DNA of 64,000 nt from the NCBI RefSeq assembly GCF_032118995.1, contig NC_092669.1:5145501-5209500 (forward strand). The letters run 5' to 3'. Under the pieces are notes generated by a model. The model saw nothing but the letters and a program-made list of their open reading frames with translations. It had not been told where the DNA came from and did no database searches. The position numbers and the translations under genes were made by a program. This document shows, one piece after another, positions 1-64,000 of the stretch; position 1 is the stretch's first letter; each line of letters starts with the position of its first letter. This stretch comes from Asterias amurensis. Its lineage: Eukaryota; Echinodermata; Asteroidea; Forcipulatida; Asteriidae.

Positions 1-183
1 CCATAAATGGTCGACCGTGTTAGTTCGCAAAGTAAAAGGAAAACCATGATCGAGGCAAATGTGTGTGGATCATTGTATTTTACTTTAAAACACCTTTCTA
101 ACCATATTTATGCATTTTATAACACACGGTTACAAACGCTTTTCAAAGACCCACTCGACCGATCAAAGGCAACGTGTTCTTCT
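1..183 (+). repeat. R2 fold-back MITE, right half
   Basis: This is the right half of the palindromic element seen whole at 19757-20150 and again as a right half at 32930-33115. Shared blocks are the GACCGTGTTAGTTCGCAAAG core, AGTAAAAGGAAAACCA, and the terminal GGCAACGTGTTC. The left half is absent or lies outside the window. No coding role is suggested; the open frame through it is a by-product of the repeat. Confidence 0.75.
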
Positions 184-470
184 AACTGCACCCTCGCTTC
201 GATGCACATTGGTTTGCATAGAGCTATATGTATGATGCCAAATGCTCCCTGCGCGCTATAATACTCCTTTATGCATACTTTACAAAGAGTTAGTCATTCT
301 CTTCCTAATGCATGCCAAAGAGAGTTGATAAATTACAAGGTAGATTAGTTTGGCTCTGGTTGTTCGAGATGGAGGTTTTGGGAATGGATGTGTCGGTGAC
401 TTGGGTGTTAGTTATCGGACTGATAACTCTGACTGCTTGGTGAGTGGTACTGCTCATATACGTATTATGT
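184..470. other. non-coding, nothing recognised
   Basis: No splice-bounded open frame, RNA gene or known repeat border is visible here. Confidence 0.5.
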
Positions 471-835
471 TTAAAGACACTGACCACTCTTCTCATTTGG
501 TGTATCTCAACATATGCATACAATAACAAACCTGTGAAAATTTGAGCTCAATTGGTGGTCGAAGTTTCGAGATATTAATGAAAGAAAAAACACCCTTGTC
601 ACACGAAGTTGTGGGCTTTCAGATAGTTGATTTCGAGACCTCAAAATACTAAGCTTGAGGTCTCGAAATCAAATTCGTGGAAACTGCCTCTTTCTCGAAA
701 ACTACGTCACATCAGAGGGAGCCGTTTCTCACAATGTTTTATACTATCAACCTGTCCCCATTACTCGTAATACCAAGTAAGGTTGTATGCCAATAATTAA
801 TTTGAGTAATTACCAATAGTGTTCACTGCCTTTAA
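471..835 (-). mobile_element. R1 MITE (TTAA-flanked), full length
   Basis: A full-length copy of the commonest transposon in the window. It is bounded by TTAA on both sides, has short terminal inverted repeats close to TTAAAGGCAGTGGACACTAT, and has a central palindrome in which GAGACCTCA is followed by TGAGGTCTCGAAATC. The TTAA target and lack of coding capacity fit a piggyBac-type non-autonomous element (family assignment inferred). This copy lies in the reverse orientation relative to 16776-17159. Confidence 0.85.
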
Positions 836-1273
836 AGGCATCGGTATATTCGAACGTACGGGGGAAGATTAGGGTCTACCCGTGGAGGCTAATCGAATAC
901 ACCCTATGATGGTGGGGCCTCAATAAGGGTTATGCAGCTCTATTGATAGACACTTTGTTGATATCTGTTTATGGGTTCTTTATTCGCTATACAGTTTTGT
1001 TAACTTAATTGGATTGGAATTAAAGTGAATTGTTCCATTAACATGACTGCATTTGCTTGTAATTTGCTTGTAAAAAATACTATCCTTTTTTTATTCACTA
1101 CCCTATGTGTTCAATAGGCCATTTTGAGATGATAGCAGTGTTCTGTTAACTTGATTTGATAATTAAGTTATTTGAACTGGGTTACCCATGAAACAGGGAG
1201 CACACTGTTCCGTGTGTACATGACTAGGGTCATGCAGCTCCAGTATAGCCTTTTTGAGGTATGGCGGACACAT
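836..1273. other. non-coding, nothing recognised
   Basis: AT-rich intergenic DNA. No exon-like segment with both splice borders and no repeat border was found. Confidence 0.45.
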
Positions 1274-1477
1274 TGGGTGCGGTACGTTCGAATAGCTTTG
1301 ACGTCAATCTAGGGGCTCACCCGGTCCAGCCCCAGGTGCCCTGCGTGTATGGTGACCCGAGGTGCATGATTTCACCACGAGAGGGCGAGTGTGATCCCTC
1401 GAGTAGCTCTTGTCATCCAGGGGCTCACCCGAGTGAGCACTGCGAGGTCGACCCAGGGAATCTTATCGAACGCACTC
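1274..1477 (+). repeat. R3 MITE copy (GGGTGCG ends)
   Basis: It starts near GGGTGCGGTACGTTCG and ends near ATCGAACGCACTC. Inside are the family blocks GGGGCTCACCC, GAGAGGGCGAGTGTGAT and GTCGACCCAGGGAA, all shared with 1668-2102 and 22906-23110. The ends are mutually inverted. Confidence 0.65.
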
Positions 1478-1667
1478 TATATGAGTGCATTGTTTGGTTT
1501 GGGTGTCTACACAAATTAACCAAATAAAACCAAAGTGCCGTTAAAATGTGTCCACCTTATCTCAGAAGGCTTATTGGCTTGAATTAGCCTTTTAGAGATG
1601 AGTGCACTGTATGGTTTGGGTATATACAGACAAGTTTACTCTAAACCAAGTTTTGTGTTATACTAAT

Positions 1668-2102
1668 GGGTGCGTTCTTTTAGCTTCACTGGGTCATCCT
1701 CAGTCTGCCCCGGTGCGTTCAAATAGCCTTTAACGTCATTCCAGGGGCTCACCCAGGTCAGCGCTCAGTGACCTGCTTGTGGAGTGGGTCACTTGGGGGC
1801 TGGCCCCACAGGTAAACGACGTCACTACGAGAGCGGTGAGTGGTTGTTCGTTTAGCTCTTTATAGAAAGGTTTGTGGTAACACCATGCAATGACTATCTC
1901 TAATGAGTTGGGGTGGTTCTGAAAAGAACCGTTGGTTTCAACTCGACGTTTCCGTCAGTATGCTCTGATCGTCTTCTGGAGATAACCTTTCTATATCGTA
2001 TTTCCACCATGCAAAGTTTCAAATCCTACTTTTAGCTCTTGTCAGGGGCTCACCCGAGTGAGCACCGCGGGGTAGACCCAGGGAAGCTAAACAAACGCAC
2101 CC
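1668..2102 (+). mobile_element. R3 MITE, full length, with nested R6 element
   Basis: The ends are inverted: GGGTGCGTTCTTTTAGC at the left and GCTAAACAAACGCACCC at the right. The internal blocks match the other R3 copies. A 170-bp R6 element is inserted at 1861-2030 and is flanked by a 10-bp direct repeat. Confidence 0.75.
1861..2030 (-). mobile_element. R6: 170-bp element with histone-type 3' stem-loop
   Basis: The 170-bp insertion is flanked by exact 10-bp direct repeats TTTAGCTCTT (1851-1860 and 2031-2040), a target-site duplication. On the minus strand it begins AGTAGGATTTGAAACTTTGC, as does the second copy at 6411-6580, which is also 170 bp. It carries the stem-loop GGTTCT-TTTC-AGAACC at 1915-1930 with the flanks CCAAC and ACCCCA, matching the site bound by histone stem-loop binding protein. 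Duplications of 10-12 bp suggest retroposition rather than cut-and-paste. Confidence 0.7.
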
Positions 2103-2690
2103 AATGTGTCCACTACCATCTCAAAATGGCCTATTGATTTCCTTACTGAGTTTATGAAAACTGAAGGACTCTTGTAGATTGTACAGTGGACAAATGGTGG
2201 CCCAGTCAATATGGCAAGAAAATCGATCATAAATACCTCAGACCGTTTCGCTATTCCTATTGGTGGAGAGCGCGTCACGTGGGTGTGTATAAACCTTTGT
2301 TTATGACCGGTAAAAGTGTTAATTCATTGGCGTGACACGCGACCTTGCACCTGTTGATATTAGACAGTTTCTTCATTCCTATTGGTCGAAAGCAACAGCT
2401 GAAACACTTGTGCCACGATACGCGCCACGCGCACAGCATTCCCTTATAAGGAGTTGTTTACAAGAGGGCGGCGGAGGGCTTTACCATTTCATAGCTGGAG
2501 GGGTGTTGTGTTGAAAGAAATCATTTAACAATTTTAATTTTTGCATTTATTTTACTTTTTGACCAAAAAGTGATGATGTTTTTGACCGAAAAGGTATTTA
2601 TGAATGGGAATCAAAGTGTGTTGAATCGGTTTCCAACTAGGGGTATAAACCCGCCGAGGCCTGGTTCTTTAAGAACCAGGGGCCAATTTC
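2103..2690. other. non-coding; small dispersed repeat near 2215-2290
   Basis: The block around CCTATTGGTGGAGAGCGC recurs in reverse at about 7325-7385 and is probably a piece of another MITE. Nothing else was recognised, and no exon 1 of the downstream P450 was found here. Confidence 0.4.
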
Positions 2691-2780
2691 ATAGAGCTGC
2701 TTAAGCAAAAGCACGAAAATAGCTCGCTTATTTTACACATGTTACTGGCCCGCATAAAGTATGTGGCTCCATTGAAGAAG
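2690..2780 (+). repeat. R4 MITE fragment
   Basis: It begins GGGGCCAATTTCATAGAGC, followed by CTTAAGCA, as in the longer copy at 9740-9942. Only the left part is recognisable. Confidence 0.5.
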
Positions 2781-3362
2781 GCACTGCCAACACTTGATAA
2801 CCACAAGATATACAACAGTATCTCAGTTTGCATAACCCCTGTATGAAAACAAGAAGAAACCATACAAGCACTCTTCTTATAGCATGTGCACATTTACGAG
2901 TAGGGCCTACTTTGGGTTTTAACCTAAAGGCACAGGATAGGCATTCATATGGTTATTGTCAAACAACATATAATTATTCTGATTTTGGGTAAAATCTGTG
3001 AAAAAGAAACTATCGTTTTAATAGTCATCGAAGTTGCAAGAGATGAAAGAAAAAAGTTGTTTGAAATAAGCGTGTGTACTTTCAGATGCCTAAAAAGGCT
3101 TCAGGCCTGAAATTTTAAGAGGTTAGTTATTTTATGCATCTATGTTGGGATACACTAGGTGAAAAGAGCTGGTCTTTGACAATTACCAAAGGTGGCCATG
3201 ACAGTGTCTTTACTTCACACAGATTGTGCATTCAATCAAATGGGAACCCCTCCATTTGGAATCCCAAACGATCCGTATGCATTTTTTTTCTGTACATCAA
3301 AATTACCACTTTTCATTGAAGCATTTAACTGTGTTTCCATTATCGATTCCAAAAGGGAATCC
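2781..3362. other. non-coding, nothing recognised
   Basis: No gene, RNA or repeat border could be supported. Confidence 0.4.
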
Positions 3363-3755
3363 TTAAAGCCAGTGGACACTATTGGTATTTACTCAAAATA
3401 ATTATTAGCATAAAACCTTTATTGGTGATGAGTAATGGGTAGAGGTTGGTGGTATAAAACATTGTGAGAAACAGCTCCCTCTGAAGTGCCATAGTTTTGG
3501 AGAAAGAAGTAATTTTCCACGAGTTTGATTTCGAGACCTCAAGTTTAGAACATGAGGTCTCGAAATCAACCATCTAAACGCACACAACTTCATGTGACAA
3601 GGGTGTTTTCTTTTTTCTTCTTCATTATTATCTCGCAACTTTGATGACAGATTGAGCTAACATTTTCACAGGTTTGTTATTCTATGCATATGTTGAGATA
3701 CACTAACTATGAAGGCTAGTCTATGACAATTAACAATAGTGTCCACTGCCTTTAA
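3363..3755 (+). mobile_element. R1 MITE, full length
   Basis: TTAA lies at both borders, the ends are AAAGCCAGTGGACACTATTG and AGTGTCCACTGCC, and the central GAGACCTCAAG / CATGAGGTCTCG palindrome is present. Confidence 0.88.
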
Positions 3756-3798
3756 ACAAAAATCATGAACTTTTTTTAGAATGGCAATTCTAGAATAC

Positions 3799-3816
3799 GG
3801 GGGGGGGGGGGGGGGG
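3799..3816 (+). repeat. homopolymer G tract
   Basis: Eighteen G in a row. Tracts of 13-21 G or C recur at 5197-5215, 25804-25824, 38945-38957 and the equivalent positions in later array units. Confidence 0.9.
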
Positions 3817-4160
3817 TTGCGTCCCGTATACACATTTCCTTTGCACAGAGCTGCTGAAAGTGCTGAACAAATTTCTGCTATACTAGCAGGACACCAGTCA
3901 TAGACTGCACATGAGGAGTGGCATTATTTTGGGGGCTGGTTACCATACTGGTAAGCGTAATTTGGTTGTGCTTGCCCATGGTTTGTGCTAAAATAACCAG
4001 CTTTATTTGAAATAGGGCCTTGGTGTTGCAAACTCTTTTTATTTTCGATTCTACGTGTGACTAAAACAAACTTTTTCGTTGAGTACTTTTTGAAACAACA
4101 CAAACCATTTACATAGTATGCAATTATTATTATTTGCATTAAAATTTTTGTTTCTTCTAG

Positions 4161-7100
4161 GTACGATTGGTGGAGTCATCACTACTTCCAGCGACTGGGT
4201 ATTCCCGTTGCTGACTATATCCCCATCTTTGGGAATTTACTCCAATGGCGATATGTACGTTTCTTTTTAACCTATACCCCTGCTAAATTATTATCCCTTT
4301 CAAATGACGTCACTAGCTTAAAGGCAGTGGACATTGCAGGTAATTACTCAAAATATTTATTAGCATAACATTTTACTTGGTAACGAGTAATGGGGAGAGG
4401 TTGATAGTGAGAGAAAACGGCTCCCTCTGAAGTAACGTAGTTTCGAGAAAGAAGTAATTTTCCACGAATTTGATTTCGAGACCTCGGAATTAGATGAGGT
4501 CTCGAATCAACTTGCATCTGAAGGCACACAACTTCGTGTGACAAGGTTGTTGTTTTCTTCCGTTATTATCTCGCAACTTCGACGACCAATTGCGCTCAAA
4601 TTTTCACATATTACCAATAGTGCCCACTGTCTTCAACAAGTAAAGGCACAGTGTCTTTAAACAGTGCCCCCGACTGAGGTCAAATGAAGACCCACCAATA
4701 ACTGATGAAAGATCTGAGTGGCGTTTTGCACGTTTCCATTGTTTTTACCTCTGCATTTGTTTTCTGCAAGGTATTGGTTTATGTATACACATTTACATCC
4801 GATTTAACTGCGAATCTTAAAATGGCAATGTGAGGTCTGGAATATAATGCAAGAAAAAACCACCCTTGTTGCACTTTGTCTGAAGTCTCTTTATCAGATT
4901 CAAATATTTTCGTGAGAAATTATCTATTTTTCAAAAACTATTTACACGTTACTCCCGGAGAGTTGTGTCGCACAATGTTGTACAATACTATCATCATTTC
5001 TCATTAATACCAAGTACGTTTTTGTGCCAACTTATATTTTGTAGTAATTACCAAATGTGTTCAGTGGCGTTGCTTTGGTGCTTTTTAACTATATCTGTGA
5101 ATAAGAGTCAACATTACTTGAATAGACCTTTATAATGGTGTCGCCATAATATTGTTTTTACTCCATACAAATCGGTGTGACCAAATTGAGGTTCGAGGGG
5201 GGGGGGGGGGGGGGGCAGTCTGAGGGCCCTTTGTACCGAAAATAGATTTTGAACTATGATTGCCGTCTTGTATTCAGGGAACATCACAAAGATTGCAGCA
5301 AGGTGATAAAGTTTTATGAATCTTGAACCAATTCCCATGTAAACCATCAAAGACTCTTAACTAAGTATTTTGTGTTTTGGATCAACAGGGGTTTCATCAA
5401 ACTTTTGCCGATTTTGCGAAGAAGTACGGCAAAGTTTTTGGGTAAGACATCAACGAATCGTAATTTGGTTTGTCTATTAATGTGTGACAATATTAACTAA
5501 AGGTTAAACTTACTCATACTCCAAAACATGTTTCTATGAATTCTTATTACATTTTGCTTTTTTAAAACAAATCATAAAAGAATTGAATGACCTTTTTACA
5601 TTTATCATTATATTTAAAAGTAGGTTTTTATTGAACCTTGGCATAACTTTAAAAAAAAAATATATATATATATATATAAATAATATATAAGATCATGCAA
5701 CTCCGGCAGGTTTACTGAGAACGAAAACTTCAATGAAAGACTTACTTTCTCTTTTCTTTTCAGAATGTATGAATTTAGGAAACCAGTTTTGATAGTAACC
5801 GATCCTGAGATCATCAGGAAAATGTGCATCAAGAATTTCTCCAGTTTCACCAATCGTAAGGTAGGCTTGCTGTTTGTATATGCCTATTGCGTACATATTG
5901 TTTCAATCGTCGGTTCTTCAATTGCTATTTTCTGCACATTTTGAAATAATGTTCATGTGAAGGTTGGAATTGTCATGGAGTTTGAGTGAGACTGATTGAA
6001 GCAAATGGTCAGTTATCAATCTCGTTCATGTAGCCAGGGTCCCTTGCTACAAAATTTACGAGCGTGGATTGTTTATTAAGTTATCACCATGCGTGACTCT
6101 GATTTTGTGAGTTAAAAAACTAACAACCCATGTGCGACATGAGAGTAATATGACGCGTTAATCCTGATCATCTTAGTTGGACAAGACAGCACCCACAATA
6201 GGATGCGCTGTGTGGTCGTTCAATAAACAAGGGTTCCTTTCACACTATGTTGTAGCCCACGTCCTTGCTCAAAACTTCCGCTGGTGTAAGATTTTGTCGT
6301 AGGTCCGGACCTCCGACAAAATGTAGTAATGTTTTTGGACAAGGTTTGACAAGGGACCCTACAGACTCCAAAAATTATTGTCCTTTCACACGAGGTGCAT
6401 TTTGTAAAATAAGTAGGATTTGAAACTTTGCATGGTGGAGATAAGATATAGAAGAGTTTGCGGTAACACCATGTAATAACAATATAACGGTAATAACAAT
6501 ATAACCCAACGGTTCTTTTCAGAACCACCCCAACTCATTTAGAGATTGTTATTACATGGTGTTACCGCAAACTCTTCTATATTTTGTAAAATGTTACAAC
6601 CATGCTACAATTTAGCAAGGGACCCGTACTAAGTTGCTCTCGTGTGAAAGGTGTTTCAAGTTTTAGACCATGTTTTGAATCCCTACATACTGTAAATGGA
6701 GATGTTTGTATTTCAATTAACATGTAGAAGTTTCAGCTTCATTACCGGTGTTTTTCAAGTTACTCTCGAAATCGAATTCGTGGAAAAATAATTCTTTCTC
6801 GAAAATTACGTTACTTCAGAGGGAGCCGTTTCTCACAATGTTTTCTAATATCAACCGCTCCCCATTACTCATTACCAAGTAAGGTTTTTTGCTAATAATT
6901 ATTTTGAGTAATTACCAATAGTGTCCAATTCCTTTAAATGACTTGTTATCATTCCCTTGCAGACTTTACCATTGTGTCAGCAACCGAGAGACAAGGGTTT
7001 GACTCGACTCAAGGGCCAAGAATGGAAGGAAGTTCGTAACGTCGTCATGCCGTCTTTTAGTGCCTCTAAAATGCGTCTTGTAAGAATACAGCTTATAAGA

Positions 7101-10100
7101 AACATTACAAGATCAATATCTCATAGATCCATGTTCTGCAGTAGTGCTAGTGACAATTTACAAACAAAACGTAAAGGGTTTGGTCCTTTTTTTTGTAACA
7201 CTGTGTCCACAGATTTACATTAAACTTAAGAAGATAATGATGGTAGAAAGTTCCCCTACAAATATTTTGCTGAGGTGATGTTGTTTTTGAGAAATTGGTA
7301 AAAACTTTCACAATTATTTTTCTTAAATACCCCCACGTGATGCGCTCTCCACCAATAGGAATAGCGAAACTGTCTGAGGTATAATATGAATGAATGTTTA
7401 ATCTCCCCCAGATGTCTCCACTGATTAATGGTTGCGGCGATAGCTTGGTTGCAAATATCAACAAAGCACAGACTGGGGGGAAATCTGTCGACTGCAGAGA
7501 GTAAGTCCGATTGTGTTGTTTGCTGCCGTTTTCTTGTAAATGTATTTGTCTGTTGATTCTAACAGTATGAGGTATAATATTAATAAGAGAGTTTAAATTT
7601 GCATCGGTGATAAAAAATATTAATTGTTGTTTTTTACCCATTCACCGATGTGTGTTAGCACTGTATACTCGGTACTTTCCCGAGTTCTTCGAAAAAATAA
7701 AAATCACAGGTATGTTACTCGGGTGGGATTCGAATCCACGACCCTTGCAATTCTAGAGCAGTGTCTTACCAACTAGACTAACGAGGTTGCCCGGTAGCTA
7801 GAGGCAGTTCGAATTCTTTGTTTTGGCAGCGGGTATAAATTGTTGGCTCACCTACATGTGTTCGTCTGTCTTTGTTGTCCCTTGTCTTTGTCTCTGTGAG
7901 TCTTATATCCAGTGTCAATAGGTTGTAGTACAAAAGCCATGGCTTCACCCAATCCGAAGTTTTACCCCTTTGTCTTGTTAATAATGTTGGCTACTGTAAC
8001 TGTCACTGTTAATTATTATGAAACACCAATATTATGTAACTTTTTTTATTTGAGGACAATACTGAAAAAAAAAATGTTTATTGAATTTAATTGATTTGAA
8101 TTGTTGTTGCTTTGGTTCTTCTTTTTTTTTGCAAGTCGCCAGACACCTGGATGCCTGAAGGCCACTACAAACCAATTTTTTCCGTTGGGGCCGTTGCCAC
8201 CCACTTCTGGTGCCGTTGCCACCCACTCTTGTGGCATGGCTGAAACAGGGTTGCCCCTTTTCAGTCCAAATTTTATGGTTGTAGGCTTGGTTGTCATTCC
8301 TCATAATACCAAATATGAATCACTCAAACTTTTATTTCGATTATAAATATGTGTGTTTGTACCAATCTATAGGATATTTGGTAGTTTCGCTATGGATGCA
8401 AGCGCATTGTGTGGATTCGGATTGGAAGTTGACTCCCAGAAAAACAAAGATGATCCTCTGGTTGAGCATGCAAGGAAGGCCGTCGATTTCTTCTTGTACA
8501 ATCCAGCCAGGTTGATTTGTGGTAAGTATTGACAATGCGGGACTTTTGGTGTGCTTGGTGTTAATAGACTTGATTAAGTCCCATTCTCGTGTGAGAGGTC
8601 CCTAGGCATAATACTCCAACTTACTATAAAGAACACACGTAGCATACACACAGTACAGAGCGTGCTTGCCGTCAAAATGCAGAACAGGTTTTGGAACGCA
8701 GAGCATCACAAAACGGTAAAGTTGATGGTTACTTCTTTCTCGAAATCTACGTCACTTCAGAGGGAGCAGTGTCTAACAACATTTTATACATTCTCTTACC
8801 TTTTGTTATACTATCAACCTCTCCCCGTTACTCGTTACCAAGTAACAGGTTTTATGGTAATAATTATTTTGAGTAATATTACTAATAGTGTCCACTGCCT
8901 TTAATTAGCCTTCGAGAAAGAATCTGCTAAGGGGTCGAAACATTATGCCATTAACTATTTCTTATCTAACTTTTCAATTCACATTATTGTCGTTTCATTT
9001 GTACTGCTGATTAGGTATTTTCCCGATTCTTCGACCTATCTTCGACTACTTCGACTTTGGTGTTTTTGACAGCAAAGCTGTCGACTTCTTCACTGCATTA
9101 ACGAACGACACTTGTAAACTTCGCAGACAAGAAGGAAAGTCCGCCTCCCAAGTAAGAAAGTGTCAAATAAATAACACAATCTTAAAAGGGTTTGGGTACT
9201 TTTTGTATGACACAAAACACAATGTCCATAGACTGACTTGGTAACGAGCATTGGAGAGCTGTTGATAGTATAAAACATTGTGGGAAACAACTGAAGTAAC
9301 GTAGTTTTTGAGAAAGAGGTAATTTCTCACAAAAATAATAAAAGACTTCAAGCTAGAAGTCTATTAATCTATCTGAAAGTACACAAATTCGTCCAACAAG
9401 GGTGTTTTTTCTTTCATCATTTTCTCGCAACTTATGCTTATGATGGGATACACCAAGTGAGAACACTGGTCTTTGACAATTACCAAACGTGTACAGTGCC
9501 TTTAAACTTACACGTTTTACACGCATGGTCTTGGTCTTTGATGTGGTATTTGTCATGCTGGTCTTGGTCTTGCTATCGGGTGTCTCCGTCTTGACTATAA
9601 CACTCGATCACCACAGGGCCAATTTCATTGAGCTCAAGCATAAATTATTGCTTTAGCAATTTTCTACTAAATGGACATGATACCAGTCACTGGTCTTGGT
9701 ATCGGGTGTACCGTCTTGACTAAAACACTGGTCACCACAGGGCCCAATTTCATTGAGCTTAAGCATACATTATTGCTTAGCAATTTTCTACTTTTAGTAG
9801 AAATGGACAGGATACCAGTCACAAATTATACATGGGACATGGTAATTTAGCGGCTGGTAACCTTTTTCTGATCAGCAAAAATGTTGTTGTACTAAACTGT
9901 TTTGTTGTTAATGCTGAAGCGGCTCTATGAAATTGAGCTCAGAAATAATTATTGTGTTTACTTGTAAAAATTCACAATTATTTATCTTTTGTTCTTGTAC
10001 AGCGGATTGATATACTTCAGTTGATGCTTAATGCTCATGGTGAAACAGGGGACGAGCGGACAGTTCCTGCCAAAGAGGGCGCTTCGACACGTAGGGCTCT

Positions 10101-12667
10101 AACAGCTGATGAGATTTTAGCTCAGGTGACTTTTAGCATAGATTTAAATATCTGTCTTTAAAGGAACTGGGACACCATGGGTTATTGTCAAAGATCAATA
10201 TTCTTAATTACAAAGTTATTGTAACTTTTCAGTAAAATATTTGAATTGATTTCGAGACCTCATGCGTGAGGTCTCGAAATCAAGTATCTGAAAGCACACA
10301 ACCGGTGAAAGGGTGTTTTTTCTTTCATTATTATCTCGCAACTTTGACGACCAATTGAGTTCAAGTTTTCACAGATTTGTACTCAAAATGTTGAAATACC
10401 CTTGTCTTTGACAGGTTAGCAAAGGTGTCCAGTGTCTTTAACAAAAGTGAAATTTGGTACGCTGTACATAAAAAGAACAGAATTATGATATACCTGGCAA
10501 AGCAGTGAATGAAAAGAAAACTATTTTACAAAGTAAGAGATATTTACTTTTGAAAGAGCCTTAAAATATATGGTTCAATTATTTGTTTTTTCCCGCCTTT
10601 TGTTTTTAAGAGCATCATATTTTTCTTTGCTGGATACGAAACCGTAAGCGCTCTTCTGATCTTCGTTACCTACGCGATGGCTACAAACCCAGACATCCAA
10701 GTAAAACTCCATGCAGAAATTGACGAGAGCGCCCCCACGCGGGACAGCCTGAACTATGACATCATCTTCAAGATGGAGTACCTTGATAAGGTGGTCAGTG
10801 AAACTCTTCGCATGTATCCTCCAGGAGCTGTGTAAGAACATGTATTTTAAAGACGAATTTACCCTTGAACGTCTTAAACAAATTGTTAAGTATTACTATT
10901 ATTATAACTATTGTGGTTTTTTTTCAAGCTCTAGCTTTTTTGTAAAGATTCTTTGTGAGCTTTAAAAATTAAATCGACATTAAAATGTAGTTTTTCTTCT
11001 CCAGATTTGATCGCTTTTGTAACGAAACCGTTACCTATAAAGGTCTCACAATAGAAAAGGGAGTTACCATCATGGTAAGCGTCTGGACAATTCATCACAA
11101 CGAGGAGTACTGGCCAAACCCATTCAAGTTCGATCCCGAAAGGTACACAGTAATCCAGTGCTTCCCTTCCTTTCAACCACGTCCGCATTTGAATGCTCAC
11201 AAGATATTCCAATTATAACAACTGTTACATTTTCGAAACTGCGTCTTGACCTTGTGGTCTTTCCTCCCGATTGAGCCCCGTAGTAAAGCACACTTCTTCA
11301 TTTATAGAGCCGGAAGCCATAGCCTTATCCGTGGTTTCGGAAAGGGCCAACTTTAAAAAGTTGAATTAACTAGTGAGCGTTCAAATGCGGACGTGTTTGA
11401 AAAGATTGAAATCAGGTAGTATATAAACTGATCCACGTTTTGACCATGTTACTGTACATTACACCACGATTTATTCGGTCCACACTTGACAGAACTCGTC
11501 AAAAAGCTTGCAGGTAAGCTGGGCCTTTGATTCATGAATGTCATTATAACAAAATCTGTTGCATTATCTGCATATCATTTCGTATATTTCTACGGCCGTG
11601 ATTGAATAGACTGATGATTGTATATTTTTTTTTTCGTTTTTACTGTCCAACTCAAATCTTATTGTACTGTTTATCAACCAAACAGGTTTAGTCCGGAGAA
11701 CAAAGAGTCCATACAACCGTGTACTTACATACCGTTTGGTGTTGGACCTCGAAACTGTGCGGGAATGAGGTACGCCTTACTGGTTACCAAAATGGCGTTG
11801 CTTCGTGTCATGCAAAACTTCCGGTTTGAGGTCAGTCCGGAAACTCAAGTAAGTGGTTTTGGTTTTGGGTAATTGATACTATCAGCATTCATTATTGTTA
11901 TGCGATGCGAGGATCATGACCAAGATGGAGGCCGCATAATGATGGTCTATTATAATGTGTGTACAACTTTCCGGGTCATCCTGACCCAGAATGAGTCAGG
12001 CCCCTGGAACCTAGACCTGACTCAAGTCCAAATTCCGTGCCATCGGTCTGCATTCCCCAACCTGTTCCACAGTTTGGTGGCGAGCGCGCACTGCTAAACG
12101 GATTATTTGGTTACAGTAGTGTGATTGGCGCGATATGCTAATTACAGACCTCTCACACGAGAACAGGACTTGAATCAACTCTATCAGGAATCCGGGTCAA
12201 TTCTGACCAGCTGGAGTTCAAGGCAGGATAAAGCAGCTGTTCCATTTACCGATAAAATGTTAAACTTATTGCATGTCGGCACATGTCAGCTACTGCCAGT
12301 AGAGGTTAATAATAAAAGAATTGTCTTCCAATGTTTCAATCATGTTTTAAAATAAACTGTATACATGAATTGATGTAAATGCCTTTACCCGTTTATTTAT
12401 AATCTCTATTCTCATAACTATGTTTTTTGTTTTTGTATTTGATGAATGTCGTCTGTTTGTGCTTAATTTATACTTTCTCAAAAATGCGTTTGTGTTTGTG
12501 TAGGCCTAGTGAGTTAGCCCGGTTTTTTTTCGGGTTTTTTTTAAATTAAAAACCATTAACAGTAATAAATATATATCCACTCTGTATTCCAGATCCCTCT
12601 TCCACTGGGCAGAGTTGGTTTGGCACCAAAGAATCTGTTTGTGCGAATGGTTCCACGAAAGAAGTAA
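4161..12667 (+). CDS. cytochrome P450, clan 3 (CYP3A-like); 5' exon not found
   Basis: A haem-thiolate monooxygenase that inserts one oxygen atom into a lipophilic substrate, normally anchored in the endoplasmic reticulum and fed by P450 reductase. Twelve coding exons keep one frame with GT-AG borders: 4161-4254, 5389-5441, 5764-5860, 6963-7079, 7412-7500, 8373-8521, 9015-9151, 10003-10125, 10611-10831, 11005-11142, 11686-11848, 12593-12667 (stop TAA). Numbered from the first visible codon, the 484 residues include C-helix WKEVR (W102), I-helix AGYETV (293-298), K-helix ETLR (350-353), PERF (404-407) and the haem loop [10 protein letters not shown] with ligand C430. About 20-25 residues carrying the N-terminal anchor are missing, because exon 1 is unseen or lies beyond the left edge; with them the length would match CYP3 proteins (about 505). 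The introns hold many MITEs. The CYP3-clan assignment is firm; substrate is unknown. Confidence 0.93.
4318..4634 (+). mobile_element. R1 MITE in P450 intron
   Basis: It has the left end TTAAAGGCAGTGGACATTG, the GAGACCTCG / GAGGTCTCG palindrome and a decayed right end. The right TTAA is no longer intact. Confidence 0.75.
4830..5065 (-). repeat. degraded R1 copy in P450 intron
   Basis: It retains GAGGTCTGGAATA, AAACCACCCTTGTTGCAC, CACAATGTTGTACAATACT and a terminal GTAATTACCAAATGTGTTCA. It is clearly older than the other copies. Confidence 0.55.
5197..5215 (+). repeat. homopolymer G tract
   Basis: Nineteen G in the intron between the first two visible P450 exons. Confidence 0.9.
6411..6580 (+). 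mobile_element. R6 element, second copy, 170 bp, in P450 intron
   Basis: It is flanked by exact 12-bp direct repeats ATTTTGTAAAAT (6399-6410 and 6581-6592). The left terminus is the same as at 1861-2030, and it has a histone-type stem-loop GGTTCT-TTTC-AGAACC at 6511-6526 with flanks CCCAAC and ACCCC. Here the left arm GTTTGCGGTAACACCATGTA is an inverted copy of the right arm, so the whole element can fold back. The element's middle differs from copy 1. Confidence 0.72.
6764..6936 (-). mobile_element. R1 MITE half copy in P450 intron
   Basis: The sequence runs from CTCGAAATCGAATTCGTGG to the terminus AGTGTCCAATTCCTTTAA. The other half is missing. Confidence 0.75.
7170..7330 (+). repeat. R5 MITE fragment in P450 intron
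   Basis: It shares CTGTGTCCACAGATTTACAT, AGATAATGATGGTAGAAAG and TGAGGTG with the fold-back R5 copies at 38690-38930 and 45565-45878. Confidence 0.5.
7600..7840 (-). mobile_element. tRNA-derived SINE (S1)
   Basis: Read on the minus strand, it has an A-box-like TTAGTCTAGTTGG, then a B-box GGATTCGAATCC, then a tail with ACCTGTGATTTTT, AAAGTACCGAGTATACAGTG and CACACATCGGTG. A second copy lies at 28590-28850 with the same upstream and tail blocks, so this is a dispersed SINE and not a tRNA gene. It sits in a P450 intron. Confidence 0.75.
8600..8715 (+). repeat. dispersed repeat block in P450 intron
   Basis: GGTCCCTAGGCATAATA, the GTCAAAATG block and AGCATCACAAAAC recur, diverged, at 15745-15870. 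Family not recognised. Confidence 0.4.
8720..8905 (-). mobile_element. R1 MITE half copy in P450 intron
   Basis: It contains CTTCAGAGGGAGCAGTGTC and the terminus AATAGTGTCCACTGCCTTTAA. Only the outer half on the right is present. Confidence 0.75.
9180..9510 (+). repeat. composite R5/R1 repeat in P450 intron
   Basis: The left part, AAAGGGTTTGGGTACTTTTT with ACACAAAACACAATGTCC, is R5-like. From 9235 on, TTGGTAACGAGCATTGG, ACAAGGGTGTTTTTTCTTTC and CAGTGCCTTTAA are R1-like. It looks like a hybrid or nested pair. Confidence 0.55.
9560..9942 (+). mobile_element. R4 MITE, complete, with partial direct duplicate
   Basis: The complete element, about 9740-9942, starts GGGCCCAATTTCATTGAGC and ends in the inverted CTCTATGAAATTGAGCTC. 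A first partial copy of its left end, plus the flanking GTCTTGGTATCGGGTGT block, precedes it at 9560-9690, giving a direct repeat of about 130 bp. Confidence 0.65.
10157..10441 (-). mobile_element. R1-related MITE in P450 intron
   Basis: It is bounded by TTTAAAGG at the left and GTGTCCAGTGTCTTTAA at the right, with the central CGAGACCTCATG / GTGAGGTCTCGAAATC palindrome. The left arm is shortened. Confidence 0.7.
11171..11403. mobile_element. MITE with long inverted ends in P450 intron
   Basis: The left end holds CGTCCGCATTTGAATGCTCA and the right end the inverted TGAGCGTTCAAATGCGGACG. The element is about 230 bp with no coding capacity, and only one copy is seen in the window. Confidence 0.6.
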
Positions 12668-12707
12668 CTACACCAATTATAGTCAGCGAGGGAAATGTTT
12701 GCGTTTC

Positions 12708-12863
12708 TTAAGGCCGGTTTATAGTCTGTCGCGCGATGGTCGCGCGACGGAAATCTTGCGCGTAATCCTAAGACTGAGCACCTAAAAACCGTGTCTTTTT
12801 ATGATCGCGCGTCTAGATTTCCGACGCCCGACCATCGCGCGACCGACTATAACTCGGTCTTAA
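12708..12863. mobile_element. short TTAA-flanked MITE after the P450 stop
   Basis: The ends are inverted: AAGGCCGGTTTATAGTC with GTCGCGCGATGGTCG at the left, and CGACCATCGCGCGAC with GACTATAACTCGGTCTTAA at the right. TTAA lies at both borders. It is about 156 bp, CpG-rich, and starts 41 bases after the P450 stop codon, so it may lie in the 3' UTR. Confidence 0.65.
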
Positions 12864-12882
12864 TGCAAGGAGTGGTCTATAC

Positions 12883-13007
12883 GCTAATCGAACGGTCACT
12901 CACTCTCTCGTGGTGACGTCATGCACCTCGGCCCAGCCCCAAGTGACCCGTTCAACAAGCAGGCACTTGGGGTTGACCTGGGTGAGCCCCTGGAATGACG
13001 TCAAATA
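12883..13007 (-). repeat. R3 MITE fragment
   Basis: It shares GTGACGTCATGCACCTCGG, CCAAGTGACCC and GGGTGAGCCCCTGGAATGAC with R3 copies. Confidence 0.6.
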
Positions 13008-13089
13008 TAACAATTATTATGGGAGGTATTCAGTACATAGAAATGTATAACATCAAAAGCGCATAATGTATACAACATTAATTTAATGT

Positions 13090-13395
13090 TAAAGACACTG
13101 GACACTATTGGTAAATGTCAAAGACGTGTCTTCACAGTTGATGTATCTCAACATATGCATACAATAACAAACCTGTGAAAATTTGAGCTCAATCGGTCGT
13201 CGAAGTTGCGAGGTAATAATGTAAGAATAAACACCCTTGTCACACGAAGGTGGGTGATTTCAGATGCTTGACTTCAAGACCTCAAATTCTAAATCTGAGG
13301 TCTCGAAATCAAATCCGTGGAAAATTACCTCTTTCTCGTTACCAAGTAAGGTTTCATGCTAATAATTATTTTGAGTCGTTACCACTGCCTTTAAA
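13090..13395 (-). mobile_element. R1 MITE
   Basis: TTAA-bounded (TTAAAGACACTGGACACTAT at the left, CACTGCCTTTAA at the right) with the central GAGGTCTCGAAATC palindrome; part of the right arm is deleted. Confidence 0.78.
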
Positions 13396-13509
13396 GAAAT
13401 CACATCAACTGTCAAATTAATCTTCACGCCATTATTGACATTTTGAATGTTTTCACACTACCGAATGCTTGTTATTTATTAACTACGTTATCGTATTATG
13501 ATCCAACAG

Positions 13510-13552
13510 GGATTATTCTCGATTTTGAGAACAAGTATGGCAAAGTTTACGG
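13510..13552 (+). pseudogene. relic P450 exon (copy of the second visible exon)
   Basis: It is preceded by an acceptor AACAG and followed by a donor GTAAGT. Read in the matching frame it gives DFENKYGKVYG, against [11 protein letters not shown] in the intact gene at 5389-5441. It is 43 bp against 53, and the 10-bp loss changes the reading phase, so it cannot be spliced in frame. No further P450 exons were found downstream, although a CAG-AAGTATGAA block near 13830 could be a weak trace of the next exon. It is best read as what remains of a tandem P450 duplicate. Confidence 0.7.
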
Positions 13553-14448
13553 GTAAGTCAAACTAAAACATAGTTATGAAAGAATCTAATGCTGACTAAT
13601 GTGTTGCATATTTCTTGAACCTCCCACTATGTTTTGTAATGAAAATTAAATCCCAAATTTCCAATTCTACTTCTAAAAGATTTAAAGGTTTTTGTTCCGT
13701 TTTCTTCGTCAACGTGCATCTAATTTGCCTTCAATAGATCGAATCATAGAGCATCTACAATGCAGTTTTCCCCTTGCCCTTAGGTGAGTCCCAGACCCCA
13801 TTTCGTAATTCGTATCACATTTGCGTTCGCAGGAAGTATGAAGGCTTCGCGCTCTTTCGGTCGCAGAATTCATCTTGTGCGAATTTTGCCCATCTGGGTC
13901 ACGAGAGAATAGTGAAAAACCGATTACAAATTTTGCATTTTATCTATGCCAAAATAAAAATGAATAAAACGCTCACTGATAAACTCCAAACGCGAAGTTA
14001 GATTACTTTATTTCTCATCATGTATGACATTTCAGACAGAAATATTTCAAGGGATGTTTTCAACTATCATCATCATTTAATGATTTACAAAAAACTACAC
14101 CGTGTAAGTTTTATGTAAATCTGTGAGCTTCACGATGTTTGTTTCTTACCAATTCTGTAACGTTCCTTTAAAACATTGTAAAGAACTAGCCTGGCGAATA
14201 TGCACAGAAAGACTATTCTAAAGGATTTGTTGTGACATAAAAAAAAATAACAAGTTGAAAAAGTAGTTGAAAGCAATGACTTTTGAGATGATCGCAAAGT
14301 CCGAGTAGGTAATTAAAGTTGAGCAAGTTTAGATAAATTAGCAGGAGATTGACACGTTTGAACTTTGAAAGTAAATTTAATAGACTGTACGAACTTATGT
14401 CAGGGTGTGTTTTGTAGTGAGGGCCATCAAATAGTTGTGTGTGCACTT
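13553..14448. other. non-coding, nothing recognised
   Basis: No convincing exon or repeat border was found. Confidence 0.4.
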
Positions 14449-14812
14449 AAAGGCGGTGGTAATTGCTCCAAATAATTATTAGCACAAAACCTTACTTGGT
14501 GACGAGTAATGGGGAGAGGTTGATGGTATAAATTATTGTTGGAAACAGCTCCCTTTGAAGTGACATAGTTTTCGAGAATGAAGTGATTTTCTACGAGTTT
14601 GATTTCGAGACTCTAGAATTATTTTGAGGTCTCGAAATCAACCATCTAAATGCACACAACTTCGTGTGACAAGGGTGTTTTTTCTTTTATTTATCTCGCA
14701 ACTTCGACGACCAATTAAGCTCAAATTTTCACAGGTTTGTTATTTTATGCATAATGTTGAGGTACACTAAGTGAGAAGACTGGTCTTTGACAATTAGTGT
14801 TCAGCGTCTTTA
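14449..14812 (+). mobile_element. R1 MITE
   Basis: It has TTAAAGGCGGTGGTAATTG at the left, the GAGACTCTAG / TGAGGTCTCG palindrome, and GTGTTCAGCGTCTTTAA at the right. Confidence 0.82.
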
Positions 14813-15314
14813 ACATTGTTGATTAACTTACCTTTTGTTTATCAATAAACTTGTTTATCAATAAACACGAGTTGAGACATGTTTAAGAGGGGATTAATTT
14901 CAAGTGCCTATGCGATTAAGTACATCATCTCGCCTATACGTCTATATAGAATACAAAAGATAATTTATCTGAGACTCAAAGTCGATATTTGAACACGAAA
15001 ATATTTATTTAAACTGTTACCTGCGTGAGAAATATTGTGTCACTGCGTGTGTACATAAGTGTGAATTGTTTTGTTGTTGAGCTCACCCATTACAAACTGT
15101 ACACTATAAACATACAGACAACTAGACTGGATTCAAGTACCGTTCTCGTGAGAGAGGCTACAATCCCAGCCAAAGTGCTTTGGCCACCCATTCCTAACGT
15201 CATATGAAATAATTCCCTGTCCATTTCCCCTTCCCATTGAGAATAAAAAGATTGTCACCCGCCCCGCGCATTGTTGACTGTAACGCAGAAGACGATTGGC
15301 AATTGGAACCAACA

Positions 15315-15703
15315 TTAAAGGCAGTGGACACTATTGGTAATCACTCAAAATAATTATAAGCATTAAACCTCATTAATTTTAGTAACGAGTAATGGGGAGA
15401 GGTTGATAGTATAAAACATTGTGAGAAACGGCTCCCTCTGAAGTAACATAGTTTTCGAGAAAGAAGTAATTTTCCACGAATTTGATTTCGAGACCTCAAG
15501 TTTAGAACTTGAGGTCTCGAAAATCAAGCATCTGAAAGCACACAACTTCGTGTGACAAGGGTGTTTTTTTCTTTCATAGTTATCTCGCAACTTTGGCGAC
15601 CAATCGAGCTGAAATTTTCACAGGTTTGTTATTTTATGCATATGGTGAGATACAAGTGAGAAGACTGGTCTTTGACAATTACCAAGAGTGTCCACTGTCT
15701 TCA
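15315..15703 (+). mobile_element. R1 MITE
   Basis: It has the left end TTAAAGGCAGTGGACACTAT, the central GAGACCTCAAG / CTTGAGGTCTCG palindrome, and the right end AGTGTCCACTGTCTTCAA, in which the TTAA has decayed. Confidence 0.86.
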
Positions 15704-16775
15704 AAACGGGGCAGGGGGCCCAACGAGATATGGCCGGCAGTTATAGGTCCCTACCCTAGGCATTATCGCGCCAACTATAGCAAACACGCCGACAGTGCGC
15801 GCTCACCGTCAAAATGTAGTCCCGTGCGGATCAGGTTTGGGGGGGGGGAGCGGAGAATCACAAAACAATTGTTTTCTGGTGATGGCACGGGATTGGGACT
15901 TGAGTCAAGTCTAACAGACACTGCGAGCCAGGTGCAATATTTATGAGGATGTACCACTCGGCAAACTGTACTTATTGGTATACAAGATTAAAGATAACAG
16001 CCTGTTTTTAAAAAACTCAACGAACACAAAACCAAGCGAACATTTTACGACCACTCCTTGTTAAACCTACAATATGTCAGCCATTTTTTGGCTGAATAAA
16101 GGTGTTTACTTTTGAGGAGAACAAAATATACATTCCAATTTACAGTCCTCACCTGCTAACGAAATAAGTTTATGTTGGCGTTTTAATACCATTTCGTACA
16201 AAAAGAATCCATAAACTCGTTTGTGGCAGCCGAAAACAAAATAGTAGTCAATGTGTTCAAAAGTAAACATGTTAGGTGACGCAAATATTCTTAAACTGTA
16301 CTTCTAACTGAGAGTGTAACTATTGTTACTAATCTAAAAGTATTTCAAATTATTTGAATAGTACAAACAATAGGTAAATGTATAATCTATAAAATTTTGA
16401 AACTTAAAAACGTGAATATAACTTGTGGTACATTTTTTTCAGTATGTAAACTAACCTCATTTTTGTAATTGTTCGAAAATTGTAATCCTCAGTGTGTGGA
16501 TGTATAAAATAAAACTATCATGTGAAAGCCATGTTAAACAGCCAATAAGAATGATCTCAAATAATATAGAAATAACAGTTTTCTAACAGCTGAAGTCCAT
16601 CCAGGAAACATTAAACAAAATAACGAGTCTCTTACCTCACGTTAAAACATGGTAAAACGAATCAATTTAATTAGAAATGCCGAGCATCCCGTTTTTGTAA
16701 GTCTTTTGGATTCTGCGCGGCAAAGCCTTTTGCGTCAAGAAACTAACTTTCGGAATGTACTTTTAGTGCGTGTTT
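15704..16775. other. non-coding; dispersed repeat at 15745-15870
   Basis: The GTCCCTACCCTAGGCATTA block matches 8600-8715. The rest is AT-rich with no recognised feature. Confidence 0.4.
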
Positions 16776-17159
16776 AAAGGCAGTGGACACTATTGGTAAT
16801 TACTCAAAATAATGATTAGCATAAAACCTTACTTGGTAACAAGTAATGGGGGAGAGGTTGGTAGTATAAAACATTGTGAGAAACGGCTCCCTCTAAAGTG
16901 GAGTAGTTTTCGAGAAAGAAGTAATTTGCTACGAATTTGATTTTGAGACCTCAGATTTAGAATTTGAGGTCTCGAAATCAAGCATCTGGAAGCACACAAC
17001 TCCGTGTGACAAGGGTGTTTTTCCTTCATTATTATCTCGCAACTTCGATAATCGATTGAGCTCAAATTTTCACAGGTTGGTTATGTTGTGCATGTGTTGA
17101 GACACAGCAGATGAGAAGACTGGTCTTTGACAATTACCAATAGTGTCCACGGCCTTTAA
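16776..17159 (+). mobile_element. R1 MITE, best-preserved copy
   Basis: TTAA occurs at both ends, with terminal repeats TTAAAGGCAGTGGACACTAT and AGTGTCCACGGCCTTTAA. The internal palindrome GAGACCTCAG / TGAGGTCTCGAAATC is clear. It can serve as the reference copy for the family. Confidence 0.9.
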
Positions 17160-17250
17160 TTATCGAGCGCAAAAAAGACTACGTTTCCATATATCGCCGA
17201 CACTCCGAAGCAAAGTATGTCCTCGCGCTGGAAGAACATTCACAAACATT

Positions 17251-17485
17251 CTTAGAAGCAATACTGACAGTATCGCTTCTCAGACTGAACATATTGGGGC
17301 ACAACCATCTTAATTTGTTTAACCTCCTTCGAAGTGAGGCATGCACAATCTATAAGAAGCATAGCTGACAGTATCGCTTCTCAGACTTAAATGTTGGGGC
17401 ACAACCATCTTAATTTGTTTAACCTCATTCGAAGTGAGGAATGCACAATCTAAGAAGCATTGATGGCAGTAACGCCTCTCGGATT
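17251..17485. repeat. threefold 100-bp hairpin repeat in PAO-A 3' flank
   Basis: Three tandem units of 98-100 bp each contain an imperfect hairpin around AGAAGC...GCTTCT (about 17251-17287, 17347-17388 and 17447-17485), followed by TTCGAAGTGAGG in the first two. The same hairpin occurs once in the 3' flank of PAO-D, -F and -H and in a weaker form in PAO-C, -E and -G. The downstream block CTATCGAAAGCAACTGTAGG is also shared, so this is homologous 3' flank of PAO genes. Confidence 0.75.
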
Positions 17486-17641
17486 CAAACGTTGTGATAC
17501 ACAACATTGTATTTTGTAACCTCTAATAAAATAAAGTGAAATGTTTTCCAAACTGCTTTATACTATCGAAAGCAACTGTAGGCTTCTAAAAGTAGTCTGT
17601 TTTCTTAAACGTAAACTGTTACTTAAACGTAAACATTCCCT

Positions 17642-17973
17642 TTAAAGACACTGGACACCTTTGGTAATTACTCAAAATAATTATAAGCATAAAACCTTAC
17701 TTGCTAATAATTAAAGGGGAGAGGTTGATAGTATCAAACAATGTGAGAAACGGCTCCCTCTGAAGTCACGTAGTTTTCGAGATTTCCATGAAATGATTTC
17801 GAGACCTCAGAATTAGATTTTTAGGTCTCGAAATCAAGCATCTGAAAGCACACAACTTCGTGTGACAAGGGCGTTTTTTCACAGGTTTATTATTTTCTGC
17901 ATAATATGTTGAGATACACCATGTGAGAAGACTGATCTTTGTGACAATTACCAATAGGGTCCACTGCCTTTAA
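17642..17973 (+). mobile_element. R1 MITE in PAO-A 3' flank
   Basis: TTAA-bounded, with TTAAAGACACTGGACACCTT at the left and GGGTCCACTGCCTTTAA at the right. Part of the palindrome arm is deleted. Confidence 0.82.
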
Positions 17974-18424
17974 AACATCTAATCTACTTAGAGAAACTCC
18001 TAGTAAAATGGTTGTGTGATAGTGCTTTACCGTTTCGTCTCCGTCAGCACTACGGGGAAGCATTAAAGTCACCTGGAAGTTGTATTTTGTCAAAATAAAG
18101 CTTTTGTCACTAAAGTATGTGTTTTGATGAGTGGAATATGAATAAACAACTAACTAAGGTTTACATAAATTAGTTTCCATGTTATTTACAAATTGGAAAA
18201 AAACCCGACCCGAGAGGGCGCTGTTCGTGACGTCAATCGAGGCGCGATGAATCGCATGCAGTGCCAACACAGCATATAGTGACGCTTGGCGCAAGCTAAA
18301 AACATGCCCTCAAAGTTGAAACAATACTTGATTTTTTTCACGTTAGGCAAATGCTCCTTTAGGTTCGTTACGTCTTTCAGGTACCTTCTTCGACTTCCCC
18401 ACTAGCTGGAAAAATTATTGGGAT

Positions 18425-18640
18425 GGTGTTATGTTTTAGAAAAGAACTTTAGAAAAGAACTTTTCTCTTCATGTCAAAATGTGTAGTGTATTCCGGATTC
18501 TCGAAGCACGACGGCTCGAAGTGTTTGCCGCACAGCGCTGGAAAAGACGTCGGACCGGACAACTTGGCAATCTGACACCATCTTTAGTTGTTTTGCTGCA
18601 TCCAGCAGCAATACATCTGGTTGACATTGCCGGAAAAATG
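18425..18640 (-). pseudogene. broken THAP-domain fragment
   Basis: The minus strand reads MSTRCIAAGCSKTTKDGVRL, the start of a C2CH THAP zinc finger (DNA binding). About 30 codons later, in a different frame, it reads LCGKHFEPSCFENPEY, the second half of the same domain with its Cys and His ligands. The middle of the domain, including its tryptophan, is missing and the frame is shifted, so it cannot make a working finger. THAP domains occur in host regulators and in P-element transposases; which one this came from cannot be told. It lies within DNA inserted in the PAO-A 3' flank. Confidence 0.7.
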
Positions 18641-18915
18641 AAGAAAAACAATTTTTCAAACGTACAAACTCACGTCAAGGACTTGAATGTACTTGCACGT
18701 ACGTGTGTTCGATGTTCGATCGAGGCAAAGTCTTCCTCGGTTGACGTCACAAAAGGGGTAGGCGGAGTCACCCCCACGAAACTTTATTTAATTTGTTAAA
18801 CATATAACTCGTCAAAAACAATTACTCAAATAATTATTTTATTGTTCAGGAACATATACTCTAATGTTTGAAGGAAAACAAAAATCTATTTCCAGGTGCC
18901 TTTAATCATATCTGA

Positions 18916-21793
18916 CTAGATGAAAAGATACACCAACCCAAGAACCACTACAAAGAAACTATGAGAGCTACAATGAACTAAAGTTGCTGAACTTGCTTCC
19001 GGAACCTCACACCCTAAACCACCTCCCTCATAAAAAGGACATTCTTCGTCATTCTGCATACAGTCGAGAATCTTAAGCCCTTCCCGCTTACCCGAGTCTA
19101 ACCCCCCTTCAACATAGCTGTAGTACATCGATGAAGTCGCTTCTCCTCCGAAGAAAACGCGGTCAACTCGACTTTCGAGCGCGTCGGTGCATTGCCTGGA
19201 AAGTTCGGTGGGCCAAGCGGAGTATGAACCCATGGTGAGTGGATTACTCGTCCAGCCTGAGATTAAGATATCCTCGATGTCTGGAATGCTATCCCCGTAC
19301 ATGTTGCGAAGAACTTGTTCTATTTCAGCCTTGGTTTGAGATACTGGCTGGGCGTCCACTCGTCTTGACTCGTCACCTTTTTTAGGAGAAACATAAAAAC
19401 AAGTGTGAAAGCGAAGCCCAGTCTAGTTTAAAGGCAGTGGACACTATTGGTAATTACTCAAAATATTTGTTAACATAAAACCTTACTTGGTAACAAGTAA
19501 TGGGGAGAGGTTGGTAATATAAAACATTGTGAGAAACGGCTCCCTCTGAAGTAACGAATTTCGTGAAAAAAGGGTAATTTTCCACGAATTTGATTTCGAA
19601 ACGTCAGATTTAGAGTTTAAGGTCTCGAAATCAAGCATCTGAACGCACACAACTTCGTGTGTCAAGGGTGTTTTTTCTTTGTTATTTTATGCATATGTTG
19701 AGACACAGCAAGTGAAAAGACTGGTCTTTCACAACTACGAATAGAGTCCAGTGTCTTTAAAGGAACACGTTGCCTTGAATCGGACGAGTTGGTCTTTGAA
19801 AAGCGTTTAAAACCTTTTGTTATGAAATGCATATATGATTAGATAGATAATTCAAAAGTAGAATACAATGATCTACACAAATTTGCCTCGGAATTGCGTG
19901 GTTTTCCTTTTACTTTGCGAACTAACACGGTCGGTCACTTATGGGAGTCACAAAGTTGACTCCCATAATGGCCGCTCGTGTTAGTCGACCGTGAGGTAAA
20001 AGGAAAACCACGCAATTTCGAGGCATACTTGTGTAGATCATTGTATTCTACTTATAAAACATCTTTCTAGCCATGTACATTTGATATCAAACGGTGACAA
20101 GCACTTTTTATAGACCAACCCATCTGATCCAAGGCAACGTGTTCCTTTAAGGGAACGACTGCAACTAGTCCATGTGTTGCCTGAATGGCATTTTTACTGG
20201 TAGCTTGGGAGGCATCCAATTGCAAAGCTTGCATTAACATGACCACCTTTGTAGCACAAGATACGTTTTCTAACATTGTTTTCCGATCCATGGGAGATTT
20301 CGTGACCATTTAATTATAAATGGCTTTCATCTTTTATGATTGCCTGGAAAGCCTGTAACTAGTAACCCTTTTTATACAAGATAATTAAACTACATATCTG
20401 TGTGTTCAAAAGTCAAGTCATCTTTTACGAGAAAGAAGACTCTATTCACAATGATCTAATCGGTTTTTTTTCCCCGTTTTTTGTTGGTTCAATATTGTCC
20501 TTTGTCCGTTGTTGGTTTTTTTTAGTGTTTTTTACATTTATTTTGTGATTTTTTGTAAACTGCTAATTTGCCTCTTAATAACGTTGTACTGCGATAAAGT
20601 GTAGTTTGGTTATAGGCAACTGTTGGGTGAGTGCTTTTAGTGGTTTGGTGTCTTATTGCTTCAACAACAGTTGAACTGGCTTGTTGCTTACCAGTTAAAG
20701 TCGCCAGCAATGTAGGCGTGCCGTCTGGATCATACCCCTCAGCCTGGAAGTTGAAGAAAGCTGGGAAGTAGCCCTGTCTCGGGCTAGCATGCATGATCCA
20801 CTGCGTGTCGTCCCAGAACTTAGATGGAAAGCTCAGGTAGATGTGCGTGTAGGCAGCTATGAGAGACTTCTTGATGACAACATCTTTCCATTCTGGTAGA
20901 GGTGGGATGAACTCAACTAAGTCATTCTGTAAGACACCGAGACTGAAGGTAACCAAAACTTGATCAGCTGTGAACACTGTGCCGTCCTCGCAGGTGACAA
21001 CCACCGAGGCAGGATCGCTCTGATCGATGGAGACTACTCGCTGATTTAAACGGGTGTGGTTGATGAACTCGGGCTCCTTTAAGAAACCAGCAACGACGTC
21101 AAAGATTGATATGAATCCTCTCGGATCCCTTAAGAAGTAGGTCTCACCAAAATCTTCTGCCTCCTGCGTAGACAATACCTCCGTAGACTCAGCGTACTCG
21201 AAGTCCATCTCGAACCACTCGATAAGTTTCTCTGTGTCGCTTCTCGGGCTCCAACCTCCGAGACGTAACGCTGACCGCTGCGACATGTCAGGGTTGCTTT
21301 TCTTGCTCTGTATTCTCGCCTTCAGAGAAAATAACTTTTCCATGGCCGGGTCAAGTTTGTCGTAGTCGCCAAACGCCTGATCTGTGACGTTGTTGCCGGT
21401 ATCATTACGGACTGTCATGCTCTCGTAATCACTTGCTTTACGGTCGAGGTTGAGCTCTTCGGCAAGTTGATAAGTCAAAGGCCTCACCGAACCGTAAGTC
21501 CATCCTGCTCCGATTTCAATGCTGCGATTAGCAAACGTAGTGGATCGAATACGGCCCCCAATCTGATCTGCTCCTTCTATAATGATAAAATCATCCATGC
21601 CTGCGTCATGGAGGATCCGCGAAGCCTGTAGACCCGACGCACCAGCACCCAAGACAAGAACTTTAGCGTGATTATCCGAAGAAGACTCCGCCCGACGATC
21701 GCGCCGACTTGCCCCGTGAACAGGCTGGGAAATCACGGTAAGGAAAACAACTGCGAGAATTGCAATCAAAGTTAAATTAATTGTAAATTCCAT
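18916..21793 (-). CDS. PAO-A: secreted flavin amine oxidase, polyamine-oxidase-like
   Basis: An FAD-dependent amine oxidase family member; polyamine oxidases oxidise spermine or spermidine to an aminoaldehyde and H2O2. Exons are 20692-21793 and 18916-19376, spliced in phase 1 (GTAAGC donor, AAAAAAG acceptor), giving 520 residues. Visible features: signal peptide 1-27 (hydrophobic, ending in HG-A), FAD Rossmann motif GAGASGLQAS near 49-58, GGR near 79-81, several N-glycosylation sequons (NRS, NDT, NVT, NHT), the C-terminal FAD motif FFGGEATS, and a hydrophobic tail FFVVVLGLVYLFI after a small-residue stretch, which suggests a GPI or membrane anchor. The residue matching maize PAO Lys300 is His317 (AYTHIYLSFP). 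The 1315-bp intron holds an R1 and an R2 MITE. The gene is intact and head to head with PAO-B. Substrate is not established. Confidence 0.9.
19430..19760 (+). mobile_element. R1 MITE in PAO-A intron
   Basis: It has the left end TTAAAGGCAGTGGACACTAT and the right end GAGTCCAGTGTCTTTAA. Its right TTAA (19757-19760) is also the left TTAA of the R2 element that follows. Confidence 0.87.
19757..20150. mobile_element. R2 fold-back MITE, complete
   Basis: A full palindromic element. The left end TTAAAGGAACACGTTGCC is the inverse of the right end GGCAACGTGTTCCTTTAA, and each arm is about 180 bp. The centre is itself a palindrome (GGGAGTCACAAAGTTGACTC). TTAA occurs at both borders. Confidence 0.88.
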
Positions 21794-21908
21794 TTTGCCT
21801 GCTTGGTATCACTGCGAAATACTCCCGCACTGTATCACTTCTAGGTCGAGTTGTGATATGGGTACAAGCCCTGCGTGTGGGACTTGGTTGTTTATGCCTG
21901 CCCAAGTA

Positions 21909-21945
21909 AATAAAGCACGACTATACTTTTTGTTTGAGCTTAGAT
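21909..21945 (-). promoter_or_regulatory. putative core promoter of PAO-A
   Basis: The minus strand reads AAAAAGTATAGTCGTG, then 20-30 bases later TGGGCAGGCATA. The same pair occurs upstream of PAO-B (26270-26302), and a recognisable variant (GTGGTATAGCC ... GGGCTGGCAT) upstream of PAO-D and PAO-F. The TATA-like core and spacing suggest a core promoter about 130 bases upstream of the ATG. This rests on paralogue conservation only. Confidence 0.4.
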
Positions 21946-22072
21946 CGTTGGTACAAAGACAGTCCTGAACTTTGAACCACTGGGGAACACTTGTTCCACT
22001 TGTTTTACTAGTTGACGAGCACGATCTGACAGTTCGTTGTTTGTTTTGGTCTGGGTTTTCTTCTTTGAAGCC

Positions 22073-22529
22073 GGTCATCTCGCCTCAAAACAAGCTCATC
22101 ATCACCCCAACCAAGTCGCCCAATTAAAGTCGCCAAAAACAAGCTCGCCCAGGGTGTTTACAATCTCGCCACAGCAAAGTCGTCCCAAAGTTAAGGCTAC
22201 CCGAACAAGATCGTCCGGGGTGTTTACAATCTCGCCCCTGACAAAAAGTTGCCCTCAGTCAAGTCGTCCCCGGACAATGTCGCTTCCAAACAGGCTCACC
22301 CCAAAAACTCGTCGTTGTAATTTATTATCGTTTGGTTGCCGCGCCCGTCCCTGAATGTGGCAAAAGACGAAGCTAAAGGGTGAATTTGCTTGGGGCGACA
22401 TTGTTGCAGGGGGACTCTGTGGGGCTACATTGTTTTGGGATGATTGCTGGAGCGACTCTGTCAGGGGTGAGATTGTAAACACTAAGGGATAGCTTGATTT
22501 GGGCCGACTTTGCTGGGGACGAGATGACC
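22073..22529. mobile_element. foldback-type element made of degenerate short repeats
   Basis: It begins GGTCATCTCG and ends with the inverse, CGAGATGACC. Both arms are made of imperfect reiterations of a CAAGTCGTCCCC-like motif and share GTGTTTACAATCTC followed by CCCTGACA. A short non-repetitive middle (about 22315-22370) separates them. This structure is that of foldback transposons, and no transposase frame is present. Confidence 0.6.
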
Positions 22530-22569
22530 AACATCCGTCTACATAAAATAAAACAGACAATATGATAGA

Positions 22570-22895
22570 AAAAGTGACCTCGGCAGCATTCGATTGTAAG
22601 GCCACGGTGGCCCCCTTTTCAAGGCCGTCGTGCCTTTGACATCTTCGGTAGAGCCGCTATCCCAATAGTGACTGGTTGGGGAGAACACGCGCACCGCTTG
22701 GTCGTGGCTTTGCCACTCGACTCGCAGTTGTGGTCTCCCCTTCAAGTCGCTTTGGGTCGCTGCTAGCCAGGAAGCTGTCCAAGCCACAGGCCTTGTCAAA
22801 ATGCAACGTCCACGGCGGAGATACTACACTGGTCATTGAGTATCCACTATTAATTTGCCTACAATCCGCGCTCATTCGGTCCCACCATTTGGCAA
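22570..22895 (+). repeat. PAO 5'-flank block shared with the array
   Basis: CTTGGTCGTGGCTTTGCCAC, GTGGTCTCCCCTTCAAGTC, CTGTCCAAGCCACA and CGGAGATACTACACTG match 37830-37975, 49415-49560 and 61025-61170 in the array. In each place the block lies upstream of a PAO gene, so it marks homologous 5' flank or a repeat carried along with the duplications. Confidence 0.6.
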
Positions 22896-22905
22896 ACTGT
22901 GGGTG

Positions 22906-23110
22906 CGTTCGTTTAGCTTCCCTGGGTCGACCCCGGTCTGCCCCGGTGCGTTCGAATAGCTTTGACGTCATTCTAGGGGTTCACCCGGGTCAGCCCTCAG
23001 TGCCCTGCTTGAGGAGAGGGTCACTTGGGGTGACCCGAGGTGCATGACGTTACCACGAGAGGGCGAGTGTGATCGTTCGATTAGTTCTTGTCAGGGGCTC
23101 ACCCAAGTGA
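22906..23110 (+). repeat. R3 MITE, right end decayed
   Basis: It begins GGGTGCGTTCGTTTAGCTTC. Internal GGGTTCACCC, GAGAGGGCGAGTGTGAT and GGGGCTCACCC match the other R3 copies. The expected inverted right end is missing. Confidence 0.65.
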
Positions 23111-23396
23111 ACACCCTGTGTAAAAAACCTCTTCTGATGGCGCCCTTTTTTAGGCGGACAGAATTCCCAGGGACGATCGGGACTTCCCTGGATTTTCCAG
23201 GGCATACTTTATGACATAAGAGGAGATGTATGGTCGTGTACATTGGAAAAGCTAAGAACTTCGCCAATTTGAACCATAGGTCGTTGGCTCAACCCCAAAT
23301 TGAATGAACTGACATTGTTTAGATCCCATGACTTTTAGACATATGCCTAGCTTTATTATGCTCGTACGACACTAACTCAAAATAGTGTCAAACGTG

Positions 23397-24136
23397 AAGG
23401 GCCTTAGCCTTGCTCAAGGCAGTCGAATTATTCACTCCGAAAAAAGACCGCCGCTGTATAAAAACCCACCCGTATTCACTGTGCGTAAAACCCACCCGTA
23501 TTCACTGTGCGTAACATCGCACGACACGATGCCCCCGTACACTATCCGCATGCGGAGGCCGTCAGGCCGACAGCCTTGTAGGATCTGTGTTGAAGCCACT
23601 GACCTCATTACTATAGTAAGCGAAGAGTTCCCACGGTCAGCTCATTACCATAATGCCCGCGAAAGACGAGACATGTTTACCTCACACACCACCACCACGG
23701 ACGCATGATAGGGTCCAAAGGTCGTGATAAGGGAAGTGCGTGATTGGACGTCAAAATGAATAATTCATTTGCCTCACATCCTGTGTTGTCTGATAGGTCT
23801 GACGAACGATATACATATTCATGAGCTGCATACTAGCATATCCTCGAGCCCCCCCAATTTCGTCCACTATTGGAATTTTTTCAATACAACACATTAAAAC
23901 GGGAAGATACAGATCCGACAAGGCTGTCGGCCTGACGGCCTCCGCATGCGGTTAGTGGTGTACGAGTGCGATGACTTGTGTGAACAGTATTCGTGCGATG
24001 TGACAGTGTGTATACGGGTGGGTCATTCGGTGTGATCGCACACACCATGCACAGGGTATACGGCGGGTGGGTTTACAGCTGCGTCTTTTCAGAGCGAATA
24101 ATGCGACTGCCTTGAGCAAGGCTAGAAGGGCCTAAG
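23397..24136. mobile_element. 740-bp element with inverted arms of about 200 bp
   Basis: The left arm runs from AGCCTTGCTCAAGGCAGTCG to GGCCGACAGCCTTGTAGGAT; the right arm is its inverse (ATCCGACAAGGCTGTCGGCC ... CGACTGCCTTGAGCAAGGCT). Both arms also share the CATGCGGAGGCCGTCAGG block and repeated AAACCCACCCGTATTC. The roughly 300-bp middle has no convincing coding frame. It lies between the divergent PAO-A and PAO-B. Confidence 0.7.
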
Positions 24137-24339
24137 CTTTGGAATTCCTTGGATACCCCCCTTTGAAAAAAAAAATACAGATTTTATTCTTATTCAAGCG
24201 GAAACTAAAAACTCAATTAATCAGCAAATATTTATAAGCAGACTTTCTCTATTCCAACCTCAAGTTTACTTTATATAATAGCGATGCCAATATTTAAGTT
24301 GTAATTAAGTTGTAAAAGTGTTTTCATATTGTTGTTTTG

Positions 24340-24523
24340 TTCTTTGTTCTGTTATTATATGAGTGGGGTCTCTACTCGACAAGCTGATGCTTCTTGGAGA
24401 CATCCATCCTTACACAAAATCCTATTGTACTTATGTCTTCCTTAATCATTATAATATAATGTAATGTAAATTATATCACTTTTCCTTGTGTGTGGTAAAA
24501 ATAAAAGAAATGAATGAATGAAT
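24340..24523 (+). repeat. possible LINE 3' tail
   Basis: GGTCTCTACTCGACAAGCTG followed by GCTTCTTGGAG, then AT-rich DNA ending in AAATAAAAGAAATGAATGAATGAAT. A terminal short tandem repeat of this kind is typical of non-LTR retrotransposon 3' ends. No reverse-transcriptase frame is present. Confidence 0.35.
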
Positions 24524-24618
24524 TGTGGCGGGGGCAATTGACTTGGATCTGGATAAGTATTCTCAATGCTCTAATAAGAGCCAAACGAGAGGAAAAGACG
24601 ATGAAGAAATTTCAGTTT

Positions 24619-25012
24619 TAAAGGCAGTGGACACTATTGGTAATTACTTAAAATAATTACCAGTATTAAACCTCACTTGGTAACGAGTAATGGATAGAGG
24701 TTGATATTATAAAACATTGTGAGAAACAGCTCCCTCTGACGTAGTTTTCGAGAAAGAAGTGATTTTCCACGAATTTGATTTCGAGACCTCAAGTTTAGAA
24801 CTTGAGGTCGAAATCGAAATCAACTCGAAATCAACCATCTAAACGCACACAACTTCGTGTGACAAGGGTGTTTTTTCTTTCATTCTTATCTCGCAACTTC
24901 GACGACCAATTGAGCTCAAATTTTAACAGGTTTGTTATTCATGCATATGTTGAGATACACTAAGTGAGATAACTGGTCTTTGACAATTACCAATAGTGTC
25001 CAATGTCTTTAA
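24619..25012 (+). mobile_element. R1 MITE
   Basis: It has the left end TTAAAGGCAGTGGACACTAT, the GAGACCTCAAG palindrome (with a small local duplication of the CGAAATC motif), and AGTGTCCAATGTCTTTAA at the right. Confidence 0.86.
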
Positions 25013-25024
25013 ATGTGAGACGCA

Positions 25025-25250
25025 AACCCCGAAGAATAATATTATTCCAGGGAAAACCCACACAGTTAAAAAGTAAAGAGACTCAAAACCAAATCCACAT
25101 ACTGCTCCCCCCATGGATGGATTCGAACCAGGGTCACAGCGGTGGACGGTGAGGCAAGACACCACTACTGGCCGCCCGAAAGGGTGGCTCTGGGCCCGGA
25201 GGAGATGAAACTCCCCGTGAGGAATATCAACGGCACAGAAACAACTATGT
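25025..25250 (-). mobile_element. tRNA-derived SINE (S2), probable
   Basis: The minus strand holds the B-box GGTTCGAATCC preceded by AGTGGTGTCTTGCCTCACC as a possible A-box region, then a non-tRNA tail through GTGTGGGTTTTCCCTGGAAT. It does not fold as a full tRNA gene. Confidence 0.5.
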
Positions 25251-26069
25251 TTGGGTCCTCACCCACATAATTTTATTTTATTTATTTAATTGTGTTTACG
25301 TAATCTTTAATGAGGGTAAACTCCGATCAGCGCCCAGCACTGCTTTGCATGTAAGGCCCTCAATAAAACAATTGTTAATTAGAAGAAAACAAAACATACA
25401 CATACACCATCCAAATTATTCAAAAGGAAAAAACACCATGTCGCCTGGTTAAATAGCAAATCTTTACACAGATTTGTAGATTGAAAGACACATAACGAAA
25501 ATAGCAATCAAATGGAAGCAGGACATGTTGAAGAAAAGTTGCTACAATCACAAATTACTAATTTGAGCTTGGAATGTGCTCCTTAGTTGGCACACACAAG
25601 TAAAACTTAGTCCTAGCCGTTGCAAAGTCGTCCGTGGCCAACCTTTTGATTACCAATAACAACAGTGATGTCAATAACCTGATCAATTCAAAGGAGAAAA
25701 GAACTATCTCCCTTAGTAAACGCGTTGTACGATGTGAGGAAGAATTACCACTTTCAGGCACCGGGGTTAAGCTATTATTAAGAAAGAAAGCCACATGGCC
25801 CAGCCCCCCCCCCCCCCCCCCCCCACTCGGCTGTCAATTGAATTTGAATAGCAAAGTTCTCCACTGTAGACGCCCATACATCTCTTACGTCATAAGGTAT
25901 GACCATCCTTTATGTGGCCTTGACAATAGGGCTGTGGGCGTGCACACATCAACCAGTTTGAGGGGTTAAGCAATGCTCCTGGTGGGTGACCAATCAAATT
26001 TCAGGTTACATGTCCAAACGTCCAGACACGTCCATTTTAGGTTAACGTCCGTCCCTTATGTTCACTATA
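25251..26069. other. PAO-B distal 5' flank
   Basis: AT-rich DNA with a 21-base C tract at 25804-25824. No gene was recognised. An ACCAATCA (CCAAT-like) motif occurs near 25989. Confidence 0.4.
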
Positions 26070-26269
26070 ATTGGACAGACATTATACAACCTATTCTCAC
26101 AGGCATTCGACCTTGAAGTGTTACGAAGGTGTGGGGGTATTTCGCAATGATACAAGACGGACAACATGGAATTTACACGACATTCTAAACGTACATGAGT
26201 TGTTTAAGTGGGCAACGGTGGTTCAAAGATCAGGGATTGTCTTTATACTCGCGATCGAAGATCAAACAA

Positions 26270-26302
26270 AAAGTATAGTCGTGTATTACCTGGGCAGGCA
26301 TA
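26270..26302 (+). promoter_or_regulatory. putative core promoter of PAO-B
   Basis: AAGTATAGTCGTG and TGGGCAGGCATA are shared with PAO-A in the matching position. A start site near 26300 would give a 5' UTR of about 105 bases. Confidence 0.42.
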
Positions 26303-26405
26303 TCGATGTACAACCACAGGCAGGGCTTGTACTCATCCTATTTATCACAACTCGACCTAGAAGTACAGTGTGGGAGTACATCGCAGTTGATACCAAGCAG
26401 GCAAC

Positions 26406-28198
26406 ATGGAATTTACCCTTAAACTTTTAACTTTCTCTGCATATCTTGCAGTTGTTTTCTTTACCGTGATTTGCCAGTCTGTTCATGGGGCAAGTCGGCG
26501 CGATCGTCGGGCTGAGTCTTCTTCGGATAATCACGCTAAAGTTCTTATCTTGGGTGCTGGTGCGTCGGGTCTACAGGCTTCGCGGATCCTCCATGACGCA
26601 GGCATGGATGATTTTATCATTATAGAAGGAGCAGATCAGATTGGGGGCCGTGTCCGATCCACTACGTTTGCTAATCGCAGCATTGAAATCGGAGCAGGAT
26701 GGACTTACGGACCGGTAAGGCCTATGGTCTATAAACTTGTCAATGATCTCAACCTCGAACGTAGAGCAAGTAACTACGAAAGCCTTATATTCCGTAATAG
26801 TACCGGCGACAACGTCACTGATCGGGCATTTGGCGACTACGACAAACTCGAACCGGCCATGGAAAAATTATTTTCTCTGAAGGCGAGGATACAGAGCAAG
26901 AAAAGCAACCCTGACATGTCGCAGCGGTCAGCGTTACGTCTTGGAGGTTGGAACCCGAAAAGCGACACAGAGAAACTGATCGAGTGGTTTGACATTGACT
27001 TTGAGTTCGCTGCATCAACGGATGTATTATCCGCACAGGAGGCAGAGGAATTTGGTGATACCTACTTTTTAAGGGATCCGAGAGGATTCACTACAATCTT
27101 TGACGTCGTTGCTGGTTTCTTAAAGGAGCCCGAGTTCATCAACCACACCCGTTTAAATCAGAGAGTAGTCTCCATCGATCAGAGCGATCCTGCCTCGGTG
27201 GTTGTCACCTGCGAGGACGGCACAGTGTACACAGCTGATCAAGTCCTGGTCACCTTCAGTCTCGGTGTCTTACAGAATGACTTAGTTGAGTTCATCCCAC
27301 CTCTACCAGAATGGAAGGATGTTGTCATCAAGAAATCTCTCATAGCTGCCTACTCGCACATCTACCTGAGCTTTCCATCTAAGTTCTGGGACGACACGGA
27401 GTGGATCCTGCATGCTAGCCCGAGAAAAGGCTACTTCCCAGCTTTCCTCAACTTCCAGGCTGAGGGGTATGATCCAGACGGCACGCCTACATTGCTGGCG
27501 ACCTTAACTGGTAAGAAAGCAAGTCATTTTTAGTTTGTTGTTGCTTATAACGAAAAACAGTAAGCCACGAAAGCAGGCACAAAGCAGCTGACAAAAAACC
27601 TGCTGAAATAATGTTTGTCGAAATTAAAAGCTTCGTCCGCCGTGTAACGGTAATTCCGCTATTAAGCCACCTGAATAATATAACTCCAATGAACTAGTGC
27701 TTCGCTTTCAAACTTATTATTTCGTTTCTCTTAAAAGGTGACGAGTCAAGACGAGTGGAGGCCCAGCCAGTATCTCAAACCAAGGCTGAAATAGAACAAG
27801 TTCTTCGCAACATGTACGGGGATACCATTCCAGACATCGAGGATATCTTAATCTCAGGCTGGACGAGTAATCCACTCACCATGGGTTCATACTCCGCTTG
27901 GCCCACCGAACTCTCAAGGCAATGCACAGACGCGCTCGAAGGTCGAGTTGACCGCGTTTTCTTCGGTGGGGAAGCGACTTCACCAGTACATTACGGCTAC
28001 GTTGAAGGGGGGTTAGACTCGGGCAAGCGGGAAGGGCTTAAGATTCTCGACTGTATGAATAATTTCGAAGAATGTCCTTCGTATGAGGGAGGTGGTTTAG
28101 GGTGTGAGCTTCCCGAAGCAAATTCAGCAACTTTAGTTCACTGTAGCTCTTATAATTTCTTTGTACTTGTTACTGGGTTGGTATACTTGTTGATCTAA
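26406..28198 (+). CDS. PAO-B: secreted flavin amine oxidase, polyamine-oxidase-like
   Basis: Two exons, 26406-27510 and 27738-28198, joined by a 227-bp intron (GTAAGA / TTAAAAG) in phase 1, give 521 residues. Signal peptide about 1-28; FAD Rossmann motif GAGASGLQAS near 50-59; GGR 80-82; Trp99 (maize Trp60 equivalent) in GAGWTYG; His318 in AYSHIYLSFP where maize PAO has Lys300; WTSNPLTMGSYSAWP 410-424; FFGGEATS 443-450; Tyr456 in GYVEGG, matching maize Tyr439. The last 13 residues (FFVLVTGLVYLLI) form a hydrophobic tail after ANSATL, consistent with a GPI or membrane anchor. The first exon is co-linear with plant and animal polyamine oxidases. It is intact and is the only plus-strand copy. 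The amine-oxidase fold is certain; the substrate is not. Confidence 0.92.
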
Positions 28199-28332
28199 AA
28201 AGTTGTAGTAATTGAATGCTTCCCCACTTGGCTAATATGCCGAAGGGGAGTGAACGTAAGATCGTAATAATAGTGTACTCGGAGGAACAAAATGACAAGT
28301 AACAGTTTCTCTAATAGTATAGTTCAGATGTT

Positions 28333-28550
28333 TTAAAGTCATTGGACACTTTCGGTACAGATATTTTTTTTTAAGTTCACACATTTACAAATAACTTACA
28401 GGGTTTACAGAAGGTAATGGTGAAAGACGAACTTTATGATTAAGTTATTTTTGCCGAAGCCAAGTAACAGTATGTTAATTGCATGATTAAACATTACCGT
28501 TTGGTTTTTAGAACATCCTTCATCTTTCTACTTAGAGCAGTGTCTTACAG
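28333..28550 (+). repeat. R7 MITE-like repeat
   Basis: TTAAAGTCATTGGACACTTT followed by CGG resembles the left end at 33252. The right boundary is unclear. Confidence 0.45.
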
Positions 28551-28589
28551 TCGTAGGTGTATGGGTCAAAATCAAAATTAATTCTCTTA

Positions 28590-28850
28590 TCGTTGCAGTC
28601 CACACCGCCAAAACATAGAATTCGAACTGCATCTAGCTACTGGGTTATCTTGGTAGTCTAGTTGGTAAGACACTGCTCTAATTTGCAAAGGTTCGTGGCT
28701 CTAGAATTGCAAGGGTCGTGGGTTTGAATCCAACCCGCGAAATATGCCTGTGATATTTTTTTTCACAGGACTCCGGAAAGTACTGAGTATACAGTGTTTA
28801 CACACATCGGTGTATAGGTAAAAACCAAAATTAATATTGATGCTTTGAGT
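28590..28850 (+). mobile_element. tRNA-derived SINE (S1), second copy
   Basis: It has the same blocks as 7600-7840: CCAAAACATAGAATTCGAAC, TAGTCTAGTTGGTAAGACAC, the B-box GGGTTTGAATCC, GCCTGTGAT, AAAGTACTGAGTATACAGTG and CACACATCGGTG. A short internal duplication (GCTCTA...GCAA) disrupts the tRNA-like fold. Confidence 0.75.
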
Positions 28851-28974
28851 TGAAGTGGCCATAGTCAACAGCAAAATACAATCAATCAAAAGTTTAAAAT
28901 GTCAAACATGATAAAAGGAACTTGTTTGATTGGTCCTTTGTAGTTTTGAACTAATTTACATTATATACTTTGAA

Positions 28975-29600
28975 ATGGTGGTAGTAAATCAAACAGAGAG
29001 TTTTCAGTTTGTTCCAGTGAGCTTTGAACATAAGACATCTTTATGCAAATCACTTGGAATTGGCCGAGTCTATTCACAGTCGGTGCTTACAGAAGAATGT
29101 GCTAGAATTGGATGTCCTGATCGTATAAGAAATATTCAAGGTGATGGAAATTGTTTTTTTCAGGGCTTTTGAGTTATGTAACGATTATACACTGTATTGA
29201 ACAAGTAGAGGATGATACTGGTATGGATAAACAAGAGATAACACCAAAGAAAAAGAAACGAAAACATGTAAGTGTGGCATTAAAAAGAAAGATGGACAAA
29301 GAAAGGAAGAGAAAGAAACGTTTTGTAGAAGATCATCAAAAATCTAAACTTGTTGCAAATACTGGGAAAGATTTACCTAATGAAAACAAGAAAGAAATAA
29401 AAGATATAAGTGGACAGCATTATAAACAAATGAAATATAATGTTAATGTAGAGCACAGTCAAGAACAAATTTCTGCTGTGAAGAAAAGGTAAACATGGAA
29501 TTCAGTTAGTAAATAAAAGAAGAAGAATGCATGCAGAAAGAAGTATGAAAGAAATAAGGAAAAGGTGAAAAATGCCAGAAGGGAAACTTACAATTTTGAA
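28975..29600 (+). pseudogene. broken fragment with an OTU-type motif and a basic region
   Basis: The first part reads PDRIRNIQGDGNCFFQG, which matches the catalytic DGNCFF motif of OTU cysteine proteases. A later part is very rich in lysine and arginine (KKKKRKHVSVALKRKMDKE). OTU domains of this kind are often carried by Helitron-like and other large mobile elements, so a mobile origin is likely but not shown. It is broken and too short to be a whole gene. Confidence 0.5.
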
Positions 29601-29619
29601 AGCAATTGTGAAATAATTT

Positions 29620-30106
29620 GTTTCTAAATAGACACATTCACTAACCTTTTATAAAAACTTATCGTACATGTTTAGTCATGTTTAATACCAAATTTTACAA
29701 TACATTTTGAGTCACTGCTAATTCTTACAAGATTTATAAATACAGAACGACATAGGTAACCAAACTGAAACTTTGCATGTATTCAAGTTGGGATATGTTA
29801 CATCCACAAAATTTGTTCACACCACGATGTAAGCATTGTTGTGAAAAAAATCGTACACGATTTTTTCTATATTAAAACAACTTAATGGAACCAGCCGATC
29901 ATATCAAGAAACATACTTCCATCCAATGGCCGTCCAAAAACCAATTAAGTAATCATAACTTGCAATTCAAAAGTCAACTCTAGCGGGCGCAACAGACATT
30001 TTGGGATTAGTGAATTAATGTAAACTCGGGACATATAGCAGGTCATTGTGGTGCTTCTTCTGTGCGTGATAGGTATTTCAATATAATAATAATAGTTGTG
30101 GCTTCT
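29620..30106. repeat. dispersed repeat, diverged direct copies
   Basis: TAACCAAACTGAAACTTTGC, ATATGTTACATC and TTGTTCACACCACGATG recur at 30465-30660 (AACCAAGCTGAAACTTTGC, TTGTTCACACGACGATG). Family not recognised; the two copies flank the MITE at 30107-30325. Confidence 0.5.
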
Positions 30107-30325
30107 TATAGACGATGTGACCTATATTTAGATTCATACCGCCCTCTGTTGACAAAACACTATATACGTCACGTTTCGCCGGGTACTGAGTTGCGTAGTC
30201 ATAGTAAGATTGCGTACACTTTCTAGCTGGCTGCCAAAACACAAAGGTTTTGCCCGGCGGTATGCGCGCGAACCATGTTATGGTTTTCGTGTGACGTCAT
30301 TACGTCAAAGGTCACATCGTCTATA
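30107..30325. mobile_element. MITE with TATAGACGATGTGACC ends
   Basis: The left end TATAGACGATGTGACC is the inverse of the right end GGTCACATCGTCTATA. It is about 219 bp with ACCGCCCTCTGTTGAC inside and no coding frame. Confidence 0.7.
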
Positions 30326-30689
30326 TAGCGCACATGTCCGTCACCCAGAGACGCTCTTGGCGCTGTAACATACAGTAATACATTAAGTCCACGGGAAAAG
30401 GGAAACTTTTTCGGGTTCAAACTATGGAAAAAAGTAACTCTTGTGAAAGGAGTTGTGGATAATTTGTTTCTGAATAGACTCATTCACCAACTTTCGATTA
30501 AAAAAAAAAAATCAATGACCTTTGAGCCACCGCTGGTTCAAACAAGATCTATAAGTACAAAACGACTTTGGTAACCAAGCTGAAACTTTGCATGTAGGCC
30601 TATCCATATTGAGATATGTAACATCAAAAAAAATTGTTCACACGACGATGACGCCATCAATTGTGATAAGACGTCACCTTAAAGTTGCA

Positions 30690-31825
30690 GGTCATGATCT
30701 GTATACTGAGTTATGAAAGTTCAAAAGTTTATTATTTCAAAAAATCATAACTCTTGATCTACATGATGGATTCTTACAATCAATACATCATCAGAATTGT
30801 CCTTGAAAACTCCGTAAACGCCTCACAGACATGATCCCATTTTGATCTTGTCTTCCGGCTCAAAAGAGATGTTGAAAATTAAAAAAAATTCATGTCTAAA
30901 GAACTACGTAAATCCCCCATTGGTATGGCATACACATTAAACAAGTAAGCCCACACCATGTGTATTGAACTAGCCGGGCAGCAGAGCCACGCTCCAGTGA
31001 TCACCCATAGAGCCCGAAAAAGCTTCGCGTACAAATGTTCAAGGCGTTTAAAACGTATACGTGTCCCCTGTTTGTTAGTCTCTTCTACGGTCGTCAATAT
31101 TTCATAAGTTCATATTTCCTCAACCACATAAGCTATTTTGACAATCTATACATTATATGAAAGTGCTTTACAAACTTCACAACAATGGATATGTTGGTGA
31201 CCTTTTCTTGACCTTTAGATCTGTCTAAACCGGAAGTGACTGTAAAAACGCTTTGAAAAGGCGTTATTTAAAGCCATTAGGTTGAAATGTACACCTTTTG
31301 ATGGTTTACAATCACTTCATACAAGTTTGGCAAAGGTCTGGTTTAAAAAAAAATAATACCGATGACGTCACCAAAAATTAGTGCGCCCTCTAGCGGCAGA
31401 TTTAAATAATCTAAAAACACACTTTTACTAGATGTTTGTGTCAGAGTTTATGACAATTGTTTCAAAATTGGTAAACATAATCTCCTTCATATTAGCAACA
31501 TATCTGTGGAGTCTACCTTAGCTTCATGGCGTCATCATGTGTCACGTGGTTTTGCTTTAAAGGTGCACTTTTCAAAGCTGTGTCTGCCAAACCAAAAGTT
31601 CAACCGAGGTGAAACTTGGTGTATTGTTAGTCAAGGACATTAACTTCTTGAATTCGAAATGACGTCATGATGACGTCGCCAATGTTTGCAGTTTTGATCA
31701 TTTATAACAAATCTTGAGAACAAAGCAAGGTGCAACAATTGTTTTTTTACACCAGGCTTTTACTTCCGGAAATCGAACACCTTGGGTTTGTTCTCAAACT
31801 CTCAATGTCTTGTCCATTGATAAGT
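30690..31825 (+). repeat. dispersed repeat shared with the PAO array
   Basis: TTATTATTTCAAAAAATCAT, CTCCGTAAACGCCTC and TTTTGATCTTGTCTTCCGG (30725-30895) recur at 35985-36160, 44950-45120 and 56585-56750. TTACACCAGGCTTTTACT and GAACACCTTGGGTTTGTTC (31725-31825) recur at 35750-35825, 44730-44800 and 56345-56415. The two blocks occur in the opposite order inside the array. Confidence 0.55.
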
Positions 31826-31847
31826 TTTGACTGGCAAAAGGTCACCT

Positions 31848-32117
31848 ACGGAGCTCCAGGAGTGCCATCCGACATATCGATTTACCGACATACGTTATCT
31901 CATCAAGAAGACTTATTTCGTCGAATCAGTTACTTACCGACATATTATTTTGCTAAGTCGACTTATTCAAAACAAGTTGACTTAACAACATAATTTATCT
32001 CCCCTAGTCGACTTAGATAAAATGGTTAGTCGACTTACTGACATGATTTATCTCACCAAGTCGACTTACAGTAACTAATTAAGAAGTTTACTTAGCCTAA
32101 GCCTGCACACGTTGCAA
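31848..32117 (-). repeat. R8 AGTCGACTT tandem array, inverted copy
   Basis: Imperfect reiterations of TAAGTCGACTTGGTGAGATA with a period near 53 bp in the reverse orientation. The whole block, with its edge AGCTCCAGGAGTGCCATCC, is inverted relative to 34083-34383. Confidence 0.7.
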
Positions 32118-32929
32118 CGTGTGTGTATTGAGATTGCGAGTTCGCTAATTATTGTGGGGGCGTTTTTCGTGCCTGGGATGCAAAAGAATAACCACAATCT
32201 AAGACTTGAATCAAGTCTACACCTCGTCCAACTCCGATTGTATTAGTCAATTCAGGCATCCTCTTCAATTTTTTTATGTAACAAGCAAAATTATTAATTT
32301 ACTGATTTTATTTTAAAAAAGGTTAATGGCTGTTAGCAAACTGCGTCCAACTAACATTACATGGTGTACATGAACTTGCAAAATAGTGTTACTGGCCTCA
32401 CGTTTTGACCATACCAAAATAGCTACGTGAGAAGAGTGAGACAATAAATCATGAATTCAGTTCAAAAGGATAAAAGTTTGTTTTCGTCATATTATTCATC
32501 AAACTATAAGCCTTACACAATTAAAATCTTCACAACAAAATGTATGTATGGAAGGTACCAGACAGCACGTAACGGAGCCGAGTTGAAAAGTGACAATACC
32601 AAAGTGCAACCATCAGCCGTTGAAGTTACATTATATATGATGGTTGTCAAAAGGATAAAAAGGTTGTTGTCGCCACAACCAACCCCCTTATATTCAACGA
32701 ACCATGTGAATCTATTCAAACAAACAAAACCTTCTAAAGAATATCCATGCATAGATTTGTCAGGTGCATAAAATTATGTCCCAGCCAGCACTGTGATTTA
32801 TGTGTGTTTTACTAGTTTCCTCACTCCCCAACCAAAGTGACTACAATACGTCTCTATTGAATAACAATGGTATATTTCGACATGGTTTTTATTTTCAGCT
32901 TTTCCATAGATCCTGTTTTTTATGCCTCC
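32118..32929. other. non-coding, nothing recognised
   Basis: No gene could be supported. The 106-codon plus-strand frame at 32451-32771 has no recognisable domain, no homologous copy and an antisense frame of equal quality. Confidence 0.4.
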
Positions 32930-33115
32930 CAAAAATGGCCGACCGTGTTAGTTCGCAAAGTAAAAGGAAAACCACGCAATTTCGAGGCAAATTTGTGTGG
33001 ATCATTTTGTTCTACTTTTACAACATCTTTCCAACCATTATGTATTTTATAACAAACGGTTACAAACGCTTTTTATAGACCAACTCGTCCGATCCAAGGC
33101 AACGTGTTCCTTTAA
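32930..33115 (+). mobile_element. R2 MITE, right half
   Basis: It matches the right arm of 19757-20150 from ATGGCCGACCGTG to GGCAACGTGTTCCTTTAA. Confidence 0.78.
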
Positions 33116-33251
33116 CGCATGTAATGTTATTTACATAAATAAGAAAATACTGGAACCCACGATCGGGCTAAGCATACTAATTATGTATCGTTTGGAACCT
33201 CCTTAACATCTCCTGCCCTAGTGGTGCCCGATCCAAGGCGTCAAACATGAC

Positions 33252-33440
33252 TTAAAGCCATTGGACCCTTTCGGTTAACAGTATTGCCCAAGGCCCACAC
33301 TTCGTGTATCACAACTACTTCTATAACAAACCTGTGAAAATTTAGGCTCAATCGGTTATCGGAGTCGGGAGAAAATAACGGGAAAACCCACCCTCGTATC
33401 CGCGCGTTTCGCCGTGTCATGACATGTGTTTAAAATAAAT
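33252..33440 (+). repeat. R7 MITE-like repeat
   Basis: It begins TTAAAGCCATTGGACCCTTT. Internal AACAAACCTGTGAAAATTTA and CTCAATCGG blocks resemble R1 arms, so R7 is probably a related family. Confidence 0.5.
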
Positions 33441-33449
33441 CCGTAATTC

Positions 33450-33960
33450 TTTTGACCCAGAGGTGCTCGGTCCAAGTTGTCAAACATAATGATAATGAAG
33501 TAAATTTAATCACAAACAATGGAACCCCCATGAGCGGGCTAAGCACGGGCTAATCTTACTAATATTCTGGTAGCACCATGTAATGCTTTACAAGGTGCTG
33601 TGGCGCAATTTTGCTGCCGATCGGACCGGGAACACCGGGGCGAAATCCTTCTCTTTTCGATAAGTACACTGGTTTTTTTTTATATGCGTTACATAACACA
33701 TTGGACCAACGGCTTTACGTCCCATCCGAAGGACGAAGCAATGGTTAAGTGACATCATAATTTTGTAAAGTTAAGAAAACTCCTTAACATCTTTTGACCC
33801 AGAGGTGCTCGGTCCAAGTTGTCAAACATAATGACAATGAAGTAAACTTAATCACAAACAATGGAACCCCCATGAGCGGGCTAAGCACGGGCTAATCATA
33901 CTAATATTTTGTAACCGTTGGAACCTACTTTATATCTTTGCCTGGTCAAACATCATTTAA
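33450..33960 (+). repeat. 110-bp direct repeat pair at the array edge
   Basis: CTTTTGACCCAGAGGTGCTC through GCGGGCTAAGCACGGGCTAA occurs at about 33453-33570 and again at about 33797-33915. The array homology begins inside the first copy, at CACAAACAATGGAACCCC (33511). Confidence 0.75.
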
Positions 33961-34082
33961 AGGGGCATTACAGTATTACATTTAGTTTTAGCCCGCAAAC
34001 GTAAAGTTAAAAAGCAATATAAAGACTAGGAAATAGAGTGCTCTCATAGTGGTGCACAAGGTTTGATACACACATCTCAACG

Positions 34083-34383
34083 CGTGTTCAGGCTGTTAAG
34101 TCAACTTCTTAGTTTCTGTAAGTCGACTTGGTGAGATAAATTATGTCAGTTAGTCGACTGATCATTTTATCCAAGTCGACTTGGTGAGATGGGTTATGTC
34201 AGTAAGTCGATTTTCCATTTTATATAAGTCGACTTGGTGAGATAAATTATGTTGTTAAGTCAACTGATTGTTTTGAATAAGTCGACTTAGCAAGATAAAA
34301 TATGTCGGTACGTCAACTTATTCCACGAAATAAGTCGTCTTGATGAGATAAATTATATGGGATGGCACTCCTGGAGATCCGTA
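34083..34383 (+). repeat. R8 AGTCGACTT tandem array (unit 1)
   Basis: About 4.5 imperfect copies of a 53-bp repeat containing AAGTCGACTTGGTGAGATA. It recurs at about 43100-43385 and 54690-54970 as part of the array and inverted at 31848-32117. Confidence 0.75.
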
Positions 34384-36477
34384 GTCACCGTACTTACAAC
34401 GTAGAGCAATGGCGTACAGTACTAACATAGATCTGAACTTGGCTTATACTCGGCGTGTACTTGTTTCCCTACTAGTCCTCCTCATTGCTGAATGATCAAC
34501 ATGGAATTAAAGGCGAAGTTTCGCTGACATGGCCACCTTCTTCAGTGATTCATATGACTTTTAATTAGGTGAGAAAATAGAAGCAGATAAAGACGAACAT
34601 TGGTTTTGTTTTGATCAAACACCGAGAAGTATAGGCTATTTGAGGGTGCTCGGACGGCGTCCCGGACGGCACAGTAGGTTTTAACCAACCATGATAAAAC
34701 GGTAAGCGTTGTGTGAAAATCATTCCTTTTCAAAATAAGTATTTATTTATTGTACAACTATGTTATAAACTTTATACATCATAAGTAGGTTTTAAGTTGA
34801 TCATTTCAAAAGCAGTAACTTGTGCAATTTCCTTACATTGAATCGTTTCAATGACTACCCCCTCGTCTTTGAACAGGCTGGTCCTGAAGAGGGTGCAATA
34901 TAAATTCAATACAGTATTAATAATTGATAAACAAAATAATAAGCCTTCACATTTGTTTAATTGATTTTCCTTTAATCAAACTTTGTTAAATTTTCTTGTT
35001 CTTTTTGCTTCTTTAGAATACAGCAAATTCTGAAACATTCACCGAATGGTCGTGGATCCAGTAAAAGATTTCCACTCGCTGTGTTGTATTCCTTATTTCC
35101 TCGATACAGCCTACAGGTAGAATTAATTTTGTACTAAACTCATTATGTTTTAGTCAACATTTGCGAGGGGCTTGGGTTCGTTTTGCAGTTCCACCGACTT
35201 GCCTTTGTTTTATATTAGATTTAAAGCAGTCTAAAAATTAACAGCCCGCTCTGTACGAAAATCATTATCTTAAAATAAAGCAAGCCTTTCATAAAATGCA
35301 CACACTATTCTTGACGCTTAACAATTATCATAACGTATATACATTTACTTTGATGTTAATAAGCATCAATGTTTCTTGCTCCCCGATAAGTAGGCCTATC
35401 CAAAGTATTTCAGGAATATAACTTGATAATGTAAACATAAATCATGGCTAGTATGAAGTTGTGAACTATCAAAGTAACAAATAATCAAATCGCATTGAAA
35501 ATTTCAAAGTTTATTTATACTGGATATACAATATTCTTGTGAGTAACTCTTAGGGCAGTTTCGAGATCTGCAGCGAAGATGATAGAAAGGAAGTCAACAA
35601 TAATAGCTAGTGTATGATTTATGACAATATCCTAAACAAGTTAAACAAATCGTTCCTACGCCTCATTTCTTTTTTATAAAGCTTCAATTTTATTCCCTTT
35701 TCAAGGCGTTTTCAACAAATCTTGAGAACAAAGCAATGTGCAATATTTGTTTTTTACACCAGGCTTTTACTCCCGGAAACCGAACACCTTGAGTTTGTTT
35801 ACAAACTCTCAATGTCTAGTTGATACTTCTTCTTCTTCTTCTTCTTCTGAATCTCCCATGTCCGCTAACAAAAATACCTTTCCCAAATGAACTTGAAACT
35901 TCGCACATAGTTAGATATTCATTAGGAGAAGAAAAATGTGTATTTACGTCATAATGACGTCATCCATTCTTGAGTTATGAAAATTCAAAGTTTATTATTT
36001 CAAAAAATCGTAACTTTTGATCTACATTATGGATTCTTACAATCGATACATCATCGGAAAGGTCGTTAAAAACTCCGTAAACGCCTCGCAGACATGACCC
36101 CATTTTGATCTTGTCTTCCGGTTCAAAATCGAGGTTGAAAGTTCAAAAATTCATGTATAAAGAACTACGAAATTCCCCTATTGGTCGTATGTATAAAGAT
36201 TGTACACACACAACATGTGTAATGTACACGTACGTGTAGTGTATGCATGTGTTCATCCAGCCCCATAAGCGCGTGGTGTAGTTTCTGTACATCATGAAAT
36301 GGGTATGTTTGTGACCATGTAGGCCAAAGCGATTGTTTGCTTTGATTGGTGCTTTTTTATTGTGACTAGTAAAGTGAACATACTTTCACACATCCGAACA
36401 CCTAGAGTTTGTTTTACAAATTCTAAATTTCTAGTTTCTATGTTAAATTCGCTGATCGCCTTTGAGATATCGACGAA
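34384..36477. other. spacer of unit 1, no gene supported
   Basis: It contains a (CTT)n microsatellite near 35825-35850, the dispersed repeat blocks described at 30690, and a splice-bounded open segment at 35019-35115 (AG acceptor, AG-GTAGAA donor) that is not preserved in unit 2. A 63-codon minus frame near 34542-34733 recurs in units 2 and 3 only because the units are nearly identical. Confidence 0.45.
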
Positions 36478-36515
36478 AATGCAGAGAATTACCGACAGTA
36501 ACGCTGCTTAGATTT
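36478..36515. other. 3'-flank hairpin of PAO-C
   Basis: GCAGAGAATTACCGACAGTA followed by ACGCTGC can pair GCAG with CTGC and TTAC with GTAA. This is the weaker type I form of the hairpin at 39502-39539. Confidence 0.5.
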
Positions 36516-36755
36516 AAAATTTAGGACATAGAAACTTACTCCGAATTGAAAGGTTTTCAAAACTGCCTATTTAATACTGTAGGCATCTTGTTTGCTAAAG
36601 TTTGCCATTAAAACAATTGTTACTAAACGTATACGGTCAACATAAAGAAACTGTTATAATGTTCCGGAAGTACAATGTTAATCAGCCTACCATTCAGTCT
36701 CCATCTGCATAGACCGTCCGTATGGTGAGGCATTCTCCAAATCGAGGAAACCTTA

Positions 36756-37571
36756 CTAGATCAGTAAATACACCAATCCAAAAACAAATAAGTTACAAAG
36801 GAAATTATAAGAACTACAGTGAACTAAAGTTGCTGAACTTGCTTCCGGAACCTCACAACCTAAACCACCTCCTTCATACAAAGGACATTCTTCGAAATTC
36901 TCCATACAGTCGAGAATCTTTAGCCCTTCCCGCTTGCCCGAATCTAACCCCCCTTCAACGTAGCCGTATTGTACTGCTGAGGTCGCTTCCCCTCCGAAGA
37001 AAACGCGGTCAACTCGACCTTCGAGCGCGTCAGTGCATTGCCTGGAGAGTTCGGTGGGCCAAGTTGAGTATGAACCCATGGTGAGTGGATTGCTCGTCCA
37101 GCCTGAGATTAAGATATCCTCGATGTCTGGAATGCTATCCCCGTACATGTTGCGAAGAACTTGTTCTATTTCAGCTTTGGTTTGAGATACTGGCTCGGCC
37201 TCAACTCGTCTTGACTCGTCACCTTTTAAGAGAAACGAAAAAAAAAACAAGTGTGACTAGAGATGGATAGTTCTAGAAGCCAATACAAGGTGTCCTGCCT
37301 AGTCTCTGCCTTTTATACCTGCAGCTCTTCTACTATTTCTGGCCCGCGAGATGACTGTCTGAAATTTCTGTCTACCACGTTGTGTTTCAGAAAGTGGGTT
37401 TACCTACAATTTGGCCGATCGGAGTCACAATAAAACAATTATATCCAAATGTCGAATTCAGGGATTTTGGCGAGTAGAAAAATCAAATGGACTATTGAAA
37501 ACAAATATTTTTAATACACTTTCTTACCGGTTAAAGTCGCCAGCAATGTAGGCGTGCCGTCTGGATCATAC
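36756..37571 (-). pseudogene. PAO-C: type I PAO gene lacking nearly all of exon 1
   Basis: Exon 2 (36756-37222, 467 bp) is open and complete, with FFGGEATS, GYVEGG and the longer type I tail ending FVFGLVYLLI. The 305-bp intron and its splice sites remain, but only the last 44 or so bases of exon 1 survive (37528-37571). After GGATCATACC the sequence jumps directly into an R3 MITE that in unit 2 lies 2.3 kb further upstream. The start codon, signal peptide and FAD Rossmann motif are gone, so no oxidase can be made. Confidence 0.88.
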
Positions 37572-37572
37572 C

Positions 37573-37798
37573 TGGTAAAAAAAAACGCCACGCACCGGGG
37601 TCGACCCAGGGGAGCTAAACGAACGCACCCATTATAATGGTATATAGGGTGCGTTCGTTTAGCTTCCCTGGGTCAACCCCGGTGTGTGGCGGTTTTTTTT
37701 CCAGGACGAACGTGGGTAATGTTCTGCACACGTTTGTTCTGGAAAAAAACCCACGCCACACACCGGGGTCGACCCAGGGGAGCTAAACGAACGCACCC
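37573..37798. mobile_element. two R3 MITEs in tandem, first one cut by the PAO-C deletion
   Basis: The partial first element (to 37630) ends GCTAAACGAACGCACCC. After ATTATAATGGTATATA comes a complete 152-bp fold-back element at 37647-37798 with ends GGGTGCGTTCGTTTAGC and GCTAAACGAACGCACCC. Confidence 0.8.
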
Positions 37799-38689
37799 AT
37801 AGTTACCAACGGACTCGCACTCGTGTTCGCTCTTGGTTGTGGCTTTTGCCACTCGACAAGCGCGCGTGGTCTCCCCTTCAAGTCACTTGGGATCGCGGCT
37901 CGACAAATCTGTCCAAGCCACAATTGGCCTTGACAAAAGGCTAACCGTTCACAACGGAGATACTACACTGATCATAAGTGAGTTAGTCTTGTGACTGAGG
38001 AGACTGGACCCCTGTCTTTATTATTCACGAGCCTCGAAGTGTGATGCAGATGATCAGGCTAGGGATCGAGTTAGTCTTGATTGGGGAAATAGTTGTTGTG
38101 TTATTTATCGATAGAGGGCGCAAGGCTATATGAGACTGGATAAGTTTCAACTCCTTTTAAATAGGTTGGGTAAAGGTTACCCAGATTCCGCCTATACAAA
38201 AGAAAAACACTTGCCCTCAAAGTTTGAGTTTAGTAAGCCTGTTTTATTATACACAAACCCTTTCTTTAAATCTTTCCAACCGCTAGTTGTTTAACCTATA
38301 ATTATGTCGGACATTTCGTCTAATAATTATTTTTTATGTAAGAAACCAGACAACACATTCAAACTTAAAATCCTTCCCATAACCTCCCTAATGAAACACT
38401 TAATTTTTGTGCTGCAATAACCCTTAGTACATAGAAGGAAAAAAATATGCCTCAAAGCGGCACCCAAAACAAAATGATGGTAAATATTTACAGCAGTAAA
38501 AAAAAAAAACATACATTTTTAGGTGACCGTTTTTAAACCACTGAACGCTCGCAAAAATATTAATTACTGTTGTTTGAATTTTTAGTGGGGGTAAACTGCT
38601 ACAACTGTTTTACTAATGCTTGTACGAGTACAAAAGTAATGTAATGACCCACACGAAGTTGAAAACGTGAGTTTAACTGTAGTATATTC
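37799..38689. other. PAO 5'-flank block and AT-rich spacer (unit 1)
   Basis: It holds the block shared with 22570-22895. The rest is non-coding. A minus-strand frame at 38327-38512 recurs in the other units only through unit identity. Confidence 0.45.
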
Positions 38690-38935
38690 GTATAGGTATT
38701 AAACAAACTCTAAAGGCAAACTATCATAAGATGAAAATTATTTTAGCATGTAAAAACGTATTTTCATTACATAGTTTTACTCATTTCTCAAAAATTAGGG
38801 CACCTCAGCATCTGATATTTTAAGGTAAGCTTTCTATTATTATTATCTTTAAACGGTGTAAGTTTAATGTAAATCTGTGGACATTGTGTTTTGTGTTACT
38901 AAAAGTACCCAAATCCTTTAAAGGCAACATTTTCC
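38690..38935 (-). mobile_element. R5 MITE copy (unit 1)
   Basis: It contains TTACTCATTTCTCAAAAATT, GCACCTCAGCA, TGTGGACATTGTGTTTTGTG and the terminus AAATCCTTTAAAGG. It is homologous to 50290-50510, 61900-62120 and the second R5 copy at 45565-45878. Confidence 0.6.
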
Positions 38936-39122
38936 TCTTTTTTGGGGGGGGGGGGGGGCTGTTTGGTCATTTTAATCCTTTACAAAAAATGAAGATACGT
39001 GTTTTGAAATTCAAAGGTGTGGTTGCGTTCTTAAGTAGTGCCGAAAATCTGGGGCAATCTTTTTGTCTTTTTGATTGCATGGCCCTGTCCCCAGATTCGG
39101 CTCAGGCTAGCTTGGTCCGCGA

Positions 39123-39367
39123 GGTTTAGCTGCACACTACGCGAGCAAATACGTGAACGTGAACGTCGGACAATAATATTGTGTTGTTTTGGGTGACGTC
39201 GCAACTTTGGGCCTATCGCATGCTCACGTATGACGTCTGCGCGCACGTACGTACCTGATGTGAAAAATTGTAACTTCAGTATTCTAAAAATGTAAGATTT
39301 TACCGATACAATATTTTCTGGCGTTCGCGTTCAACGTTCATGTTCACGCGAAATGTGCAGCTAAACC
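39123..39367. mobile_element. MITE with GGTTTAGCTGCACA ends (unit 1)
   Basis: The left end GGTTTAGCTGCACA and right end TGTGCAGCTAAACC are inverted, and the inner arms are rich in CGTGAACGTGAACG-like repeats. It is 245 bp and recurs at 50713-50957 and 62323-62567. Confidence 0.72.
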
Positions 39368-39501
39368 ACCCGTACGCGCTTAGGGCTTAGACGAGATTAG
39401 CTGCCGGACGAAGCCGAATAGAAAGCCGAAGCCGTGGTTTCGAAAATGGCAAATGTCCACACGAACTATGTCCACGCACGACGAATGTCATAGGATTGGA
39501 C

Positions 39502-39539
39502 AATCTGAGAAGCATTACTACTGTAACGCTTCTCAGATT
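39502..39539. other. 3'-flank hairpin of PAO-D
   Basis: A 12-bp perfect stem, AATCTGAGAAGC with GCTTCTCAGATT, continues after one mismatch as TTAC/GTAA around a TACT loop. It lies about 296 bases after the PAO-D stop and is identical downstream of PAO-F and PAO-H. Confidence 0.7.
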
Positions 39540-39830
39540 CAAATGTTTGGACACAACCATGTTAATTTTTAACCTAAAATCCTTCGAAGTGATTTGTTTT
39601 CCAAGCTCCTTTTCTACTATCGAAAGCTACTGTAAACTTCTAACCATAAGTTATGCCAATAACGCTTGTAATTATTACTAACTATACACATACCTCCTCT
39701 TTAAAATGTCTAATCTATTTGAGAAACTGTTACTTATACAAACTGTTCCTCTACTCAAGATAAAATTGGTTATGTGGAACCGTTTACCGTTTAGATTCCA
39801 CCGGCTTAAGCCCTACCTCTGTATTGGAAC

Positions 39831-39836
39831 TTTATT
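39831..39836 (-). terminator. polyadenylation signal overlapping the PAO-D stop
   Basis: The minus strand reads ATTTAATAAAG, so AATAAA overlaps the TAA stop codon. The same arrangement occurs at 51421-51426 (PAO-F) and 63031-63036 (PAO-H), but not in type I genes. Use of the signal is inferred. Confidence 0.45.
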
Positions 39837-41873
39837 AAATCAAAAAGTATACCAACCCAGTAACAAGTACAAAGAAATTATAAGAGCTACAGTGAACTAA
39901 AGTTGCTGAACTTGCTTCCGGAAGCTCACAACCTAAACCACCTCCTTCATACAAAGGACATTCTTCGAAATTCTCCATACAGTCGAGAATCTTAAGCCCT
40001 TGCCGCTTGCCCGAATCTAACCCCCCTTCAACATAGCTGTAGTAAACCGGTGAAGTCGCTTCCCCTTTCGAAGAAAACGCGGTCAACTCGACCTTCGAGC
40101 GCGTCGGTGCATTGCCTTGAGAGTTCGGTGGGCCAAGCGGAGTATGAACCCATGGTGAGTGGATTACTCGTCCAGCCTGAGACTAAGATATCCTCGATGT
40201 CTGGAATGTTATCCCCGTACATGTTGCGAAGAACTTGTTCTATTTCAGCTTTGGTTTGAGATACTGGCTGGGCGTCCACTCGTCTTGACTCGTCACCTTT
40301 TAAGAGAAACGTAAAAACAAAATGTGAAAGCGAAGCCCTAATTAAAGAAAAAGAAGGGGAAAAAACACGTTAAACAGACGCTTGAAAGGTCAGAGTCAGT
40401 GGTTAATCAACGTTGGTAAAACGATAACGTGCTAATATCAGGAAAGTCGTGCAGTGTAAAATGTTGCTTACAACGTTAGTAACGTAGTAAGAATACGGGT
40501 AACCTAGCGTCCGCTAAGCCTTGGGAATTGTTGGGCAGTAAAAAAGGCTGATTTCCAACGTTGGCACAACGTAGTATGCCGACGTTGGGACGTCGGCCCG
40601 ACAAAGTCCGACGTCTTGGTAGAGTTGGGTCAACGTTGGCCCAACATTTTTGACGTTAGATTGATGTAAAAACAAAGTAACCGCAACGTCACTACCAACC
40701 GTCAACAAAAAATGTGTACATTTGCCAACGTTGGGCCGACGTCATGTTAGCTGCAAAGATTTGCTTACCGGTTAAAGTCGCCAGCAGTGTGGGCGTGCCA
40801 TTTGGATCATACCCCTCGGACTGGAAGTTGAAGAAAGCTGGGTAGTAGCCTTTTCTCTGGCTAGCATGCAGGATCCACTCCTTGTTGTCCCAGAACTTCG
40901 TTGGAAAGCTCAGGTAGATGTGCGTGTAGGCAGCTAGGAGTGACTTCTTGATGACAACATCCTTCCATTCTGGTAGAGGTGGGATGAACTCAACTAAGTC
41001 ATTCTGTAAGACACCGAGACTGAAGGTGACCAGGACTTGATCGGCGGTGTACACTGTGCCATCTTCGCAGGTGACAACCACCGAGGCAGGATCGCTCTGA
41101 TCGATGGAGACTACTCTCTGATTCAAACGGGTGTGGTTGATGAACTCGGGCTCCTTTAAGAAACCAGCAACGACGTCAAAGATTGCAATGAATCCTCTCG
41201 GATCCTTTAAGAAGTAGGTCTCACCAAAATCTTCCGCCTCATGCGTGGACAATAGCTCAGAGGGTTCAGCGTACTCAAAGTCAATCTCGAACCACTCGAT
41301 GAGTTTCTCTGTGTCACTTTTCGGGCTCCAACCTCCGAGACGTAACGCTGACCGTTGCGACATGTCAGGGTTGCTTTTCTTGCTCTGTATCCTCGCCTTC
41401 AGAGAAAATAACTTTTCAAAGGCCGGTTCAAGTTTGTCGTAATCGTTATCTGCCTGATCTGTGACGTCGCTGCCGGTAGCATTCCGAACTATATAGCTCT
41501 CATAGTCACTTGCTCTACGGTCGAGGTTTAGATCCATGGATAGTTGATAAGTCTCAGGCCTTACCGGCCCGTAGGTCCATCCTGCTCCGAGTTCTATGGT
41601 ACGATTAGCAAACGTAGTGGATCGGACACGGCCCCCAATCTGATCCGCTCCTTCTATAATGATAAAGTCATCCATGCCTGCGTCATGGAGGATCCGCGAA
41701 GCCTGTAGACCCGACGCACCGGCACCTAAGATAAGAACTTTAGCGTGATTATCCGAAGAAGACTCAGCCCGACGATCGCGCCTACTTGCCCCATGCACAG
41801 GCTGGGAAATCACGGTAAAGAAAACAACTGCGAGAATGGAAGAAAATAGTACAAGTTTCAGTGTAAACTCCAT
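39835..41873 (-). pseudogene. PAO-D: type II PAO gene with a frameshift in exon 2
   Basis: Exon 1 (40769-41873, 1105 bp) is open with signal peptide, GAGASGLQAS, GGR and His318 in AYTHIYLSFP. Exon 2 (39835-40296) is 462 bp where PAO-F has 461: one extra base near 40065 shifts the frame at VDRVFF, so FFGGEATS and everything after it, needed to hold FAD, is lost and translation stops soon after. Both splice sites are normal, and the 472-bp intron carries the ACGTTGG-type repeat. Otherwise it is nearly identical to PAO-F. A recent mutation or a sequencing or assembly error are both possible. Confidence 0.82.
40530..40745. repeat. ACGTTGG-type short repeats in type II intron
   Basis: AACGTTGG and its inverse CCAACGTT occur many times at 8-30 base spacing, with GACGTCGG variants. 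The same block fills the PAO-F (52115-52335) and PAO-H (63725-63945) introns and is absent from type I introns. Confidence 0.7.
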
Positions 41874-42518
41874 TTTTCCTGCCTGGTATCACTGCGAAAT
41901 ACTGCCACACCTTTGTAACATTTCTAGGTCGAGTTGGGATTTAGCAAGTCAATACGATATATCACAGTGCTCTGCCTATTGGAAACTTGGTCATAACATG
42001 GAGGTCATATATGGACAGAGATGGTTGTTATGCATGCCAGCCCATCACTATTGCAAGGCTATACCACTTTGTGTTTGGACTTAGACCGTGACTATAAAGA
42101 ATGAAAACGAACCTTGAATCGACCCACTAAATCACTTTTGCACGACCGGATATATAGATGAGCACCCTGTTGGTTTTAGACCGTGGGATGATGCTCCAAA
42201 TTCTGCTTTTCAGTGGTCTACCCTACACAACTACTTACATTTGGTCTCAAAATTTGAAGAAAATTCAACTTACCACCCAAAAAAAGTAGTCAAGCACAAA
42301 ACTAACGCAGTATGGATTTATTCGCGAAATGAAGCACAATAATACAGCGAGAATAAATGGCTGAACGTGCAAGAAAAAAATAGATGACTTATAAGCTCGG
42401 CCAATCATAGCGCATATGACATGCATGTGGATGTGTGGACCAATGAAAGAACTTGTTTCGAAGTCCTGTGGTTTTGTGACCCTTTTCGAAACGACGGCGT
42501 CTGCGTTGGATTCAGCTT
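41874..42518. other. PAO-D 5' flank and end of unit 1
   Basis: The segment contains the 5' UTR block ATTTCTAGGTCGAGTTG shared with PAO-A and PAO-B, and a TATA-like GTGGTATAGCC on the minus strand near 42060-42070. No gene on the plus strand is supported. Confidence 0.5.
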
Positions 42519-43099
42519 CACAAACAATGGAACCCCTATGAGCGGGCTAAGCACAGGCTAATCATACTAATATTCTGGTAGCACCATGTAATGCTTTACA
42601 AGGTGCTGTGGCGCAATTTTGCTGCCGATCGGACCGGGAACACCGGGGCGAAATCCTTCTCTTTTCGATAAGTACACTGGGTTTCTTTTATATGCGTTAC
42701 ATAACACATTGGACCAACGGCTTTACGTCCCATCCGAAGGACGAAGCAATGGTTAAGTGACATCATAATTTTGTAAAGTTAAGAAAACTCCTTAACATCT
42801 TTTGACCCAGAGGTGCTCGGTCCAAGTTGTCAAACATAATGACAATGAAGTAAACTTAATCACAAACAATGGAACCCTATGAGCGGGCTAAGCACGGGCT
42901 AATCATACTAATATTTTGTAACCGTTGGAACCTACTTTATATCTTTGCCTGGTCAAACATAATTTAAAGGGGCATTACAGTATTACATTTAGTTTTAGCC
43001 CGCAAACGTTAAGTTAAAAAAGCAAATAAAGACTAGGATAAAAAAGTGCTCTCATAGAGGTGCACAAGGTTTGATACACACGTCTCAACGCGTGTTCAG

Positions 43100-43385
43100 G
43101 CTGTTAAGTCAACTTCTTAGTTTCTGTAAGTCGACTTGGTGAGATAAATTATGTCAGTTAGTCGACTGATCATTTTATCCAAGTCGACTTGGTGAGATGG
43201 ATTATGTCAGTAAGTCGATTTTCCATTTTATATAAGTCGACTTGGTGAGATAAATTATGTTGTTAAGTCAACTGATTGTTTTGAATAAGTCGACTTAGCA
43301 AGATAAAATATGTCGGTAAGTCAACTTATTCCACGAAATAAGTCGTCTTGATGAGATAAATTATATGGGATGGCACTCCTGGAGA
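43100..43385 (+). repeat. R8 AGTCGACTT tandem array (unit 2)
   Basis: Copy of 34083-34383 with few substitutions. Confidence 0.75.
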
Positions 43386-45466
43386 TCCGTAGTCACCGTA
43401 CTTACAACGTAGAGCAATGGCGTACAGTACTAACATAGATCTGAATTTGGCTTATACTCGGCGTGTACTTGTTTCCCTACTAGTCCTCCTCATTGCTGAA
43501 TGATCAACATGGAATTAAAGGCGAAGTTTCGCTGAGATGGCCACCTTCTTCAGTGATTCATATGACTTTTAATTAGTTGAGAAAATAGAAGCAGATAAAG
43601 ACGAACACTGGTTATGTTTTGATCAAACACCGAGAAGTATAGGCTATTTGAGGGTGCTCGGACGGCGTCCCGGACGGCACAGTAGGTTTTAACCAACCAT
43701 GATAAAACGGTAAGCGTTGTGTGAAAATCATTCCTTTTCAAAATAAGTATTTATTTATTGTACAACTATGTTATAAACTTTATACATCATAAGTAGGTTT
43801 TAAGTTGATCATTTCAAAAGCAGTAACTTGTGCAATTTCCTTACATTGAATCGTTTCAATGACTACCCCCTCGTCTTTGAACAGGCTGGTCCTGAAGAGG
43901 GTGCAATATAAATTCAATACAGTATTAATAATTGATAAACAAAATAATAAGCCTTCACATTTGTTTAATTGATTTTCCTTTCATCAAACTTTGTGTAATT
44001 TTCTTGTTATGTTTCAAATTCTGAAACATTCACCGAATGGTCGTGGATCCAGTAAAAGATTTCCACTCGCTGTGTTGTATTCCTTATTTCCTCGATACAG
44101 CCTACAGGTAGAATTAATTTTGTACTAAACTCTGTACTAGTCAACATTTGCGAGGGGCTTGGGTTCGTTTTGCAGTTCCACCGATTTGCCTTTGTTTTAT
44201 ATTAGATTTAAAGCAGTCTAAAAATTAACGAAAATCATTATCTTAAAATAAAGCAAGCCTTTCATAAAATGCACACACTATTCTTGACGCTTAACAATTA
44301 TCATAACGTATATACATTTACTTTGATGTTAATAAGCATCAATGTTTCTTGCTCCCCGATAAGTAGGCCTATCCAAAGTCTTTCAGGAATATAACTTGAT
44401 AATGTAAACATAAATCATGGCTAGTATGAAGTTGTGAATTATCAAAGTAACAAATAATCAAATCGCATTGAAAATTTCAAAGTTTATTTATACTGGATAT
44501 ACAATATTCTTGTGAGTAACTCTTAGGGCAGTTTCGAGATCTGCAGCGAAGATGATAGAAAGGAAGTCAACAATAATAATTAGTGTATGATTTATGACAA
44601 TATCCTAAACAAGTTAAACAAATCGTTCCTACGCTTCATTTCTTTTTTATAAAGCTTCAATTTTATTCCATTTTCAGGGCGTTTTCAACAAATCTTGAGA
44701 ACAAAGCAATGTGCAATATTTGTTTTTTACACCAGGCTTTTACTCCCGGAAACCGAACACCTTGAGTTTGTTCACAAACTCTCAATGTCTAGTTGATACT
44801 ACTTCTTCTTCTTCTTCTTCTGAATCTCCCATGTCCGCTAATAAAAATGCCTTTCCAAAATGAACTTGAAACTTCGCACATAGTTAGATATTCATTAGGA
44901 GAAGAAAAATGTGTATTTACGTCATAATGACGTCATCCATTCTTGAGTTATGAAAATTCAAAGTTTATTATTTCAAAAAATCGTAACTTTTGATCTACAT
45001 TATGGATTCTTACAATCGATACATCATCGGAAAGGTCGTTAAAAACTCCGTAAACGCCTCGCAGACATGACCCCATTTTGATCTTGTCTTCCGGTTCAAA
45101 ATTGAGGTTGAAAGTTCAAAAATTCATGTATAAAGAACTACGAAATTCCCCTATTGGTCGTATGTATAAAGATTGTACACACACAACATGTGTAATGTAC
45201 ACGTACGTGTAGTGTATGCATGTGTTCATCCAGCCCCATAAGCGCGTGGTGTAGTTTCTGTACATCATGAAATGGGTAGGTTTGTGACCATGTAGGCCAA
45301 AGCGATTGTTTGCTTTGATTGGTGCTTTTTTATTGTGACTAGTAAAGTGAACATACTTGTAAAAAAAAAACTTTCACACATCCGAACACCTAGAGTTTGT
45401 TTTACAAATTCTAAATTTCTAGTTTCTATGTTAAATTCGCTGATCGCCTTTGAGATATCGACGAAA
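43386..45466. other. spacer of unit 2, no gene supported
   Basis: Same contents as 34384-36477, with a (CTT)n microsatellite near 44810. The exon-like segment of unit 1 has lost its acceptor here. Confidence 0.45.
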
Positions 45467-45503
45467 ATGCAGAGAATTACCGACAGTAACGCTGCTTAGA
45501 TTT
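45467..45503. other. 3'-flank hairpin of PAO-E
   Basis: Same sequence as 36478-36515. Confidence 0.5.
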
Positions 45504-45564
45504 AAAATTTAGGACATAGAAACTTACTCCGAATTGAAAGGTTTTCAAAACTGCCTATTTAATA

Positions 45565-45878
45565 AAGGAATTGGGTATTTTTTGGTACACAAAACACAAT
45601 GTCCACAGATTTACATTTGACTTACACCGTTTGAAGATAATGATTGTAGAGAATTCACCTTTAGTTTTAGTTTATGAGGTGCTATAGTTTTTGAGAAATG
45701 TGTAAAACAATGTCATGCATGGAAATACGTTTTTACATGCTAAAATAATTTCCGTCATATAATCATTGAGACTAAAATTATTTTCATTACATTGTTTTAC
45801 TCATTTCTCAAAAACCAACAGCACCTCAGCAAGTAATATTTTCAGGGAAGCTTTCTACAATCTTTATCTTCAAAGCTA
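45565..45878. mobile_element. R5 fold-back MITE, absent from unit 1
   Basis: The left part, AAGGAATTGGGTATTTTTTG with ACACAAAACACAATGTCCAC, and the right part, TTACTCATTTCTCAAAAACC with GCACCTCAGCA, are partly inverted arms around ATGCATGGAAATACG. It is present at 57192-57510 in unit 3. Confidence 0.7.
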
Positions 45879-46057
45879 CTGTAGGCATCTTGTTTGCTAA
45901 AGTTTGCCATTAAAACAATTGTTACTAAACGTATACGGTCAACATAAAGAAACTGTTATAATGTTCCGGAAGTACAATGTTAATCAGTCTACCATTCAGT
46001 CTCCATCTGCATAGACCGTCCGTATGGTGAGGCATTCTCCAAATCGAGGAAACCTTA

Positions 46058-47922
46058 CTAGATCAGTAAATACACCAATCCAAAAACAAATAAGTTACAA
46101 AGGAAATTATAAGAACTACAGTGAACTAAAGTTGCTGAACTTGCTTCCGGAACCTCACAACCTAAACCACCTCCTTCATACAAAGGACATTCTTCGAAAT
46201 TCTCCATACAGTCGAGAATCTTTAGCCCTTCCCGCTTGCCCGAATCTAACCCCCCTTCAACGTAGCCGTATTGTACTGCTGAGGTCGCTTCCCCTCCGAA
46301 GAAAACGCGGTCAACTCGACCTTCGAGCGCGTCAGTGCATTGCCTGGAGAGTTCGGTGGGCCAAGTTGAGTATGAACCCATGGTGAGTGGATTGCTCGTC
46401 CAGCCTGAGATTAAGATATCCTCGATGTCTGGAATGCTATCCCCGTACATGTTGCGAAGAACTTGTTCTATTTCAGCTTTGGTTTGAGATACTGGCTCGG
46501 CCTCAACTCGTCTTGACTCGTCACCTTTTAAGAGAAACGAAAAAAAAACAAGTGTGACTAGAGATGGATAGTTCTAGAAGCCAATACAAGGTGTCCTGCC
46601 TAGTCTCTGCCTTTTATACCTGCAGCTCTTCTACTATTTCTGGCCCGCGAGATGACTGTCTGAAATTTCTGTCTACCACGTTGTGTTTCAGAAAGTGGGT
46701 TTACCTACAATTTGGCCGATCGGAGTCACAATAAAACAATTATATCCAAATGTCGAATTCAGGGGTAGAAAAATCAAATGGACTATTGAAAACAAATATT
46801 TTTAATACACTTTCTTACCGGTTAAAGTCGCCAGCAATGTAGGCGTGCCGTCTGGATCATACCCCTCAGCCTGGAAGTTGAAAAAAGCTGGGAAGTAGCC
46901 TTTTCTCGGGCTAGCATGCAGGATCCACTCCGTGTCGTCCCAGAACTTAGATGGAAAGCTCAGGTAGATGTGTGAGTAGGCAGCTATGAGAGACTTCTTG
47001 ATGAGAACATCCTTCCATTCTGGTAGAGGTGGGATGAACTCAACTAAGTCATTCTGTAAGACACCGAGACTGAAGGTAACCAAAACTTGATCAGCTGTGA
47101 ACACTGTGCCGTCCTCGCAGGTGACAACCACCGAGGCAGGATCGCTCTGATCGATGGAGACTACTCTCTGATTCAAACGGGTATGGTTGATGAACTCGGG
47201 CTCCTTTAAGAAACCAGCAACGACGTCAAAGATTACTTTGAATCCTCTCGGATCCTTTAAGAATTGGGTATCACCAAAATCCCTTGCCTCACTTGCAGAC
47301 AATACCTCCGTAGCTTCAGCAAACTCAAAGTCTATGTCGAACCACTCGATGAGTTTCTGTGTGTCACTTTTCGGGCTCCAACCTCCGAGACGTAACGCTG
47401 ACCGCTGCGACATGTCAGGGTTGCTTTTCTTGTTCTGTATCCTCGCCTTCAGAGAAAATAACTTTTCCATGGCCGGTTCGAATTTGTCGTAGTCGCCAAA
47501 TGCCTGATCGGTGACGTTGTTACCGGTGTCATTACGGATTGTAATGCTGTCGTAGTCATTTGTTCTTCGGTCGAGGTTGACGCTTTGACAAGTTGGTGGA
47601 CTGTAGGCCTTACCGGCCCGTATGTCTATCCTGCTCCGAGTTCTATGGTACGATTAGCAAACGTAGTGGATCGGACACGGCCCCCAATCTGATCTGCTCC
47701 TTCTACAATGATAAAATCATCCATGCCTGCGTCATGGAGGATCCGCGAAGCCTGTAGACCCGACGCACCGGCACCCAAGATAAGAATTTTAGCGTGATTA
47801 TCAGAAGAAGACTCTGCCCGACGATTGCGCCGACTTGCCCCATACACAGGCTGGGAAATCACGGTAAGGAAAACAACTGCGAGAATAGGAGACAAAGTTG
47901 AAAGTTTAAGTTTAAATTCCAT
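46058..47922 (-). pseudogene. PAO-E: type I PAO gene with a stop and a frameshift in exon 1
   Basis: The exons are 46819-47922 and 46058-46524. Exon 1 is 1104 bp against 1105 in PAO-G. The conserved Trp of GAGWTYG is a TAG stop near 47625 (TGG in PAO-G), and one base is missing near 47582, shortly downstream. Exon 2 and the 294-bp intron are intact, and His is present in AYSHIYLSFP. The protein would end after about 98 residues. All other features match PAO-G closely, so the decay is recent. Confidence 0.88.
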
Positions 47923-48486
47923 TTTGCCTGCCTGGTACACCTAACTTCTTCTTTTTTGTAGGTCAGTTGTGTACAAGCCCTGCCTAGTGGGGGACTTGGT
48001 TGAATAATATGCCTGCCCTCGAAAATAATGCTTGGCTTATATTTGTGTTTAACCTTGCACCATGGCTATAAAGTCATTGATAAACTTTAGAACCGTGACA
48101 ATTTAAACTACTTTTTTTCTACGGGTCGATGAGCACCCTGCTGATTTTGTTTGTTCGTTGTTTTTTGGTTGGTCGTTTTTATTTATTTTTCGTCTACAAA
48201 ATAGAAAGTAATTCATTGTTCGTTTACAAATGACCTGGTGTGGCATTCGATTCAGCGTCCACTGTAGCCTTTTGTCATGAACAGCTTCATTGAGCCCCGA
48301 TCTCAAGCGACTGATGGGGTGAGACCATGCATAGATTTCTACTCATCGGGAAGCCAGCAGTTCGCGCGAGAGCAATGATCTCTGGGGAGCACCGCCACAA
48401 CTCGACTAATTCACCGCGTTGGACCGATTTAACGACTTGTCCACAAGTCTAGACCATGCACCGCTTGGATAAAGTTAGCTTTAAAT
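47923..48486. other. PAO-E 5' flank
   Basis: The minus strand carries ACAAATATAAGCCAAGC and GGGCAGGCATATT, a type I variant of the core promoter motif pair. Nothing else was recognised. Confidence 0.45.
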
Positions 48487-48487
48487 C

Positions 48488-48606
48488 AAGGCGCACGCGG
48501 CGGCGGCGGCACCCCCATGATTATCACGCACGACCAGCGCGATGGTCTTTTTTCGTGCGTGATTTTGGGGTCGTGCTTGACATCTGGGGGTGCCGCGTGC
48601 GCCTTG
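48488..48606. mobile_element. short CpG-rich palindromic element
   Basis: AAGGCGCACGCGGC at the left is the near-inverse of GCCGCGTGCGCCTT at the right; inside, ATCACGCACGACC pairs with CGTGCGTGAT. It recurs at about 60096-60216. Confidence 0.65.
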
Positions 48607-48678
48607 GGAAAAGGCTAGGAGAAAGTTCAAATGGGCACATTAGTCAATCGGTAATTCACTACACACTGCATGTACTGA

Positions 48679-48848
48679 CCGGTGTGGCGGTTTCAACTTT
48701 CCGCCGTGTTCAGTTTTCCGAATGACCAAATACGGTAACATATCGTCATGCGACGCCTGCGCACAGCAAGCAAAATAAGTCAATTGTTATATGCTTTACT
48801 GAGTCCCGGAAAACTGAACACGGCGTAAGACTGAAACCGCCACACCGG
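48679..48848. mobile_element. MITE with CCGGTGTGGCGGTTTCA ends
   Basis: The left end CCGGTGTGGCGGTTTCA and right end TGAAACCGCCACACCGG are exact inverses, followed inward by CGCCGTGTTCAGTTTTCCG and its inverse. It is 170 bp and recurs at 60286-60457. Confidence 0.8.
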
Positions 48849-49077
48849 CAACATGCAGTGACGCACTCACCTGAACGACTCAATTGGAAGTCAAGGCAAC
48901 CTCCCACCTTTTCGTCATTGTGTCACTGGTTCCTCTCTGCGTTGTACACGATGTTAGAAGGTGCATGCTGGAGTGGGACCAGTGAAGGAACCCTGGGCTA
49001 GAGGCTGGTTCCAAAATCGTCGACCACAGTAGTCAACCAATGGTCGACCTGCCCGGGTTCGAGTCCAGGTGCGTTCG

Positions 49078-49386
49078 TTTAGCTTCCCTGGGTCGACCCC
49101 GGTGTATGGCGGGTTTTTTCCCAGGACGAGCGTGTGCAGATAGTTACCCACGTTCGTCCTGGTAAAAAAAAACCGCCACGCACCGGGGTCGATCCAGGGG
49201 AGCTAAACGAACGCACCCATTATAATGGTATATAGGGTGCGTTCGTTTAGCTTCCCTGGGTCAACCCCGGTGTGTGGCGGGTTTTTTTCCAGGACGAACG
49301 TGGGTAATGTTCTGCACACGTTTGTTCTGGAAAAAAACCCACGCCACACACCGGGGTCGACCCAGGGGAGCTAAACGAACGCACCC
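49078..49386. mobile_element. two R3 fold-back MITEs in tandem (unit 2)
   Basis: The elements at 49078-49218 and 49235-49386 each have ends GGTGCGTTCGTTTAGC / GCTAAACGAACGCACCC and a TTTTTTTCCAGGACGAACG centre. They are separated by ATTATAATGGTATATA. A B-box-like GGGTTCGAGTCC lies immediately to the left. Confidence 0.82.
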
Positions 49387-50289
49387 ATAGTTACCAACGG
49401 ACTCGCACTCGTGTTCGCTCTTGGTTGTGGCTTTTGCCACTCGACAAGCGCGCGTGGTCTCCCCTTCAAGTCACTTGGGATCGCGGCTCGACAAATCTGT
49501 CCAAGCCACAATTGGCCTTGACAAAAGGCTAACCGTTCACAACGGAGATACTACACTGATCATAAGTGAGTTAGTCTTGTGACTGAGGAGACTGGACCCC
49601 TGTCTTTATTATTCACGAGCCTCGAAGTGTGATGCAGATGATCAGGCTAGGGATCGAGTTAGTCTTGATTGGGGAAATAGTTGTTGTGTTATTTATCGAT
49701 AGAGTGCGCAAGGCTATATGAGACTGGATAAGTTTCAACTCCTTTTAAATAGGTTGGGTAAAGGTTACCCAGATTCCGCCTATACAAAAGAAAAACACTT
49801 GCCCTCAAAGTTTGAGTTTAGTAAGCCTGTTTTATTATACACAAACCCTTTCTTTAAATCTTTCCAACCGCTAGTTGTTTAACCTATAATTATGTCGGAC
49901 ATTTCGTCTAATAATTATTTTTTATGTAAGAAACCAGACAACACATTCAAACTTAAAATCCTTCCCATAACCTCCCTAATGAAACACTTAATTTTTGTGC
50001 TGCAATAACCCTTAGTACAGAGAAGGAAAAAAATATGCCTCAAAGCGGCACCCAAAACAAAATGATGGTAAATATTTACAGCAGTAAAAAAAAAAAACAT
50101 ACATTTTTAGGTGACCGTTTTTAAACCACTGAACGCTCGCAAAAATATTAATTACTGTTGTTTGAATTTTTAGTGGGGTAAACTGCTACAACTGTTTTAC
50201 TAATGCTTGTACGAGTACAAAAGTAATGTAATGACCCACACGAAGTTGAAAACGTGAGTTTAACTGTAGTATATTCGTATAGGTTTTAA
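49387..50289. other. PAO 5'-flank block and spacer (unit 2)
   Basis: Same contents as 37799-38689. No gene was recognised. Confidence 0.45.
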
Positions 50290-50510
50290 ACAAACTCTAA
50301 AGGCAAACTACCATAAGATGAAAATCATTTTAGCATGTAAAAACGTATTTTCATGACATAGTTTTACTCATTTCTCAAAAATTTGGGCACCTCAGCATCT
50401 GATATTTTAAGGTAAGCTTTCTATTATTATTATCTTTAAACGGTGTAAGTTTAAGGTAAATCTGTGGACATTGTGTTTTGTGTTACTAAAAGTACCCAAA
50501 TCCTTTAAAG
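50290..50510 (-). mobile_element. R5 MITE copy (unit 2)
   Basis: Copy of 38690-38935. Confidence 0.6.
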
Positions 50511-50712
50511 GCAACATTTCCCTCTTTTTTTTGGGGGGGGGGGGGGCTGTTTGGTCATTTTAATCCTTTACAAAAAATGAAGATACGTGTTTTGAAATTC
50601 AAAGGTGTGGTTGCGTTCTTAAGTAGCGCCGAAAATCTGGGGCAATTTTTTTGTCTTTTTGATTGCATGGCCCTGTCCCCAGATTCGGCTCAGGCTAGCT
50701 TGGTCCGCGAGG

Positions 50713-50957
50713 TTTAGCTGCACACTACGCGAGCAAATACGTGAACGTGAACGTCGGACAATAATATTGTGTTGTTTTGGGGTGACGTCGCAACTTTGGG
50801 CCTATCGCATGCTCACGTATGACCTCTGCGCGCACGTACGTACCTGATGTGAAAAGTTGTAACTTCAGTATTCTAAAAAATGTGAGATTTTACCGATACA
50901 ATATTTTCTGGCGTTCGCGTTCAACGTTCATGTTCACGCGAAATGTGCAGCTAAACC
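50713..50957. mobile_element. MITE with GGTTTAGCTGCACA ends (unit 2)
   Basis: Copy of 39123-39367. Confidence 0.72.
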
Positions 50958-51091
50958 ACCCGTACGCGATTAGGGCTTAGACGAGATTAGCTGCCGGACA
51001 AAGCCGAATAGAAAGCCGAAGCCGTGGTTTCGAAAATGGCAAATGTCCACACGAACTATGTCCACGCACGAAGAATGTCATAGGATTGGAC

Positions 51092-51129
51092 AATCTGAGA
51101 AGCATTACTACTGTAACGCTTCTCAGATT
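51092..51129. other. 3'-flank hairpin of PAO-F
   Basis: Same as 39502-39539, with a 12-bp perfect stem. Confidence 0.7.
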
Positions 51130-51424
51130 CAAATGTTTGGACACAACCGTGTTAATTTTGAACCTAAGATCCTTCGTAGTGATTTGTTTTCCAGGCTCCT
51201 TTTATACTATCGAAAGCTACTGTAAACTTCTAACCATAAGTTATGCAAATAACGCTTGTAATTATTACTAACTATACACATACCTCCTCTTTAAAATGTC
51301 TAATCTATTTGCGAAACTGTTACTTATACAAACTGTTCCTCTACTCAAGATAAAATTGGTTATGTGGAACCGTTTACCGTTTAGATTCCACCGGCTTAAG
51401 CCCTACCTCTGTATTGGAACTTTA

Positions 51425-53461
51425 TTAAATCAAAAAGTATACCAACCCAATAACAAGTACAAAGAAATTATAAGAGCTACAGTGAACTAAAGTTGCTGAA
51501 CTTGCTTCCGGAAGCTCACAACCTAAACCACCTCCTTCATACAAAGGACATTCTTCGAAATTCTCCATACAGTCGAGAATCTTAAGCCCTTGCCGCTTGC
51601 CCGAATCTAACCCCCCTTCAACATAGCTGTAGTAAACCGGTGAAGTCGCTTCCCCTCCGAAGAAAACGCGGTCAACTCGACCTTCGAGCGCGTCGGTGCA
51701 TTGCCTTGAGAGTTCGGTGGGCCAAGCGGAGTATGAACCCATGGTGAGTGGATTACTCGTCCAGCCTGAGACTAAGATATCCTCGATGTCTGGAATGTTA
51801 TCCCCGTACATGTTGCGAAGAACTTGTTCTATTTCAGCTTTGGTTTGAGATACTGGCTGGGCGTCCACTCGTCTTGACTCGTCACCTTTTAAGAGAAACG
51901 TAAAAACAAAATGTGAAAGCGAAGCCCTAATTAAAGAAAAAGAAGGGGAAACAACACGTTAAACAGACGCTTGAAAGGTCAGAGTCAGTGGTTAATCAAC
52001 GTTGGTAAAACAATGACGTGCTAATATCAGGAAAGTCGTGCAGTGTAAAATGTTGCTTACAACGTTAGTAACGTAGTAAGAATACGGGTAACCTAGCGTC
52101 CGCTAAACCTTGGGAATTGTTGGGCAGTAAAAAAGGTTGATTTCCAACGTTGGCACAACGTAGTATGCCGACGTTGGGACGTCGGCCCGACAAAGTCCGA
52201 CGTCTTGGTAGAGTTGGGTCAACGTTGGCCCAACATTTTTGACGTTAGATTGATGTAAAAACAAAGTAACCGCAACGTCACTACCAACCGTCAACAAAAA
52301 ATGTGTACATTTGCCAACGTTGGGCCGACGTCTGTTAGCTGAAAAGATTTGCTTACCGGTTAAAGTCGCCAGCAGTGTGGGCGTGCCATTTGGATCATAC
52401 CCCTCCGACTGGAAGTTGAAGAAAGCTGGGTAGTAGCCTTTTCTCGGGCTAGCATGCAGGATCCACTCCTTGTCGTCCCAGAACTTCGTTGGAAAGCTCA
52501 GGTAGATGTGCGTGTAGGCAGCTAGGAGTGACTTCTTGATGACAACATCCTTCCATTCTGGTAGAGGTGGGATGAACTCAACTAAGTCATTCTGTAAGAC
52601 ACCGAGACTGAAGGTGACCAGGACTTGATCGGCGGTGTACACTGTGCCATCTTCGCAGGTGACAACCACCGAGGCAGGATCGCTCTGATCGATGGAGACT
52701 ACTCTCTGATTCAAACGGGTGTGGTTGATGAACTCGGGCTCCTTTAGGAAACCAGCAACGACGTCAAAGATTGCAATGAATCCTCTCGGATCCTTTAAGA
52801 AGTAGGTCTCACCAAAATCTTCCGCCTCATGCGTGGACAATAGCTCAGAGGGTTCAGCGTACTCAAAGTCAATCTCGAACCACTCGATGAGTTTCTCTGT
52901 GTCACTTTTCGGGCTCCAACCTCCGAGACGTAACGCTGACCGCTGCGACATGTCAGGGTTGCTTTTCTTGCCCTGTATCCTCGCCTTCAGAGAAAATAAC
53001 TTTTCAAAGGCCGGTTCAAGTTTGTCGTAATCGTTATCTGCCTGATCTGTGACGTCGCTGCCGGTAGCATTCCGAACTATATAGCTCTCATAGTCACTTG
53101 CTCTACGGTCGAGGTTTAGATCCATGGATAGTTGGTAAGTCTCAGGCCTTACCGGCCCGTAGGTCCATCCTGCTCCGAGTTCTATGGTACGATTAGCAAA
53201 CGTAGTGGATCGGACACGGCCCCCAATCTGATCCGCTCCTTCTATAATGATAAAGTCATCCATGCCTGCGTCATGGAGGATCCGCGAAGCCTGTAGACCC
53301 GACGCACCGGCACCTAAGATAAGAACTTTAGCGTGATTATCCGAAGAAGACTCAGCCCGACGATCGCGCCTACTTGCCCCATGCACAGGCTGGGAAATCA
53401 CGGTAAAGAAAACAACTGCGAGAATGGAAGAAAATAGTACAAGTTTCAGTGTAAACTCCAT
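51425..53461 (-). CDS. PAO-F: type II secreted flavin amine oxidase, intact
   Basis: The exons are 52357-53461 (1105 bp) and 51425-51885 (461 bp), with a 471-bp intron in phase 1, giving 521 residues. Features: signal peptide to about 28, GAGASGLQAS, GGR, GAGWTYGPVRPETYQL, sequons NRT, NAT and NHT, His318 in AYTHIYLSFPTKFW, GSYSAWP, FFGGEATS, and Tyr456 here in SYVEGG rather than GYVEGG. The tail FFVLVIGLVYFLI is hydrophobic. The start was chosen at MEFTLKLV because it aligns with all paralogues; an in-frame ATG further upstream lies in what should be 5' UTR. Exon 1 reads open into the intron for about 85 codons, but the splice sites are conserved. An intact counterpart of PAO-D. Confidence 0.92.
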
Positions 53462-54105
53462 TTTGCCTGCCTGGTACCACTGCGAAATACTGCCACACCT
53501 TTGTAACATTTCTAGGTCGAGTTGGGATTTAGCAAGTCAATACGATATATCACAGTGCTCTGCCTATTGGAAACTTGGTCATAACATGGAGGTCATATAT
53601 GGACAGAGATGGTTGTTATGCATGCCAGCTCATCACTATTGCAAGGCTATACCACTTTGTGTTTGGACTTAGACCGTGACTATAAAGAATGAAAACGAAC
53701 CTTGAATCGACCCACTAAATCACTTTTGCACGACCGGATATATAGATCAGCACCCTGTTGGTTTTAAACCGTGGGATGATGCTCCAAATTCTGCTTTTCA
53801 GTGGTCTACCCTACACAACTACTTACATTTGGTCTCAAAATTTGAAGAAAATTCAACTTACCACCCAAAAAAAGTCGTCAAGCACAAAACTTACGCAGTA
53901 TGGATTTATTCGCGAAATGAAGCACAATAATACAGCGAGAATAAATGGCTGAACGTGCAAGAAAAAAATAGATGACTTATAAGCTCGGCCATCATAGCGC
54001 ATATGACATGCATGTGGATGTGTGGACCAATGAAAGAGCTTGTTTCGAAGTCCTGTGGTTTTGTGACCCTTTTCGAAACGACGGCGTCTGCGTTGGATTC
54101 AGCTT
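53462..54105. other. PAO-F 5' flank and end of unit 2
   Basis: Same contents as 41874-42518. Confidence 0.5.
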
Positions 54106-54689
54106 CACAAACAATGGAACCCCTATGAGCGGGCTAAGCACAGGCTAATCATACTAATATTCTGGTAGCACCATGTAATGCTTTACAAGGTGCTGTGGCG
54201 CAATTTTGCTGCCGATCGGACCGGGAACACCGGGGCGAAATCCTTCTCTTTTCGATAAGTACACTGGGTTTCTTTTATATGCGTTACATAACACATTGGA
54301 CCAACGGCTTTACGTCCCATCCGAAGGACGAAGCAATGGTTAAGTGACATCATAATTTTGTAAAGTTAAGAAAACTCCTTAACATCTTTTGACCCAGAGG
54401 TGCTCGGTCCAAGTTGTCAAACATAATGACAATGAAGTAAACTTAATCACAAACAATGGAACCCCATGAGCGGGCTAAGCACGGGCTAATCATACTAATA
54501 TTTTGTAACCAATGGAACCTACTTTATATCTTTGCCTGGTCAAACATAATTTAAAGGGGCATTACAGTATTACATTTAGTTTTAGCCCGCAAACGTTAAG
54601 TTAAAAAAGCAAATAAAGACTAGGAAATAGAGTGCTCTCATAGTGGTGCACAAGGTTTGATACACACATCTCAACGCGTGTTCAGGCTG

Positions 54690-54970
54690 TTAAGTCAACT
54701 TCTTAGTTTCTGTAGGTCGACTTGGTGAGATAAATTATGTCAGTTAGTCGACTGATCATTTTCTCCAAGTCGACTTGGTGAGATGGATTATGTCAGTAAG
54801 TCGATTTTCCATTTTATATAAGTCGACTTGGTGAGATAAATTATGTTGTTAAGTCAACTGATTGTTTTGAATAAGTCGACTTAGCAAGATAAAATATGTC
54901 GGTAAGTCAACTTATTCCACGAAATAACTCGTCTTGATGAGATAAATTATATGGGATGGCACTCCTGGAG
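54690..54970 (+). repeat. R8 AGTCGACTT tandem array (unit 3)
   Basis: Copy of 34083-34383. Confidence 0.75.
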
Positions 54971-57090
54971 ATCCGTAGTCACCGTACTTACAACGTAGAG
55001 CAATGGCGTACAGTACTAACATAGATCTGAATTTAGCTTATACTCGGCGTGTACTTGTTTCCCTACTAGTCCTCCTCATTGCTGAATGATCAACATGGAA
55101 TTAAAGGCGAAGTTTCGCTGAGATGGCCACCTTCTTCAGTGATTCATATGACTTTTAATTAGGTGAGAAAATAGAAGCAGATAAAGACGAACATTGGTTT
55201 TGTTTTGATCAAACACCGAGAAGTATAGGCTATTTGAGGGTGCTCGGACGGCGTCCCGGACGGCACAGTAGGTTTTAACCAACCATGATAAAACGGTAAG
55301 CGTTGTGTGAAAATCATTCCTTTTCAAAATAAGTATTTATTTATTGTACAACTATGTTATAAACTTTATACATCATAAGTAGGTTTTAAGTTGATCATTT
55401 CAAAAGCAGTAACTTGTGCAATTTCCTTACATTGAATCGTTTCAATGACTACCCCCTCGTCTTTGAACAGGCTGGTCCTGAAGAGGGTGCAATATAAATT
55501 CAATACAGTATTAATAATTTATAAACAAAATAATAAGCCTTCACATTTGTTTAATAGATTTTCCTTTAATCAAACTTTGTTAAATTTTCTTGTTCTTTTT
55601 GCTTCTTTAGAATACAGCAAATTCTGAAACATTCACCGAATGGTCGTGGATCCAGTAAAAGATTTCCACTCGCTGTGTTGTATTCCTTATTTCCTCGATA
55701 CAGCCTACAGGTAGAATTAATTTTGTACTAAACTCATTATGTTTTAGTCAACATTTGCGAGGGGCTTGGGTTCGTTTTGCAGTTCCACCGATTTGCCTTT
55801 GTTTTATATTAGATTTAAAGCAGTCTAAAAATTAACAGCCCGCTCTGTACGAAAATCATTATCTTAAAATAAAGCAAGCCTTTCATAAAATGCACACACT
55901 ATTCTTGACGCTTAACAATTATCATAACGTATATACATTTACTTTGATGTTAATAAGCATCAATGTTTCTTGCTCCCCGATAAGTAGGCCTATCCAAAGT
56001 CTTTCAGGAATATAACTTGATAATGTAAACATAAATCATGGCTAGTATGAAGTTGTGAATTATCAAAGTAACAAATAATCAAATCGCATTGAAAATTTCA
56101 AAGTTTATTTATACTGGATATACAATATTCTTGTGAGTAACTCTTAGGGCAGTTTCGAGATCTGCAGCGAAGATGATAGAAAGGAAGTCAACAATAATAA
56201 TTAGTGTATGATTTATGACAATATCCTAAACAAGTTAAACAAATCGTTCCTACGCTTCATTTCTTTTTTATAAAGCTTCAATTTTATTCCTTTTCAAGGC
56301 GTTTTCAACAAATCTTGAGAACAAAGCAATGTGCAATATTTGTTTTTTACACCAGGCTTTTACTCCCAGAAACCGAACACCTTGAGTTTGTTCACAAACT
56401 CTCAATGTCTAGTTGATACTTCTTCTTCTTCTTCTTCTTCTGAATCTCCCATGTCCGCTAATAAAAATACCTTTCCCAAATGAACTTGAAACTTCGCACA
56501 TAGTTAGATATTCATTAGGAGAAGAAAAATGTATATTTACGTCATAATGACGTCATCCATTCTTGAGTTATGAAAATTTTATTTAAAAGTTTATTATTAA
56601 AAAAATCATAACTTTTGATCTACATTATGGATTCTTACAATAGATACATCATCGGAAAGGTCGTTAAAAACTCCGTAAACGCCTCGCAGACATGACCCCA
56701 TTTTGATCTTGTCTTCCGGTTCAAAATTGAGGTTGAAAGTTAAAAAATTCATGTATAAAGAACTACGAAATTCCCCTATTGGTCGTATGTATAAAGATTG
56801 TACACACACAACATGTGTAATGTACACATACGTGTAGTGTATGCATTTGTGTTCATCCAGCCCCATAAGCGCGTGGTGTAGTTTCTGTACATCATGAAAT
56901 GGGTATGTTTGTGACCATGTAGGCCAAAGTGATTGTTTGCTTTGATTGGTGCTTTTTTTATTGTGACTAGTAAAGTGGACATACTTGTAAAAAAAAAAAT
57001 TTCACACATCCGAACACCTAGAGTTTGTTTTACAAACTCTAAATTTCTAGTTTCTATGTTAAATTCGCTGATCGCCTTTGAGATATCGAC
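54971..57090. other. spacer of unit 3, no gene supported
   Basis: Same contents as 34384-36477, including the exon-like segment at about 55610-55711 with its acceptor retained. Confidence 0.45.
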
Positions 57091-57130
57091 GAAAATGCAG
57101 AGAATTACCGACAGTAACGCTGCTTAGATT
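57091..57130. other. 3'-flank hairpin of PAO-G
   Basis: Same as 36478-36515. Confidence 0.5.
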
Positions 57131-57191
57131 TAAAATTTAGGACATAGAAACTTACTCCGAATTGAAAGGTTTTCAAAACTGCCTATTTAAT

Positions 57192-57510
57192 AAAGGAATT
57201 GGGTATTTTTTGGTACACAAAACACAATGTCCACAGATTTACATTTAACTTACACCGTTTGAAGATAATGATTGTAGAGAATTCACCTTTAGTTTTAGTT
57301 TATGAGGTGCTATAGTTTTTGAGAAATGTGTAAAACAATGTCATGCATGGAAATACGTTTTTACATGCTAAAATAATTTCCTTCATATAATCATTGAGAC
57401 TAAAATTATTTTCATTACATTGTTTTACTCATTTCTCAAAAACCAACAGCACCTCGGCAAGTAATATTTTCAGGGAAGCTTTCTACAATCATTATCTTCA
57501 AAGCTACTGT
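57192..57510. mobile_element. R5 fold-back MITE (unit 3)
   Basis: Copy of 45565-45878. Confidence 0.7.
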
Positions 57511-57681
57511 AGGCATCTTGTTTGCTAAAGTTTGCCATTAAAACAATTGTTACTAAACGTATACGGTCAACATAAAGAAACTGTTATAATGTTCCGGAAG
57601 TACAATGTTAATCAGTCTACCATTCAGTCTCCATCTGCATAGGCCGTATGGTGAGGCATTCTCCAAATCGAGGAAACCTTA

Positions 57682-59542
57682 CTAGATCAGTAAATACACC
57701 AATCCAAAAACAAATAATTTACAAAGGAAATTATAAGAACTGCAGTGAACTAAAGTTGCTGAACTTGCTTCCGGAACCTCACAACCTAAACCACCTCCTT
57801 CATACAAAGGACATTCTTCGAAATTCTCCATACAGTCGAGAATCTTTAGCCCTTCCCGCTTGCCCGAGTCTAACCCCCCTTCAACGTAGCCGTAATGTAC
57901 TGCTGAGGTCGCTTCCCCTCCGAAGAAAACGCGGTCAACTCGACCTTCGAGCGCGTCGGTGCATTGCCTGGAAAGTTCGGTGGGCCAAGTTGAGTATGAA
58001 CCCATGGTGAGTGGATTACTCGTCCAGCCTGAGATTAAGATATCCTCGATGTCTGGAATGCTATCCCCGTACATGTTGCGAAGAACTTGTTCTATTTCAG
58101 CTTTGGTTTGAGATACTGGCTCGGCCTCAACTCGTCTTGACTCGTCACCTTTTAAGAGAAACGAAAAAAAAAAGTGTGACTAGAGATGGATAGTTCTAGA
58201 AGCCAATACAAGGTGTCCTGCCTAGTCTCTGCCTTTTATACCTGCAGCTCTTCTACTATTTCTGGCCCGCGAGATTTCTGTCTACCACGTTGTGTTTCAG
58301 AAAGTGGGTTTACCTACAATTTGGCCGATCGGAGTCACAATAAAACAATTATATCCAAATGTCGAATTCAGGGATTTTGGCGAGTAGAAAAATCAAATGG
58401 ACTATTGAAAACAAATATTTTTAATACACTTTCTTACCGGTTAAAGTCGCCAGCAATGAAGGCATGCCGTCTGGATCAAACCCCTCAGCCTGGAAGTTGA
58501 GGAAAGCTGGGAAGTAGCCCTGTCTCGGGCTAGCATGCAGGATCCACTCCGTGTCGTCCCAGAACTTAGTTGGAAAGCTCAGGTAGATGTGTGAGTAGGC
58601 AGCTATGAGAGACTTCTTGATGACAACATCCTTCCATTCTGGTAGAGGTGGGATGAACTCAACTAAGTCATTCTGTAAGACACCGAGACTGAAGGTAACC
58701 AAAACTTGATCAGCTGTGAACACTGTGCCGTCCTCGCAGGTGACAACCACCGAGGCAGGATCGCTCTGATCGATGGAGACTACTCGCTGATTTAAACGGG
58801 TATGGTTGATGAACTCGGGCTCCTTTAAGAAACCAGCAACGACGTCAAAGATTGCTTTGAATCCTCTCGGATCCTTTAAGAATTGGGTATCACCAAAATC
58901 CCTTGCCTCACTTGCAGACAATACCTCCGTAGCTTCAGCAAACTCAAAGTCTATGTCGAACCACTCGATGAGTTTCTGTGTGTCACTTTTCGGGCTCCAA
59001 CCTCCGAGACGTAACGCTGACCGCTGCGACATGTCAGGGTTGCTTTTCTTGCTCTGTATCCTCGCCTTCAGAGAAAATAACTTTTCCATGGCCGGTTCGA
59101 ATTTGTCGTAGTCGCCAAATGCCTGATCGGTGACGTTGTTACCGGTGTCATTACGGATTGTAATGCTGTCGTAGTCATTTGTTCTTCGGTCGAGGTTGAT
59201 GTCTTTGACAAGTTGGTGGACTGTAGGCCTTACCGGCCCGTATGTCCATCCTGCTCCGAGTTCTATGGTACGATTAGCAAACGTAGTGGATCGGACACGG
59301 CCCCCAATCTGATCTGCTCCTTCTATAATGATAAAATCATCCATGCCTGCGTCATGGAGGATCCGCGAAGCCTGTAGACCCGACGCACCGGCACCTAAGA
59401 TAAGAACTTTAGCGTGATTATCAGAAGAAGACTCTGCCCGACGATTGCACCGACTTGCCCCATGCACAGGCTGGGAAATCACGGTAAGGAAAACAACTGC
59501 GAGAATAGGAGACAAAGTTGAAAGTTTAAGTGTAAATTCCAT
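57682..59542 (-). CDS. PAO-G: type I secreted flavin amine oxidase, intact
   Basis: The exons are 58438-59542 (1105 bp) and 57682-58148 (467 bp), with a 289-bp intron in phase 1, giving 523 residues. Features: signal peptide to about 28 with an extra Cys32 (ASRCNRR), GAGASGLQAS, GGR, GAGWTYGPVRPTVHQL, sequons NRT, NDT, NVT and NHT, His318 in AYSHIYLSFPTKFW, FFGGEATS and GYVEGG. The type I tail has two extra residues and ends FVFGLVYLLI. The start is MEFTLKLS by alignment; an upstream in-frame ATG (MYQAGK) falls in the conserved 5' UTR. This is the only intact type I gene in the window. Confidence 0.91.
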
Positions 59543-60095
59543 TTTGCCTGCCTGGTACACCTAACTCTTTCATAGGTCAGTTGATTACGAGCCCTACCTA
59601 GTGGGGGACTTGGTTGAATAATATGCCAGCCCTCGGAAATAATGCATGGCTTATATTTTTTGTGTGTAACCTTGCACCATGGCTTTAAAGTCATTGATAA
59701 CCGTGACAATTTAAACTACTTTTTTCTACGGGTCGATGAGCACCCTGCTGATTTTGTTTGTTCGTTGCTTTTTGGTTGGTCGTTTTTATTTACTTTTCGT
59801 CTACAAAATAGATAGTAATTCATTGTTCGTTTACAAATGACCTGGCATGGCATTCGATTCAGCGTCCACTGTAGTCTTTTGTCATGAACAGCTTCATTGA
59901 GCCCCGATCTCAAGCGACTGATGGGGTGAGACCATGCATAGATTTCTACTCATCGGGAAGCCAGCAATTCGCGCAAGAGCAATGATCACGCGAGAGCACC
60001 GCCACAACTCAACTAACTCACCGCGTTGGACCGATTTAACGACTTGTCCACAAGTCTAGACCATGCACCGTTGGATAAAGTTAGCTTTAAATCAA
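59543..60095. other. PAO-G 5' flank
   Basis: Same contents as 47923-48486, including the TATA-like motif pair. Confidence 0.45.
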
Positions 60096-60216
60096 GGCGA
60101 ACGCGGCGGCGGCGGCACCCCCATGATTATCACGCACGACCAGCGCGATGGTCTTTTTTTCGTGCGTGATTTTGGAGTCGTGCTTGACATCTGGGGGTGC
60201 CGCGTGCGCCTTGGGA
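60096..60216. mobile_element. short CpG-rich palindromic element (unit 3)
   Basis: Copy of 48488-48606. Confidence 0.62.
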
Positions 60217-60285
60217 CAAGGCTAGGAGAAAGTTCAAATGGGCACATTAGTCAATCGGTAATTCACTACACACTGCATGTACTGA

Positions 60286-60457
60286 CCGGTGTGGCGGTTT
60301 CAACTTTCTGTCGAGTTCAGTTTTCCGAATGACCAAATACGGTAACATTACGTCATGCGACGCCTGCGCACAGCAAGCAAAATAAGTCAATTGTTATATG
60401 CTTTATACTGAGTCCCGGAAAACTGAACACGGCGTAAGACTGAAACCGCCACACTGG
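60286..60457. mobile_element. MITE with CCGGTGTGGCGGTTTCA ends (unit 3)
   Basis: Copy of 48679-48848, with one mismatch in the right end (CACACTGG). Confidence 0.78.
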
Positions 60458-60675
60458 CAACATGCAGTGACGCACTCACCTGAACGACTCAATTGGAAGT
60501 CAAGGCAACCTCCCACCTTTTCGTCATTGTGTCACTGGTTCCTCTCTGCGTTGTACACGATGTTAGAGGGTGCATGCTGGAGTGGGACCAGTGAAGGAAC
60601 CCTGGGCTAGAGGCTGGTTCCAAAATCGTCGACCACAGTAGTCAACCAATGGTCGACCTGCCCGGGTTCGAGTCC

Positions 60676-60995
60676 GGGTGCGTTCGTTTAGCTTCCCTGG
60701 GTCGACCCCGGTGTGTGGCGGGTTTTTTCCCAGGACGAGCGTGTGCAGATAGTTACCCACGTTCGTCCTGGTAAAAAAAAACCGCCACGCACCGGGGTCG
60801 ACCCAGGGGAGCTAAACGAACGCACCCATTATAATGGTATATAGGGTGCGTTCGTTTAGCTTCCCTGGGTCAACCCCGGTGTGTGGCGGGTTTTTTTCCA
60901 GGACGAACGTGGGTAATGTTCTGCACACGTTTGTCCTGGAAAAAAACCCACGCCACACACCGGGGTCGACCCAGGGGAGCTAAACGAACGCACCC
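60676..60995. mobile_element. two R3 fold-back MITEs in tandem (unit 3)
   Basis: The elements at 60676-60827 and 60844-60995 have the same structure as 49078-49386. Confidence 0.82.
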
Positions 60996-61899
60996 ATAGT
61001 TACCAACGGACTCGCACTCGTGTTCGCTCTTGGTTGTGGCTTTTGCCACTCGACAAGCGCGCGTGGTCTCCCCTTCAAGTCACTTGGGATCGCGGCTCGA
61101 CAAATCTGTCCAAGCCACAATTGGCCTTGACAAAAGGCTATCCGTTCACAACGGATATACTACACTGATCATAAGTGAGTTAGTCTTGTGACTGAGTAGA
61201 CTGGACCCCTGTCTTTATTATTCACGAGCCTCGAAGTGTGATGCAGATGATCAGGCTAGGGATCGAGTTAGTCTTGATTGGGGAAATAGTTGTTGTGTTA
61301 TTTATCGATAGAGTGCGCAAGGCTATATGAGACTGGATAAGTTTCAACTCCTTTTAAATAGGTTGGGTAAAGGTTACCCAGATTCCGCCTATACAAAAGA
61401 AAAACACTTGCCCTCAAAGTTTGAGTTTAGTAAGCCTGTTTTATTATACACAAACCCTTTCTTTAAATCTTTCCAACCGCTAGTTGTTTAACCTATAATT
61501 ATGTCGGACATTTCGTCTAATAATTATTTTTTATGTAAGAAACCAGACAACACATTCAAACTTAAAATCCTTCCCATAACCTCCCTAATGAAACACTTAA
61601 TTTTTGTGCTGCAATAACCCTTAGTACAGAGAAGGAAAAAAATATGCCTCAAAGCGGCACCCAAAACAAAATGATGGTAAATATTTACAGCAGTAAAAAA
61701 AAAAAACATACATTTTTAGGTGACCGTTTTTAAACCACTGAACGCTCGCAAAAATATTAATTACTGTTGTTTGAATTTTTAGTGGGGGTAAACTGCTACA
61801 ACTGTTTTACTAATGCTTGTACGAGTACAAAAGTAATGTAATGACCCACACGAAGTTGAAAACGTGAGTTTAACTGTAGTATATTCGTATAGGTTTTAA
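60996..61899. other. PAO 5'-flank block and spacer (unit 3)
   Basis: Same contents as 37799-38689. Confidence 0.45.
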
Positions 61900-62120
61900 A
61901 CAAACTCTAAAGGCAAACTACCATAAGATGAAAATCATTTTAGCATGTAAAAACGTATTTTCATGACATAGTTTTACTCATTTCTCAAAAATTTGGGCAC
62001 CTCAGCATCTGATATTTTAAGGTAAGCTTTCTATTATTATTATCTTTAAACGGTGTAAGTTTAAGGTAAATCTGTGGACATTGTGTTTTGTGTTACTAAA
62101 AGTACCCAAATCCTTTAAAG
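61900..62120 (-). mobile_element. R5 MITE copy (unit 3)
   Basis: Copy of 38690-38935. Confidence 0.6.
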
Positions 62121-62322
62121 GCAACATTTCCCTCTTTTTTTTTTGGGGGGGGGGGGCTGTTTGGTCATTTTAATCCTTTACAAAAAATGAAGATACGTGT
62201 TTTGAAATTCAAAGGTGTGGTTGCGTTCTTAAGTAGCGCCGAAAATCTGGGGCAATTTTTTTGTCTTTTTGATTGCATGGCCCTGTCCCCAGATTCGGCT
62301 CAGGCTAGCTTGGTCCGCGAGG

Positions 62323-62567
62323 TTTAGCTGCACACTACGCAAGCAAATACGTGAACGTGAACGTCGGACAATAATATTGTGTTGTTTTGGGGTGACGTCG
62401 CAACTTTGGGCCTATCGCATGCTCACGTATGACCTCTGCGCGCACGTACGTACCTGATGTGAAAAGTTGTAACTTCAGTATTCTAAAAAGTGTGAGATTT
62501 TACCGATACAATATTTTCTGGCGTTCGCGTTCAACGTTCATGTTCACGCGAAATGTGCAGCTAAACC
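62323..62567. mobile_element. MITE with GGTTTAGCTGCACA ends (unit 3)
   Basis: Copy of 39123-39367. Confidence 0.72.
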
Positions 62568-62701
62568 ACCCGTACGCGATTAGGGCTTAGACGAGATTAG
62601 CTGCCGGACGAAGCCGAATAGAAAGCCGAAGCCGTGGTTTCGAAAATGGCAAATGTCCACACGAACTATGTCCACGCACGAAGAATGTCATAGGATTGGA
62701 C

Positions 62702-62739
62702 AATCTGAGAAGCATTACTACTGTAACGCTTCTCAGATT
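62702..62739. other. 3'-flank hairpin of PAO-H
   Basis: Same as 39502-39539. Confidence 0.7.
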
Positions 62740-63034
62740 CAAATGTTTGGACACAACCGTGTTAATTTTGAACCTAAGATCCTTCGTAGTGATTTGTTTT
62801 CCAGGCTCCTTTTATACTATCGAAAGCTACTGTAAACTTCTAACCATAAGTTATGCCAATAACGCTTGTAATTATTACTAACTATACACATACCTCCTCT
62901 TTAAAATGTCTAATCTATTTGCGAAACTGTTACTTATACAAACTGTTCCTCTACTCAAGATAAAATTGGTTATGTGGAACCGTTTACCGTTTAGATTCCA
63001 CCGGCTTAAGCCCTACCTCTGTATTGGAACTTTA

Positions 63035-64000
63035 TTAAATCAAAAAGTATACCAACCCAATAACAAGTACAAAGAAATTATAAGAGCTACAGTGAACTAA
63101 AGTTGCTGAACTTGCTTCCGGAAGCTCACAACCTAAACCACCTCCTTCATACAAAGGACATTCTTCGAAATTCTCCATACAGTCGAGAATCTTAAGCCCT
63201 TGCCGCTTGCCCGAATCTAACCCCCCTTCAACATAGCTGTAGTAAACCGGTGAAGTCGCTTCCCCTCCGAAGAAAACGTGGTCAACTCGACCTTCGAGCG
63301 CGTCGGTGCATTGCCTTGAGAGTTCGGTGGGCCAAGCGGAGTATGAACCCATGGTGAGTGGATTACTCGTCCAGCCTGAGACTAAGATATCCTCGATGTC
63401 TGGAATGTTATCCCCGTACATGTTGCGAAGAACTTGTTCTATTTCAGCTTTGGTTTGAGATACTGGCTGGGCGTCCACTCGTCTTGACTCGTCACCTTTT
63501 AAGAGAAACGTAAAAACAAAATGTGAAAGCGAATCCCTAATTAAAGAAAAAGAAGGGGAAAAAACACGTTAAACAGACGCTTGAAAGGTCAGAGTCAGTG
63601 GTTAATCAACGTTGGTAAAACAATGACGTGCTAATATCAGGAAAGTCGTGCAGTGTAAAATGTTGCTTACAACGTTAGTAACGTAGTAAGAATACGGGTA
63701 ACCTAGCGTCCGCTAAACCTTGGGAATTGTTGGGCAGTAAAAAAGGTTGATTTCCAACGTTGGCACAACGTAGTATGCCGACGTTGGGACGTCGGCCCGA
63801 CAAAGTCCGACGTCTTGGTAGAGTTGGGTCAACGTTGGCCCAACATTTTTGACGTTAGATTGATGTAAAAACAAAGTAACCGCAACGTCACTACCAACCG
63901 TCAACAAAAAATGTGTACATTTGCCAACGTTGGGCCGACGTCTGTTAGCTGAAAAGATTTGCTTACCGGTTAAAGTCGCCAGCAGTGTGGGCGTGCCATT
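63035..64000 (-). CDS. PAO-H: type II flavin amine oxidase, partial at window edge
   Basis: Exon 2 (63035-63495, 461 bp) is complete and open, with FFGGEATS, SYVEGG and the tail FFVLVIGLVYFLI. It differs from PAO-F by Arg to His in GRVDHVFF. The 471-bp intron has normal borders, and the last 34 bases of exon 1 (63967-64000) are visible. Whether the rest of exon 1 is intact cannot be seen. Confidence 0.8.

Follow-up and report, generated by a model that had tools for sequence, protein, structure and literature searches.

The window, the whole stretch of 64,000 nt analysed here from Asterias amurensis contig NC_092669.1, contains a tandem array of eight copies of one two-exon gene (PAO-A to PAO-H), which extends from 18.9 to 63.5 kb. 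PAO-A, PAO-B, PAO-F and PAO-G are intact and encode proteins of 520–523 aa, PAO-D and PAO-E are broken in frame, PAO-C is truncated and PAO-H is cut at the window end. PAO-A (520 aa; minus strand, 18916–21793) consists of exon 1 (21793–20692) and exon 2 (19376–18916), and PAO-B (521 aa; plus strand, 26406–28198) of exon 1 (26406–27510) and exon 2 (27738–28198). PAO-F (521 aa; 51425–53461) and PAO-G (523 aa; 57682–59542) both lie on the minus strand, with exons at 53461–52357 and 51885–51425 and at 59542–58438 and 58148–57682, respectively. The introns of the PAO genes are of the GT-AG type. Exon 1 ends with TTAACTG, followed by GTAAG, and exon 2 starts after AAAAG with GTGACGAG. The spliced product reads L-T-G-D-E-S-R-R across the junction, where the maize PAO counterpart is TVTDEESRR.

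PAO-C, PAO-D and PAO-E are pseudogenes. PAO-C (minus strand, 36756–37570) retains exon 2 plus ~16 codons from the end of exon 1, and ends at a breakpoint at 37570/37571. PAO-D (minus strand, 39835–41873) has an open exon 1 and a frameshift in exon 2 near 40066, while exon 1 of PAO-E (minus strand, 46058–47922) contains a frameshift and a TGG to TAG change. This premature stop (within 47590–47660) hits exactly the codon equivalent to the active-site Trp60 of maize PAO, and the codon is kept in PAO-G. PAO-H (minus strand, 63035–63496) is represented by exon 2 only, since its exon 1 would fall past the window end. The right half of the array arose by a recent tandem segmental duplication (37571–64000) with a period of about 11.6 kb, in which 37571–52390 matches 49158–64000 with 98.1% identity over 14.9 kb. 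Each duplicated unit also contains a 322-bp element that is nearly its own reverse complement (49068–49388, 60676–60997 and 37571–37808); the deletion that truncates PAO-C ends at 37571, inside this element.

The left end of the window carries cytochrome P450 exons of the CYP3 kind (plus strand, 4100–11900), and the best solved matches of the heme-binding exon (about 11660–11840) are human CYP3A4 and CYP3A5. Two matches to the Rfam Histone3 3′ UTR stem-loop exceed the gathering score (1890–1935, minus strand; 6506–6552, plus strand), and no histone reading frame was noticed among the translated ORFs near them.

Family placement and predicted localization

The predicted PAO protein matches the Pfam family PF01593 with 191.4 bits (cut-off 19.8) over residues 54–466 and contains the N-terminal FAD motif GAGxSG...E...GGR. 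A full-length match together with this motif places the proteins, as judged from sequence, in the PF01593 flavin amine oxidase superfamily. Among the solved relatives, maize PAO scores highest (169.8 bits) and leads SMOX (71.4 bits) by 98 bits, followed by PAOX (52.8 bits). In a tree with 16 prokaryotic relatives, the window copies and maize PAO form a separate clade with 100/99 support.

In the 2020 PAO tree, animals occur only in Clade II (PAOX/SMOX), and the members of Clade I come from plants, fungi and red algae (PMC7576179). Clade II proteins have His at position 62 (maize numbering) and Thr at 439, and position 298 is mostly occupied by Thr, Asn or Val (PMC7576179). This signature is absent from the window proteins, which have Tyr at all three positions. 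They instead contain the pattern described as the Clade I "aromatic sandwich" (PMC7576179), with Tyr298, Tyr403 and Tyr439 accompanied by Glu170 in all four intact copies. The PF01593 score, the best match to maize PAO, the tree clade and the pattern of Tyr298, aromatic 403 and Tyr439 together point to Clade I. Because our tree covers the window copies, maize PAO and prokaryotic relatives, with fungi, red algae and animal Clade II outside it, this placement within the eukaryotes is a strong lead and not a proof, and the absence of Lys300 makes the proteins a Clade I-like variant instead of a standard Clade I member. The PAO coding part is interrupted here by a single intron, and plant ZmPAO1-like genes contain eight (PMC7576179). 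An origin by horizontal transfer, or by retroposition with subsequent intron gain, is possible.

All four intact copies begin with a hydrophobic, signal-like N-terminus that ends in VHGA, as judged by eye, and share conserved N-glycosylation sequons. Each ends in a hydrophobic tail without residues beyond it, which resembles a GPI-anchor signal. The proteins are probably secreted, with a GPI anchor that would keep them at the cell surface.

The flavin-side lysine position and the rest of the active site

The earlier note had read His, in every readable copy, at the position of maize Lys300, the lysine that holds a water next to flavin N5, and this reading holds. Each of the six readable copies carries CAC at this position: PAO-A (20845–20843, minus strand), PAO-B (27357–27359, plus strand), PAO-D (40922–40920, minus strand), PAO-E (46972–46970, minus strand), PAO-F (52510–52508, minus strand; His318) and PAO-G (58591–58589, minus strand). 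In PAO-C the site is deleted. When protein F is aligned with maize PAO (1b37) by phmmer (E 7.7e-49), His318 stands opposite Lys300, and WKDVVIKKSLLAAYTHIYLSFPTKFW and WKVRAIYQFDMAVYTKIFLKFPRKFW are aligned without a gap and with top posterior marks. The gap-free alignment spans from VYTADQVLVTFSLGVLQ through SFPTKFW, and in the entry of the maize K300M mutant (3kpf) Met is opposite the same His318. AlphaFold2 applied to exon 1 alone gave a poor model (pLDDT 42), and the site geometry is therefore based on alignment to the solved structures, in which the Lys300/His318 correspondence is unambiguous. A KK pair precedes the site by 7–8 residues and had been named as a possible source of the flavin lysine. 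The same gapless alignment sets this pair against maize Tyr-Gln, so that it cannot be the N5 lysine.

The other residues named in the earlier note are also confirmed, and its maize positions agree with the published ones (PMC7576179). Maize Glu62 is opposite Tyr101, and the equivalents of Trp60, Tyr298 and Tyr439, as well as those of Glu170, Trp393 and Glu430, are retained. Glu62 varies widely among PAOs, with Ala, His, Gln or Phe in its place and Tyr in diatoms (PMC7576179); the change to Tyr alone therefore says little. Phe403 and Thr402 of maize are replaced by Tyr and Ser, both of which are common in Clade I (Table 1 of PMC7576179). The less surely aligned region contains Glu120, which is retained, and the positions of Glu121 and Glu124, which are Lys and Ser. 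These three maize residues are located at the tunnel entrance.

Rarity and retention of the histidine

Lys occupies position 300 in all but one of the 420 PAO and MAO sequences in Table 1 of PMC7576179 (420 being our sum of its rows), including every Clade I member, and the sole non-Lys entry is an archaeal Val. The text of that study describes Lys300 as "strictly conserved in all PAOs", and Lys is found in all plant subfamilies (PMC6341606). For the superfamily, "nearly all" members are stated to carry the N5-water Lys (PMC12272882), which makes this residue usual but not strictly defining for PF01593. Among the prokaryotic relatives fetched with the window/maize alignment, 43 of 43 have Lys, as do 13 of 14 further genome-search loci (some of which overlap) and all five relatives on plasmids (one each from a haloarchaeon, a member of the Bacillota and a rhizobium, and two from cyanobacteria). 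The one remaining locus has Gln in a short and weak match of 37 aa and is probably not comparable. No His was seen in these 43, 14 and 5 relatives, which leaves a prokaryotic source of the His without support. A search for viral relatives found none, and neither an animal Clade I PAO nor a natural Lys to His change was found in the open-licence literature.

The six His-bearing copies are recent paralogues (DNA identity of 99.2% between D and F and 97.1% between E and G; protein identity of about 86–89% among the intact copies) and thus represent about one ancestral substitution, not six independent events. The best reading is that Lys changed to His once, ahead of the local duplications, and was then retained. 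All six pairs of intact copies show dN/dS values of 0.27–0.38, which rules out an array of pseudogenes with random change for A, B, F and G; four lineages have retained the His under purifying selection. The segment of aa 271–390, which holds the His site, is more constrained (dN 0.026–0.052) than the whole protein (dN 0.057–0.069). Within the intact copies the His codon is invariant, and the preceding codon varies among ACG, TCG and TCA. The weight of the observation comes from this retention under constraint and not from the copy number.

Functional readings and comparison with known systems

The reading that we prefer, to which we give an even chance, is that the intact genes encode functional secreted FAD amine oxidases of the maize type (Clade I of Salvi and Tavladoraki), with a probable GPI tether and with His in place of the N5 Lys. 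Such enzymes would bind FAD and would act on a polyamine or another amine. The His, as hydrogen-bond donor or in protonated form, would act at the N5 water as Lys does elsewhere, by analogy with the His in O2 activation by GMC oxidases such as glucose oxidase, in which protonated His516 is proposed to stabilize superoxide (PMC3541233). His is not sufficient for this reaction, since the GMC His is also present in pyranose and cellobiose dehydrogenases, which react poorly with O2 (PMC3541233). At the equivalent site of MAO-A a polar Gln works, with about wild-type turnover in K305Q (PMC8009472), which indicates that Lys is not strictly needed and, by analogy, may support the oxidase reading. Replacement of the Lys can nevertheless be costly, because kcat is 200-fold lower in K305M and 100-fold lower in K305S; Arg (K305R) is not tolerated (PMC8009472). 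His is shorter than Lys and the N5 water may be out of its reach, which counts against an oxidase. A loss of oxidase activity through the Lys to His change is possible but is not implied.

Unlikely, but the best surviving of the alternatives, is that the proteins are amine dehydrogenases, in which the amine would reduce the flavin and, without Lys, a slow reaction with O2 would let the electrons pass to a quinone or a protein acceptor. MAO-A K305M offers a precedent, as it is reduced normally by amine, is reoxidized slowly by O2 and is reoxidized by quinones (PMC8009472), and in nicotine-degrading relatives the positioning of the N5 Lys separates oxidase from dehydrogenase (PMC12272882). However, K305Q demonstrates that a polar residue is an adequate substitute, the Clade I enzymes that plants export to the extracellular space are known to be H2O2-producing oxidases (PMC7576179), and an acceptor partner is not visible within the 64-kb window. 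We consider it improbable that amine oxidation has been lost and that the fold is kept for binding or signalling. Changes have affected both the N5 Lys and Glu62 on the substrate side, and pseudogenes (C, D and E) are frequent in the array, but the retention of Trp60, Glu170, Tyr298, Trp393 and Tyr439 in all four intact copies and the tighter constraint on aa 271–390 argue against a dead enzyme. Least probable of all is that His318 and Tyr101 form a new pocket for another amine or another stereochemistry and have no role toward O2: both residues are within the substrate/flavin cavity and Glu62 is of key importance in the catalytic site of maize PAO (PMC7576179), but Glu170 is retained, as is the aromatic sandwich, and both flank the catalytic tunnel in the maize enzyme.

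Beyond the oxidase reading itself, we suggest tentatively, at somewhat less than an even chance, that the array represents an animal extracellular branch of Clade I, absent from the published PAO tree, in which a natural N5 His serves either as an O2-activating site or as a dehydrogenase switch. This would place a secreted ZmPAO-like enzyme in animals, for which the 2020 tree of life has only Clade II. In textbook accounts the N5 lysine determines how flavin amine oxidases react with O2, and the published tests have mainly used engineered mutants. Because the Lys to His change here is natural and selected, with the remaining site intact, it offers a direct test of the N5-lysine idea.

The closest known system is maize ZmPAO1 (1b37; 3kpf), with about 38% identity over the enzyme. 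The window proteins share with it and with the remaining Clade I PAOs (from plants, fungi and red algae) a probable signal peptide, Trp60, Glu170, Tyr298, Trp393, Tyr439 and an aromatic residue at 403. They differ from ZmPAO1 by His for Lys300 and Tyr for Glu62, and the window genes differ by their animal host, one intron in place of eight, and a hydrophobic C-terminal tail. The animal PAOX and SMOX proteins of Clade II have the same fold, Pfam family and occurrence in animals, but score much lower against the window protein (71 bits for SMOX and 53 for PAOX versus 170 for maize PAO). The MAO-A Lys305 variants are changed at the same position; in contrast to the natural His, they are engineered, and His is not among the four that were made (M, S, Q and R; PMC8009472). 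GMC oxidases such as glucose oxidase (His516) likewise have a His near flavin N5 that is proposed to aid O2 activation, but belong to another family, so that the comparison is an analogy of mechanism only.
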